A stretch of 51,063 nucleotides of DNA from Calditrichia bacterium (GCA_026983775.1 JALSTK010000110.1:1-51063); one strand, 5' to 3'; shown: positions 1-51,063, counted from the first letter of the stretch. Translations and numbers: made by a program. The notes: generated by a model not told the origin, from the letters alone.

Positions 1-614
1 TTTAAAGCTTTGGCCTCCACCCGTCCTCCGTAAATTTCCACATATAGCCACTTATTAACCCGTCTTAAAGCAATATCCTCTTTTTTAAAAGGTACTTCGG
101 TGAAGATATGGATGAGAGTGCCGTTCTGTTTTTCAGTGATGGCGATTTGAGAAATGTTGATATTTTTTCTACCGCTCTTAAAAAGACCTTTGCTGGCATT
201 AAATTCCAGGCGCAAATTGGTGTGATTCGTCAGCAGCTCCGCTAAATCCTGGGCATTGACCCATAATTCTCCGTTCTGCCACAACGGAGGATAAAATACT
301 TGCCAGGGCTGATCGTTGATTAAAACAAAGGTGTTTCGGGCTGTGAATTTTAATTTGGTACTGCCTACACTAATGACGGTCTTTCGCTTCTCCTGGTTGG
401 TAAAAATCCCCAGGTTCATGTTTTGACTAAAATCCACCAACGAAAGATAATACTGGCCCCATTTTTTCATCACGGGCAGAGTAATCTGTCGGCCACCAGC
501 TTGTAAAGTTATACTTCCGGCCGGATATGGGTCGGCTCCGAACAAGGTCGGGGGGAAGAGAGTTAAGCCGGGTAGAAAGGCTAATAATTTTTGTACAAAT
601 ATACGGCGATGCAT
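1..614 (-). CDS. Probable N-acetylmuramoyl-L-alanine amidase, N-terminal part (runs off the window)
   Basis: The reading frame opens at the ATG at 614 and stays open to the window edge, giving 204 residues with no stop. It starts with a basic, hydrophobic signal peptide (MHRRIFVQKLLAFLPGL). Next comes a region that looks like a copper-amine-oxidase-N-like module (GGRQITLPVMKKWGQYYLSL, later a WVNAQDLAELL segment). A beta-rich stretch resembling an AMIN domain (RVNKWLYVEIYGGRVEA) runs into the edge. This order is usual in periplasmic peptidoglycan amidases of this lineage, where the zinc-dependent catalytic domain follows. The catalytic domain is outside the window, so the enzyme name is inferred. 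No strong ribosome binding site is visible before the ATG; the start was chosen because the signal peptide begins there. Confidence 0.5.
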   Translation of the reverse strand, partial: MHRRIFVQKLLAFLPGLTLFPPTLFGADPYPAGSITLQAGGRQITLPVMKKWGQYYLSLVDFSQNMNLGIFTNQEKRKTVISVGSTKLKFTARNTFVLINDQPWQVFYPPLWQNGELWVNAQDLAELLTNHTNLRLEFNASKGLFKSGRKNINISQIAITEKQNGTLIHIFTEVPFKKEDIALRRVNKWLYVEIYGGRVEAKAL

Positions 615-969
615 GTGCGTTGCGAACCTGAATCTTAATTATTTTAGTAGGTAAGTTACTTAATTCGCCCTTCCATATCAACCGAAGTCCTTTTGTAGCG
701 GAGAATAAGTTTTTTGTGATTCTATCTTTAATTTAACGCAGTATACGGATGAGACTACGCGTCACGGCATCCGGAGTGCAGTTGTCCGTGTGGAGTGGAA
801 AAGTCACTCTCAAAAAATTGACGTTCGAACAACATGAAACATATTCTTTGCCGAATATCGGATACACCTTTCCCGATTCCAGGTTTGCCCCGTTACCCTA
901 TCAAAATTTCAATCTTGCCGGTAATAGGTGTCCATAAAACATTACTTCCGATCCTTATGATTTTTGATA
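615..969. other. Intergenic region of about 355 bases without a supported gene
   Basis: It lies between the end of the giant secreted protein gene and the start of the amidase gene, both on the minus strand. It should hold the promoter of the amidase gene and the transcript end of the upstream gene. I could not find a convincing hairpin plus T-tract for the latter. An open frame on the plus strand (749-937, 62 codons) has no recognisable motif and no good ribosome binding site, so I do not call it. Confidence 0.5.
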
Positions 970-3900
970 TTAGAAGTATTTCAGCATTTGTGCTCTTTGA
1001 ATAATAAACACCTTAAGCACCTTAGTTACCTTACTCCCGTCAGAGAGCGTCATCTCAATATGCGCAAAATAGATTCCGCTCGCTACTGGCAATCCTCTTT
1101 CATTCTTCAGATCCCAATTATAAAACTGCGTATCATCGTCTTTTACCAGCTTACGTACCTGGTCTCCCGCAAGAGTGAAAAGACGAATGGTAGCTTTTTT
1201 AGGCAGATGAAAGAAACGTATAAATTTAGTAAACCGGTTCGGTTCCTGATTGTTCCATGCGTAGTATGGGTTTGGATATACAGTTACCTTTTCTACCGCT
1301 TCACGCTCCAGGGCTATACCCGATTCAACTGCAGGAGCTTTGAATGAGAATACATCAGCATCCGTATTTACATTCGAGGCAAATATCATCAAGGTGAACT
1401 CACCTTCCAAATAAGGATGTGTACCGCGAGGTGCCGGTGCAATGCTGTATAAAACAGGCCAGCCGCCAAACATGGCAGAAGCTAACAAACCTCCCGGAAG
1501 ATACTCTGTATAAGTCGTATCATAATCATCATTTAATACATAAAAATATTCATATCCACCGTCATCCGCGAAGGTAGAATCAACCGGATTCCAACCCATA
1601 TCCCAAATCGCGTCTTGCGAAGGATCGCCATGAGATTCGATCATGGCTAATTTTAACCTTCTGGGTGGATCACTCTCTACATCAAAAGCGGCCATCGGCA
1701 AATAGGCCAAATACGTATGCCAATCCCCCCAACCATCTATAGCCACCCCCATTGACCAGCGATCGGGATTTTCCGCTTTACTCAAGGCCATGATATCTTC
1801 GATCGTAGTATCGGCCGGTCCTGCAGCACTTAATCCTGCGAAGTATAGATCCACATCCATGTAATCTGTCGGATTGGTGAGGGATGTACCTAAATGGTCA
1901 GAGCCGTTACCCAAGCCGCCGAACAAACCGATCCATCCCCTGTCACGACCACTTATCCAACGCGGATCAGTGAAATCCCAGCCTTTTAAATAGGTTCTCG
2001 ATAAAGGCGTATCTTTTCCATAGGCTTCCCCATAACGATTTGGATTTATGCCGACCGGAGGCCCATACACCCTAATTTGCAAACCGTCGGCGAGAGGTGC
2101 ATCCGAAGCTTTGGTGTCAGGTGCCAATTGAACCTGTTTACTTAAAACCGTTTTTTCTGCATCTTTATCTACCAAATCCCAGAAGATTTGGCCATACGTC
2201 GCAGAATTTGTATCCGAATCCGCTTCGAAAACCACTTCATATTCATGACCGGTTGTTGTAGCCGGATTAATAACTGTAATCTTAACCGTTCCATCGGAAT
2301 TCCCGGAAGTATGTGCCACCGGCAGAGATTGACCGGGATCACCGGTAAATTTAATACCCGGTTTGGGCGGCTGAGTGAAAACGGGGATAGCCGTTAAGGG
2401 TGATTCAAAAGTTTTATGGGTTGTTAATTGCGGACTTGGATTATAATTATAGGCCGTTACTGCAAAATAATAGGTGTTTCCCGGATATAACGGTTTGCCC
2501 GTGAGGTAATCCTTATCAACAATAAAATATCTCTGAACACCTGAATCCTTACCAAACTGGACAGGAATCAGTACTTTTTGCCCATATGCTTCGACATAAG
2601 TCATCTCTTTGATATTTTTTACACCATCCACTAAATCATAGGTGGCGATCAATCTGGCATCCGCTTTACCGGAAATAGCCGAAGGTAACTGATATACATT
2701 ATAGCCTTCGAAAGTATAACCGGTTGTATAACTATCTTTATAAATCGTATTTTCGGTTCTGCTCACATAAAACGGATCAGAGCCCCAATTAAGCACTATT
2801 TTCATTTCCATAGGTGTTATTTTTAGTCGGGGAGCCGGTGGTTCCTTAGCTTTGGAAATCAAAGCAAACAATCGGTCATAAACATACTGAACAACAACAT
2901 CGTTCTTTTTCAAATCGACTACCGACTTGGTACGGCTGCTTCCCAAACCACCGACGACGGCCACAACTACTTCCTGTGTATCACCCGGCATCATGGTAAA
3001 GGGGCCGGAATTTAAGCTCATGCGTCGATCTCCAGGAGCAAGATTATAGGGAATACCATCGATATCGCCTTGCCCCGTATCCGGGTCCCCATTCAGAGGA
3101 AATTTGGTCGCAGGACCGCCTTCATACGAGTTGATACGATGGGTAAAAGGGATTGGATTGTTCACGTCGTTGGTAGGAATATATCCACGCAGCAAATTGT
3201 ACCATTCCAAGGTTCCGTCATACCTCCCTAATTCAGGGTCATCCCACTCCCCCCCTTTAGAGAAATATCCGAATGAAGTCATGGGCAGATTTTTATACCC
3301 CGGGCGACGTTTTAAATTAAAAATAGCCGTATCGGCCGGATTGCCCGTATATACCATAGGCCCTTGTAAAATATCATAACCTATAGCCGGAGGCGCCAAA
3401 TTGAAGGGTTCAAAACTGGCATCGCTTTTGCCTCCATTATAAGCAAAACCCATGCTCAGAACCGAGTCACAACCGACTAAGTCGTCAGAAGAGGTACCAA
3501 TATCCGGGTCAGACCACTGGGCTACGTACATATCATCCAACTCTTTTCCGGAGATGTTGATTAGCTTATATTTTTTGAAAAGAATCTGTCCCAAACGGGT
3601 GGTGGGTTGATTATAGCCCCAAGCAGTTACCTGAAGCTCTATCCCAATCGGATCCGAACCGTATAAATCCTGAGTACGGCTGGGATCGGTATCATTAACT
3701 TTAAACCAAACTACCTGGTCGGCGTTGGCTATACCGGGTTCATCCACACCCTTTGTATAGATGCCGTCTCCATCCGTATCGATCCAGGGAGCACCCTCGT
3801 CTACCGGCCAATCCTCGGCGTCTTGTTTATACTGTTCGATGATTTCATCAATTTCAGCGTCGGTTACGGCGTCTTCTTTTTTAGTAAAAAATTCGGCTGC

Positions 3901-4308
3901 ATCCTGACGTACCTGATCCCGGGTCAACGTCTTCCAATCGCTGCGATAGCGATAGATACGATCCAACAGAGCCTGGGTGCCGGTACGATACGTCTGTCCG
4001 CCAACCCGAATCTGACCGTCAATTTTACAACCCCAGACAAAACCGTCTTCGTAGATTACATTCGAAGTTCCCCGGGGATAAATGCCGCCGGGGTTGCCAT
4101 TCGGACCGATACCGGAAATACCGTCTTTATACATCCAATACGACCAATTATTAATATTGAAAAGCGTGGAGGACGGGTCTAATACAGCGCCTTTAGAGAA
4201 AATTTTGTGTGAAGCTTTTTCGGGTCCTCTTCCAAAAGAAAAAGAGCTAAGAAGAAGCAGAATCACCACCGAAAGCACCGGGTTCCATAAATTCGTTTTC
4301 CCGGGCAT
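970..4308 (-). CDS. Giant secreted protein with fibronectin-like region and C-terminal sorting domain (orphan copy)
   Basis: 1112 residues. A signal peptide covers residues 1 to about 26 (LSVVILLLLSSFSFGRG). The N-terminal half is a large beta-rich region with an acidic, calcium-loop-like segment (DTDGDGIYTKG) and the conserved stretch GSDPIGIELQVTAWGYNQ. A fibronectin-type-III-like region starts near residue 490 (FEGYNVYQLPSA). The end is an FlgD-like type A sorting domain (VYPNPYYAWN, LFTLAGDQVRKL, GLPVASGIYFAHI), so export by T9SS and surface anchoring are expected. It is a paralogue of the protein at 8561-12421 and more distantly of the one at 29715-32888. Unlike them it has no TonB receptor or PorV-like gene beside it. 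The start ATG follows AGGAGGTG. The molecular function is unknown; by analogy with its paralogues it may be a surface binding protein. Confidence 0.85.
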   Translation of the reverse strand: MPGKTNLWNPVLSVVILLLLSSFSFGRGPEKASHKIFSKGAVLDPSSTLFNINNWSYWMYKDGISGIGPNGNPGGIYPRGTSNVIYEDGFVWGCKIDGQIRVGGQTYRTGTQALLDRIYRYRSDWKTLTRDQVRQDAAEFFTKKEDAVTDAEIDEIIEQYKQDAEDWPVDEGAPWIDTDGDGIYTKGVDEPGIANADQVVWFKVNDTDPSRTQDLYGSDPIGIELQVTAWGYNQPTTRLGQILFKKYKLINISGKELDDMYVAQWSDPDIGTSSDDLVGCDSVLSMGFAYNGGKSDASFEPFNLAPPAIGYDILQGPMVYTGNPADTAIFNLKRRPGYKNLPMTSFGYFSKGGEWDDPELGRYDGTLEWYNLLRGYIPTNDVNNPIPFTHRINSYEGGPATKFPLNGDPDTGQGDIDGIPYNLAPGDRRMSLNSGPFTMMPGDTQEVVVAVVGGLGSSRTKSVVDLKKNDVVVQYVYDRLFALISKAKEPPAPRLKITPMEMKIVLNWGSDPFYVSRTENTIYKDSYTTGYTFEGYNVYQLPSAISGKADARLIATYDLVDGVKNIKEMTYVEAYGQKVLIPVQFGKDSGVQRYFIVDKDYLTGKPLYPGNTYYFAVTAYNYNPSPQLTTHKTFESPLTAIPVFTQPPKPGIKFTGDPGQSLPVAHTSGNSDGTVKITVINPATTTGHEYEVVFEADSDTNSATYGQIFWDLVDKDAEKTVLSKQVQLAPDTKASDAPLADGLQIRVYGPPVGINPNRYGEAYGKDTPLSRTYLKGWDFTDPRWISGRDRGWIGLFGGLGNGSDHLGTSLTNPTDYMDVDLYFAGLSAAGPADTTIEDIMALSKAENPDRWSMGVAIDGWGDWHTYLAYLPMAAFDVESDPPRRLKLAMIESHGDPSQDAIWDMGWNPVDSTFADDGGYEYFYVLNDDYDTTYTEYLPGGLLASAMFGGWPVLYSIAPAPRGTHPYLEGEFTLMIFASNVNTDADVFSFKAPAVESGIALEREAVEKVTVYPNPYYAWNNQEPNRFTKFIRFFHLPKKATIRLFTLAGDQVRKLVKDDDTQFYNWDLKNERGLPVASGIYFAHIEMTLSDGSKVTKVLKVFIIQRAQMLKYF
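976..1211 (-). repeat. Near-identical repeat, copy A (sorting-domain 3' end)
   Basis: About 236 bases encoding the last part of the sorting domain match 8567-8802 with roughly five substitutions until both ends of the block, although the two genes are much more divergent elsewhere. Direct repeat in the same orientation. This points to recent gene conversion, a recent partial duplication or very strong constraint. Confidence 0.9.
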
Positions 4309-4873
4309 TTTTCACCTCCTAACCTTTTTACCTCTACAAACGTTTCTTGACAGGTCCGACCAAAACGCCGGATTCTATCTGTCCAAACGCAAGATAAAAA
4401 CCAAAAACCGACCCTTCCGGTACCACCGGTCTCTTTTTTGTACACCTCGTTTTTATCTTTCTTTTTCAGAATGTTAGCAGTTGACGGAAAGTGCTTTACA
4501 GGCCCGGTCTAAAATCCAGATTGAGAATCACCGGCTATGCTTGAAGAGCTCCATGCTCTGCCGGCAATGAAAATGGCACAGGATAGATCTTTTGTAAACA
4601 ACAGAATACAGGGCCTTATAGCAGACAATATAGAGTATCCGTTTGTTATTGTCCCGATTGTACGATTATGATACCCTACTTCCCGACCGGTAAACTGTAG
4701 AATCGCTTCCCATCTATAAAACTATCCGCAATATCTTATCTTACATTTTAACAAAATTCAACCGGATCGAATGCGTATGATACCTGTCATCATCGTCGGC
4801 CGGAAAAGTAATCCCTATCGCCGGACATTATTCGGTTCTGAGCAGAGTTGAGAGGAAAAAGATTAAGCTGAAC

Positions 4874-4942
4874 GAAGAAACAAACAGTTTTGCAAAAAAT
4901 TGCCGACGATGCATTAACTTCATGAATCTAATTTGTTTCTTC
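4874..4942. repeat. Inverted repeat, 11-base perfect arms
   Basis: GAAGAAACAAA at 4874-4884 is the exact reverse complement of TTTGTTTCTTC at 4932-4942, with 47 bases between. A second pair (AAAAAG near 4856, CTTTTT near 4946) lies just outside and could extend the structure. It could be a folded non-coding RNA, an operator pair or a relic of an inserted element; the sequence does not decide. Confidence 0.45.
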
Positions 4943-5075
4943 CGACTTTTTAAGTTACTCAAAATGATCTTTTCTGTCAATTTATGTATCGCTGGAAATC
5001 ATTTTCACCAAAGAAGCTTTTCGGGAGCGGCATATGCATCCGTTCGTATTCTCTGGCGCATTGCAAAGCAGATAT

Positions 5076-5105
5076 TTGAATAAATCCTTGCATCATGTTT
5101 ATATA
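5076..5105 (+). promoter_or_regulatory. Possible sigma70-type promoter of the ABC operon
   Basis: TTGAAT at 5076-5081 and TATATA at 5100-5105 are separated by 18 bases and lie about 55 bases before the ABC start codon. The match is moderate and the sequence is AT-rich, so chance is possible. Confidence 0.3.
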
Positions 5106-5158
5106 AATTGTTTAATTAGGTTACGAACTCTGAGGATTAAGACCAGGAAGGAAAACGT

Positions 5159-6067
5159 ATGAGTATTCTTGAAATTCAAAATGTGTCCAAATCTTTCGGC
5201 CGATTTAAAGCCGTCGATAAAGTGAGTTTCACCGTTCAGGCGGGACAAATTCACGGCCTGCTCGGTCCAAACGGCGCCGGAAAAACAACAACTATTCGCA
5301 TGATCATGAATATTATTCTGCCGGATGAGGGCCACATCCGTCTTTTCGGACAGGCCATGAATGAAGAACTTAAAACAAAAATCGGTTATCTTCCCGAAGA
5401 GCGCGGTATCTATCCCAAGATGAGAGTGCGGGAATTACTTGTTTTTCTTGGGGAACTGCACGGTATATCCCGCTCTCTTGCCCGTCTAAAATCTCAGCAA
5501 TGGTTGCAAAAGTTGGAAATCGGTCACACAGAAAATAAGAAGGTCGAAGAATTATCCAAGGGCATGCAACAGAAGCTGCAATTCATCGGCACCATTTTGC
5601 ATGATCCCGAGCTGCTTATCCTGGATGAACCGTTTTCCGGATTGGACCCGGTCAATGTAAATCTGCTCAAAGATATCATGCTGGATTTTAAAGCACAGGG
5701 TAAGGCCATCGTTTTCTCCACCCACATGATGGACGCCGCCGAACGGTTGTGTGACGAAATCGTTATGATCGACCACGGTAAGAAGGTCTTGGATGGTTCC
5801 CTGTCCGCCATTAAAAATCAATATGGTAAAGATGCTATTCACATTGAGTACAAGGGTGACGGAAACTATCTAAAAAAAGCGGATATAATCCATAAACTTG
5901 ATGATTACGGGAATTATGCCGAGCTCGAATTAAAAGAGGGCGTATCTTTGAATGCTTTCTTTTCTGATGCGATAAAACATCTCGAGGTTATTAAAATTGA
6001 TACCCGCAAATCCAGCCTGAATGAGATTTTCATCTCTCTTGCCGGGGAAGGAGAAGACCATGAATAA
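5159..6067 (+). CDS. ABC transporter ATP-binding protein, NatA type
   Basis: 302 residues, the usual length of the family. It binds and hydrolyses ATP on the cytoplasmic side and drives the membrane partner encoded next. Walker A is GPNGAGKTT (residues 36-44), the signature is LSKGMQQ (132-138), Walker B is LLILDEP (152-158) and the switch histidine is in STHM (189). The segment LPEERGIYPKM is typical of the sodium-efflux/bacitracin-type exporters (NatA, YhaQ). A C-terminal accessory domain of about 80 residues follows. The ATG is preceded by AGGAAGGA at good spacing. It overlaps the permease gene by 8 bases, so the two are translationally coupled. Sodium or organic-compound export is a family-level guess; the substrate is not visible in the sequence. 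Confidence 0.93.
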   Translation: MSILEIQNVSKSFGRFKAVDKVSFTVQAGQIHGLLGPNGAGKTTTIRMIMNIILPDEGHIRLFGQAMNEELKTKIGYLPEERGIYPKMRVRELLVFLGELHGISRSLARLKSQQWLQKLEIGHTENKKVEELSKGMQQKLQFIGTILHDPELLILDEPFSGLDPVNVNLLKDIMLDFKAQGKAIVFSTHMMDAAERLCDEIVMIDHGKKVLDGSLSAIKNQYGKDAIHIEYKGDGNYLKKADIIHKLDDYGNYAELELKEGVSLNAFFSDAIKHLEVIKIDTRKSSLNEIFISLAGEGEDHE

Positions 6068-7322
6068 GATATGGATTATTCTAAAGCGCGAATACAGGGA
6101 ATCGGTTTTTAAAAAAAGTTTTATTATCATCACCCTTCTGACTCCCTTGATCATGATCGGATTGAGTGTCTTGCCGACCTTGTTGATGTTCCTGAGCAGC
6201 GAAAAAACGGAACGTATTGACGTGATCGATCAAAGTCACTCGGTTTATAATGAGCTTACCGTAAACCTTAAAGATACGCTTAAAAATAAAAAACCAAAAT
6301 TCATTTTTAAACAGGTATTCGTCGGTAACAAACCTTTTGATCGGCTCTTATCGCAGGAACAGGCTCTCATAGAGAATGAACAGATTGACGGTTTGTTGTT
6401 TATTCCTTCCACCGTGGAAGATAGCGGAAAAGTGGAGTACTACTCGAAAAATGTGGCCGATCTATCTCTGAATCATGAGCTAAGGAATGCTATTCGCAAG
6501 ATCGTAATGAATCACCGTATTGTGAAATCCGGTCTGGACCCGAGGATGGTACAAAAGTTGATCAGGCCGGTCGAGATGAAAACCGTTAAGATCGTGAAAG
6601 GCGGTCGGGCCGAAGAGCGGGGATTTATACAGGAGTATTTCAGCACTTTTATCTTTGTCATGATCCTCTATTTTACATTGATTATGTACGGGGCCAGTAT
6701 TATGCGTAGTGTGGTTCAGGAGAAGACTTCCCGTGTCATCGAAGTCTTGTTATCGGGCAGTACTCCTTTCCAACTCATGACCGGTAAAATTATCGGTCAG
6801 GGACTGGTTGGGTTTACCCAATACCTTATTTGGGCGGTGTTCGGTATCGGACTAATCCTCTTCGGCAGCAGTTCCCTGCCCGGTGTCAGCCAATATCTTA
6901 ATTTTTCCCCCATGACCTTTGTTTATTTCGTAATTTTTTTTATCCTCGGTTATTTTTTATTCTCAACCTTATATGCTGCCGTCGGTGCCGTCAGCAACAA
7001 CGATCAGGAAGCCCAGCAAATGTCCATGCCTATTATCTTGCTTCTTATCGTACCGATTATATTTAACGGTTATATTGTGAAGAGTCCCGATAGCTCTTTA
7101 TCCGTCTTTTTATCCATTTTCCCGACTTTCTCGCCGATTATCATGTTTGCCAGAATCAATTTATCGAATCCTCCTATCTGGCAAATTGTATCATCGATCC
7201 TGCTTCTGGTGTTGACTATTTTGTTTTCCATCTGGATAGTAGCCAGGATTTACAGAGTGGGTATTTTAATGTACGGCAAGCGGCCGACTCTGCCGGAGAT
7301 CATGAAGTGGCTGAAGAATTAA
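6060..7322 (+). CDS. ABC transporter permease, NatB/ABC-2 type
   Basis: 420 residues from the ATG at 6060, which sits behind GGAAGGAGA inside the end of the ATPase gene. The topology is that of ABC-2 permeases of the NatB/YhaP group: a first membrane helix near residues 20-45 (LLTPLIMIGLSVLPTLLMFL), a large extracytoplasmic part to about residue 195, then a bundle of helices (MILYFTLIMYGASIMRS, and four or five more). The motif VVQEKTSRVIEVLLSGSTPF between helices is characteristic. It forms the channel with the ATPase encoded just upstream. A longer frame from 6021 exists, but its extra residues are encoded inside the ATPase gene and lack a ribosome binding site. Confidence 0.92.
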   Translation: MNKIWIILKREYRESVFKKSFIIITLLTPLIMIGLSVLPTLLMFLSSEKTERIDVIDQSHSVYNELTVNLKDTLKNKKPKFIFKQVFVGNKPFDRLLSQEQALIENEQIDGLLFIPSTVEDSGKVEYYSKNVADLSLNHELRNAIRKIVMNHRIVKSGLDPRMVQKLIRPVEMKTVKIVKGGRAEERGFIQEYFSTFIFVMILYFTLIMYGASIMRSVVQEKTSRVIEVLLSGSTPFQLMTGKIIGQGLVGFTQYLIWAVFGIGLILFGSSSLPGVSQYLNFSPMTFVYFVIFFILGYFLFSTLYAAVGAVSNNDQEAQQMSMPIILLLIVPIIFNGYIVKSPDSSLSVFLSIFPTFSPIIMFARINLSNPPIWQIVSSILLLVLTILFSIWIVARIYRVGILMYGKRPTLPEIMKWLKN

Positions 7323-7424
7323 AAATGATTACTAACCGGAATGTCACCTTGCATCTCTTCCGGCAATAAAAGGGGCGGGGGTGAAATCAAATAGATGCCA
7401 ATTTCTCTATCTTTCTAATAAAAA

Positions 7425-7452
7425 AAGGGAACCGACATTCGCCAGTTCCCTT
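7425..7452 (-). terminator. Intrinsic terminator of operon 1 (receptor / giant protein / PorV-like)
   Basis: Read on the minus strand, AAGGGAAC (7452-7445) pairs perfectly with GTTCCCTT (7432-7425), with a 12-base loop, and is followed directly by a run of T. It lies 19 bases after the PorV-like stop codon and between convergent genes, so it may also slow transcripts from the ABC operon. Confidence 0.85.
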
Positions 7453-7471
7453 CTATACTAAACCCTACACC

Positions 7472-8512
7472 TTAAAATCCTATTTTCAGAGAAAACAGAT
7501 TATTACCGTTAAAATACTTAGAATCACGGTAAGCATAATCAATTGTTAAATCGGCACCGCCAATATTATAATTGAAACCGGCTCCAATCGTAAAGTGATA
7601 GAGTTGATCTTCCGAAGCTAACCCATTACGTAATACATAACCAGCACGTAAGGCTAGCATATCTTTGAACATATACTCAGCACCAAACTTAAAAGCATCA
7701 GTACCAAAATTATTATTGGCAAAATTACCGCTAACTAATAGATTATTGGTTTCATCAATGGCGTATTTATAACCTAGCCCAAGCTCAAAAGAAGCAGGCA
7801 ACTGATCAGATGAAGTCATCCGTTTATTGTAATTCGGAAAACTAGCGCCTGATTCAGTAGACTGGGTAATAAAGGCACTCCCGTTATACTGCATATTCGT
7901 ACCAACATTCTTTATAACCATACCGAGAGATAACCCATTGATACCCGCCACACCATGATATTGAATTCCAGCATCCACGGCAAAGGCACTGGCCGTTGCC
8001 CGATCAATACTCTCATAGATCATTTTTCCATTAAAACCAACCTGAATTGCATTAGTTAGCATAATAGAATAAGCTAATCCGATCGTTGTAAATGTCGGGG
8101 AAAACGTTCTACCACTGGCACCATCCGGATCTTCGACTGTTGTTAAAGGAATATCACCAAAATCAAATGCTTTTATGGTGACACCCAAATTACCCAGGCT
8201 TCCCATATTAAAACCAAGGCCAAGGTAATTAACATGAACATCATCAAAAATATTCATCGAAGAAAACACACCGGCTGCGTTACCTTTCATTGATGACAAA
8301 CCTGCCGGATTCCAGAAGATACCGTCAACTCCGCTTACTTCGGCGATATTAGCACCGCCCATCGCCAGATAACGCGCCCCTACAGGAACAAGCACCTGTA
8401 CACCGGCCGCCGTACCGGTACGCGCAACGTCACCGGCATAACTAGGCGTCAAACCAACAAATAGTATGAACGCCAATAGTGCGGTAATCATGCTTATTTT
8501 GTTTCTTTTCAT
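7472..8512 (-). CDS. PorV/PorQ-family outer-membrane beta-barrel protein (operon 1)
   Basis: 346 residues. Signal peptide at residues 1-26 (ITALLAFILFVGLTPSYA). Next comes the family hallmark: a small-residue segment ending in GARYLAMGGANIAE, then DGIFWNPAGLS. The rest is alternating beta strands ending in a terminal aromatic (FSLKIGF), as expected for an outer-membrane barrel. In characterised T9SS systems PorV carries cargo from the translocon to the anchoring machinery. Here the gene is the last of a three-gene operon, 48 bases after the giant cargo-like protein, so a dedicated partnership with it is likely but not shown. GGGAG precedes the ATG. A paralogue lies at 28672-29691 in the same relative place. 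Confidence 0.85.
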   Translation of the reverse strand: MKRNKISMITALLAFILFVGLTPSYAGDVARTGTAAGVQVLVPVGARYLAMGGANIAEVSGVDGIFWNPAGLSSMKGNAAGVFSSMNIFDDVHVNYLGLGFNMGSLGNLGVTIKAFDFGDIPLTTVEDPDGASGRTFSPTFTTIGLAYSIMLTNAIQVGFNGKMIYESIDRATASAFAVDAGIQYHGVAGINGLSLGMVIKNVGTNMQYNGSAFITQSTESGASFPNYNKRMTSSDQLPASFELGLGYKYAIDETNNLLVSGNFANNNFGTDAFKFGAEYMFKDMLALRAGYVLRNGLASEDQLYHFTIGAGFNYNIGGADLTIDYAYRDSKYFNGNNLFSLKIGF

Positions 8513-8560
8513 TATATACTCCCTTAAAAATCAAACCTTTATTATTATTCAAATAAACTA

Positions 8561-11500
8561 TTAATAGTATTTCAGCATTTGTGCTCTTTGAATAATAAAC
8601 ACCTTAAGCACCTTAGTTACCTTACTCCCGTCAGAGAGCGTCATCTCAATATGCGCAAAATAGATTCCGCTCGCTACCGGCAATCCTCTTTCATTCTTCA
8701 GATCCCAGTTATAAAACTGAGTATCATCATTCTTTACCAGCTTACGTACCTGGTCTCCCGCAAGAGTGAAAAGACGAATGGTAGCTTTTTTAGGTAGATG
8801 ATAAAAGGTTATAAATTTATCAAACCTATTCACACTTCTGGGGTTATTGGCATAGTATGGATTGGGATAAACCGTAACTTTTTCAACTGCGGCCTTTTCC
8901 TGGGCAACACTATACGTTTGGCCAAGTCCTTGTGTGGAAAAAGTAAATTCATCCGACCCAAGAATGATGGGGTTAGCATATTTCACATAGACCGAATCCC
9001 CTTTCTTCATTGGTGCCGTCCACCATACCAGATTCCAGGTTAAAGAATCTAAACTGGCTGAACTCGGAGCAGTTTCCTTATATGGCGTTAATAGAAAATA
9101 CGTGTACATTCTATCATTCGGATTGAATGCATAAAATGGTTTGGAACTAGACGGATCCTGCATACGGTCATAGATTAAAAAATTACACTGATAACCATCT
9201 TCCGCATCCCAGACTTCGAAAGGAACACGAACCATGAAAGGATCACTAGAACCGGGGTTAGGATTAAAGGGGTTATCCTTAAGATCATACTTACGCGCTC
9301 CAATTAGATATGCCATTGATCCACCGCTCACAACGCTGACAAGCGTATCTCCGCCAGTTGTAACCGTTGTATCATAGTCACCTGTCCAGCGCAATACATA
9401 GTCCTTAATCAGCATATTAAGGTCCGTTGTACCTTGGCCATAAGTATCAATTGCCCGGGCAGTGGCGCCCCAGCCATAAATACCATAGCTACCGACACCT
9501 TCACCGGCACCGGCAAAATCACTGATATCCTCACCATTCCATTTAACAGAACTAAAATCCGTCGGAGCTTCGTAACTTCCACCAACAATTACCTGCATTC
9601 CGTCAACAACCGGCGCATCATTGGTCACATCATTATATAATTTATCCTGACCTTCCAGAACAACCTTATTGGCCGTGATGTCCTTCAAACCCCACATATC
9701 CACGGTCTTGAAAGAATATCCGATCTCAGGAATGGTAATAGTACCGGTAGCGTCTACTATATTCCCGTCATAACCGTCATCATAAACCGTAAATCCAGCG
9801 GTTAAAGGCGGAGTAAACATATCGACATTAATGGTCATATATACCGTTCCTTCGATAGCACCAAACGTAGAACGAGCCGAGTCTCCCCATGTAATCGAAT
9901 TATCGGTTGGGTCGTAGGTACCTTCCGTATTTACTACGTTCTGGCCTTGACCCGTACCATAATCTCCATAGGCACCGGTAACAGGCTTCCAGCTATTGAC
10001 CTTAATTCCTGAAGGCAAGGTTATTTTAAGACCATCAACCCAATCGCCGCCAGGAGCAACCAGATTTAAGGTAAATATCAAATCAACCGTGCCCACATTG
10101 GTAGAAGTAACAGCAGCACCCGTTATGGTAGAAGGAGATACATCGGCTATCTTGGCCATCTTGCCCACAGGAACTACCGAATCCGGTGAGGCCGTGCGTT
10201 TCCACTTGCCATCCAAATCCAGATAGAAGAACCACGGCTCAAAATAAACGCTGTAATCATCTCCGGTTATCTGAGCCGGATCTACAACCTTAACATTCAC
10301 ACTGGCCTGTTCAGCACTACCCTTACTATGCGTTACATTCGTCAGATCTTCACCTGGAGTAGAACCTTCACTATAACCGGGCAGAGCGGCCTGGGTGGTA
10401 ACAGGAATAATCTGTATCGAAGATTCCAGACTTTTTACTACCGTAGCGGTCGGATTGTAATTATAGGCCGTTACAGCAAAAAAGTAGGTGTTACCCGGGT
10501 GAAGGGGCTCATCCTTAATATAATCTTTATCTACAATAAAATATCTTTTAACCCCTGTATCATTCCCAAATCTTATAGGAACATTAACACCTTGTCCATA
10601 CTGAGGCAGAAATCTTGTTTCGATAATCTTTTTAACATTATCTACTTTATCAAAAGTAGCCACACGAACCGCATCAGACAATCCCGATTTGGCCGAAGGT
10701 AACTGATACACATTATACCCTTCAAAGCTGTAATCTGCTAAAACCGGATTTTCCGTATTGATAACGGCATCGTTATCGAAGCTCCAATTGATAGCAATTT
10801 TATCTTCCAAGGGTGTAATTTTTACCTTAGGTGGTGACGGTGGTTTCGGAACCTGAGTAAATAGTGTATTATAGAGCATTTGTGCAATTTCATCATTTAC
10901 TTTAAGAGCAAATACGGATTGCGTTCTGGAGCCTACACCTAATTTACCGCTTTCTCCACCGATAATAGCAACAACCACTTCCTGTGTATCACCCGGCATC
11001 ATAGTAAAGGGGCCGGTACTCAGAGACATACGACGATCAGCAGGAGCAAAGTTTTTGAGTCCGGGATTACCGTCAATATCACCAATACCCGTTACAGGAT
11101 CGCCGTCCAGAGGGAACTTGGTCGGTTCGCCGGTGGCACGATGCGTAAACGGTGTGGGATTGTCCACATCGTTTGTAGTAATATATCCACGTAGTAAATT
11201 GTACCATTCCAAAGTACCGTCATAACTCTTTAATGTCGGGTCTTCCCACTCAGGATTACCGGCCGAGAAATAACCAAAAGAGGTCATGGGCATGTTTACT
11301 TTACCCGGACCTACTTTTTTCAGATTAAATACAGCATAATCTTCGGCATCATCAATGCCATTCTGGTTAATATCTTCACCTTTGACACCATCCACAATGG
11401 GGCCCTGGAAAAAGTCATAGCCAATGGCCGAAGGAGCCAACCCCAGTTCAGCAAAGTTGTCATCCGTAGGAGTACCATTATAGGCAAAACCGATTCCTAA

Positions 11501-12421
11501 TTCAGGATCGCAACCGACAACGTCATCCGTGGAATTACCCACATCCGGGTCGCACCATTGAGCTACATACATATCATCCAACTTTTTCCCGGAAATATTG
11601 ATCAAACGATATTTCTTAAATATAATTTGTCCCAATTGAGAACTGGTCTGATTGTAACCCCAGGCCGTAACCTGCAATTCCAGACCAATCGGATCCGATC
11701 CGTAAAGAGCAACAGTTCTGGCCGAATCCTGATCATCGACTCGCAAATAGATAATCTGATCGGCATTGGCAATGCCCGGGTAGTCACCTCCGGCAGTTAA
11801 TTTCCCGTTTTCATCATATTCCGCGGCGATTGGATAACCCTGATCATCCAAAACCGGATTATACTCCCCGTTACCATCAACATCATAATAAGGAGCGCCC
11901 TGATCTACAGGCCATTCTTTCCAATCTTTGGCATATTGTGCAGCCAACTGCTCCATCTGATCCGCTGTTACGCTGGCATTGGGAACACGAAAAAATTCCG
12001 ATGCATCCTGACGAAGAGGAGAAGGATCATCTAACAATTTCTTCCAGTCACTACGGATCCTGTAAATACGATCCAAAAGAGGCTCCGTCCCGATGGAATA
12101 AGTCTGACCACCAACTTGAATCTTCCCATCGACTTTACAGCCCCAGACAAAACCGTCTTCAAATATAACGCCTGCCGTACCACGTGGGTAAATACCACCG
12201 GCGTTATTGTCAGGATCTAAACCGGATTCTCCATCATAATACATCCAATACGACCAATTATTAATATTGGAAAGAGTACGAATAGGATCAAGATCCTGCG
12301 CTGTCTTGTAAATGGGATTTTGTCCCGTACCCTCCGGCCCTCTGGCGAAGACGTTGGATACTAACAGGAGCATAAATCCCACTACTATCAATGATAGCAT
12401 AAATTTTACTTTTCGCTTCAT
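8561..12421 (-). CDS. Giant secreted protein with fibronectin-like region, extra beta module and sorting domain (operon 1)
   Basis: 1286 residues. Signal peptide to about residue 27 (LSLIVVGFMLLLVSNVFARG). Its layout matches the paralogue at 970-4308: N-terminal region with LYGSDPIGLELQVTAWGYNQ and acidic repeats such as YDVDGNGEYNP, the segment FTMMPGDTQEVVVAIIGG, a fibronectin-like part (FEGYNVYQLPSA), and a terminal sorting domain (VYPNPYYANN, LFTLAGDQVRKL, GLPVASGIYFAHI). It differs by a module of about 200 residues (737-940) where the paralogue has about 43. The gene sits 46 bases after the TonB-dependent receptor and 48 before the PorV-like gene. I infer a T9SS-exported surface protein that works with the receptor, perhaps as a substrate-binding partner. 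No catalytic motif was recognised. Confidence 0.87.
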   Translation of the reverse strand: MKRKVKFMLSLIVVGFMLLLVSNVFARGPEGTGQNPIYKTAQDLDPIRTLSNINNWSYWMYYDGESGLDPDNNAGGIYPRGTAGVIFEDGFVWGCKVDGKIQVGGQTYSIGTEPLLDRIYRIRSDWKKLLDDPSPLRQDASEFFRVPNASVTADQMEQLAAQYAKDWKEWPVDQGAPYYDVDGNGEYNPVLDDQGYPIAAEYDENGKLTAGGDYPGIANADQIIYLRVDDQDSARTVALYGSDPIGLELQVTAWGYNQTSSQLGQIIFKKYRLINISGKKLDDMYVAQWCDPDVGNSTDDVVGCDPELGIGFAYNGTPTDDNFAELGLAPSAIGYDFFQGPIVDGVKGEDINQNGIDDAEDYAVFNLKKVGPGKVNMPMTSFGYFSAGNPEWEDPTLKSYDGTLEWYNLLRGYITTNDVDNPTPFTHRATGEPTKFPLDGDPVTGIGDIDGNPGLKNFAPADRRMSLSTGPFTMMPGDTQEVVVAIIGGESGKLGVGSRTQSVFALKVNDEIAQMLYNTLFTQVPKPPSPPKVKITPLEDKIAINWSFDNDAVINTENPVLADYSFEGYNVYQLPSAKSGLSDAVRVATFDKVDNVKKIIETRFLPQYGQGVNVPIRFGNDTGVKRYFIVDKDYIKDEPLHPGNTYFFAVTAYNYNPTATVVKSLESSIQIIPVTTQAALPGYSEGSTPGEDLTNVTHSKGSAEQASVNVKVVDPAQITGDDYSVYFEPWFFYLDLDGKWKRTASPDSVVPVGKMAKIADVSPSTITGAAVTSTNVGTVDLIFTLNLVAPGGDWVDGLKITLPSGIKVNSWKPVTGAYGDYGTGQGQNVVNTEGTYDPTDNSITWGDSARSTFGAIEGTVYMTINVDMFTPPLTAGFTVYDDGYDGNIVDATGTITIPEIGYSFKTVDMWGLKDITANKVVLEGQDKLYNDVTNDAPVVDGMQVIVGGSYEAPTDFSSVKWNGEDISDFAGAGEGVGSYGIYGWGATARAIDTYGQGTTDLNMLIKDYVLRWTGDYDTTVTTGGDTLVSVVSGGSMAYLIGARKYDLKDNPFNPNPGSSDPFMVRVPFEVWDAEDGYQCNFLIYDRMQDPSSSKPFYAFNPNDRMYTYFLLTPYKETAPSSASLDSLTWNLVWWTAPMKKGDSVYVKYANPIILGSDEFTFSTQGLGQTYSVAQEKAAVEKVTVYPNPYYANNPRSVNRFDKFITFYHLPKKATIRLFTLAGDQVRKLVKNDDTQFYNWDLKNERGLPVASGIYFAHIEMTLSDGSKVTKVLKVFIIQRAQMLKYY
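8567..8802 (-). repeat. Near-identical repeat, copy B (sorting-domain 3' end)
   Basis: Partner of 976-1211. The block ends abruptly at the left with the stop codon and fades at the right near 8802. It encodes the last 75 or so residues of the sorting domain, including the unusual extension RAQMLKY after the normal end of the domain. Confidence 0.9.
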
Positions 12422-12467
12422 TTGTTACCTCTCATCTTTAAATTCCTTATTCATATGGAAAATCTGT

Positions 12468-15446
12468 TTAGTAACTAAGTCTGATTCCAAAGAAAATCAT
12501 CCGCGGTGTTCCATATAATTCCCGACCTAACTGGCTGCGGTAAGCGCCACCATCAACAAGGTTGATAGCTTTATACATATCCACATAAGTCTGGCCGAGA
12601 CGCTGTACGGTTGCACCGGAAACAGACGGATCAGACAAGAAACCATCATCTTCAGCACTGCCGGTTTTTTGGAAAACATTAATTACATTTTTGGTATTTA
12701 ACAGATTGTTCACACGTACATATACCGTGGCGTTAAGGTTATTGTAAACGTTAAAAGATTTATCCAAACGCAGATCAAGCAAATAAGTCCAAGGCGTTAC
12801 GGAACGATTCAGTGGTTCCAGGGCCACGCGGGAACGGGTATCAAACATATAATCCACACCGGCCGTGTAAGGATTTGTCTGACCTCCCGGAGGTGCATAC
12901 ACAAACGTATAAGGATGACCACTGGAAAAGGTGAATAATAAATTCGCACCAAAATTTTCGAATACAGGTCCGCCATCACCTTTGTTAAACCGGTAATCCA
13001 GATTGATAGAACCGCGATGGGTTTGCGAATAATCCAGGGGCGAAACAACAATCGGTTTTACCGTATTGTTATAAACCGCGCCATGGTAAGAAGTATTACT
13101 GGAAGCGGTGCCCTCTGCATCGGTCAGGGTATAATTCACCTGGGCCTGCAAGCGATGACTTCTACGTAACGTCAGTTTAAATTCAAGGCCTTTGGTAGTA
13201 GCAAAATCGCCATTCACAAAACGTTCATAAGACTGAACTTCAGCGCCAGGAAGAACTTTTTCCAGATCCACCTGGATCTGACCCTGGACATTACGATAAA
13301 ATCCCGTTATATCAATTGCGGCAAAATCGGATAACTGACGGCGCAGTCCGATTTCGTAATTTGTTGTACGTATAGGATCCAGGCCAAAACCAATCGGATT
13401 AATATAGTAAAACCCACTCTCTGCAATTTGCCGCGATAAACGGTTCGCTCCAAAATAGATTTGATTTAACTGCGGCATCTGAACAAATTTACCATATTGT
13501 AGATAAAAAACAGTTTTTTCACTAACCGGGAAGGAAAAGCCTAATCGCGGACTAATCTGCATGAAAGGATCTTTTTTCTTCCAGTCACTTTTATAGATCA
13601 AACCACTGTTAGGATCTACATGAGGATCTTTTGGATTTTTTAAAGTATTATCATCACTATCAAAATAATCAAAACGCAAACCTGCATTAACAATTAAATC
13701 TTTATATTCGATTTTATCCTGTACATAAAAAGCACCAAAAAGTGGATTTTTGGGCCCATCTACATAGGTTCCGTTGGGATAATTCTTGTCGCTGTTAATT
13801 TCATTGCCATAGGCATCAAAACCATACGTATCAACGCCACCCAATTTAATCCACGTCTTTACAGGTACATTTTTTATACTACCGTATGTATCAGATGATC
13901 CATAGGTACCGGGAGCGGCAGTTAAATACATAACACTTGGATCAATATCAAAGTAACGTACCGTATAAGCTCGCGCTTCAGCGCCGACTTTTATTTCGTG
14001 ATAACGACCCAACTGACTGGTAAGCTTAAAAGCGCCGGAATAGTAATTTTGTTGTAAATTACGATAAAAATATGATGGATTCCCGTTACGTGTAAAAGGG
14101 ATACCTGCAAAAAGATAATTAAATTTCGGTTTCCAGGCATCGCGATAAGTCACGCCATGAGCCGCAACTTTTGTACTGTCGAACCAGGAGTGCCAGTCAT
14201 TGCCGAAATAACTATCACCTCGCTCCAAATGATAACCAAAAGCACCTAAAGTAACATCGTAGTAAGTAGTCGGTGAAAGAACATGGGTCAGTTTAGCACT
14301 TAATAGGTATGTATTCAGATCATCATAAATTTGACGATTATTAAGCACATGCAGCCAAGGTGCGCCATCAAGATAGGTTCTTCTCGTGTTAAAAGTACCA
14401 CCAATTCGCAGACGGATCGGATTAAAATTAAACAACAAGGTTCCATTCAGCGCATACCGGTTGCTTTTATTGTGTGGCGTAAATCCATCCGGATATTTGA
14501 GATTAACCGTGTCATGAACTGCATTGGCTGGATTCTGATCCACCATATTATCAAATTCCCAACCTTTACTGAAACGAACCTGATCATCACCCTGGTAATT
14601 GTTCTCAGCTGCCAGGAAGAATCGAACCTTTTTGGTTAATATAGGGCCGCTTAGAGTCACGGCACCAATATGATGCTGATACGAATATGTGCCTAAAAAT
14701 TTTTCACCCTCACTGGCGAACTTGTCTGTCTGAACATCTACTGAAAAATGGTAATCCGGTGTACCGGTTTTAAGCTCTGCCCGGATAATGCCGGAATTGG
14801 CGCCACCAAATTCGGCCGTATAACCACCGGTCAAAACCTGAATTTCTTCCACGGCATCCTGGATAACATAAATAGCATTGGTATTATTTAACGGATTTGA
14901 TGTAGACGCCCCGTCAAGATAATAACCCACTTCTTCCTGACGACCGCCACGAATATGGACCTGGCCATCCTGCACGACCACACTGGGCTGTAAGGCTAAA
15001 ATATTATTCAGGCCTCTAACAGGAATTGCCTCAAGCTGTTTAGAAGTGACCAGAGAATAACTTTGGGTCACATTCTTTTCTACCAGAGGACGCTTGGCCA
15101 CAACTACAACCGCCTGACCCAATTCGAGGGTAGTCGGTTCCAGCTCAAAATTTTTGTCGGTAGTAATACCGGCGGAAACACGAACACCTTCCACAACTAC
15201 CTTTTTATATCCTACATAGCTGGCTTCAATATTATATACACCAACAGGAACATTTAAGATAACATAGTAACCGTCAACATCGGTAGTTGCGCCTAGGTAG
15301 GTATTCTGGAGAACAACATTCACGCCAGGCAAAGGTTCGCCTGTCTTCTTGTCTTTAACTACACCGGTAATTTTACCCGAAGACTGAGCAAAAAGGAAAA
15401 TCGGCATAGATAAGGCAAATAATATTATAAGTATTTTTTTGAACAT
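12468..15446 (-). CDS. TonB-dependent outer-membrane receptor with carboxypeptidase-regulatory-like domain (operon 1)
   Basis: 992 residues. Signal peptide 1-21 (ILIILFALSMPIFLFAQ). Residues 24 to about 110 are a CarboxypepD_reg-like domain (ITGVVKDKKTGEPLPGVNVV, then TTDVDGYYVILNVPVG). The plug follows at about 115-230 (VHIRGGRQEEVGYYLDG, GGYTAEFGGANSG). The remainder is a beta barrel with alternating aromatic strands ending in PRMIFFGIRLSY. It should take up a ligand across the outer membrane with energy from TonB. It is the first gene of a three-gene operon with a promoter at 15582-15610. GGAGG precedes the ATG. This domain order resembles SusC-type receptors and the ferric receptor group; the ligand cannot be told from the sequence. 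Confidence 0.9.
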   Translation of the reverse strand: MFKKILIILFALSMPIFLFAQSSGKITGVVKDKKTGEPLPGVNVVLQNTYLGATTDVDGYYVILNVPVGVYNIEASYVGYKKVVVEGVRVSAGITTDKNFELEPTTLELGQAVVVVAKRPLVEKNVTQSYSLVTSKQLEAIPVRGLNNILALQPSVVVQDGQVHIRGGRQEEVGYYLDGASTSNPLNNTNAIYVIQDAVEEIQVLTGGYTAEFGGANSGIIRAELKTGTPDYHFSVDVQTDKFASEGEKFLGTYSYQHHIGAVTLSGPILTKKVRFFLAAENNYQGDDQVRFSKGWEFDNMVDQNPANAVHDTVNLKYPDGFTPHNKSNRYALNGTLLFNFNPIRLRIGGTFNTRRTYLDGAPWLHVLNNRQIYDDLNTYLLSAKLTHVLSPTTYYDVTLGAFGYHLERGDSYFGNDWHSWFDSTKVAAHGVTYRDAWKPKFNYLFAGIPFTRNGNPSYFYRNLQQNYYSGAFKLTSQLGRYHEIKVGAEARAYTVRYFDIDPSVMYLTAAPGTYGSSDTYGSIKNVPVKTWIKLGGVDTYGFDAYGNEINSDKNYPNGTYVDGPKNPLFGAFYVQDKIEYKDLIVNAGLRFDYFDSDDNTLKNPKDPHVDPNSGLIYKSDWKKKDPFMQISPRLGFSFPVSEKTVFYLQYGKFVQMPQLNQIYFGANRLSRQIAESGFYYINPIGFGLDPIRTTNYEIGLRRQLSDFAAIDITGFYRNVQGQIQVDLEKVLPGAEVQSYERFVNGDFATTKGLEFKLTLRRSHRLQAQVNYTLTDAEGTASSNTSYHGAVYNNTVKPIVVSPLDYSQTHRGSINLDYRFNKGDGGPVFENFGANLLFTFSSGHPYTFVYAPPGGQTNPYTAGVDYMFDTRSRVALEPLNRSVTPWTYLLDLRLDKSFNVYNNLNATVYVRVNNLLNTKNVINVFQKTGSAEDDGFLSDPSVSGATVQRLGQTYVDMYKAINLVDGGAYRSQLGRELYGTPRMIFFGIRLSY

Positions 15447-15459
15447 CCCTTAACCTCCA

Positions 15460-15516
15460 CTAATTAAGACAATTCAACAGAAAAAAACGGACAATTAAGA
15501 TAAATAGATTTTCCAT
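15460..15516 (-). CDS. Possible 18-residue leader peptide before the receptor gene
   Basis: A strong AGGAGG site at 15530-15535 (minus strand) precedes ATG-ACA-TAA at 15524-15516, and its stop overlaps a second ATG (TAATG at 15518-15514). The second ATG opens a frame encoding MENLFILIVRFFLLNCLN, which ends 13 bases before the receptor start. Two in-line tiny frames behind the best ribosome binding site in the leader suggest translational control, but the signal is short and may be accidental. Confidence 0.25.
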   Translation of the reverse strand: MENLFILIVRFFLLNCLN

Positions 15517-15558
15517 TATGTCATATGCCACCTCCTGTTTTATATTACCTTACATTAA

Positions 15559-15576
15559 ATGTGAGCCTCATCACAT
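15559..15576. promoter_or_regulatory. CRP/FNR-type palindromic operator
   Basis: ATGTGA at 15559-15564 and TCACAT at 15571-15576 are separated by six bases, an exact match to the classical TGTGA-N6-TCACA core of CRP-family sites. It lies just downstream of the -10 box at 15582-15587, covering the expected transcription start, a position that normally gives repression. As RNA the same sequence could form a 5' hairpin instead. Confidence 0.5.
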
Positions 15577-15581
15577 AGCAA

Positions 15582-15610
15582 AATATAGAATAAATTGCGT
15601 TTATTGTCAA
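15582..15610 (-). promoter_or_regulatory. Sigma70-type promoter of operon 1
   Basis: On the minus strand TTGACA (15610-15605), a 17-base spacer and TATATT (15587-15582) form a near-consensus promoter. Transcription would begin near 15575, giving a leader of about 130 bases before the receptor start codon at 15446. The remaining bases from 15611 to 15790 hold no feature I can name. Confidence 0.7.
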
Positions 15611-15795
15611 GGATACGCACCATTAAGTGATTAAATTTTTTCAGGTTAGCAATTTGTACTAAACGTTCTCTGTCCATGGTAACGTGTTTTAGTTAGGTCG
15701 AATATTCCGTTATTTAGCCTTTTAAGACTAATAACAGGTTGAAATATCGGATAAATATTTGTTTTATGCAAGCCTTAATGTGATAAAAATTAAAA

Positions 15796-15830
15796 AAATA
15801 GCCTATTTCTTAGTAAGAAACAGGCTATTT
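15796..15830 (-). terminator. Intrinsic terminator of the protease operon
   Basis: On the minus strand AAATAGCCT (15830-15822) pairs with AGGCTATTT (15804-15796). An inner stem of seven pairs (TTTCTTA with TAAGAAA) completes a long hairpin, followed by a run of seven T. It lies 26 bases after the stop of the last protease gene. Confidence 0.88.
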
Positions 15831-15855
15831 AAGTCTTTCAAAAAAACAAAAGGGT

Positions 15856-18800
15856 CTATTGCAGGACAATCATCTTCTTTTTCAGAACTATTTGCCGACG
15901 GCCGCCCATAGAGACCGTATATCGATAAATATAAATTCCGCTGCCTATTCTATGGCCATACTCGTTTCTACCATTCCATTTAAGCGCATAGCTTCCCGGA
16001 GAACGGGTGCCATGAACCAGCGTCCGAACCCTTTGTCCTAATACATTATAAATGGTAATATCCACATCTGCTGCCCGCAATACATCATAGCGTATCGTGG
16101 TCATAGCCGGATTCTGCGACGATGCTGCACGCAAACCAAAGGGATTCGGATAATTTTGGTACAGAACAAACTTTGTGGGCGGAACACTTTCCCTGGTAAG
16201 GGCACTTGCCGATGGGTCAAAGTAATAGTAAGCGGTACGGGCATTGTTAGCTTGATAAGTAGGCCAGCCCTTCAGTTCCGTACCTTTGTCAGTCTGAAGA
16301 TCAATGATATTCAAACTGTTCTCATCACCGACAATTACTTCGAAATCGCCGTCATTATCCAGGTCGGCAATGCAGGCCGAACCCTGCTGCTTATCCGTAT
16401 AAAAAGCAGGAAAGGGCGAGAGCTGACTTCCATCGGGTTGAAAGGCATATATTTTGCCGTCATCCGAACTGCAAACCAGCTCCAGGTGTTGGTCGTTGTT
16501 CAAATCGGCAAATACAGGGGACATATCGACTACTGCATTCATAGTAATAGGAAATGGGGCCAGGGTATCCCCGGCAAAGTTAATCACATACAATTTATTA
16601 TCCGTACCCGTACTGAAAGCGATATCCAGGGTTCCGTCTCCATTAAAATCACTCAGGGCAGGAGTTGATTTAACGCTATTATCCAGAGTTTTCAGTACGC
16701 TGATTTGCCCGCTGGCATCAATTTTTTGTACCTTTTTATCGGTGGTAGTGACAATAATATAACGGTCTCCCTTCAAATCGGCGATCAACGGCGTTGTATT
16801 GACCCTGGAACTGAGGGTAATGGGGAACCCGCTTATTTCCGTACCGTCTGTTTTCATCACATGCAATTCTTTGTTTAACAGGCCGAAGACCATTTCCGGT
16901 ATGCCGTCGCCGGTATAATCTCCCAGAGCGACTCCCTGATCAATTTGCGAACCCACATTGAGAGGAAAGCCGGATAGTTCCGTTCCATCAATATTCATCA
17001 CATGTAAATTACGGGACATGGTACCGAAGACCATTTCCAATTCCGGATCGCTATCCATATTGGCCACAGCGATATTACCCCGTACCTGCTCATCCGGATT
17101 TACATTCAGCAAAATGGAACCATCTCCTTTTATAATTTTAAGAATTCCATCCGCCCGGTCCGCCACAACAATTTCATTTCGGCCGTCATTATCCATATCC
17201 GCCACAGCCGCACCCATAGTTGTACTGCCCTCCAGATAGACCGGGAATCCACTCAGCAAATGACCCGTGGCATCATAGGCATACAGGCTGTCGTTATCTC
17301 CAACTCCAATAACTTCCAAATTATCATCACCGGTAATATTGGCAGCCGTCATGAATTGACCGAAACCGGTTGGATTTACGGGAAAACCCTGCTGGTTTAA
17401 AGTCGCCTGGACATAAATCGTTTCCGAATCCGAATAAGGATGATCGGCACCGGGATTGGCATTCTTGGTCACCACCAGAGGCAGGGTATCCAATGAGGCA
17501 TCGCTAGTAAAACCGAATATCAGGTCCCCGTCGGCCGTGGTTACGGAATCCCCGGCAGCAATAGTACCCAGACTGGCCGAATTATCCGTGAAAGTCAGAT
17601 AGGGGGAAGTCGATGAAAGGGTTATGGTCGTATTATCCGCATCGAGATAGAGAGGATCATTCTTAATATTCATAACCAAATTGGCATTCTCGCCGGGACT
17701 GATCTGGCCGTCTCCATTTCCTCCGCTTTCCGAATATGCACTGCTGGTTATATATAAATAAGGGAAAGCATTGCGGGCAATAGCATTGTATACATTAACC
17801 CGACCAGAACCCAACTGTCCCGAATAAGACGGATTCAGATCATCGATCGGATCGGCGTTGTTCAGCAACTGATCCCAGTACCACTGTCTGCTTTGCCCCG
17901 GAAACCAGGCTTTAAGCAAGGCAAAAGAACCGGTGACCACCGGTGTGGCCATGGAGGTCCCCATCCAGGCCGCGTATCCTCCGGCATTCCAGTGAATCGT
18001 ACTTAAAATAGCGGTTGAGGAAACGCTTCCCTCGCCTCCGGGAGCACTGATATCCACTACCGATCCCCAGTTGGAATACCAGGCTTTATGATCGGTTTTT
18101 TCCGTAGCAGCCACGCAGATACATTTTTCATAATCGCTGGGATATTGAGGATTATCATCATTATCCTGTTCATCATTTCCGGCAGCCCCCACCACAATAG
18201 CATTATAAGGAGGCGATGACACTTCGTCTAAAATATTTTTTTCATACGTAAACAAATAACCGCCGCCCCAGGAGCAATTAATAAATTTCGCACCTAATTT
18301 AGCCACATACAAGATGCCGTCATAGCCGGAGTAAATACCGGGTTGAGCTTCGGTTGAATCGGCATCTTTCGAATTTTTCGTGGCAATCACTTTACTGCGA
18401 AAGGATATTCCGCTTACCCCTGTGGAATTATCGGTAACAGCAGCAGCAATCCCCGTGGTATGCGTACCGTGACTAAGCGCATCGTCCACTCCGGAACTGG
18501 GCGGACGGATATCGTTATCGCTATCACCGAAATCCCAGCCGTAGAAATCATCCACATATCCGTTTCCGTCATCATCAATATTATTTCGTTCCGAGTCATC
18601 GACTATTCCGTTGCCGTTCAAGTCTTCGCCGGGATTCAGATAAAGCACGCCCTGTAAATCGGGATGTTCCGTATCCACACCGGTATCCACCACACCGATC
18701 AGCACATTCGGGTCCCCGGGCGTATCCGTACCCCACAGCCCCCAGGCGTAATCGGCCATGATCGTCTTCATAAACCATTGTTCGCCGTAACGGGTGTCAT

Positions 18801-19215
18801 CCGGAGTATACGCATCGTTCTGAGGCTGCTCTAAAATGTGATTCCTACTCTCCAGATCTGCGGAAATGATCTCGCCGACAGATGTAAAATCCCGGATCAT
18901 ATCCTCTAACCGGTTGCGATCCTTTTGACCGTTAAAGCGGGCCCTATAGACTTTGCTTAGATTAACATCGCCCACCACATCCGTATTGTCTGCCGAACGT
19001 AACCAGCGTTTCAGATCGATAATCTTATATTTTTGAAGCAATTGATTAAGGGCCGGCAGGTCCGTAACCGGCTGACCCTGCTCATAACGAATTTGCAAAT
19101 AGGGGTGATCTTTTTGCAAACAGAACAAAATTCTGTCCTGAAAATATCCGTTACCGGCCAACAGAGTACTCGCAAAGAGCCCTGCTATTAAAGCCAGAAT
19201 AAAACGTGTCCTCAT
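15856..19215 (-). CDS. Subtilisin-like (S8) secreted protease with FG-GAP-type repeats and sorting domain, copy 1
   Basis: 1119 residues from the ATG at 19215. That codon follows GGAGGAAGG; an upstream in-frame ATG lies inside this binding site and was rejected. Signal peptide 1-20, then a propeptide-like region to about 140. The catalytic triad is Asp177 (GVVDTGVDTEHPDL), His249 (LSHGTHTTG) and Ser421 (MGTSMATPVV), with Asn347 in AAGND for the oxyanion hole. A calcium-loop-rich insert (NGNGIVDD, DDDGNGYVDDF) lies between Asp and His. After the protease come a beta domain (GDGQISPGENANLV), about 400 residues of FG-GAP/VCBS-like repeats (ADMDNDGRNEIVVADR and similar) and a type A sorting domain (YQNYPNPFG, YNVLGQRVRTL). 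Last gene of a three-protease operon, 24 bases after copy 2. A protein-degrading surface enzyme is the expected role. Confidence 0.93.
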   Translation of the reverse strand: MRTRFILALIAGLFASTLLAGNGYFQDRILFCLQKDHPYLQIRYEQGQPVTDLPALNQLLQKYKIIDLKRWLRSADNTDVVGDVNLSKVYRARFNGQKDRNRLEDMIRDFTSVGEIISADLESRNHILEQPQNDAYTPDDTRYGEQWFMKTIMADYAWGLWGTDTPGDPNVLIGVVDTGVDTEHPDLQGVLYLNPGEDLNGNGIVDDSERNNIDDDGNGYVDDFYGWDFGDSDNDIRPPSSGVDDALSHGTHTTGIAAAVTDNSTGVSGISFRSKVIATKNSKDADSTEAQPGIYSGYDGILYVAKLGAKFINCSWGGGYLFTYEKNILDEVSSPPYNAIVVGAAGNDEQDNDDNPQYPSDYEKCICVAATEKTDHKAWYSNWGSVVDISAPGGEGSVSSTAILSTIHWNAGGYAAWMGTSMATPVVTGSFALLKAWFPGQSRQWYWDQLLNNADPIDDLNPSYSGQLGSGRVNVYNAIARNAFPYLYITSSAYSESGGNGDGQISPGENANLVMNIKNDPLYLDADNTTITLSSTSPYLTFTDNSASLGTIAAGDSVTTADGDLIFGFTSDASLDTLPLVVTKNANPGADHPYSDSETIYVQATLNQQGFPVNPTGFGQFMTAANITGDDNLEVIGVGDNDSLYAYDATGHLLSGFPVYLEGSTTMGAAVADMDNDGRNEIVVADRADGILKIIKGDGSILLNVNPDEQVRGNIAVANMDSDPELEMVFGTMSRNLHVMNIDGTELSGFPLNVGSQIDQGVALGDYTGDGIPEMVFGLLNKELHVMKTDGTEISGFPITLSSRVNTTPLIADLKGDRYIIVTTTDKKVQKIDASGQISVLKTLDNSVKSTPALSDFNGDGTLDIAFSTGTDNKLYVINFAGDTLAPFPITMNAVVDMSPVFADLNNDQHLELVCSSDDGKIYAFQPDGSQLSPFPAFYTDKQQGSACIADLDNDGDFEVIVGDENSLNIIDLQTDKGTELKGWPTYQANNARTAYYYFDPSASALTRESVPPTKFVLYQNYPNPFGLRAASSQNPAMTTIRYDVLRAADVDITIYNVLGQRVRTLVHGTRSPGSYALKWNGRNEYGHRIGSGIYIYRYTVSMGGRRQIVLKKKMIVLQ

Positions 19216-19239
19216 AATACCTTCCTCCAATTTAAGTAT

Positions 19240-22200
19240 CTAATGGATTACCATCATTTTTTGGGTTTGGACTAAACCACCTGCCGTTAATTTTAAAAAA
19301 TAGATACCCGAAGCCAGATCGGTGCCGTCAAGTAAGAAACGGTGCACTCCGGCACTCTGGTTACCATGCACCAAGGTTCTAATTCTTTGCCCTAAAATAT
19401 TATAAACAGATAACCGAACACGGCACTGCCCTTTCAGGTTATAACGAATCCGTGTATATGTCTGATTCCCCAGAGCATTTCCGAAAGGATTGGGTTGATT
19501 TTGAAAAAGTTGAAAACTTGTACGAACAGCCCTGAAATCGTCAACAATAGCAGTGGCACTACGATCGTTAAGTTCAGCAGTGCGCTGGTTATTGCCTAGA
19601 AAGGTCATCCAACTCCCCCCGAAAGCAGACCTGTTTTTCCAGTCGAAAACGAAAAGACCGGAATGACCGCCGGTTATGATCTCCGCATCTCCATCCCCAT
19701 CCACATCCATCAGAGTTGGTGCGGCGTTCAGATCCCCCTGGATTCTGGCTGGAAAATTAGGTAGCCTTTTACCTTCGGGACTTATCACATACAGGTAGCC
19801 CTGATCCGTGCCCGCTATTATATCAAAGACTCCCTTCCCTTCAAGGGCCCCAAAAACCGGTGAGGATACAATTTCTCCCTTTGTTTTTATAGGAAAACCG
19901 GCATGATCCTTCAATGTCAAATCACAAACGTGGAGGTATCCGCCAGCCGTTGCAAAGACAACCTCCGGTGACCCGTCTTCATTCAGATCCTGTACGGCAA
20001 GGGGGCTACTGAATTTATCCGAAAAAGAGTGTTGCCGTAAAATATTCCCTTCGTGATCCAGCAACAACAGATCTCCTTTTACGGTTCCGGCCAGAACATA
20101 GTACCCTTTTTTCGAAGGGAGCAGTACGGGAGTTACCGCCAGGCGTTGCTGAATATCAACCGGCCATCCCGGCTGTTCCCGACCGGAAGTATCAAAGACA
20201 TGGATTCGTCCGTCGAAAGTGCCGAAGATCAATTCCCGACCGCCATCAGATAAAGAGGCAAGAGCCACTCCTCTGTCGATAAACGTTCCCATATCTACAG
20301 GAAAACCACTCAATTCACTTCCGTCAGAATGGAGGATATGCAGATATCCTTTCATAGTACCGAAGACTACTTCCTCAAATCCATCACCATCCAAATCAGC
20401 CACTGAAAGATTGCCGTAGATTGCTTCCCGAACATCCAGGCGCAGTAAGGTATGGCCTCTAAAATCTATAATTTTCAATATACCGGCCCGGTTGGCAATA
20501 GCAATCCGTTTTTGTTGATTTTCCTCATAGATAGCCGGAGGCATAGTGGTATACCCTTCCAGATCGACCGGAAAGCCGTCTAACATTCGCCCTTTCTGAT
20601 CGAGGGCATACAGATAATGATCTTGTCCTATGGCCAGAATCACATTTAAAGAGTCGCGTATCTTGCAAACAGTCAAAGGCCGGGCAATGACAATGGACAG
20701 GGGAAAACCCACCTGATTTAAGGTAATCGGAATCGAGAATGAAAAACTTTCCCGATATGGGTGATCGGAATCTTCATTTGCCGAGTATTCGACCCGGAAA
20801 TGAAGGGATTGAAAGAGCGCGTTAGGCGAAACTTGCAGTAGCAAATCGTTCCCCCCGGAATCGATTGAATCGCCGGGCAATATGGTACCGAGTATGATTG
20901 TAGAATCAATAAAACTAAGGGATGAATCGGAAGAGGTCAGGGTTAGCTGCACCGAATGGGCCGACTGCCATCCGGCGCTGTTTAGGGACGCAATATGCAC
21001 ATAGACCTGTTCACCCGGATTGATTTGTTCGTCGCCGTCATCATCCAAAATTTGAAACGACACCTGCCTCGGGGAAAGTTTCGGGAAAATAGTTTTGGCA
21101 ATCGGCGTATACACATTCACCCGGCCGCTACCTAACAGACCCCCATACCCAGGATTCTCAGCGGAAATATCATCGGCGGATTGCAGCAACAGATCGACCC
21201 GTTCAGAAGGATTGTACTGAGGGAACCAGGAGGTTAACAAGGCAAACGACCCGGCCACAACCGGGCTGGCCATGGAAGTTCCCTGCCATGAAGCGTATTT
21301 TCCGGCATTCCAATGAATCGTGCTGTAAATCGATGTGCCCGGTGCGCTGATATCGATTATCCGGCCATAGTTTGAAAAGGATGCCTTCTGATCGGAAGCA
21401 TTTAAAGCCGCTACTGCAATTGTACTGGAAAAATCGCTGGGATAAAAATGGTGCTGATCATTGTTCGAGTTATCATTTCCGGCCGCACAAACAACGATAG
21501 ACCCATATTTATCGTGAATCATTTGCAGCAGACTATCTGCATATGAGCTGTAATAATCCGATCCCCAGGAGCAGTTAATGACTTTGGCCCCCATTTTGGC
21601 ACAATAGAGTACCCCGTCGTAAGCATCCCATAAATAACCGTCGGATACATCGTTATCCCGGCTTTGCTTGGTAGCAATTATCCTGCTGCCCCTGGCAATA
21701 CCACTAATACCCAGATTGTTATTGAATACGGCCGCCATAATACCGGCTACGTGGGTGCCATGGCTTAAAATCTGATAGGAACCGGCAGAGGGCGGCCTGA
21801 TATCATTATCCCCTGATGAAGATGCATCGGCTCCGGCGAAATCCCAGCCGCGAATATCATCCACAAAACCATTTCCGTCATCATCCAGACCATTAAAATC
21901 GGCTGCTGTTACCTGTCCGTCATGATCGATATCTTCGCCGGGATTAATATAGAGAGCGGGCTGAATATCAGGATGCAAATAGTCGATTCCGGTATCGACC
22001 ACGCCGACTAAAACGGTGGAATCCGTTGGCAGACCGGAAGGCCACAAAGGCCAGGCATAGTCGGCCATGATACGCTTGAGATACCATTGTCTGTCGAAGT
22101 AAGGATCATCAGGAAGAAAAGGTTGAATGGGCATGGTTATTTTGATAAGGGGCTCACGGATCGCGGAACGGATCGCTTCCTGAGATAAAAATTCCCCGGC

Positions 22201-22518
22201 AACTTGCCGCAATTTTCGGGAGCTAAATTTCCACTTGAAAACTACACGTATTATTCGGTTAAAATGTAGATTGCCGTAGACATCCGATTCATCGGCAGAT
22301 TTCAGCCAGGGTTCAAGACGCAAGACAGGGTATTTTTGCAGAAAACCGTATAAGGGATTCGCTCGATCCAACATCCGCCCATTTTTTATATTCGGAAGGA
22401 CATATCCTTCTTTTACCCGAAAAAGCAGACGATCGGTATGGAAGCCTTCCCCGAAAAGCAGACCGACTAACAGCAATACCACCGGCCAGGAATACAAAAA
22501 TTTAGATCGACTCAACAT
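19240..22518 (-). CDS. Subtilisin-like (S8) secreted protease with FG-GAP-type repeats and sorting domain, copy 2
   Basis: 1092 residues. Signal peptide about 1-24 (WPVVLLLVGLLFGEG), propeptide-like region to about 135. Triad: Asp175 (GVVDTGIDYLHPDI), His253 (LSHGTHVAG), Ser415 (WQGTSMASPVV), with AAGND around 347. The insert between Asp and His carries a calcium-loop-like DDDGNGFVDD and is 78 residues from Asp to His. Then a beta domain (GDEQINPGEQVYVHI), FG-GAP-like repeats (VADLDGDGFEEVVFGTMKG, MDVDGDGDAEIITGG) and a sorting domain (FQNQPNPFG, YNILGQRIRTL, LASGIYFLKL). Middle gene of the operon, 29 bases after copy 3. No clear ribosome binding site precedes the ATG, so it may rely on coupling to the gene before it. 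Confidence 0.92.
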   Translation of the reverse strand: MLSRSKFLYSWPVVLLLVGLLFGEGFHTDRLLFRVKEGYVLPNIKNGRMLDRANPLYGFLQKYPVLRLEPWLKSADESDVYGNLHFNRIIRVVFKWKFSSRKLRQVAGEFLSQEAIRSAIREPLIKITMPIQPFLPDDPYFDRQWYLKRIMADYAWPLWPSGLPTDSTVLVGVVDTGIDYLHPDIQPALYINPGEDIDHDGQVTAADFNGLDDDGNGFVDDIRGWDFAGADASSSGDNDIRPPSAGSYQILSHGTHVAGIMAAVFNNNLGISGIARGSRIIATKQSRDNDVSDGYLWDAYDGVLYCAKMGAKVINCSWGSDYYSSYADSLLQMIHDKYGSIVVCAAGNDNSNNDQHHFYPSDFSSTIAVAALNASDQKASFSNYGRIIDISAPGTSIYSTIHWNAGKYASWQGTSMASPVVAGSFALLTSWFPQYNPSERVDLLLQSADDISAENPGYGGLLGSGRVNVYTPIAKTIFPKLSPRQVSFQILDDDGDEQINPGEQVYVHIASLNSAGWQSAHSVQLTLTSSDSSLSFIDSTIILGTILPGDSIDSGGNDLLLQVSPNALFQSLHFRVEYSANEDSDHPYRESFSFSIPITLNQVGFPLSIVIARPLTVCKIRDSLNVILAIGQDHYLYALDQKGRMLDGFPVDLEGYTTMPPAIYEENQQKRIAIANRAGILKIIDFRGHTLLRLDVREAIYGNLSVADLDGDGFEEVVFGTMKGYLHILHSDGSELSGFPVDMGTFIDRGVALASLSDGGRELIFGTFDGRIHVFDTSGREQPGWPVDIQQRLAVTPVLLPSKKGYYVLAGTVKGDLLLLDHEGNILRQHSFSDKFSSPLAVQDLNEDGSPEVVFATAGGYLHVCDLTLKDHAGFPIKTKGEIVSSPVFGALEGKGVFDIIAGTDQGYLYVISPEGKRLPNFPARIQGDLNAAPTLMDVDGDGDAEIITGGHSGLFVFDWKNRSAFGGSWMTFLGNNQRTAELNDRSATAIVDDFRAVRTSFQLFQNQPNPFGNALGNQTYTRIRYNLKGQCRVRLSVYNILGQRIRTLVHGNQSAGVHRFLLDGTDLASGIYFLKLTAGGLVQTQKMMVIH

Positions 22519-22547
22519 TAAATTCAGACTTTTAAATGATCATGATT

Positions 22548-25500
22548 TTAACGTAAAAAAATCATTTTACGTCTTTGAACGGATTCATGCCCATTGCCGA
22601 GAAGCCCTTTTACCCGAATCTGGTAAATATAAACGCCGCTGGCTAAACCCTCGGCACGGAAGGGTACCCGGTAATGGCCCTTCTCCTGCTTGCCGTCTAC
22701 CAGTATCTTCACTTTCTGGCCGAGAATATTATATATCGTCAATCTTACCCGACTAAGAGCCGGCAAACGGTAGCCTATGGTTGTGCTTAAAGTATTTTGA
22801 CCTTTGGCTGCCGAACCGAACGGATTCGGATAATTCTGATCCAGTTGAAAGGTAGAAACAATGGGATTAGGGCGAGGAGAAGAAATCTTCGAGATGGCCC
22901 CGGCATAAGACCCTGTCCGCAAATTGCTGCCCATGAATGTTCGCCAGGGGAGTAAAGAAGCTGAAGTATCCGGCAGATCAAAAGCATACAAATCATTATT
23001 TGTACCGATAAGCAGCTCCAGATCACCATCGTGGTCCAGATCGTACAGTGCAGGTGAGGCACTGAAGGGCTGATTATAAACGGCCGGAAAGTGCGCATAA
23101 TTTGAACCGTCTGCTTCCAGTATATATAATTTCCCGCTATTTGTACCAACCATAATTTCCGGTTGCCCGTCATTATTTAAATCCGCAAAGACCGGAGGAA
23201 TTTTGGCATAGCCGTCCATGAAAACCGGAAAACCGGCCAGAGATTGTCCACTGACCGGGTTCACTCCATGCAAAGCACCGTCATCGGTGGTTAAAAAGAT
23301 TTCCGGTTGCCCGTCTCCGGTTACATCGCATAAGGCCAGAGCGGATTGGACCTTGCCGTTAAAAGGATATTTCCAGGAAATCGTTGTATCCGGATTAACG
23401 AGCAACAATTCATTATGGGTTGTAGCCACATAGATGTGGCCGCTAAAGATCACTGGCGGAACGGCTAATTTCCCATCCAGCTTAAGAGGAAAATCATTGA
23501 TCGTATCGCCGGCAGCATCTATTACCTGCAACAATCCGTCGAAAGTACCGAAAATCATTTCCGGACGTCCGTCCCCATCCATATCCGCTAAGGCAATACC
23601 TTTATCGATCATATTAGAAACCGTTTTCGGAAAGCCCGGTAATTCCGTGCTGTCCGACTTAATCACATGCAGGGTGCGTCGCATGGTGCCGATAACCATC
23701 TCCAATTGGGGATCATCGTCCAGATTGGACACGGCCACTCCCCCCTGCACCGCTTCATTGAGATCGATCCGTTTTTTCAGCACACCCCGGCCGCTGTAAA
23801 TAAAAATCTGTCCGCTGCGATTGACCACGACAATCTCATTTTGACCGTCACCGTCCACATCGGCAATAACCGGCGCAGCAGTGGTGGTTCCGATATCTTT
23901 GGGAAACCCTTCCACAAGCTGACCATTCGCCCGAAACACACTGAGCTGATCGGTATGGGTAATCGCTGCGATCAGAGGTTGCCCGTTAAACCGCCCTATC
24001 CCGATGGCAGAACTCACGGAAACCTGATCAACCGGAAAACCCGTTTGATTCAATGTCGCCGAAACTGAAATCGACTCTATGGAATGGTAGGGATACCCTG
24101 CCGTATCATCGGCAAAAATATGAACTTGCAGGTCAAAGGAACCGTAAGGAGCATTACTGAGAACACGAAATTGCAGAGGATGGCCGCTATTGCTTGTACT
24201 TTGGCCATTGTTTAACGGGCCGGGATCGGCCAGAGAATCGATTATTTCGATAAAAGGAGAAGAAGATCTTAAAATCAAATGAAGCGCTGTTGCATCCTGC
24301 CACCCGGAACTATTTTCGAGATTCACAACAAGACCGACGCTTTCTCCGGGATTAATTTGTCCGTCTTCATTGGCATCGTCAATGGTAAACGTCTTATTCG
24401 TTATGGTTATATCGGGTGCGATCTGTTTGGCAATGGCCTTATAGATATTTACCCGTCCGGCACCCAATTTTCCTGCATAGGAAGGATTCAGATCATCGAT
24501 ATTATCGGCTGACTGGCGCATGGTTTGCAGCAACCAGTTCCGGTCTTTTTGCGGAAACCAGGCGCGTAACAAAGCAAAAGCACCCGTTGCTACCGGAGTG
24601 GCCATAGAGGTTCCCTGCCAGGATGCATAAGAGCCGGCATTGGCATGAATCGTACTATAAATGGCATTGGTATAGTTACCGCCCTCTCCACCCGGAGCGC
24701 TGAAATCGATCACATTACCCCAGTTGGAATAATAGGCCCGCCGGTCGGCATTATTCAGAGCGGCAATAGCCGTAGCATTCGCAAAATCACTGGGATACTG
24801 GTGGTTGCTGTCGTTATCATGATTATCATTCCCGGCCGCGCAAAGAACGATCGCTCCGTAATTATTAACCACATTATCGATAACAATCTTGCCGTAAAAA
24901 TCATACCCCCCGCCCCAGGAACAATTGATGATCTTCGCCCCCATTTTAGCACAGTATAGAATTCCGGAATAGCCCTTCACAATGCCCGGTTCCTTTTGAT
25001 CGGTATCCCTGGCCTGCTTGGTGGCAATAATCTTGCTTCGAAACGATATCCCGGCAATCCCGATTTGATTATCGGTCACAGCGGCAATAATGCCCGAAAC
25101 ATGCGTACCATGGCTTAATTCTTTAGTGGAACCCACGTTTGGCGGCCGTACATCATTGTCTTCATCCGCAAAATCCCAACCTGTAAAATCATCATTGAAG
25201 CCGTTCTCATCATCATCATCTTTCAGATCGTTGTTATAACCGGGGTCTCCCGGTTGTCTGCCCTGAGAATCTTCGTCGATTTTGCCGTCACCGTCATCAT
25301 CCACACCGGCGATTCCCGGTTTCCCGTCACCGTTGGCGTCCCCCGGCCTTTCTTTGGGATTCACGTAAAGCATTCCCGCCAGATCCGGATGGAGATAATC
25401 CACCCCTGTATCGACCACGCCAACCAGTACGGTGGAATCACCGGGAATGGCATCCCCCCACAAAGCCCAGGCCTTATCCGCACCGATCTTTTTTATATAC

Positions 25501-25928
25501 CACTGTTTGAAAAAGTCCGGATCATTGGGCTCATAGGGAGTAATTCCTCCTCTGAGATGATTGATGGTCTGCAAAGCGGCAGAATGGATTTGCGGCAAAT
25601 CCCGGAATTGGCGGATAATCTTTTTAATCCGTTCCAGCTCCTGCCGATTCGCAAATTTTGCTTCATAGATTTTGGACAGATCCACACCGTCAACGACATC
25701 ACGTGCATCGGCGGCAGATAACCATTTCCGAATAGAAATAATGCCGTTCCGTTCTATAAGACGATCGATGGCTTCGATACCGGTAGAAAGTTTCGACCCG
25801 ATATGGACCACAGACAGGAGTGGTTGATCTTTATTTAAACAAAATAAAAAACCATTTTGTTGATATTCTTTGCTTTGAGCAAAGACCAGACTAAATGATA
25901 CCGCTACAAAAAGAAAAATCCTTTTCAC
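22548..25928 (-). CDS. Subtilisin-like (S8) secreted protease with FG-GAP-type repeats and sorting domain, copy 3
   Basis: 1126 residues, first gene of the protease operon. It begins with GTG behind CGGAG. Signal peptide 1-18 (IFLFVAVSFSLVFAQ). Triad: Asp173 (GVVDTGVDYLHPDL), His273 (LSHGTHVSG), Ser441 (WQGTSMATPVA). It has the largest Asp-to-His insert of the three copies, rich in acidic calcium-type loops (GDANGDGKPG, DDDGDGKIDED, DDDDENGFNDDF). A beta domain (DANEDGQINPGESVG), FG-GAP-like repeats (IADVDGDGQNEIVVV, ADMDGDGRPEMIFG) and a sorting domain (DQNYPNPFG, YNILGQKVKIL, LASGVYIYQI) follow. The shared layout shows the three genes arose by tandem duplication, probably old because the sequences have diverged widely outside the motifs. 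Confidence 0.93.
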   Translation of the reverse strand: MKRIFLFVAVSFSLVFAQSKEYQQNGFLFCLNKDQPLLSVVHIGSKLSTGIEAIDRLIERNGIISIRKWLSAADARDVVDGVDLSKIYEAKFANRQELERIKKIIRQFRDLPQIHSAALQTINHLRGGITPYEPNDPDFFKQWYIKKIGADKAWALWGDAIPGDSTVLVGVVDTGVDYLHPDLAGMLYVNPKERPGDANGDGKPGIAGVDDDGDGKIDEDSQGRQPGDPGYNNDLKDDDDENGFNDDFTGWDFADEDNDVRPPNVGSTKELSHGTHVSGIIAAVTDNQIGIAGISFRSKIIATKQARDTDQKEPGIVKGYSGILYCAKMGAKIINCSWGGGYDFYGKIVIDNVVNNYGAIVLCAAGNDNHDNDSNHQYPSDFANATAIAALNNADRRAYYSNWGNVIDFSAPGGEGGNYTNAIYSTIHANAGSYASWQGTSMATPVATGAFALLRAWFPQKDRNWLLQTMRQSADNIDDLNPSYAGKLGAGRVNIYKAIAKQIAPDITITNKTFTIDDANEDGQINPGESVGLVVNLENSSGWQDATALHLILRSSSPFIEIIDSLADPGPLNNGQSTSNSGHPLQFRVLSNAPYGSFDLQVHIFADDTAGYPYHSIESISVSATLNQTGFPVDQVSVSSAIGIGRFNGQPLIAAITHTDQLSVFRANGQLVEGFPKDIGTTTAAPVIADVDGDGQNEIVVVNRSGQIFIYSGRGVLKKRIDLNEAVQGGVAVSNLDDDPQLEMVIGTMRRTLHVIKSDSTELPGFPKTVSNMIDKGIALADMDGDGRPEMIFGTFDGLLQVIDAAGDTINDFPLKLDGKLAVPPVIFSGHIYVATTHNELLLVNPDTTISWKYPFNGKVQSALALCDVTGDGQPEIFLTTDDGALHGVNPVSGQSLAGFPVFMDGYAKIPPVFADLNNDGQPEIMVGTNSGKLYILEADGSNYAHFPAVYNQPFSASPALYDLDHDGDLELLIGTNNDLYAFDLPDTSASLLPWRTFMGSNLRTGSYAGAISKISSPRPNPIVSTFQLDQNYPNPFGSAAKGQNTLSTTIGYRLPALSRVRLTIYNILGQKVKILVDGKQEKGHYRVPFRAEGLASGVYIYQIRVKGLLGNGHESVQRRKMIFLR

Positions 25929-26061
25929 AAAAACTCCGGGATAAAAATTAACTAAAATTCAAACACCGTAATGAATCAATCAATCAAAAAAGAAATATGG
26001 AAACACACGCTCCGTAAGAAGGCAGACCGGTTGTTCGTTAGGATGTTCAACCATTAAAAAC

Positions 26062-26088
26062 GGTTCAGGGAGCCCGGCTCCCCGAACC
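26062..26088 (-). terminator. Intrinsic terminator of operon 2
   Basis: On the minus strand GGTTC (26088-26084) and GCTCCC-type arms form an 11-pair hairpin with one mismatch and a three-base loop (GGGAGC pairs with GCTCCC; GGTTC pairs with GAACC), followed by GTTTTTAA. It lies 16 bases after the stop of the MAM-like gene and separates operon 2 from the protease operon. Confidence 0.85.
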
Positions 26089-26104
26089 TGGTATTCTCTA
26101 TTTC

Positions 26105-28621
26105 CTATTTAATAAACAGCATCCGGTTGGTAAGAGTAATTCCCTTACTTTTTAGCTGGTATAGATATATACCGGAACTGACCGTTTTCCCCGAACTATT
26201 TTTACCCAACCATCGGGCATAATGTGTACCCGGTACGGCCTTACCGTCAAACAATGTAGCGACTTTTTGTCCCAAAATATTATAGACCGTTATTGTCATA
26301 TGCTGACCTGCGGCTCTCACGGGCACGTTAAAAGGAATCATTGTTTGCGGATTAAAGGGATTGGGATAGTTATTCCCCAAACCGAAACGATCGGCAATAA
26401 ACGAACGGTGTTCTTTAATCCCCACCGCCGTTTTAACCTGAGAGGTGTCTAACAAAACATGAACCATGGCATCGAGATCCGTAACGTTCACCAGACCGGA
26501 CGATTCCTCTACATAGGTATTCCCGTCAATCGGCTCGGATGTATCTGCGCCCAGTTTATAACCGGATCCATACCGTTTAACGCTGATATAGAAACTTTTC
26601 ATGGACGAATCAATGGTCATCTTCTTCTCAAATATCATACGGTTAAACCCGGGTTTTACATCCGCTTTTTGCAACGTTTTAAATGTAAAAAGGCTGTCCG
26701 GGGCTCCGCTGGTATCGTTTGTGGTCCAGACTTTGATCTGGATAGGAGCAATTCTTGTAACTCCGGTGGAATCCAGGAAGAAATTAACCCCTTCCAGATT
26801 TACAGGATAATATTTGGGAGTAAATTTTACATAGATAAGTTTATTCGTGGGTGCCACAATCGTCGTATCGGGAGTGGAGTCATCATAGCCGAACTCCACA
26901 ACCGTAGGAGGATAAATTTCGGCCCCTGCTACCAGGATATATCCCTCATCATTTCTGGGAAAATCGGATGTCCCTTCATATTTAATTCCCGCCTTAAGCG
27001 TATAGTCATATTCCTGAAAAGGTACAACCGCCGTGTCGGTAAAAACACTGTCCATAACTTCCCCCATCAAATGGATATAAGCATCCCCGGGGGTCGTACG
27101 CCAAACCTGATAGGTCTTTCCTTCCTCAAAATCCCAGCTCACGTGGATCGTTGTATCTTCCGGAACCGGAACAGCTTTAATTCCCGTGGGTGCCGGGATC
27201 GTCACAATCGGACTGTAGATGACAAAATCATCCACCAGCAAGCCGTAACCGATGGGCTGATCGTCGTCCGAATGGAAACGAATGCGGATATATACATCCT
27301 GCCCGGCGAAACGTGAAAGATCAAAAGGCGACATATTTTCCGGATAACCGTAAAATGTGGAAACATTAATCCAACGATCAAAGCCCTCGGGATAAACATA
27401 ATACCCACCATCATCCGAGATGCTAACGGGTTCCCATTCCGTACTATCTATGGGACGCGCCTCCACGTAAAAGAAATCTCTCGAATTTAAATCTTCATCC
27501 GGATCGGCAAAAAAGGGTAAATGATCAAAATCGAGGTAAATGGGAGTTGTATCCGGTAAAGCGATCGGTCCGGTACCGTACGCATCTTCCATCCAGGGAT
27601 TGTAGGTCGCGGTAGAATCGAATACGTCTCCGCCGTTTTGCAGAACAGCGGCATGGGTGCCCGAAGGGGTAAATTCCGATGCATAGACCGGCAAAGGATT
27701 CTCGATCGTAGCGACATGCCACAGGTCTCCGCCGAGCGGAGGGATATACACATTATCCTTACCCGTCATCCCGTCTTTTTGCCCGTCATTAAAAAAATAG
27801 AGCGAATCGTCCGAAGCCACGGTGATGCTATCGACTTCCCAACCGAACATATCCGGGCCTCCATCGGCCGTGGAATAAGCCATATCCGAAGCAAAGGCAA
27901 AACGGATCATAAACGGCTGCAAAGGTTCTACATAGTCTTTCAGGCTGATGCTCTCTTTCCGCCATTCCAACTGATCGCCGCCCCAACCGGGTATACCGAC
28001 GCCTTCGAACATACCTTGAGTCGGCTCCCCGAAAGCCCAGTCGCTGGAAATATTATAGGTGTCAAATTCCAATACATGCCAGGTCAGGCCGCTATCCGTA
28101 CTCACCCGGACATTAATGGCATCCCATCCATCGTAAGGTGCCGGTGCTCCTGCCGGATTCTCCACACTGAAGCGGTGATAGAAAGAAAAAGTCAGGTTGG
28201 TATCTGTCGTATCGGAAACCAGAATGGGGGGCGTATCCAGTACCTGATACCAGTGATTGTCGTAGCCTCCGTTGGTCCCGAGGCTGGTATCGGCCATACG
28301 CCAGGAAGAATCTCCTAGCGCTTCCCATGTATCCAGTAGCCAGTGACTCGGACCGCGTTGCGGACGGGGATCGGTTAAATCGTCACTGGTCCAGCGATGC
28401 CATTCACTGCCCGGTTCAAAATCTTCCATGAATAGAAGACCACCCGGAAATCCATTCGAAGGTTTTTTGAGAGTATGAGGCAATCTCGTATTCTTAAAGA
28501 CCGATATCTTTGTCTGTGGTGTTTGGGGTAGGATCGGATAGGCCTGGTTCTGTATACGTTCAGCTGCAGAAAGCAGGCTCACCAGGCTCATAATCGTTAA
28601 AAACAGTAAAAATTTACGCAT
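26105..28621 (-). CDS. Secreted MAM/immune-inhibitor-A-like protein with fibronectin region and sorting domain
   Basis: 838 residues. Signal peptide 1-19 (FLLFLTIMSLVSLLSAAE). Two lectin-like beta-sandwich segments resemble the MAM/immune-inhibitor-A-like or choice-of-anchor domains: one from about 60 to 270 (LLFMEDFEPGSEWHRW, FSFYHRFSVENPAG, INVRVSTDSGLTWHVL) and one ending near 480 (VYIRIRFHSDDDQPIGYG, LLVDDFVIYSP). A fibronectin-type segment follows (GIKAVPVPEDTTIHVSWDF). The end is a canonical sorting domain (LGNNYPNPFNPQTMIPFNVP, YNILGQKVATLF, SSGIYLYQL). No protease zinc motif was seen, so this is a binding module rather than an enzyme as far as I can tell. It starts behind AAGGAGG, 50 bases after the PorV-like gene, and closes operon 2. 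Confidence 0.82.
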   Translation of the reverse strand: MRKFLLFLTIMSLVSLLSAAERIQNQAYPILPQTPQTKISVFKNTRLPHTLKKPSNGFPGGLLFMEDFEPGSEWHRWTSDDLTDPRPQRGPSHWLLDTWEALGDSSWRMADTSLGTNGGYDNHWYQVLDTPPILVSDTTDTNLTFSFYHRFSVENPAGAPAPYDGWDAINVRVSTDSGLTWHVLEFDTYNISSDWAFGEPTQGMFEGVGIPGWGGDQLEWRKESISLKDYVEPLQPFMIRFAFASDMAYSTADGGPDMFGWEVDSITVASDDSLYFFNDGQKDGMTGKDNVYIPPLGGDLWHVATIENPLPVYASEFTPSGTHAAVLQNGGDVFDSTATYNPWMEDAYGTGPIALPDTTPIYLDFDHLPFFADPDEDLNSRDFFYVEARPIDSTEWEPVSISDDGGYYVYPEGFDRWINVSTFYGYPENMSPFDLSRFAGQDVYIRIRFHSDDDQPIGYGLLVDDFVIYSPIVTIPAPTGIKAVPVPEDTTIHVSWDFEEGKTYQVWRTTPGDAYIHLMGEVMDSVFTDTAVVPFQEYDYTLKAGIKYEGTSDFPRNDEGYILVAGAEIYPPTVVEFGYDDSTPDTTIVAPTNKLIYVKFTPKYYPVNLEGVNFFLDSTGVTRIAPIQIKVWTTNDTSGAPDSLFTFKTLQKADVKPGFNRMIFEKKMTIDSSMKSFYISVKRYGSGYKLGADTSEPIDGNTYVEESSGLVNVTDLDAMVHVLLDTSQVKTAVGIKEHRSFIADRFGLGNNYPNPFNPQTMIPFNVPVRAAGQHMTITVYNILGQKVATLFDGKAVPGTHYARWLGKNSSGKTVSSGIYLYQLKSKGITLTNRMLFIK

Positions 28622-28671
28622 TCAAATTCCTCCTTAAAACGTTTGTTTTACATACCTTTTAATGATTCAAC

Positions 28672-29691
28672 TTAAAATAAAAAGTCAAAGCCATAATTAT
28701 GAACATATCCCAGCAAACCGTAGTCGTTAAAGGCATAATTCATCCTGGCATGAATGCCCAGTTTACTGAAATTTAAACCTATTCCCGCCGTAAACCTGGC
28801 TTCATCATAATTGTCTTTATAACCGACGCGAAAGGCGACAAATTGATTCCATTCGTATTCCAACCCCATATTATAACGCAGGTAGTGATCCGTCGGGTCA
28901 TTCGCTTCCAAAGCAACGGTCAGCCGGTTTGTATCATCGTGAAGGATTTCGGAATTCTTACCAAGCACATCGAGAGCGATTCCCATACGGAAAACCAATG
29001 GAATCGGCCACTCTTCGGTTTTAAGACGGGCCCCCGCCTGATAGGAGGTTGAAGTGGAGCTGTTGGTATAATCCATATCCAGTTCCGGACCGTCCAATTT
29101 CATTTTTCCGCCGAAATTCGTTAGGGCCATACCCAACTTTATTCCGTAGATACCCGTATCAAACTGGGAGCCCACATCAAAGGCAATAGTAGATGCTTTT
29201 TCCAGAGAAAGTCTTTCCGTTATATATTTGACGGTTACGCCCAGATCAAAACGGGTGGTCAGGCTTCTGGAAAGGCTAATTCCGATGGAGGAAGAAGCCG
29301 CGTCGAAAGTTTGTCCCGTACCTTCCGGTTCATCAATCGTGGTCATTTCCATACTCCCCGAATTGAGATAGAGGACGGAAAGGCCAACCGTATTATCCGC
29401 ATCAATGGGAATGGTAATCCCTAAAAAATTATAAGTAATACCCGCGAACAACTGGGTTCTGGCCACCCCTAAGGAAGGACGGCCGATCTTCTGAATACCC
29501 GCGGGATTCCAATACATAGCGGAAACGTCGGAAGCCAGAGCCGCATAGGCATCTCCGAGTGCCGTGCCCCTGGCTCCCGCGCCCAGTTTTAAAAACTGGC
29601 CCATCGAGGTAGCCACCTTGGATAGTTCCGTTTGAGCCAGGAGAGGCAGCGTGAATATGAGTATCCATCCTATGATATTTTTTAACTTCAT
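28672..29691 (-). CDS. PorV/PorQ-family outer-membrane beta-barrel protein (operon 2)
   Basis: 339 residues. Signal peptide 1-20 (IIGWILIFTLPLLAQ). The family hallmark is clear: FLKLGAGARGTALGDAYAAL followed by VSAMYWNPAGIQ. The rest is a predicted barrel ending in NYGFDFLF with a terminal aromatic. It is closer to the textbook PorV pattern than the copy in operon 1 (GARGTALGDAY compared with GARYLAMGGAN). The gene starts behind TAGGAG, 23 bases after the giant protein, and precedes the MAM-like cargo. The likely role is a T9SS shuttle or a structural partner of the neighbouring receptor; which one is not visible. Confidence 0.87.
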   Translation of the reverse strand: MKLKNIIGWILIFTLPLLAQTELSKVATSMGQFLKLGAGARGTALGDAYAALASDVSAMYWNPAGIQKIGRPSLGVARTQLFAGITYNFLGITIPIDADNTVGLSVLYLNSGSMEMTTIDEPEGTGQTFDAASSSIGISLSRSLTTRFDLGVTVKYITERLSLEKASTIAFDVGSQFDTGIYGIKLGMALTNFGGKMKLDGPELDMDYTNSSTSTSYQAGARLKTEEWPIPLVFRMGIALDVLGKNSEILHDDTNRLTVALEANDPTDHYLRYNMGLEYEWNQFVAFRVGYKDNYDEARFTAGIGLNFSKLGIHARMNYAFNDYGLLGYVHNYGFDFLF

Positions 29692-29714
29692 TGAATCACT
29701 CCTAAACTTTCAAA

Positions 29715-32700
29715 TCACTTAATCACCACAAATTTACCGGTGTATTTTTGGCCGTTGTCCGCTTTTACCACATACACATAGAGTCCGGGGGCCGCTTCCT
29801 GTCGGTTGACGGTCAGCAAATCCCAATCTTCACTGCCATCGAAAGGACTATCATGATGAAGGGTAATCACTTTTTCACCGGATACCGTAAAAATATAGAT
29901 ATCACATTTATTCGGTAAATTGGTAAACTGCAGTTTGCGAACAAAATAGTCATTCTCCCAGGCGGCATGCACGATATAAGGGTTCGGGACCACTTTAACC
30001 TTTTTTATTGAGTTTTTAGATACCTTTTTAACCCGGAATACTTCTTTTGTGTTGACCAGAAAGCCGTCACCGCGTTCAAAAGGTTTGCGTACCGGCATCA
30101 TCAGTGTATCGCCCGCAGCCCAGTCCCGATCGGCCGAAATCAAATTTCCGTCAGCATCATAGGTATTGGGCAAAACCCAATCCAGAGTAAACAACAGAGA
30201 GAGTCTGTATTGGTCATTGTCCGGAGCTTCCGGCAGATGATTTTCATACACATAAAATTTAGTTCCTGGTTTGAATTCCGTGGCAGCGTAACCCACCAAA
30301 CGTCCCTTGCGGTGCGTGACCGTATTCCAGACCTGAAAAGGTACCATGAAGCGGGATTGATTGCCGTTATTGGTAATATAAACGCTGTCGGCATTCTCCC
30401 CGGTAAAAAGCAACATATAATCCGATCTGGTCGGCGGGGAATTTAGAGAAGCGGTGGACAATTTATAGGTACACCGGGAATTAGGAGTCCAGTAAGCGTC
30501 TTCCTTCATTAAAATAATATCGGTACTCATCTGGATTCCCCAGCGCAAACCGTCGAAAATCGGAGGGGCTTCCGGCTGTTCCAGATCTTTGGACCATTCC
30601 TTACTGTTGGTAACCAGTGTATCGCCCTTATCTTGATCATAAATCGTATAGCGTTGCGAACCCGGAATTATTTTGGTATCGGCCGGCGGATCGTAATAGT
30701 CACAATCGAAGGTAATCTCATAAACGTCACCGGTCACTGCCTTAGGATCAATCACTTCAACCGTAAAAATACCGTTGCCTATCGTTCCTTCCTTTTTCAC
30801 CACCTGCAAATCCGCCATTTCGGCATTACTGGCCGGACGGTGGGGAATTACTTTTACAATATGGGGTAAATTGGTACTATTCGCCAGAAAGTTTTCCAGC
30901 GAAGGGACTGTAAAGGTCAGCGATTTATGAGCCCCGGAACTATCCGGGTCAAGGATCGCATCATTGGGGATAAATCCACGGTCGTATGCGCAAACCGCAT
31001 AAATATACTCCCGCCCGTTTTCAACATTTGTATCCTCGAATTTATATTTTAATCCCGTATCATCACCGAGATAGCGGTGAGGAGCCACGCGGTCGTAGCC
31101 GACGATTCCGTCCTTTTTATCAAATTGGGCAATCGGTTCCCAATAGGTGGTATTGGTTTCTCCGTCATAAATTTTTGTACCCCAGGTGAGCCCGTTATCG
31201 GAGCTCCTATAAATTCTGTATCCTTCAAAATCTTTAATACCGGTAATGATATCCTTATCCTGGACGGAGAGGGCATCCCAATAAAGGGTTATTTTCCGAT
31301 CGTCTTCTTTCGCAATTACGTGAGGTGCTCTGGGCGGTCTGGTGCCCTGATAGTTATTGTCGTACATGATCTGAGCGATACGGGCATTGGCGATCAGGTC
31401 GTCTTCATTTTCGCCCATCAGTATACAAAAAGAGAAAGGTACCGAATCACCGCTGGCAATATTGAAAGGGCCGGAACCCATAATGAACACACAATCCAGT
31501 CCGTCCGGATAATCATAAATCAGTCCTTCGACCGAATCAAAACGCGGATTGAGCTTTCCGTAACCGACCTCACTCCGATACGGATGAAAATAGTGCAATG
31601 AATCATAGGGAGAAAGATTACTCGTATCTCCGGCAATTATTTTGTATTGAATTTCTTCCTTATTGGGAGCGACCGGGGTTTGACCGTCCCCTGACCAGGG
31701 TCCCTGGTTGGGGCTTTCATCCCGGGCCCCGGGACGGAAGTACCAGTCAAACCAATGCCAGCTGGTCAGCCCTAATTTATCTCCCTGATGTACATCAATC
31801 ACTCCGTCCGCATCCAGATCGATGTCTTCCGCGGCAGTCGGCGTGTCCAATAATTTCACGGCGGAATAGGCCAGGTTTTTATCTCCCACATAGGGATTAG
31901 AATGGTCGCCATCCAGATCGTAAATGTAGCCGAAATCCCAATCCGTATTATAAGACATCATATCGTCATCATTCGTCCGGCCGGCATAACTTCCATTGGC
32001 CAGACGATTATAGGCATCCACATCAAAATAGAACCCGGCAAACACATTCTCATAATCATACTGAGATTCATTGATCAGGGTCATTTTAAAAAAGATGATG
32101 TCTTCGGAGATACTGGCCCCGTAAGAATAACCCGACACTTTGGCTTTGATACCCGTAGGATATCCCTGATTGGGGTCTACATCCCGGGTGGCCAACCGAT
32201 CGTCGAATTCAAAATAAATATCCTGATCGGATACAAAAACGCCGGGTAGTTCCTTTTTTCCTGAAGAATCAGCAGGATCCAGCGCCCAGGGCCCGGGCCA
32301 GGTTCGCTGCTCATCCGTCCCGGGCCAGGTTTCCGGAATGTCACTGGTGGCAATGAGGGGATATTGATCCTCTTCATTGGTATATAGGCCTAATTTACCG
32401 TAATACTCGCCGGCAGTGGCCAAAGGGTTATGCAAGCGGATGCGGGCGTCTTCCACGGCCTCCCAGTCCGTACGATTCAGATTGGGAGTACGATCAAACC
32501 ATGATTCCGATACCGTGGCTCCCCAATAGGTCGTATCCGTGCCCATGGTTTCGAAATCCTGATTTTTTATATTATAATGTTTCTTTTGACCAACTGCCCA
32601 GGGGTAGGGATTTCCATTGGCATCCTTACCCGGCACACCCAGTACGAGCGATAAATTCGAAATATACTGAAAGTCGCCCCATAATCCCTGAGGAGAGGCC

Positions 32701-32888
32701 GTACCGGAAAAGATTCCGTAATTTTCTACGGCTATTTTCAGTTTTCCTTTATCTAAATAGGCTCTGGCCCGGTTAAGTAACGGATCGGTAATGGCCGTCT
32801 TTCTCAAAGCCTGATTTTTTTTCACCGGCTCCATGGCAAGAACCAGCATCCCACTCAGGAATATGAATAAAATCGTTTTTTTGATCAT
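29715..32888 (-). CDS. Giant secreted protein with fibronectin-like region and sorting domain (operon 2)
   Basis: 1057 residues from the ATG at 32888, which follows AAGGTG at good spacing; an in-frame GTG nine bases upstream overlaps that site. Signal peptide about 1-20 (TILFIFLSGMLVLAME). Position-by-position features match the proteins at 970 and 8561 although identity is low: SDQDIYFEFDD, YGASISEDIIFFKMTLINES, an acidic loop (DLDADGVIDVHQGD), IMGSGPFNIASGD, fibronectin-like FEGYRIYRSSDNG, and VEVIDPKAVTGDVYEITFD. The end is a sorting domain of the normal length (VVPNPYIVHAAW, FTVSGEKVITL, APGLYVYVVK, ending KFVVIK). It lies 47 bases after a TonB-dependent receptor and 23 before a PorV-like gene, the same position as the operon 1 paralogue. 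Function unknown; a surface partner of the receptor is my inference. Confidence 0.85.
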   Translation of the reverse strand: MIKKTILFIFLSGMLVLAMEPVKKNQALRKTAITDPLLNRARAYLDKGKLKIAVENYGIFSGTASPQGLWGDFQYISNLSLVLGVPGKDANGNPYPWAVGQKKHYNIKNQDFETMGTDTTYWGATVSESWFDRTPNLNRTDWEAVEDARIRLHNPLATAGEYYGKLGLYTNEEDQYPLIATSDIPETWPGTDEQRTWPGPWALDPADSSGKKELPGVFVSDQDIYFEFDDRLATRDVDPNQGYPTGIKAKVSGYSYGASISEDIIFFKMTLINESQYDYENVFAGFYFDVDAYNRLANGSYAGRTNDDDMMSYNTDWDFGYIYDLDGDHSNPYVGDKNLAYSAVKLLDTPTAAEDIDLDADGVIDVHQGDKLGLTSWHWFDWYFRPGARDESPNQGPWSGDGQTPVAPNKEEIQYKIIAGDTSNLSPYDSLHYFHPYRSEVGYGKLNPRFDSVEGLIYDYPDGLDCVFIMGSGPFNIASGDSVPFSFCILMGENEDDLIANARIAQIMYDNNYQGTRPPRAPHVIAKEDDRKITLYWDALSVQDKDIITGIKDFEGYRIYRSSDNGLTWGTKIYDGETNTTYWEPIAQFDKKDGIVGYDRVAPHRYLGDDTGLKYKFEDTNVENGREYIYAVCAYDRGFIPNDAILDPDSSGAHKSLTFTVPSLENFLANSTNLPHIVKVIPHRPASNAEMADLQVVKKEGTIGNGIFTVEVIDPKAVTGDVYEITFDCDYYDPPADTKIIPGSQRYTIYDQDKGDTLVTNSKEWSKDLEQPEAPPIFDGLRWGIQMSTDIILMKEDAYWTPNSRCTYKLSTASLNSPPTRSDYMLLFTGENADSVYITNNGNQSRFMVPFQVWNTVTHRKGRLVGYAATEFKPGTKFYVYENHLPEAPDNDQYRLSLLFTLDWVLPNTYDADGNLISADRDWAAGDTLMMPVRKPFERGDGFLVNTKEVFRVKKVSKNSIKKVKVVPNPYIVHAAWENDYFVRKLQFTNLPNKCDIYIFTVSGEKVITLHHDSPFDGSEDWDLLTVNRQEAAPGLYVYVVKADNGQKYTGKFVVIK

Positions 32889-32935
32889 GTAAAACACCTT
32901 ACTTACTATTCATCTCTTTAACTTTTATTAAGAAA

Positions 32936-35668
32936 CTAAAAATTGATCTCCAGTGAAAAATCAACCTGCCGGCGGCGACCGTAATAATAGGGCCGGTCGA
33001 AGTAGGTTTTAGAAAGAATACCTTTTTTGATCAGTTCGTTTAAGCGCGTCCCCGGGTCATCCGCTTTTCCGGTTTCCGGATAGATATCAAGAGCGTTTTT
33101 CCAGTCAAATAAATTCTGAACCATTACTCCGAATATGAGTCGGGCTCCCATTACTTTTACAGATTTTTGATATCTGAAATTGGCCGTAATATTCCAGGGA
33201 CCCCGCTCGGAATTCGTTTCACCGGGCACATTCCCGATGATCGGCGTATAGGGGAATCCGCTCATAGCGAGGAACATTAAATCGAAACGTGAATTTTCCA
33301 GGGGATGAATCGTAGAAAATTGCAGACCGGCTCCCGGACCAAAGCGATAGGAATATGAAGCGCTGATGTCATGAGTCCGGTCATAAGACATGAGCAGCTC
33401 CCGCTTGGGCATGGTACGCGGTGTATCGGTTTCCCGGTAACCTTCCCAGGGATCACGCCGGTTGGCGGTAGCTCTGGAGTTGGTATACTGGATGATCAGT
33501 GACGAAATCCGGCCCTGGTAACGTAAAACCAGGTCCACTCCCCGGGCGGTTGCATAATCGGTATTTAAGAATATGGTGTAAGAGTACGGAAACTGAGGAA
33601 CCCTTTCCGTAGAAGTCAACTCCGAATATTCCTTAGACCAACCGATGATCTGAGCAATTACATGTTCGCTCAAGCCCACATTTAAACCGAATTCATAGGC
33701 GGTCATCCGTTCCATACTTAAACCGGAATTCCCAACCAGAGGAGAATAGGTTTTAATATCTTTGGTAGGATTCATATATTTATTGCGGTAGGTCGGCGTC
33801 TGGGTAAAACGTCCGTAACCGAAAGTAAAGGTTGCATTATCGGTAATAATCTGGGAAAAACCGATACGCGGGCTCCAGGAATACTCCCATTTACTATTAA
33901 CCAGTTTGCGTTCCGCCTCTGTTGCCCAGGGATCATTCCAGTACTGGGCATGAGCATTTAGCATATCGAGACGCATACCGAGATGAATGGTCATATAATC
34001 GTATTCGATCAAATCCTGGACATAAAAAGCCATCTCTTCCGGATGCCGTTTATATTTCTCCACATAGGGGTTCTGGAGCCAGGGTAGCTGAATTTCATTA
34101 ATCATAATTGTGTGTCGTCTGTAAGAGGCTCCGGCTTTCACTTCATGATGTTTGGTTACCTGGGATAAAAAACTTAACAATCCTTCATACGTATCCGAAT
34201 AACTGTGATGATAGTACCGGTCATTACCTTTTACATAGTACTCATACCAGAAAGGGTTATGTTCATAGTCATCATCATATCCCGGCTCTTTATACTCATT
34301 CGGAGAGAGATATCTGCCATTGACCGAACCGTTATCCGTTACACCGATAAACATCTTCTGATAAAAGCGAGACATCTTTAACGTATAAAAACTCTTCTTT
34401 GACAATTGGTGATTGAAGATCAAGGCCTGACGGTCGGAAGTCTGTGTATCGATATTGCGACCGGCTTCATAATACTGATACCAGAGATTGGCACCGTTCG
34501 CCGTACGAAAAGTGGTTTTTAAATTCCAGTTGGAAAACGAAGCCTTCATGGCATTGTTGATATGCCAGGTCAGTTTTCCATACAAATCCCAGGTATAGCG
34601 GAAGCCCATCTGGTGCCAATCAGGGATCGTATCCAGTTTATTGTAATGGGCATTATGGGGATCATCGGGATGGGCGCTGTCATAAAGGGAATCGTCGAAT
34701 TGGTAAACCCGGTAGGCCGAACCGAGGCGATGACCGGTAACAATAAACCTTAGTTTGCTGTTTGTAAAGGGTACGGGACCGCCGAATCCTCCTGAGATTT
34801 CACGATAATCTCTTAAGAAATCCTGCCTCTGCGGCGACAGATCGATTCTGGCTCCGGGATTGACCGTCTCACTGAACAGGGCCGGTAAATTAGAAGGATT
34901 AGAAGAAGCCAGCTTGATCTGTCCGCTTAAGTGATCGGGACCGTCCTTGGTGATGATATTAATCATACTGGACATGGCACCGCCGTATTCGGCATCGAAC
35001 ACACCGGTTTTGATATCCACCTGTTCCACGGCGAAATCATTCAATTCCGTCCAGGAATATTTTGAGCCGTAAAAAGGATTGACGATATACATACCGTCGA
35101 TGGTATAACCGATTTCCCCGGAACGGCCGCCGCGTACATGGATCTCTTCTATACCGCGATCCTCGAATCCGGCAATACCCTGCAAACTGCTTTCGATCTG
35201 TATGACACCGGCCTGGGCGGCAACCATTTGGGAAAAATCCTGAACCGGCATGGCGCGCAGGTCTTCGGCCTGAATAGTAATTTTCTTAGTGGTTTCATCT
35301 TTTTGGACTTTAAATCCATGGGCAACTACTTCGATGGTTTCACCCTGCTCGATGGCTTCCCTTAATTGAAAATTAATTTTCGTCGTCTGATCCAGGATAA
35401 CTTGTACGCCTTTTTTGCGAACGGTTTCATAACCGATATAGTTAGCCTCTATCGTATAGGTACCCACCGGAATATTAATGATAAAAAAGTCGCCGTCCGC
35501 ATCTGTGGAAGCTCCTAAATTGGTACCGACGACGATTACATTGGCTCCGGCCAGGGGCTCGCGTGTTTTGGCATCCAGCACCCTGCCGGCCAGTTTACCC
35601 GTAGTACCGGCCCTCAGGCTAACCGTTAAGAAGAAAAATATGAGAATGATATAACTAATCCGTTTCAT
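32936..35668 (-). CDS. TonB-dependent outer-membrane receptor with carboxypeptidase-regulatory-like domain (operon 2)
   Basis: 910 residues from the ATG at 35668 (MKRISYIILIFFFLTVSLRA), which gives a clean signal peptide; an upstream in-frame ATG would place a hairpin and non-signal residues in front and was rejected. Domains: CarboxypepD_reg-like at about 23-110 (LAGRVLDAKTREPLAGANVI, DADGDFFIINIPVG), plug at about 120-250 (IHVRGGRSGEIGYTIDG, KTGVFDAEYGGAMSSMI), then a barrel ending in RRRQVDFSLEINF. The plug and barrel motifs parallel the receptor of operon 1. It opens operon 2 (receptor, giant protein, PorV-like, MAM-like). The ribosome binding site is a weak GGTGG. The imported ligand is unknown. 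Confidence 0.9.
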   Translation of the reverse strand: MKRISYIILIFFFLTVSLRAGTTGKLAGRVLDAKTREPLAGANVIVVGTNLGASTDADGDFFIINIPVGTYTIEANYIGYETVRKKGVQVILDQTTKINFQLREAIEQGETIEVVAHGFKVQKDETTKKITIQAEDLRAMPVQDFSQMVAAQAGVIQIESSLQGIAGFEDRGIEEIHVRGGRSGEIGYTIDGMYIVNPFYGSKYSWTELNDFAVEQVDIKTGVFDAEYGGAMSSMINIITKDGPDHLSGQIKLASSNPSNLPALFSETVNPGARIDLSPQRQDFLRDYREISGGFGGPVPFTNSKLRFIVTGHRLGSAYRVYQFDDSLYDSAHPDDPHNAHYNKLDTIPDWHQMGFRYTWDLYGKLTWHINNAMKASFSNWNLKTTFRTANGANLWYQYYEAGRNIDTQTSDRQALIFNHQLSKKSFYTLKMSRFYQKMFIGVTDNGSVNGRYLSPNEYKEPGYDDDYEHNPFWYEYYVKGNDRYYHHSYSDTYEGLLSFLSQVTKHHEVKAGASYRRHTIMINEIQLPWLQNPYVEKYKRHPEEMAFYVQDLIEYDYMTIHLGMRLDMLNAHAQYWNDPWATEAERKLVNSKWEYSWSPRIGFSQIITDNATFTFGYGRFTQTPTYRNKYMNPTKDIKTYSPLVGNSGLSMERMTAYEFGLNVGLSEHVIAQIIGWSKEYSELTSTERVPQFPYSYTIFLNTDYATARGVDLVLRYQGRISSLIIQYTNSRATANRRDPWEGYRETDTPRTMPKRELLMSYDRTHDISASYSYRFGPGAGLQFSTIHPLENSRFDLMFLAMSGFPYTPIIGNVPGETNSERGPWNITANFRYQKSVKVMGARLIFGVMVQNLFDWKNALDIYPETGKADDPGTRLNELIKKGILSKTYFDRPYYYGRRRQVDFSLEINF

Positions 35669-35705
35669 AAGCCACCATATAATATCGTTTTTACAAATAA
35701 ATAAG

Positions 35706-35733
35706 AAATGGCAGGTGTCGGAACCTACCATTT
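35706..35733 (-). terminator. Hairpin between the Asp-box genes and operon 2
   Basis: On the minus strand AAATGGTAGGT (35733-35723) pairs with ACCTGCCATTT (35716-35706) through one T-G wobble, with a six-base loop. It is followed by CTTATTTATTTG, only a loose T-tract. It lies 40 bases after the stop of the Asp-box gene and 37 bases before the receptor ATG, so it could be a terminator, an attenuator or an RNA-stability element. Confidence 0.5.
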
Positions 35734-35773
35734 CGTTTTGAATTAGTATTTCGTCATTTGACAGGGGTACGGA

Positions 35774-37915
35774 TTATTTCAACAAAGCCATTTTCTTTAC
35801 ATCGGTTTTATGACCGATCTGCAGGCGGTAAAAATAAATTCCTGCCGCAACCCGACTACCGTCGAAATCCACCTGGTAGATCATACCTTTATTCACCTGT
35901 CCGTTGAATAGTTCGGAAATCTTTTGTCCCCGTACATTATAAACCGTAAGGGTAGCCCGACCCGATTTCCAGGGAGTAAATTCGATTTTGGTACCGGGAT
36001 TGAACGGATTGGGATAATTCTGACGTAAACCGAATGTTTTGGCTACCTTCGGTTCGGTGCTTATGGCCGCCGGCGGATTGAAGTTGGAAGCTTCTCCGAC
36101 CCAGACCGTCTGAGATAATTCGATATAAGCATCTTTTGCCGGATCGCCGTTGGCCGTATCGGCCAGACAATATGCCACCCAAATTCTTCCATAATCACCG
36201 CGAGTATCCTGATTGGCCGAATGCAGGGACAGGTTCAATTCATATTCATCCAGATGAGGAGAATCCGTGATATTGATCGGATCGGACCAGTTGGCACCGC
36301 CGTCTATGGAGTGGGCGGCATACACATCGGTCTTAAAAGTCGCATCGGAACCATAGGTTTCGGGATCGCTGTAGCGGTTAAATTGACTCACCTCCACCTG
36401 GTTGTGACGGCGATCCAGCCAGGAAGCATAGAGATGATTCTGTTCGTCCATACTCAGCTTGGGCTCGGTATCGAAAAAGTATTGCGACATGCCGGAGATC
36501 TGATCGTCGCCGACAAAAACACCGTTATTATAAGCGATACGGGCTGCCTCCCAGGACTGTCCATCTAACTTCCGGGCTATAAAAATACCGCTGTAATCCG
36601 GATAGGGATACCAACCGTTGTCCGTAGGTTCACCCCACATGGAATTAAAGATAACATAGATGGTGTTCTGGTTATCCACGATTACATCCATGTCGAAATT
36701 GGTTCCCATAAAGGTCGGGCCGTCGTAAGGGGTACAAATGGTATCATTTCCTACGATCTGGCAATCAAAAATAATGGAATCCGAAGCATGGTGATAGAGC
36801 GGGAATCCCAGGTCTCCGAAACTAACCGTATCCCAGTCCGACCAGGTATGTCCGAAATCGCTGGTTGTGGAATAGGTGATTTTGGTTTCATTATAGTAAT
36901 ACCCGGAATCCGGATTATGCCAGCCCAAATGGCCTGGACCGGCGATTACGCCGAATCCACTGCTATTCATGGCCACCCCGCAACGAGGCAAAGAGACCTC
37001 GGCTGTGTCAATCCGTACCGGGTCCGTAGCAGGCGTGTCATCCCAACCGTAGACCCAACCGTCAGCAGCATAATCATCTACCGATTTTGCATTAAGAATA
37101 TATTTCTCCATCTGGACACCATAAGCCGTAGCTTCTGCATCGGAATACCAGGTATCGTAGACTCCCACATAATGATAAATATCATTGGCATCCTTAACAA
37201 TGGAAACCGGTCCGTCCCAGAGCCGGTTTTCCTGGGTCATAAGCGGATGGCTGGAGATGGTGGGATTCAGCCAGCCGTCGTCCATTAAATAGTCCGGTGT
37301 GGTCCAACTGTTGCCATTGGAACCATAAGTTCCATAAGAGCAGATCGTATAGGGATGGGATGTATTAACGCCATTTGACATTTGTTCCATAAACTGATTA
37401 AAAGAGGGAAAGGGACGGTCCAAAGCTACCATGCAGGGATAACGTCCGCCGACACCACCTATACCATCATTTAACTGGTCGCTTGTGGTAAGCGCTCCGG
37501 AAGCCAAACCGGCGGAAACATCGACTTCAGTTTCATAAATCTGGCTGGCATCCGCACCGCGGTAGGACAGGGCGATAAAATCAATATTACTTCCCGTATC
37601 TGCATCCGGACCCACATAGCGGTCGATTTCGCGCTGCATGGGGTTCAGCCAACCATACCCGTTGCCCGAAGTAGCCACCTGGCGCAGAGTTCCTGCTGCC
37701 GTTTTCATCAACCGGTTGGCTGTGCTCCGACCGGTAGTTGCCGCATTACCCGAAGCATAAGGAAAAAGCGGCTCCACGGGCTGGACTCTTTGTGTCTTGA
37801 CCTTGATCACTTTCTGAACATGCAATTTTTGCTTGTTTATCCGAATATCTTTGGCACCAGCCAGAGATGTAGCCGCAAAAATCGCCAATACGAACATAGT
37901 AAATAATCCTCTCAT
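35774..37915 (-). CDS. Secreted BNR/Asp-box beta-propeller-like protein with sorting domain, copy 1
   Basis: 713 residues. Signal peptide 1-20 (LFTMFVLAIFAATSLAGA). After a linker, the body shows the conserved stretches NGYGWLNPMQREIDRY and GGRYPCMVALDRPFPSFNQF, and Asp-box motifs of sialidase-type propellers (TSDFGHTWSDW, SIDGGANWSDP). A type A sorting domain ends the protein (RQNYPNPFNPGTKIEFTPW, YNVRGQKISELF, AAGIYFYRL, ending KKMALLK). Asp boxes mark the fold, not the activity: I did not find the arginine triad of true sialidases, so a carbohydrate-related role is only a guess. It is a paralogue of the gene at 37990-40116, 74 bases upstream. AAGGAGG precedes the ATG. Confidence 0.82.
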   Translation of the reverse strand: MRGLFTMFVLAIFAATSLAGAKDIRINKQKLHVQKVIKVKTQRVQPVEPLFPYASGNAATTGRSTANRLMKTAAGTLRQVATSGNGYGWLNPMQREIDRYVGPDADTGSNIDFIALSYRGADASQIYETEVDVSAGLASGALTTSDQLNDGIGGVGGRYPCMVALDRPFPSFNQFMEQMSNGVNTSHPYTICSYGTYGSNGNSWTTPDYLMDDGWLNPTISSHPLMTQENRLWDGPVSIVKDANDIYHYVGVYDTWYSDAEATAYGVQMEKYILNAKSVDDYAADGWVYGWDDTPATDPVRIDTAEVSLPRCGVAMNSSGFGVIAGPGHLGWHNPDSGYYYNETKITYSTTSDFGHTWSDWDTVSFGDLGFPLYHHASDSIIFDCQIVGNDTICTPYDGPTFMGTNFDMDVIVDNQNTIYVIFNSMWGEPTDNGWYPYPDYSGIFIARKLDGQSWEAARIAYNNGVFVGDDQISGMSQYFFDTEPKLSMDEQNHLYASWLDRRHNQVEVSQFNRYSDPETYGSDATFKTDVYAAHSIDGGANWSDPINITDSPHLDEYELNLSLHSANQDTRGDYGRIWVAYCLADTANGDPAKDAYIELSQTVWVGEASNFNPPAAISTEPKVAKTFGLRQNYPNPFNPGTKIEFTPWKSGRATLTVYNVRGQKISELFNGQVNKGMIYQVDFDGSRVAAGIYFYRLQIGHKTDVKKMALLK

Positions 37916-37989
37916 AACGCCTCCTTATAAATGTTTATTTAACGGATTCCTTTCATATATCAACCGGAATAATCCGGAATGCTATTCCC

Positions 37990-40116
37990 CTATTTGATTA
38001 AAATCATCTTACGCGTAAGATCCGATTTTCCGGCACTTAAACGATAAAAATAGACACCGCTGGATAATTCGCTTGCATCCAATGTCATCTTATATTTACC
38101 GGCTCCCTGTTTTTCATCAATGAGAGTGCGCACTTTTTGGCCCAGTACATTATAGACGACCAAACGCACCTTACCCGAAACAGGTAATTCGTAACTAATC
38201 GTTGTAGTCGGATTAAACGGATTGGGATAATTCTGCTCCAGGCGGTAGGTTTTAATAACCGGCCTGGATTTTGCGCCGATCGCCAATGCCCCGGAATCCG
38301 GATAATCCCAGGCCTGGCCGACCCAGATACGATTGGTCCGGTAGGTATAAGCATCCGGATCACCCTGTGAGACCGAAGTGCTCGGATCAATGGTACTATA
38401 GGCGAAGTAGACGGTCCCGTTATCTTTGCCATCGGCAACCATGGCCGCTTTTAGCTCATATTCATCCACGCTTTGGGTTTGGGTAACATTCATTTTCCAG
38501 GACCAGGTTTCCCCGCCGTCCAAAGAACGGGAGGTAAACACATCGGTCTTTAAACCGATCGTCTCATTGGGATCGTTGTAACGCAAATGTTCGGCCGGTT
38601 CAATATTCACATGGGGACGATCCAGCCAGGTGGCATACAAATAGCCGTACTGATCGAGCGACAGATCCACCTCCGAATTAAAAATAAAGTTATCTTCAAC
38701 GGCATCGCTTAATGAATCTCCTTCGAAAAAACCGTTATTGATGGCCATATGTTTATCTTCGAAACTGGCTCCACCATCGTTACTGATGGCTACGTGAACC
38801 CCGCATTCATGATAGTCCCGGTAGTAGGTACTATCACTGGCCTGGGGGCCCCAGGTCAAATCATAACCCACATACACATCCTGGTCATCGGATACCAGCA
38901 CATCGAGTCCATGATTATTGGGAATGGCCAGATATACATCTCCCTGATAAAGAGCCTGGGTGGTGTCGGAGGTGGGTATATAGATGGAATCACTATAGGT
39001 AACCGATTCCGGAACACCCAATTCAGCCCAGTCTATCTGGCGGGGTGTCGTCCAGGTTTTACCATAATCAGTGGTAGTCATAACCATAACCCGTAGTTCG
39101 TATAAATAAAATGTGTTGCCGGGATGCGGCCCCTCATGCCCTATTCCCACACATGCGCCGAATCCGCTGGAATTCATGGATACACTGGGGTAGAGAAAAA
39201 AATTCATGGTGTCTATGGTTGTAGGATCGGTATCGATCGTCCAGTCCGTTGTCGGATCATCCGATTCGGCATTCAGAATCACATATTCAGCAGGCTGAGA
39301 TTCACCCTTAATCATCCAATTGCGGTATACCCCTACATAATGATATTTACCGTCACTACTCTTCACTATGGAAACAGGACCATTCCAGAGGCGGTTTTTC
39401 TCAAAATTCCAATGCTGGTATCCCTGATCCATCTGATAGGATCCGGTCCAGGCCCCGCCGTTATTGCCATAGGTTCCGTAATCCGTAATCAGGTAGGGGC
39501 TGGAAACGGCCGGACTGGTATCGGCATTGCCGCTGATATATTGATTAAAATGGATAAACGGTCTGTCCAGAGCGACGGCACCCGGATACCTGCCACCGAT
39601 GGATTTATAAGGATCCGCCGGTGGGAAAGGACCTAGATCCTCATTCAAATTAACATGGCGGAAAAACGCCCCGTTACTTAAATCATTCGCAACGTCGATG
39701 GTAGTCGCCCCGATAATACCTGTTGCCGTATTGCTGACTATGTACTGGCGGTAGGCTAAAAGTAAAAAATCTACATCCGCGCCGAAAGCATCGGCTCCTT
39801 TATAATGACTGATGGAACGGATACTCGGGTTAAGCCAGCCAAAACCGTTACGGGAAGAATCGATCAGCGTAGTAAAGGAATGATCGGATGCCCTTTTGAC
39901 CAATTGCAGAGTTTGTGAGGATCCGGTATTTAATTCGCTGTTGGCACTCCGATCCTGTACTCTCTGTCCGGGATCTTCATAAAAATTACGAACCTTTACT
40001 TTTGAAATTTTGCCCATAAAAGTACGATGGGGGTCGATCCTGTAAGGTTTGATTCCTCTGGCAAGGACCGAAGAGAATAAGATAGAAAAAACAAATAGCA
40101 CCGTAATAATACGCAC
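37990..40116 (-). CDS. Secreted BNR/Asp-box beta-propeller-like protein with sorting domain, copy 2
   Basis: 708 residues, starting with GTG behind AAAGGAGGTAA. Signal peptide 1-19 (IITVLFVFSILFSSVLARG). It shares with copy 1 the stretches NGFGWLNPSIRSISHY, GGRYPGAVALDRPFIHFNQY and ENRLWDGPVSIVK-type (here KNRLWNGPVSIVK). Asp-box motifs are TTDYGKTWTTP, ISNDGGASFED and SLDGGETWSW. The terminal sorting domain is the textbook form (EQNYPNPFNPTTTISYELP, YNVLGQKVRTL, SSGVYFYRL, ending RKMILIK). The two copies have similar length and the same order of motifs but modest identity, so the duplication is old. A candidate promoter lies about 165 bases upstream. Exported by T9SS and surface-anchored or released; substrate unknown. 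Confidence 0.82.
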   Translation of the reverse strand: MRIITVLFVFSILFSSVLARGIKPYRIDPHRTFMGKISKVKVRNFYEDPGQRVQDRSANSELNTGSSQTLQLVKRASDHSFTTLIDSSRNGFGWLNPSIRSISHYKGADAFGADVDFLLLAYRQYIVSNTATGIIGATTIDVANDLSNGAFFRHVNLNEDLGPFPPADPYKSIGGRYPGAVALDRPFIHFNQYISGNADTSPAVSSPYLITDYGTYGNNGGAWTGSYQMDQGYQHWNFEKNRLWNGPVSIVKSSDGKYHYVGVYRNWMIKGESQPAEYVILNAESDDPTTDWTIDTDPTTIDTMNFFLYPSVSMNSSGFGACVGIGHEGPHPGNTFYLYELRVMVMTTTDYGKTWTTPRQIDWAELGVPESVTYSDSIYIPTSDTTQALYQGDVYLAIPNNHGLDVLVSDDQDVYVGYDLTWGPQASDSTYYRDYHECGVHVAISNDGGASFEDKHMAINNGFFEGDSLSDAVEDNFIFNSEVDLSLDQYGYLYATWLDRPHVNIEPAEHLRYNDPNETIGLKTDVFTSRSLDGGETWSWKMNVTQTQSVDEYELKAAMVADGKDNGTVYFAYSTIDPSTSVSQGDPDAYTYRTNRIWVGQAWDYPDSGALAIGAKSRPVIKTYRLEQNYPNPFNPTTTISYELPVSGKVRLVVYNVLGQKVRTLIDEKQGAGKYKMTLDASELSSGVYFYRLSAGKSDLTRKMILIK

Positions 40117-40281
40117 GTGTTTACCTCCTTTACATTTTATCCAACCTACTCATGAGTAAAGATAAACCGATAATCCATTCATGTTTCGATAATAATCTAT
40201 CTGCTCGGAAGTTGAGGTCGCTGTTTTTCAGTATTGTATCGTCAGATTCGGAAATCCGCTCAAGAGACTGAAATCTGATTA

Positions 40282-40310
40282 AATATAATACAAATTATAT
40301 TTAGTCACAA
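40282..40310 (-). promoter_or_regulatory. Possible promoter of the Asp-box genes inside an AT-rich palindrome
   Basis: On the minus strand TTGTGA (40310-40305), a 17-base spacer and TATATT (40287-40282) form a promoter-like pair. The spacer and -10 box lie in a perfect 10-base-arm palindrome (40280-40289 with 40294-40303), flanked by a second pair of arms AAATCTG (40271-40277) and CAGATTT (40312-40318). The palindrome could be an operator or the terminator of the PilZ gene, whose stop codon is at 40334. The rest of the gap 40117-40333 shows only the ribosome binding site of the Asp-box gene. Confidence 0.35.
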
Positions 40311-40333
40311 ACAGATTTTTATATTCGAATCGG

Positions 40334-40687
40334 CTATTTCAGAATCGAGGGATAAACCATTCCGATTTTATTTAAATCTTCATCCGTCAAAAAATCAAAT
40401 GCGATTCCGATATGGAAGATTTGATCGGCAATTTTCTTCTGGTTTTGGATCGTCCCGGTTGTACGGACAATCTCATCACCCATACCAATGGTAAGGATAA
40501 TTTTCGCCCCGATTTCCATGGGCTGTTTACTTTCGATGGCAATTCCCGTTCGGCTGATATCAAGGGTTTTAACCATTCCTTCCTGGATAATTTTATCATC
40601 CTTGTCCAAAATTCGGAAGGCCAGCAAGTTCTCCGATTCCAGCCTGGGAGCCGCTCTTCCTTCAAAGTCCAATTTTGTCTCCTTCAT
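40334..40687 (-). CDS. PilZ domain protein (cyclic-di-GMP receptor)
   Basis: 117 residues if started at the ATG at 40687. The PilZ motifs are complete: RAAPR (RxxxR, residues 11-15) and DISRTG (DxSxxG, residues 43-48), which together hold cyclic-di-GMP. The domain fills the whole protein, so it would act as a small cytoplasmic adaptor that passes the signal to a partner. A longer frame with a TTG start (40726) exists; neither start has a good ribosome binding site, and AAGGAG just inside the frame could even serve a TTG at 40675. It lies 87 bases after the small unknown gene and may belong to the manC group. Confidence 0.85.
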   Translation of the reverse strand: MKETKLDFEGRAAPRLESENLLAFRILDKDDKIIQEGMVKTLDISRTGIAIESKQPMEIGAKIILTIGMGDEIVRTTGTIQNQKKIADQIFHIGIAFDFLTDEDLNKIGMVYPSILK

Positions 40688-40774
40688 GGTTTCTGATACT
40701 TTACATACAACCTTTCCTGCTGTCAAAGCTATAAAAAGAGCCTATCACCGATAATTTTTTATACTAATAACTCT

Positions 40775-41071
40775 TTATCCTGTTTGAATAAAGGGTGCGT
40801 CTGGATCGTTGTTCGCTTCTTCTCCTTCTTTTCCGAAGATATAATCCTTCAACTCCGACGGGATTATTTCCGGCGGCACCTTCAGTAACGGGAAATCAGC
40901 AAGAATAGTGCTGATTTTGGTTTCCGTATCCGCTTTACGATTGATATAAAAATAGTCCTGATCCTTGTATCGCACCAGGCCGCCCCGAAAATTGCCCCGA
41001 TTATAGCGAACCTGAATCGACAATTTGTCCAATAAGTCGATCAATCCGCTTAGAATTTCTTCATGATCCAT
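40775..41071 (-). CDS. Small conserved-looking protein of unknown function
   Basis: 98 residues, mixed alpha/beta, no signal peptide or membrane segment. The first half has a helical start (HEEILSGLIDLLDKLSIQV) and the pattern RGGLVRYKDQDYFYINRK, which looks like two beta strands; the acidic tail (GKEGEEANNDPDAP) is probably disordered. I do not recognise the family. It starts 12 bases after the manC stop codon, so it is almost certainly co-transcribed with it. Confidence 0.75.
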   Translation of the reverse strand: MDHEEILSGLIDLLDKLSIQVRYNRGNFRGGLVRYKDQDYFYINRKADTETKISTILADFPLLKVPPEIIPSELKDYIFGKEGEEANNDPDAPFIQTG

Positions 41072-41083
41072 GAAAATGACTGT

Positions 41084-42160
41084 TTATAAGTACTGATACT
41101 TTTTTTTACGTTTTAAATTATCTACAATATCCTTAACATTCTGGGATTTACTTTTGTCGCAAATCAGAATGGCATCGTCTGTTTCCACAACCACCAGGTT
41201 ATTGACACCCACCATGGCTACCAGTTTATCCTTAATGGAGATATAGTTATTTTCCGATTCCAGGATACAGTGATCATCGGCAAGAATAGCATTGCCATGC
41301 TCATCTTTTTCCGAGATATGGTAGGCCGCTTCCCAGGAGCCCACATCATTCCAGGCAAAATCGGCTTCCATAATGCATACATTTCCGGCCACTTCCATAA
41401 TCGCATAATCGATCGATATGGATCGGAATTTTGAGTACACATCGGAAATAACCTCGTCCATAGAAGCCGTATCCACCGCATTCCGAATCTGTTCAAATCC
41501 ATGGGAGAGTTCCGGTTCAAATTCGGCAAACTGATCCATAATCAGTTTGGTAGACCAGATAAACATACCGCTGTTCCATAAAAAATCACCGCTTTTCAAA
41601 AAACGTTTCGCCGTATCCGGATTGGGCTTTTCGGCAAATGTTTTTACCTTATAGATCGTTTTACCACGTTCACCGGATATCTTCGGACCGCGCTGAATAT
41701 AGCCGTAACCCGTTTCCGGGTAAGTCGGTTTGATGCCAACCGTGATCAAACAGTTATGAATTTTGGCATAATCGGCTGCAATCTGTAAGGTACTGCGAAA
41801 ATTTTCTTCATTCTGAATCAAATGATCGGCCGGTAATACAGCCATTACCTGATCCTGTGATTCACGTTTCTGAATAATGGCCCCGGCCAGACCAACGCAA
41901 GGCGCCGTATTACGGCCGAAGGGTTCACCTACAATGTTTTCCAAAGGAATCTCCGGCAGCTGTTCGGCAATGGCTTCTTTTAACTCCATATTGGTAATAA
42001 TCAAAACTTTTTCCGGAGAAGTGAGCGGTTTAATACGATCATAAGTTTTTTGCAGCATAGAACGATCATCGAATAATCGTAGCATCTGTTTTGGATTCAT
42101 GGTCCGGCTATGGGGCCAGAACCGGCTTCCCACACCGCCTGCCATTAAGACTATATACAT
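41084..42160 (-). CDS. manC: Mannose-1-phosphate guanylyltransferase (GDP-mannose pyrophosphorylase)
   Basis: 358 residues, the length of the single-domain form without a fused phosphomannose isomerase. It joins GTP and mannose-1-phosphate to give GDP-mannose for surface polysaccharides and glycoproteins. The nucleotide-binding signature is MAGGVGSRFWPHSR (residues 6-19) with PKQMLRL after it; further family stretches are VLPADHLI, ETGYGYIQRG, EKPNPDTAKRFLKSG, LWNSGMFIW and FAWNDVGSWEA. It is preceded by AAAGGTG at good spacing. It sits between dapF (106 bases upstream) and a small unknown gene (12 bases downstream). GDP-mannose could feed O-glycosylation or lipopolysaccharide, both common for T9SS cargo hosts; this link is speculative. 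Confidence 0.95.
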   Translation of the reverse strand: MYIVLMAGGVGSRFWPHSRTMNPKQMLRLFDDRSMLQKTYDRIKPLTSPEKVLIITNMELKEAIAEQLPEIPLENIVGEPFGRNTAPCVGLAGAIIQKRESQDQVMAVLPADHLIQNEENFRSTLQIAADYAKIHNCLITVGIKPTYPETGYGYIQRGPKISGERGKTIYKVKTFAEKPNPDTAKRFLKSGDFLWNSGMFIWSTKLIMDQFAEFEPELSHGFEQIRNAVDTASMDEVISDVYSKFRSISIDYAIMEVAGNVCIMEADFAWNDVGSWEAAYHISEKDEHGNAILADDHCILESENNYISIKDKLVAMVGVNNLVVVETDDAILICDKSKSQNVKDIVDNLKRKKKYQYL

Positions 42161-42266
42161 ATTTATCTACACCTTTCTATTTCACTACCGATTCGATGAA
42201 CGGGATTGAACTATTGCAAAGATAAAGAATCATACAAAATAAAACATTCCAATTCTGCAATCCTGA

Positions 42267-43106
42267 TCACAAATCAGAAATATTTTTATCTATTCCTACT
42301 AAAATCTTTCCGCTAAAAACTTTTCGTACGGCACCTGTCAAATAGATTTTATCACTTTCGCGGGTGATGGTCAATTCTCCGCCCCTTGCAGAAACCTCTA
42401 TCTTCTCCGGTTGTTCGGCCCATTGTTTAGCCCAAATTAGAGCACTGGCCGTTATTCCCGTACCGCAGGAAAGCGTTTCCCGTTCCACTCCCCGTTCATA
42501 GGTTCGAATACGCAGCTTATCGTCCGACACAGGCTGGATAAAGTTTACGTTCGTTCCTTCAGGCTGAAAGCGCGGATGATACCGCAGGCGGCGGCCAATA
42601 GAAAACACATCCACATCATTCAAATTCTTTTTGACCTCTATCACCAGATGAGGAACACCGGTATTCAGAAAGCCGAGCACTTTCAGAGAAGAATTCAGCC
42701 CTAACTCCCCGGCCGGAATATTCCGGGGGTCACCGTGCATATGCAGTTGTACTTTGCCGATAGTATTCGATAGTAATTGTACTTCATGGGCTCCGTCATC
42801 GGCCCGAATGATAAACGGTGTTCCCAAAGGAAGCTTATTTTCATGTACTGCGAACAAGGTGGCCGCCCGCAAACCGTTGCCGCACATGGAACCCACGGAG
42901 CCGTCCCGGTTAAAATAACGCATGTAAAATCCATTTTCCACTTCTCTGAAATAGATAAACCCGTCGGCACCGATCCCGGTACGATCTTTACACCAGGAGC
43001 GGATTCGTTCCGCCCTTATATAATCTTCCGGCAGATGGGTTTCACTTACAATAATGAAATCATTACCGGTTGCTTCGATTTTCTGAAAGGGCAGCAAAAG
43101 ACTCAT
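42267..43106 (-). CDS. dapF: Diaminopimelate epimerase
   Basis: 279 residues, normal length. It converts LL- to meso-diaminopimelate for lysine and peptidoglycan synthesis in the cytoplasm. Both catalytic cysteines are in their motifs: Cys75 (GSMCGNGLR) and Cys214 (TLSCGTGIT). Other family stretches are EATGNDFIIV, GIGADGFIYF, NTGVPHLVI and EGTNVNFIQ. Its ATG overlaps the stop codon of the lipoprotein gene by four bases (ATGA), so translation of the two is probably coupled. Confidence 0.96.
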   Translation of the reverse strand: MSLLLPFQKIEATGNDFIIVSETHLPEDYIRAERIRSWCKDRTGIGADGFIYFREVENGFYMRYFNRDGSVGSMCGNGLRAATLFAVHENKLPLGTPFIIRADDGAHEVQLLSNTIGKVQLHMHGDPRNIPAGELGLNSSLKVLGFLNTGVPHLVIEVKKNLNDVDVFSIGRRLRYHPRFQPEGTNVNFIQPVSDDKLRIRTYERGVERETLSCGTGITASALIWAKQWAEQPEKIEVSARGGELTITRESDKIYLTGAVRKVFSGKILVGIDKNISDL

Positions 43107-44800
43107 AAGCTATCTTTCAATTGAGGAAAATAAAATTTCAAACCGCTCTTTTCCCAGCGCTTGCGGACCTTAATCGTATCCGCTGAGAACAAAAAAGGTT
43201 CCGAATAAACAAAAGGATGCAGCCCCCCCTTACTATATCGTTCATTTTTATCCAGGTCCAGATAAGCACTCAGTAGATATTCCCCTTCCGGCAGACAGGA
43301 AAAATAAAAGGCGGATGTACCGTTTAATATGAAACGATAGTTGTTTCGGCTGGATCGCAAGGAATGCAAAGTAAGAACCAGACGCTGATCCTTTTGCAGC
43401 GATGGTACGACGGTTCCGGATATTTCACCGAGCGTTCTGGCCGAAACGATGCTGAAATAGTGGCTGGCCAGGGAATCGGGCATGGCTGCCGACCACAGAT
43501 CGGTAACTTCATTTAGCGGAATCGTCATTTCATACGAGGAATCCGGCGTAAAAATTTGATCCGGGACAAATCGAACCTGAAATAAGCTTTTCCACTGCCA
43601 TCGCCCGGGCCAGAGTGTGCCATCTTTGCGTTGCAGAAGGAAAGCTTTCTGCAGACTTTTCCCGAACAGCGGATGATTCACTTCCAGATAAATAGAACGC
43701 CGCGGTGAAACATTACGGCTGCTATCTTTAGGAGTCCAGGCAAGAATTTTAAATCGACTGGTATCCCTTTTATTTACTCCTAAAAAATAATCCGTAATTA
43801 CAGTATCCCTTACATTTCCACTGGAGTCCCGAATTCCGCTTAAGCGGAACCGATAAACCCGGCCGGAATCCAGCGGTTGTGTAAAAACATTGAGCACATT
43901 ATGATCTTGACGATCGGCGGACTTACCGAGAATTATATGCGGCTGACCGGAAGCGCTATCGACTAAGGAGAAGTTTAAACTATCCGCAACCACCGCTTCA
44001 CTGAAACGCAGGTCCAGCCATGTGTTGAGAAGAGGACGCAGACCGGTGAAACGGGGAGCTATCGAATCCAGACGCGTCATACGGAAATTTAAATTGTGAA
44101 AATGATTTGCCGTTCCCTTCAGCAAAACATCACGATAGGGGAATCCCACTTGCTCGTAAGCTTCGTCCAGAAGCAGATTATGATTCTGATCCCCAACCGC
44201 AAGAACCCTGAAAAGACCGTCCTTCAGATAATTTAATTCAAACGATCCGTCTTTCCCTGATTTGGAAACATAAAGCGGTTCTTCCTGCGCCGGATTAAAG
44301 CTTTTATTTTCACTGAGATCATAGGCGAAGATCGTAACAATCTGGTTACGTTTCAGATCATATACCTTGCCGGCAATGGAACCCTGATCGATCTGGTTTC
44401 CGGTAGAAAATGCAAACTGATAGCTCTGTTTCATAAAATTATTATGCAGATCGGCTGCTCCGGAAGCAATGGAAATCACATAGGTTTGATCGGTACGCAA
44501 TGAATCATTCAGATATAGAAAGAGTTTATCCCATCCTTTCCACTCTACTTTATATGCAACCGGTGGAGAGATAAAAATATTATCGACCAGTGAGCTGCGT
44601 TTCATACGTTCCGAAAAACGGATGCGAATTTGACGTAGAGTGATCGGAATATGCAGAGAATCGGCCTGTGGAAAAACCGAGGAAACGGTAGGAGGGGTTC
44701 GATCGACCGGCCCGCCACCGGGAGCTTTTTGCATGGCACATTTAAGAATAAAAAAAGATAACAAAGATGGTAGAAACAATAAAGTGATTATTTTTTTCAT
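43103..44800 (-). CDS. Lipoprotein with bacterial Ig-like (Big_5) domain
   Basis: 565 residues from the ATG at 44800. A TTG six bases upstream is nearer the ideal distance from GGGAG and is a possible alternative. The N-terminus is a lipoprotein signal (IITLLFLPSLLSFFILKC) with Cys21 as the probable lipid site, followed by the run APGGGPVDRTPPTV that is typical of this family in Bacteroidota relatives. The Big_5 domain spans about 36-140 (RFSERMKRSSLVDN, TDQTYVISI). Further beta-rich segments follow, with a second Big_5-like stretch near 370-450. The lipobox has Lys before Cys, which is not canonical. Probably an outer-membrane or periplasmic surface lipoprotein. It precedes dapF with a four-base overlap. 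Confidence 0.8.
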   Translation of the reverse strand: MKKIITLLFLPSLLSFFILKCAMQKAPGGGPVDRTPPTVSSVFPQADSLHIPITLRQIRIRFSERMKRSSLVDNIFISPPVAYKVEWKGWDKLFLYLNDSLRTDQTYVISIASGAADLHNNFMKQSYQFAFSTGNQIDQGSIAGKVYDLKRNQIVTIFAYDLSENKSFNPAQEEPLYVSKSGKDGSFELNYLKDGLFRVLAVGDQNHNLLLDEAYEQVGFPYRDVLLKGTANHFHNLNFRMTRLDSIAPRFTGLRPLLNTWLDLRFSEAVVADSLNFSLVDSASGQPHIILGKSADRQDHNVLNVFTQPLDSGRVYRFRLSGIRDSSGNVRDTVITDYFLGVNKRDTSRFKILAWTPKDSSRNVSPRRSIYLEVNHPLFGKSLQKAFLLQRKDGTLWPGRWQWKSLFQVRFVPDQIFTPDSSYEMTIPLNEVTDLWSAAMPDSLASHYFSIVSARTLGEISGTVVPSLQKDQRLVLTLHSLRSSRNNYRFILNGTSAFYFSCLPEGEYLLSAYLDLDKNERYSKGGLHPFVYSEPFLFSADTIKVRKRWEKSGLKFYFPQLKDSL

Positions 44801-44883
44801 AAACAAAGAATCTCCCGAACCGGAAATTCGAAAATTTTTTTATTCAACGCAATGAAATATAAAACGAACGCATTTAAATAAAA

Positions 44884-44909
44884 AAACCGCCGAAAGATAG
44901 CGGCGGTTT
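44884..44909 (-). terminator. Intrinsic terminator of the ffh-rplS operon
   Basis: On the minus strand AAACCGCCG (44909-44901) pairs perfectly with CGGCGGTTT (44892-44884), with an eight-base loop and a run of T after it. It lies eight bases after the rplS stop codon. Confidence 0.92.
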
Positions 44910-44916
44910 ATAAATT

Positions 44917-45258
44917 CTAAACGCGTTCCTTGATACGGGCAGCTTTCCCGCGTAACTCTCTCAGATAATAGAGCTTGGCCCGCCGTACCTTTCCAAGTCG
45001 TTTTACTTCGATTTTGGCCAGGCGCGGTGAATGCAAAGGAAAAATACGTTCCACACCCACTCCGTTGGATATCTTGCGAACGGTGAAAGTCTCATTAATG
45101 GCGCCACCGCTTCGTTTAATACAAACACCCTGAAAAATCTGAATACGTTCCTTTTCACCTTCCACAACACGAACATGAACCGCAACCGTGTCACCGGGAC
45201 GAAATTCAGGAATATCAGTTCGTAACTGATTAGCTGTCACTGCATGTAATACATCCAT
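44917..45258 (-). CDS. rplS: Large ribosomal subunit protein bL19
   Basis: 113 residues from the ATG at 45258, the usual length. A GTG nine bases upstream is in frame but has no binding site. Family stretches are [40 protein letters not shown] and [19 protein letters not shown]. It is the last gene of the ffh-rpsP-khpA-rimM-trmD-rplS group, a conserved bacterial order, and is followed directly by a strong terminator. Confidence 0.97.
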
Positions 45259-45280
45259 TTCGATCACTCACTGTTTTATT

Positions 45281-45976
45281 TTATGTTTCGTTATATTTTT
45301 TGAACAAATCCGGGCGTCGTTCCCGTGTTATTTTTATACGCTGCTGCTGTCGCCATTCCGCAATTTTTCTATGATTGCCGGAGATCAACACCTTAGGTAC
45401 CCCTTTCCCCTCAAATTCTTCCGGCCGCGTATAATAAGGTGCGTCCAATAGATCATCTGCGAAAGAATCACTCCAGGCCGAATCGATATCTTTGATAACT
45501 CCGGGCAAAAGGCGAACCACCGCATCGGTAATTACCAGGGCGGCCACCTCGCCGGCGCTTAGAATATAATCGCCGATGGATATTTCTTCAACCTTATAAA
45601 ATTCATGGACGCGCTCGTCCACACCCTTGTAATGGCCACAGATGAGAATCAAGTGATCCTGCAGGCTTAGCCTGGTAACCTCAGCTTGATCCAGGGTCCG
45701 GCCGCGGGGTGAAGTGAGCAGGATCCTTGCCTTTTCCTCCGGCATCTCACCGAAGATACGGCGCAGAGCACCGACAATCGGCTCCAGCTTCAAAACCATA
45801 CCGGGACCACCGCCGTAAGGATAGTCATCAATCGTACGGTGCTTATCCTGCGTAAAATCACGCAGGTCATGCACATAAATATCCACCAATCCCTTTTGCC
45901 GACCCTGACGGATAATGCTTTGCTTCAGGGGTTCTTCGACCATGGCCGGGAAGCCGCTAATTATATCGATTCGCAT
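45281..45976 (-). CDS. trmD: tRNA (guanine-37-N1)-methyltransferase
   Basis: 231 residues, normal length. It methylates G37 of tRNA with S-adenosylmethionine to prevent +1 frameshifting. The knotted-fold motifs are present: IDIISGFPAM at the N-terminus, DDYPYGGGPGMVL, LICGHYKGVDERV and ISIGDYILSAGE (most homologues have SGGE here, a minor variation). It starts 11 bases after the rimM stop codon. Confidence 0.97.
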   Translation of the reverse strand: MRIDIISGFPAMVEEPLKQSIIRQGRQKGLVDIYVHDLRDFTQDKHRTIDDYPYGGGPGMVLKLEPIVGALRRIFGEMPEEKARILLTSPRGRTLDQAEVTRLSLQDHLILICGHYKGVDERVHEFYKVEEISIGDYILSAGEVAALVITDAVVRLLPGVIKDIDSAWSDSFADDLLDAPYYTRPEEFEGKGVPKVLISGNHRKIAEWRQQQRIKITRERRPDLFKKYNET

Positions 45977-45987
45977 ATCAAAGATCT

Positions 45988-46488
45988 TTAATCCAACAGA
46001 CCATCGATGACATGGATGGTCATTCGTTTTAATCGACGATCCACTTTAAGTACCACATCCTTAATTGCGGGTATCAACTGTTGTCGGCCATGCAAATTCT
46101 CTATTACATAGACATCATTACCGGCATAGCTTTCCACATTTACAATTTCACCCAAATCGTGGCCCGCTTCATCTACCACCCGCATTCCGATCAAATCATG
46201 GACATAAAACTCATCTTCCTCCAATTCGATCAGATCGTCTTTTGGAATATACAAATAAGAACCGCGTAATTTTTCTGCCTCTTCAAGAGAAGCAACCTCT
46301 TTGAAAATCAGATACACGGCATTCTTTTTAAAACTTACTTTGCTGACCGTAAGCGGATGCCAGCCCTTATTATTCTGAAAATAAACCGTATGCAAGGATT
46401 CAAAATGCGCGGGGAATGAAGTAATGATTTCAACCTTTACTTCCCCTTTTAGTCCCCTGGGCTTTAGAACCTTACCGACAGCATACAT
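45988..46488 (-). CDS. rimM: Ribosome maturation factor RimM
   Basis: 166 residues. It helps assemble the head of the 30S subunit and binds protein uS19. The N-terminal RimM domain begins VGKVLKPRGLKGEVKVEI, and the C-terminal PRC-barrel is seen at about 95-165 (LIGMRVVDEAGHDLGEIVNV, NDVYVIEN). The start is three bases after the khpA stop codon without its own strong binding site, so it is likely coupled to khpA. Confidence 0.95.
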   Translation of the reverse strand: MYAVGKVLKPRGLKGEVKVEIITSFPAHFESLHTVYFQNNKGWHPLTVSKVSFKKNAVYLIFKEVASLEEAEKLRGSYLYIPKDDLIELEEDEFYVHDLIGMRVVDEAGHDLGEIVNVESYAGNDVYVIENLHGRQQLIPAIKDVVLKVDRRLKRMTIHVIDGLLD

Positions 46489-46491
46489 GCT

Positions 46492-46728
46492 CTATTCAAG
46501 AATTTCAAGCACAGCACGCTTACCTGCTTTCGCAGAAGCGGCTGCCAAAAGTGTGCGAATTGATTTCGCGGTCTGTCCGCGTTTTCCGATAACCTTTCCG
46601 AGATCGCCATCGCCGACACGCAATTCATAGACCGTAACCCGCTCTCCTTCCACTTCCTTAACCTCAACTTCATCCGGCTTGTCAACCAAATGCTTGGCGA
46701 TAAATTCGACAAATTCCTTCATGTTCAC
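46492..46728 (-). CDS. khpA: KH-domain RNA-binding protein KhpA
   Basis: 78 residues with a GTG start behind GGAGGTG at seven bases; the ATG two codons later is too far from it. A single KH domain fills the protein, with the GxxG loop in [15 protein letters not shown]. In other bacteria KhpA works with KhpB on small RNAs and cell-size control. It lies between rpsP (72 bases) and rimM (3 bases), as in many bacteria. Confidence 0.93.
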
Positions 46729-46800
46729 GATACACCTCCGTTTAGTATGAACTCACTTGCACACTCATAGTGGAATCGGGTCTGACCCATTCCTACACCC

Positions 46801-47382
46801 TTACTCCCGGCTATCTTCTGCTTGCATCTCTTCCTGAGGTTGTTCCTCGGTCTCTTCTTTAGCAGCTTCAGCAGCTGGTTCTTCTTTGGCCGGTTCGGCT
46901 TCAACCTGTGATTTTTCTTCACCCGTTTCAGTTGCAGCAGGAGATTCTTCAACTACTTTCGTTTCCTCCTGGGCGGGTACAGCCGCTTCGGCTCTGGCTT
47001 TTTCTTCCTTTTCTTTTTTCTTCCTGGCCTGAGCTTCTGCCGCTTCCCGGCGTTTCGCCCGTTCCAGTTGCAGAACTTCCCATTTGGCAACTTCTTCAGC
47101 GATCCTGGTTTCGTCCGCTCCCTGACGCATTAAATCCCATTTCAACCATACTCCTTTACGGCTTAAAATGCTACGCACCGTTCGGGTGGGCTGAGCACCG
47201 TTTTTAAGCCAGTATAGAATCCGGTCTTCCTGTAAATCCACTGTATCCGGATTGGTAAGGGGATTATATGTTCCTATCGCTTCGATAAAACGACCGTCAC
47301 GGGGAGCCCGGCTGTCTGCTGCCACAATCCGATAATAAGGGCGTTTCTTTCTGCCCATTCTGCGCAATCTCAACTTAACCAA
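46801..47382 (-). CDS. rpsP: Small ribosomal subunit protein bS16 with long acidic tail
   Basis: 193 residues, against 80-90 for a typical S16. Residues 1 to about 82 are the ribosomal domain ([48 protein letters not shown]). A helical, charged stretch follows ([20 protein letters not shown]), then about 80 residues almost wholly of Glu, Ala, Lys, Pro and Gln. Such tails are known on S16 in some Bacteroidota. The start is TTG behind GGAGG at seven bases; the codons before the first ATG encode the conserved beginning of S16. Confidence 0.95.
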
Positions 47383-47411
47383 CTCTGAACCTCCATAAAA
47401 TTTTAACGATT

Positions 47412-48734
47412 TCAGGCCAATCCGAAAGGCATTCCCATACCTTTAAACGATTTACCCTTCATTTGTTTCATCATTTTTCGCATTTGCTGGAATTGATTCA
47501 TCAACTGATTGACATCCTGAACGCGGGTACCGCTTCCGCTGGCAATGCGCTTGCGTCGGCTGCCGTTCAATATTTTCGGATTATGTCGCTCTTCGGTGGT
47601 CATTGAATTGATGATGGCTTCCACCCGAATAAGCTGACCGTCATCTACAGTAACCCCTTTTAACTGGCGACTCACACCGGGAATCATTTTCAGCAACGAT
47701 TCCAAAGAACCCATTTTTTTAATCTGCTGCAACTGATCGCGGAAATCTTCCAAATCGAATTCCGCTTTGCGCAGCTTCTGTTCTAATTTTTTAGCCTTTT
47801 CTTCATCGATGGTGGCCTGAGCTTTTTCCACCAGAGTAACCACATCACCCATACCAAGGATACGGGAAGCCATACGATCGGGATAGAACTGTTCCACCTC
47901 ATCCAGTTTTTCACCGATACCCATGAACTTGATGGGTTTACCGGTTACGGCCCGGATCGAGAGAGCCGCCCCACCCCGCGCATCACCATCCATCTTGGTG
48001 AGCACAACGCCGTCGAAATTTAAACGTTGGACAAACTCTTTGGCCGTATTGACCGCATCCTGTCCGGTCATACCGTCGGCTACAAACAGAATTTCATGGG
48101 GACGTATCCGGTTCTTAATTTTCACCAGTTCGTCCATCATGGCCTGATCGATATGCAAACGACCGGCTGTATCTAAGATAATCGTATCACAGAATTGCTG
48201 TCGGGCTACGCTGACGGCGTTAAATGCAATCTTCACAGGATCGGACAGACCTTCATCATAGACCGGAATATTCAGACTACGGCCCAGGACTTTTAACTGC
48301 TCAATAGCCGCCGGGCGATAGACATCTGCGGCAACCAACATCGGCTTTTGGCCGCGCTTCCTTAAAAAATTAGCCAACTTGGCGGCAAAGGTCGTCTTGC
48401 CGGAACCCTGTAAACCGGCCAGCATAACGATGGTGGGCGGAATGCCCGCCGTACGAATCTGCATGGCCGAACTGCCCAAAAGACGAACCAATTCGTCATG
48501 GACAATCTTAACCACCATTTGGCCCGGTGTTACACTTTGCAATACCTCCTGACCGAGCGCTTTTTCCTGAACCGTGGCCACAAAATCTTTCACCACTGTA
48601 TAATTCACATCCGCTTCTAACAGGGCGCGACGAATTTCACGCATGGAATCCTCGATGTTTTTCTCACTGAGTTTTCCATAGCCGCGCAGCTTCCGAAATG
48701 TGGATTCCAGGCGTTGGGTCAGATCTTCCAGCAT
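47412..48734 (-). CDS. ffh: Signal recognition particle protein Ffh (SRP54)
   Basis: 440 residues. It binds signal sequences and targets ribosomes to the membrane with its receptor FtsY. The N domain is followed by the GTPase domain with G1 GLQGSGKTT (107-115), [19 protein letters not shown] and [10 protein letters not shown]. The methionine-rich M domain closes the protein, ending in [20 protein letters not shown]. It heads the operon with rpsP, khpA, rimM, trmD and rplS; a promoter-like pair lies just upstream. Confidence 0.97.
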
Positions 48735-48774
48735 AACTTTTTACAATTCCGTCTCATTTTTATTATGACCGATA

Positions 48775-48803
48775 AATGTAAGGAATTCTTTACCGCTTAT
48801 CAA
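48775..48803 (-). promoter_or_regulatory. Possible promoter of the ffh-rplS operon
   Basis: On the minus strand TTGATA (48803-48798), a 17-base spacer and TACATT (48780-48775) lie about 40 bases before the ffh start codon. The -35 box overlaps the last codons of rsmB, so ffh could also be read from upstream. Confidence 0.4.
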
Positions 48804-50160
48804 GTCCTGCTATTTTTTTTTGAAAGAGCTCTACGAAGCTGCCGTCTGTGTGATGAAGGTGAGGGAAGGTTCGTAAACGATTTCCTGAAACATTGAAGGC
48901 AGCCTTCTGTTGAATAGGTACGGCTTCAACCTTCTCACCAAACCGGCGGCGGAAATTTTCGGTTACATTTTCATTTTCCAGATAGTCCATGGTACAGGTG
49001 CTGTAAGCCAAAAACCCCTTCTCTTTCAACAAGCGAAACGCCTGAGTTAAAAGGTCCTGCTGAAGCTTACTGAATTCCACCAGCTGGGCCAGATCCCGGC
49101 GCCACTTGATATCCGGATGTTTGCGAATGGTTCCCAACCCCGAACAGGGTGCATCGAGTAAGATTTTATCGAATACCTTTTCCCTGAAGGGTAAATAACG
49201 GGCATCGGCACAAACGAAAGCAGCCTTTTGCAGCTTCAAACGCCGAACATTTTGCTTAACCTTTTGTAAACGCCTGAGATCAATATCCAAAGCGATACTC
49301 AGAGCAGACTTGCCCTGTTCCAGAATCTGAGTAAACTTTCCACCCGGCGCAGCACAGACATCCAGTACCAGGTCTTCCTTACCGACAGACAAAATATCGA
49401 CCGGTATATGGGCACTTTCGTCCTGCACCAGACAATACCCTTTTTCGAACAAACCGGCCCGGCGAATGGCCTGGATATCGTTAACGGTAACCACATCCTC
49501 AAAATAGGGAGAGGGCCGGAAGGAAATGTTGTTTTCCTCTAATAATTCTTTAAATCGTTTCCCATTGATCCTGGAACGGATGATTCGAAGATCAAACAAA
49601 GGCGGCTCATTCAAACTCCGGCATAGGGCTTCGGTTGACTCTACTCCCCAGAATTTTACCCAGCGCTTCACCAACCATAGCGGGAAAGAATAGCTGATGC
49701 TGATCCTTTCTTCATCATTCTTTATTAAATCCTGCGGCTGCAAGGCCTCTTTGCTGCGCAAAAACTGGCGTAAAATACCGTTAACCAAAGGCTGCGCTCT
49801 GCCACCGACCAGCCGTTTGGAAAGTTCCCCGTATTCAAAGAGAGTGGCCCGGGGCGGAATACCCGGCATGAAGATGAGCTCATACAAAGCCAGCCGCAGA
49901 ATGATTTTGGTCTTGACGAGCAGCTTCTTAAAGCGACCTTTGTATAAACGGGCCATGATCCAGTCCAGATAAAGCAGATGACGAATCGGCCCGGAACTGA
50001 GGTTGCGTAGCAATCTGCGATCCTGTTCGGATAGATCAGCCTTGCGCCAGACCTCTTCCAGGAGGTCATCAAGCCGGGGCCTGGTTTGCTCAAATTGAAG
50101 TAATATTGCGAAGGCCAGAGCCCGGGCAGACGAAGTACGGTTTACTCGACTTTTATTCAA
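48790..50160 (-). CDS. rsmB: 16S rRNA (cytosine-967-C5)-methyltransferase RsmB
   Basis: 456 residues with a TTG start behind AGGA. It methylates C967 of 16S rRNA with S-adenosylmethionine. The N-terminal NusB-like domain spans about 1-140 (ARALAFAILLQFEQTRPRLD, ALYELIFMPGIPPRA). The methylase domain has LDVCAAPGGKFTQI (266-279), the PCSG motif (338-341) and the catalytic STCT (387-390). It lies 14 bases after the upstream rfbD-like gene and 55 bases before ffh. Confidence 0.95.
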   Translation of the reverse strand: MNKSRVNRTSSARALAFAILLQFEQTRPRLDDLLEEVWRKADLSEQDRRLLRNLSSGPIRHLLYLDWIMARLYKGRFKKLLVKTKIILRLALYELIFMPGIPPRATLFEYGELSKRLVGGRAQPLVNGILRQFLRSKEALQPQDLIKNDEERISISYSFPLWLVKRWVKFWGVESTEALCRSLNEPPLFDLRIIRSRINGKRFKELLEENNISFRPSPYFEDVVTVNDIQAIRRAGLFEKGYCLVQDESAHIPVDILSVGKEDLVLDVCAAPGGKFTQILEQGKSALSIALDIDLRRLQKVKQNVRRLKLQKAAFVCADARYLPFREKVFDKILLDAPCSGLGTIRKHPDIKWRRDLAQLVEFSKLQQDLLTQAFRLLKEKGFLAYSTCTMDYLENENVTENFRRRFGEKVEAVPIQQKAAFNVSGNRLRTFPHLHHTDGSFVELFQKKIAGLDKR

Positions 50161-50174
50161 TCAGAATCCTGCTT

Positions 50175-51063
50175 TCAATTTTTCTTTAATAAAGCGTCCA
50201 TATAGGAAGCAATCCCCTGTAATTGCAATGAACGCCCATTGAGACGACGCGTTGATTTTAAGGAAACGTCCATCGGCCGGGGATAACCGGTTATATCTTT
50301 TATGGAAATCGGTTCCAGCAATTGTTCATTTATTCCGGTTTTACGGCAGATGAGCCGACCCAGGCTCAATCGATCCATCCGCTGATTGCCGCTCAGATGA
50401 AAGATGCCTGTGGCAGAACTCAGAGCGATTTGCCAGATACGACGGCTGAGAGCAAATACAGCCGTGGGGGTACGTATTTCATCCGAAAACAGCGGTATGC
50501 TCCGGCCGTTTTTCAATCGTTCCAATATCCAATCCAAAAAATTTCGGCTTAGCCCCAACCCCCGGCCGAGAGAAAGCGCGATACGTGCGATGACATAATC
50601 CCGCAGTTCCGCCTGTACGGCCTGCTCGCCATGCCATTTACTTTGTCCGTATACATTGATCGGGCGGGGCGTATCTTTTTCAGAATAGGGAGCCCGATCC
50701 CCGGCAAAGACAATGTCCGTAGAAAGGTAGATCATCCGGCAATTGTGTGCCGCGCACCATCGGGCCAATTCGGCTGTGGCCAGAGCATTTACCCGCTCGG
50801 CCGTCTGGGCATCGGCCTGACAGGCTCCTAATCCGGCCATGGCCGCGGCATGGATTACCACATCAAAATGCTGATATTTTAGCTGAGCAGCAACATGCTC
50901 GGCTAAGTCCAGAGAAATTAAGGGAATGGTTTCATAGAAAGGAGAAGAAATCCACCGCTCCGCATTGCGGATGGCACCCACAATTTGTACCCCCGCAGGC
51001 TTTTCACGTAATACATACTGACCAATGAAACCGCTGACACCGGTAATAAGAATACGTTTCGTC
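50175..51063 (-). CDS. rfbD: dTDP-4-dehydrorhamnose reductase-like SDR protein, start outside the window
   Basis: The frame is open to the window edge (296 codons). The residues nearest the edge are ILITGVSGFIGQYVL, the start of a Rossmann fold with the GxxGxxG dinucleotide-binding motif, so only a few codons should be missing. A GTG at 50981 is an internal valine, not the start. Further family stretches are IYLSTDIVFAG and the active-site YGQSK (YxxxK). RmlD-type enzymes reduce dTDP-4-dehydrorhamnose to dTDP-rhamnose for surface polysaccharides; a related sugar-nucleotide reductase is possible. It is followed by rsmB at 14 bases. Confidence 0.75.
   Translation of the reverse strand, partial: TKRILITGVSGFIGQYVLREKPAGVQIVGAIRNAERWISSPFYETIPLISLDLAEHVAAQLKYQHFDVVIHAAAMAGLGACQADAQTAERVNALATAELARWCAAHNCRMIYLSTDIVFAGDRAPYSEKDTPRPINVYGQSKWHGEQAVQAELRDYVIARIALSLGRGLGLSRNFLDWILERLKNGRSIPLFSDEIRTPTAVFALSRRIWQIALSSATGIFHLSGNQRMDRLSLGRLICRKTGINEQLLEPISIKDITGYPRPMDVSLKSTRRLNGRSLQLQGIASYMDALLKKN

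Follow-up and report, generated by a model that had tools for sequence, protein, structure and literature searches.

A three-gene unit encoding a TonB-dependent receptor, a giant protein with a C-terminal sorting domain (CTD) and a PorV-family barrel is present in many copies across the Calditrichota and some relatives, including Ignavibacteria and Neomarinimicrobiota. We consider it fairly probable that this unit is an uptake module similar to SusCD, in which a T9SS cargo serves as surface partner and has a PorV-type carrier or anchor of its own. Two such units lie on the minus strand of the window (the whole stretch of DNA analysed, 51,063 nucleotides, which is one 51-kb contig of the 4.03-Mb genome G000), in the order receptor, giant, PorV-family gene, and at the coordinates that a sequence-only reading of this DNA had claimed for them. 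The window's features are:

970 to 4308, minus strand: third giant, 1112 aa, solitary; 56% to giant 1 over the best segment
7472 to 8512, minus strand: operon 1 PorV-family barrel, 346 aa, putative private carrier or anchor; NF033709, 170.8 bits
8561 to 12421, minus strand: operon 1 giant (giant 1), 1286 aa, predicted T9SS-exported surface partner; TIGR04183, 23.4 bits
12468 to 15446, minus strand: operon 1 TonB-dependent receptor, 992 aa; PF13715, PF07715 and PF00593; 954 bits with the unit-receptor profile
15856 to 19230, minus strand: subtilase S8 upstream of operon 1; PF00082, E=5e-40; 58% in L121
22548 to 25928, minus strand: subtilase S8 with FG-GAP propeller and T9SS tail; PF00082, E=1e-43
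26105 to 28621, minus strand: operon 2 downstream secreted protein, 838 aa, ordinary type A tail; 51-55% in L086 and L147
28672 to 29691, minus strand: operon 2 PorV-family barrel, 339 aa; NF033709, 186.1 bits
29715 to 32897, minus strand: operon 2 giant (giant 2), 1060 aa; start GTG at 32897 or ATG at 32888
32936 to 35668, minus strand: operon 2 TonB-dependent receptor; Pfam; 1021 bits with the unit-receptor profile
35774 to 37915, minus strand: secreted protein, 713 aa, T9SS tail, upstream in operon 2; PF18962; 57-62% in L086 and L147
37990 to 40116, minus strand: secreted protein, 708 aa, T9SS tail, weak BNR repeats; PF18962; 56-59% in L086 and L147

The two units are related part by part, as had been proposed: the receptors share 26% over about 1000 aa (E=6e-70), the giants 23% (E=8e-17, with a further segment at E=1e-11) and the PorV-family proteins, one in each unit, 28% (E=3e-32). 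The near-equal gaps between receptor and giant, given earlier as 46 and 47 bases, are 46 and 38-47 bases, the latter depending on the start codon. The operon 2 receptor's reading frame is open to 35731; we set its start at 35668 because the signal peptide begins there. Operon 2 has seven genes and is conserved: its orthologues keep their order in L086 and L147, and the L116 version is the same set minus the 708-aa gene. That gene is the operon's first member, and a homologue of the subtilase at 22548-25928 (43-49% in L086, L147 and L116) ends it. Across these three loci the operon 2 receptor is 63-73% identical, and the PorV-family barrel is 65-66% to its orthologues in L086 and L147. A homologue of the subtilase at 15856-19230 adjoins operon-1 units in L121 and L119. 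An Rfam search and a tRNA scan of the window returned no match.

Family and domain models place the three proteins as follows. Both receptors exceed the Pfam cut-offs for plug, barrel and CarboxypepD_reg, which identifies them as TonB-dependent receptors; in operon 1 the layout is a CarboxypepD_reg N-domain, a TonB-box-like stretch, plug and barrel, and a TonB-box-like GEEIVVVA stretch stands ahead of the plug in most of 64 receptors. They fall far below the SusC/RagA model TIGR04056 (62 and 68 bits, cut-off 368). The PorV-family proteins belong to the PorV/PorQ family NF033709 (170.8 and 186.1 bits, cut-off 90) and lie under the cut-offs of NF033710 (75.7 and 75.6; cut-off 250) and NF033711 (86.9 and 86.5; cut-off 220). 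Against the PorP/SprF model TIGR03519, the operon 1 protein scores 19.9 bits (cut-off 90.6) and the operon 2 protein has no match. In a tree built for a one-origin test, unit and other PorV proteins separate, on a branch without support.

The giants have the marks of type A cargo, namely a signal peptide, a C-terminal Ig-like sorting domain and a Lys near the C-terminus. This assignment is borderline because one giant passes the type A tail model TIGR04183 and the other just misses it (23.4 and 22.6 bits for giants 1 and 2, cut-off 23). A near-invariant Lys close to the tail end is kept (Lys1055, invariant in 14 giants); in solved complexes, the Lys near the tail end touches PorV (PMC10994853). 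The type B tail model TIGR04131 matches neither giant, SusD is matched neither in Pfam or NCBIfam nor by fold, and no lipobox occurs in 64 giants. In AlphaFold2 models, whose confidence is limited (pLDDT 69 and 80), the giants have a beta-rich N-domain, an FN3-like domain and an Ig-like tail, and the long giants an additional beta domain; the operon 2 giant has this extra domain as well as the N-domain, the FN3-like domain and the sorting domain. Foldseek matches these models to FN3 tandems, PorZ and PorU (a PorZ/PorU-type tail) and to nothing SusD-like. Matches to GH94-type supersandwich and polysaccharide lyase folds were weak (TM <=0.23) and we do not rely on them.

The same three genes recur throughout this genome. 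G000 has 20 PorV-family genes over the cut-off and 12 receptors that score above 950 bits with the unit-receptor profile, all other receptors scoring 154 or less; each of the 12 has a giant and a PorV-family gene as companions. The order differs on contig C121, where the giant leads and two other genes precede the receptor. Twelve recurrences in one genome argue that the pattern is not due to chance. Among 40 sampled relatives, 39 contain giants, mostly 4 to 21 each. A search for related loci with a three-member alignment favoured operon-1 types. In 55 of 64 units from 22 genomes the order is receptor, giant, PorV, with median gaps of 28 and 24 bp; gaps this short are typical of genes that are co-transcribed.

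Because the relatives' loci were chosen by giant score, counts over whole genomes are the less biased test. In G005, a complete relative genome of 4,978,541 bases, a PorV gene on the same strand and within 8 kb accompanies 17 of 17 unit-type receptors and 0 of 10 other TonB receptors. Four genomes to which Ignavibacteria, Bacteroidetes-labelled and Neomarinimicrobiota loci led give 38 of 40 for unit-type and 1 of 42 for other receptors (Fisher p=1e-19). Seen from the giants, 17 of the 24 loci in G005 have both partners (count from table) and 5 have no receptor nearby. The suggestion that the receptor travels with an exported partner and an exporter helper is thus borne out here (12/12) and at most G005 giant loci, and a search of related genomes, including Ignavibacteria and Neomarinimicrobiota, finds giant homologues mostly with a TonB receptor and a PorV gene.

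The three proteins also diversify together. Across the 64 units, pairwise distances correlate at 0.92 between receptor barrel and giant body, 0.90 between receptor and PorV and 0.87 between giant and PorV; each of these values exceeds all of 1000 within-genome shuffles, and all three exceed the 0.75 obtained for two parts of a single receptor. These shuffles, together with the contrasts between receptor classes, rule out chance co-location. The sorting domain correlates with PorV at 0.70 and with the receptor at 0.72; as the former is not above the latter, co-inheritance by itself does not point specifically to contact between the sorting domain and PorV, and we do not take it as proof of one. 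Nor is pairing strict: solitary or tandem giants are found at 970-4308 in the window, at five G005 loci and in L133 and L134. They show that a giant does not always depend on a receptor of its own and rule out a strict rule of one receptor per giant. The idea of a modular unit therefore stands in that its three genes recur and co-diversify, and has to be loosened in that operon-1-type giants also occur alone or in tandem.

How such giants would be exported can be approached through their tails. The T9SS core of G000 comprises one SprA and, at places other than the two units, a canonical PorV (261.8 bits, cut-off 250) and PorQ; a PorU homologue under the curated cut-off (328 of 420 bits) adjoins a PorV2-like gene. 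When profiles of unit CTDs and ordinary CTDs, both trained on other genomes only, were applied to the T9SS tails of G000, the unit profile was better by 57 to 140 bits for all giants, the solitary one included, except that the margin was 15 bits for a partial giant at a contig end (giant 1 scores 98.8 as unit-type vs 28.2). For most of the neighbouring secreted enzymes it is the ordinary profile that gives much the higher score. At the level of sequence, the giants' sorting domains are a distinct subclass, cleanly split from ordinary CTDs. The giant gene adjoins a PorV-family gene in most of the 64 units, giving several paralogous pairs of predicted cargo and carrier. A PorV gene of its own and a distinct CTD subclass suggest that the giant does not use the single canonical PorV.

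The solitary giant at 970-4308, which had been overlooked and has no receptor or PorV gene beside it, provides a further view of the tail. Its body shares 51% of residues with giant 1, and where a residue is shared the codon is identical in 50% of cases; over the last 82 codons these values rise to 95% and 92%. An Ignavibacteria locus, L133, has the same signature (body 0.47 and 0.45, tail 0.98 and 0.90), and L145 perhaps does (partial frames). Judged from these comparisons, gene conversion in two genomes has made only the sorting domains of paralogous giants near-identical. A shared carrier would favour such a combination of an unchanged tail and a diverging body, and orphan type B cargos in Flavobacterium use one common shuttle (PMC12618676). 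Conversion limited to the CTD fits carrier matching, as expected if the carrier is shared; by itself it is no proof of selection.

The genes around the units point to import. Same-strand neighbours include GH3, GH9, GH16, GH53, GH94, glucoamylase and CBM9 proteins, ABC sugar binding proteins and permeases, sodium symporters and PPIC isomerases, and units on C62 and L081 have an alpha-amylase with a CBM20/X25 T9SS-tail protein. For 62 control proteins encoded at other PorV loci in G000, the families listed, at most 25, include no hydrolase or CBM. The amylases, cellulases, glucan-binding proteins and sugar importers strengthen the earlier reading of the unit as an uptake system. This glycan degradation and import context is found at units of other loci; operons 1 and 2 adjoin subtilases, which makes peptides the likelier ligand there. 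We infer that ligands vary by unit, starch and other glycans for several and probably peptides for the window's own. SusD_RagB (PF07980) is absent from G000 and G005, and 20 of the 40 sampled relatives have one to three SusD-family genes each.

We propose that the giant would cross the inner membrane via its signal peptide and the outer membrane via the single T9SS translocon (SprA). Its subclass sorting domain would then be received by the PorV-family barrel encoded beside it, which may pass the giant on or, more likely, hold it at the surface as an anchor, a stand-in for SusD's lipid. There the giant would pair with the TonB-dependent receptor as a ligand-capturing partner or lid, and TonB would power ligand import through the receptor. 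Complex formation, anchoring, lid action and the ligands are all parts of the model that we infer.

Other arrangements of the same three proteins can be envisaged. The unit might be a nutrient locus whose PorV-family protein does not carry the giant but lets the ligand diffuse through it, as a FadL/TodX-like channel; the giant would then travel on the canonical PorV and be attached to LPS by PorU. PorV proteins are related to FadL, Toluene_X and TodX are matched weakly, and the genome has both a canonical PorV and a PorU homologue; however, the closest solved relative of the unit protein is PorV (E=2e-31, vs 2e-4 for TodX), the unit CTDs form their own subclass, and gene conversion confined to the CTD fits carrier matching, so we regard this arrangement as unlikely. 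It is also conceivable that the giants are adhesins, sensors or S-layer parts, and that the receptor is only co-expressed and stays outside any giant complex. Their FN3 and Ig-like content resembles that of adhesins and solitary tandem giants do occur, but the very strong co-diversification, a receptor subfamily almost confined to these units and the catabolic gene context make this quite unlikely.

Transport could, finally, run the other way, with the TonB-dependent barrel moving the giant outward, in the manner of Oar, and the PorV-family protein helping. In Myxococcus, Oar, which is TonB-dependent, and the Ton system are required for PopC secretion (PMC6434023), and the receptor-giant correlation of 0.92 would suit such a role. 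Against this, the giants have T9SS tails of their own in a genome with a T9SS core, solitary giants lack a receptor, and the sugar hydrolases, binding proteins and importers beside units fit import; an exporting receptor is therefore very unlikely.

There is about an even chance that the unit represents a third architecture for TonB-dependent capture, with a lid delivered by the T9SS and held by a PorV-type barrel, and a private export address in the cargo tail. Such an architecture would join import to protein secretion, and would be common in Calditrichota and found also in Ignavibacteria and Neomarinimicrobiota. It would explain how FCB bacteria with few SusD proteins, or none, can run many PUL-like loci, assign roles to the very large families of PorV paralogues and of 'hypothetical T9SS-tail proteins', and extend private carriers to type A-like cargo. 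With about a dozen matched cargo-carrier pairs per genome, a code between sorting domain and PorV-type carrier is directly testable. We found no description of the receptor-giant-PorV unit in the literature, and the Caldithrix genome paper does not mention PorV or sorting domains.

Comparison with known systems places the unit between import and export machines. The Sus nutrient-capture machine usually has a lipoprotein lid, SusD. Like SusCD/RagAB of Bacteroidota, the unit combines a TonB-dependent barrel bearing a CarboxypepD_reg N-domain with an adjacent gene for a cognate surface protein, and a genome has many paralogues of it, with glycan hydrolases, binding proteins and importers as neighbours; the alpha-amylase and CBM20/X25 T9SS-tail pair (C62, L081) resembles SusG with SusE/F. 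It differs in its partner, which is 600-1300 aa long and T9SS cargo, neither a lipoprotein nor SusD-like, and in its fixed third gene, the PorV-family barrel. A partner other than SusD also pairs with a TonB-dependent transporter at the surface in BtuB-BtuG (PMC10404256). BtuG is, however, a surface lipoprotein, unlike the giant. To our knowledge, the BtuB-BtuG unit has no PorV gene. In Oar-PopC, a TonB-dependent barrel is likewise tied to an extracellular protein; there the receptor is needed to secrete PopC, whereas the unit's partner has its own T9SS tail.

On the export side, SprF-type proteins are private shuttles for type B CTD cargo (PMC12618676), and PorP has been described as an anchor (PMC9143113). 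SprB-SprF resembles the unit in that the cargo gene is followed directly by that of its own PorV-like carrier barrel, in its several pairs per genome and in orphan cargos that may share a carrier; the unit differs in its type A-like tail, its PorV/PorQ-family carrier and the inclusion of a TonB receptor. With canonical PorV/PorQ the unit proteins share family NF033709 and a significant match to solved PorV, yet they score below the equivalog cut-offs and come as one copy per cargo, not as one general carrier. By analogy, then, the unit would work like SusCD in import and like SprB-SprF in the export of its partner, as a member of neither.

The operon 1 giant and the solitary giant share 94% DNA identity in their last 82 codons, versus 58% in their bodies. 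The near-identical tails, 82 codons each, are:

970-1215, end of the solitary giant
8561-8806, end of the operon 1 giant

This tail identity is a recent gene conversion, limited to the sorting domain and with its end point at the stop codon, and the same signature of tail-only identity is present again in a compared locus, L133. Operon-1 type giants occur in tandem arrays, without a receptor or PorV of their own, in Ignavibacteria-type genomes and in the complete relative genome G005 (L133, L134; G005:C1:982579-997388).

Operon 2 belongs to a conserved seven-gene operon, at 22548-40116 of the window and in three other loci (L086, L147 and, less the gene of the 708-aa protein, L116), in this order:

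two T9SS-tail proteins, receptor, giant, PorV, 838-aa T9SS-tail protein, subtilase

At 15856-25928 of the window, three subtilases bearing FG-GAP or propeller repeats lie in a row, all with an ordinary T9SS tail.

A PPIC-type peptidyl-prolyl isomerase (~550 aa) often directly adjoins the unit (7 of the 71 scanned neighbours, plus loci L063 and L081) and is possibly a dedicated periplasmic chaperone of the receptor or the giant. L063 and L081 are each a starch locus without SusD:

alpha-amylase, isomerase, receptor, giant, PorV, CBM20/X25 protein with a T9SS tail

At C62, a unit locus with alpha-amylase, a symporter and a sugar ABC importer come next after the starch-locus genes. The CBM20/X25 protein of L063 and L081, with its T9SS tail, is similar to SusE/F.
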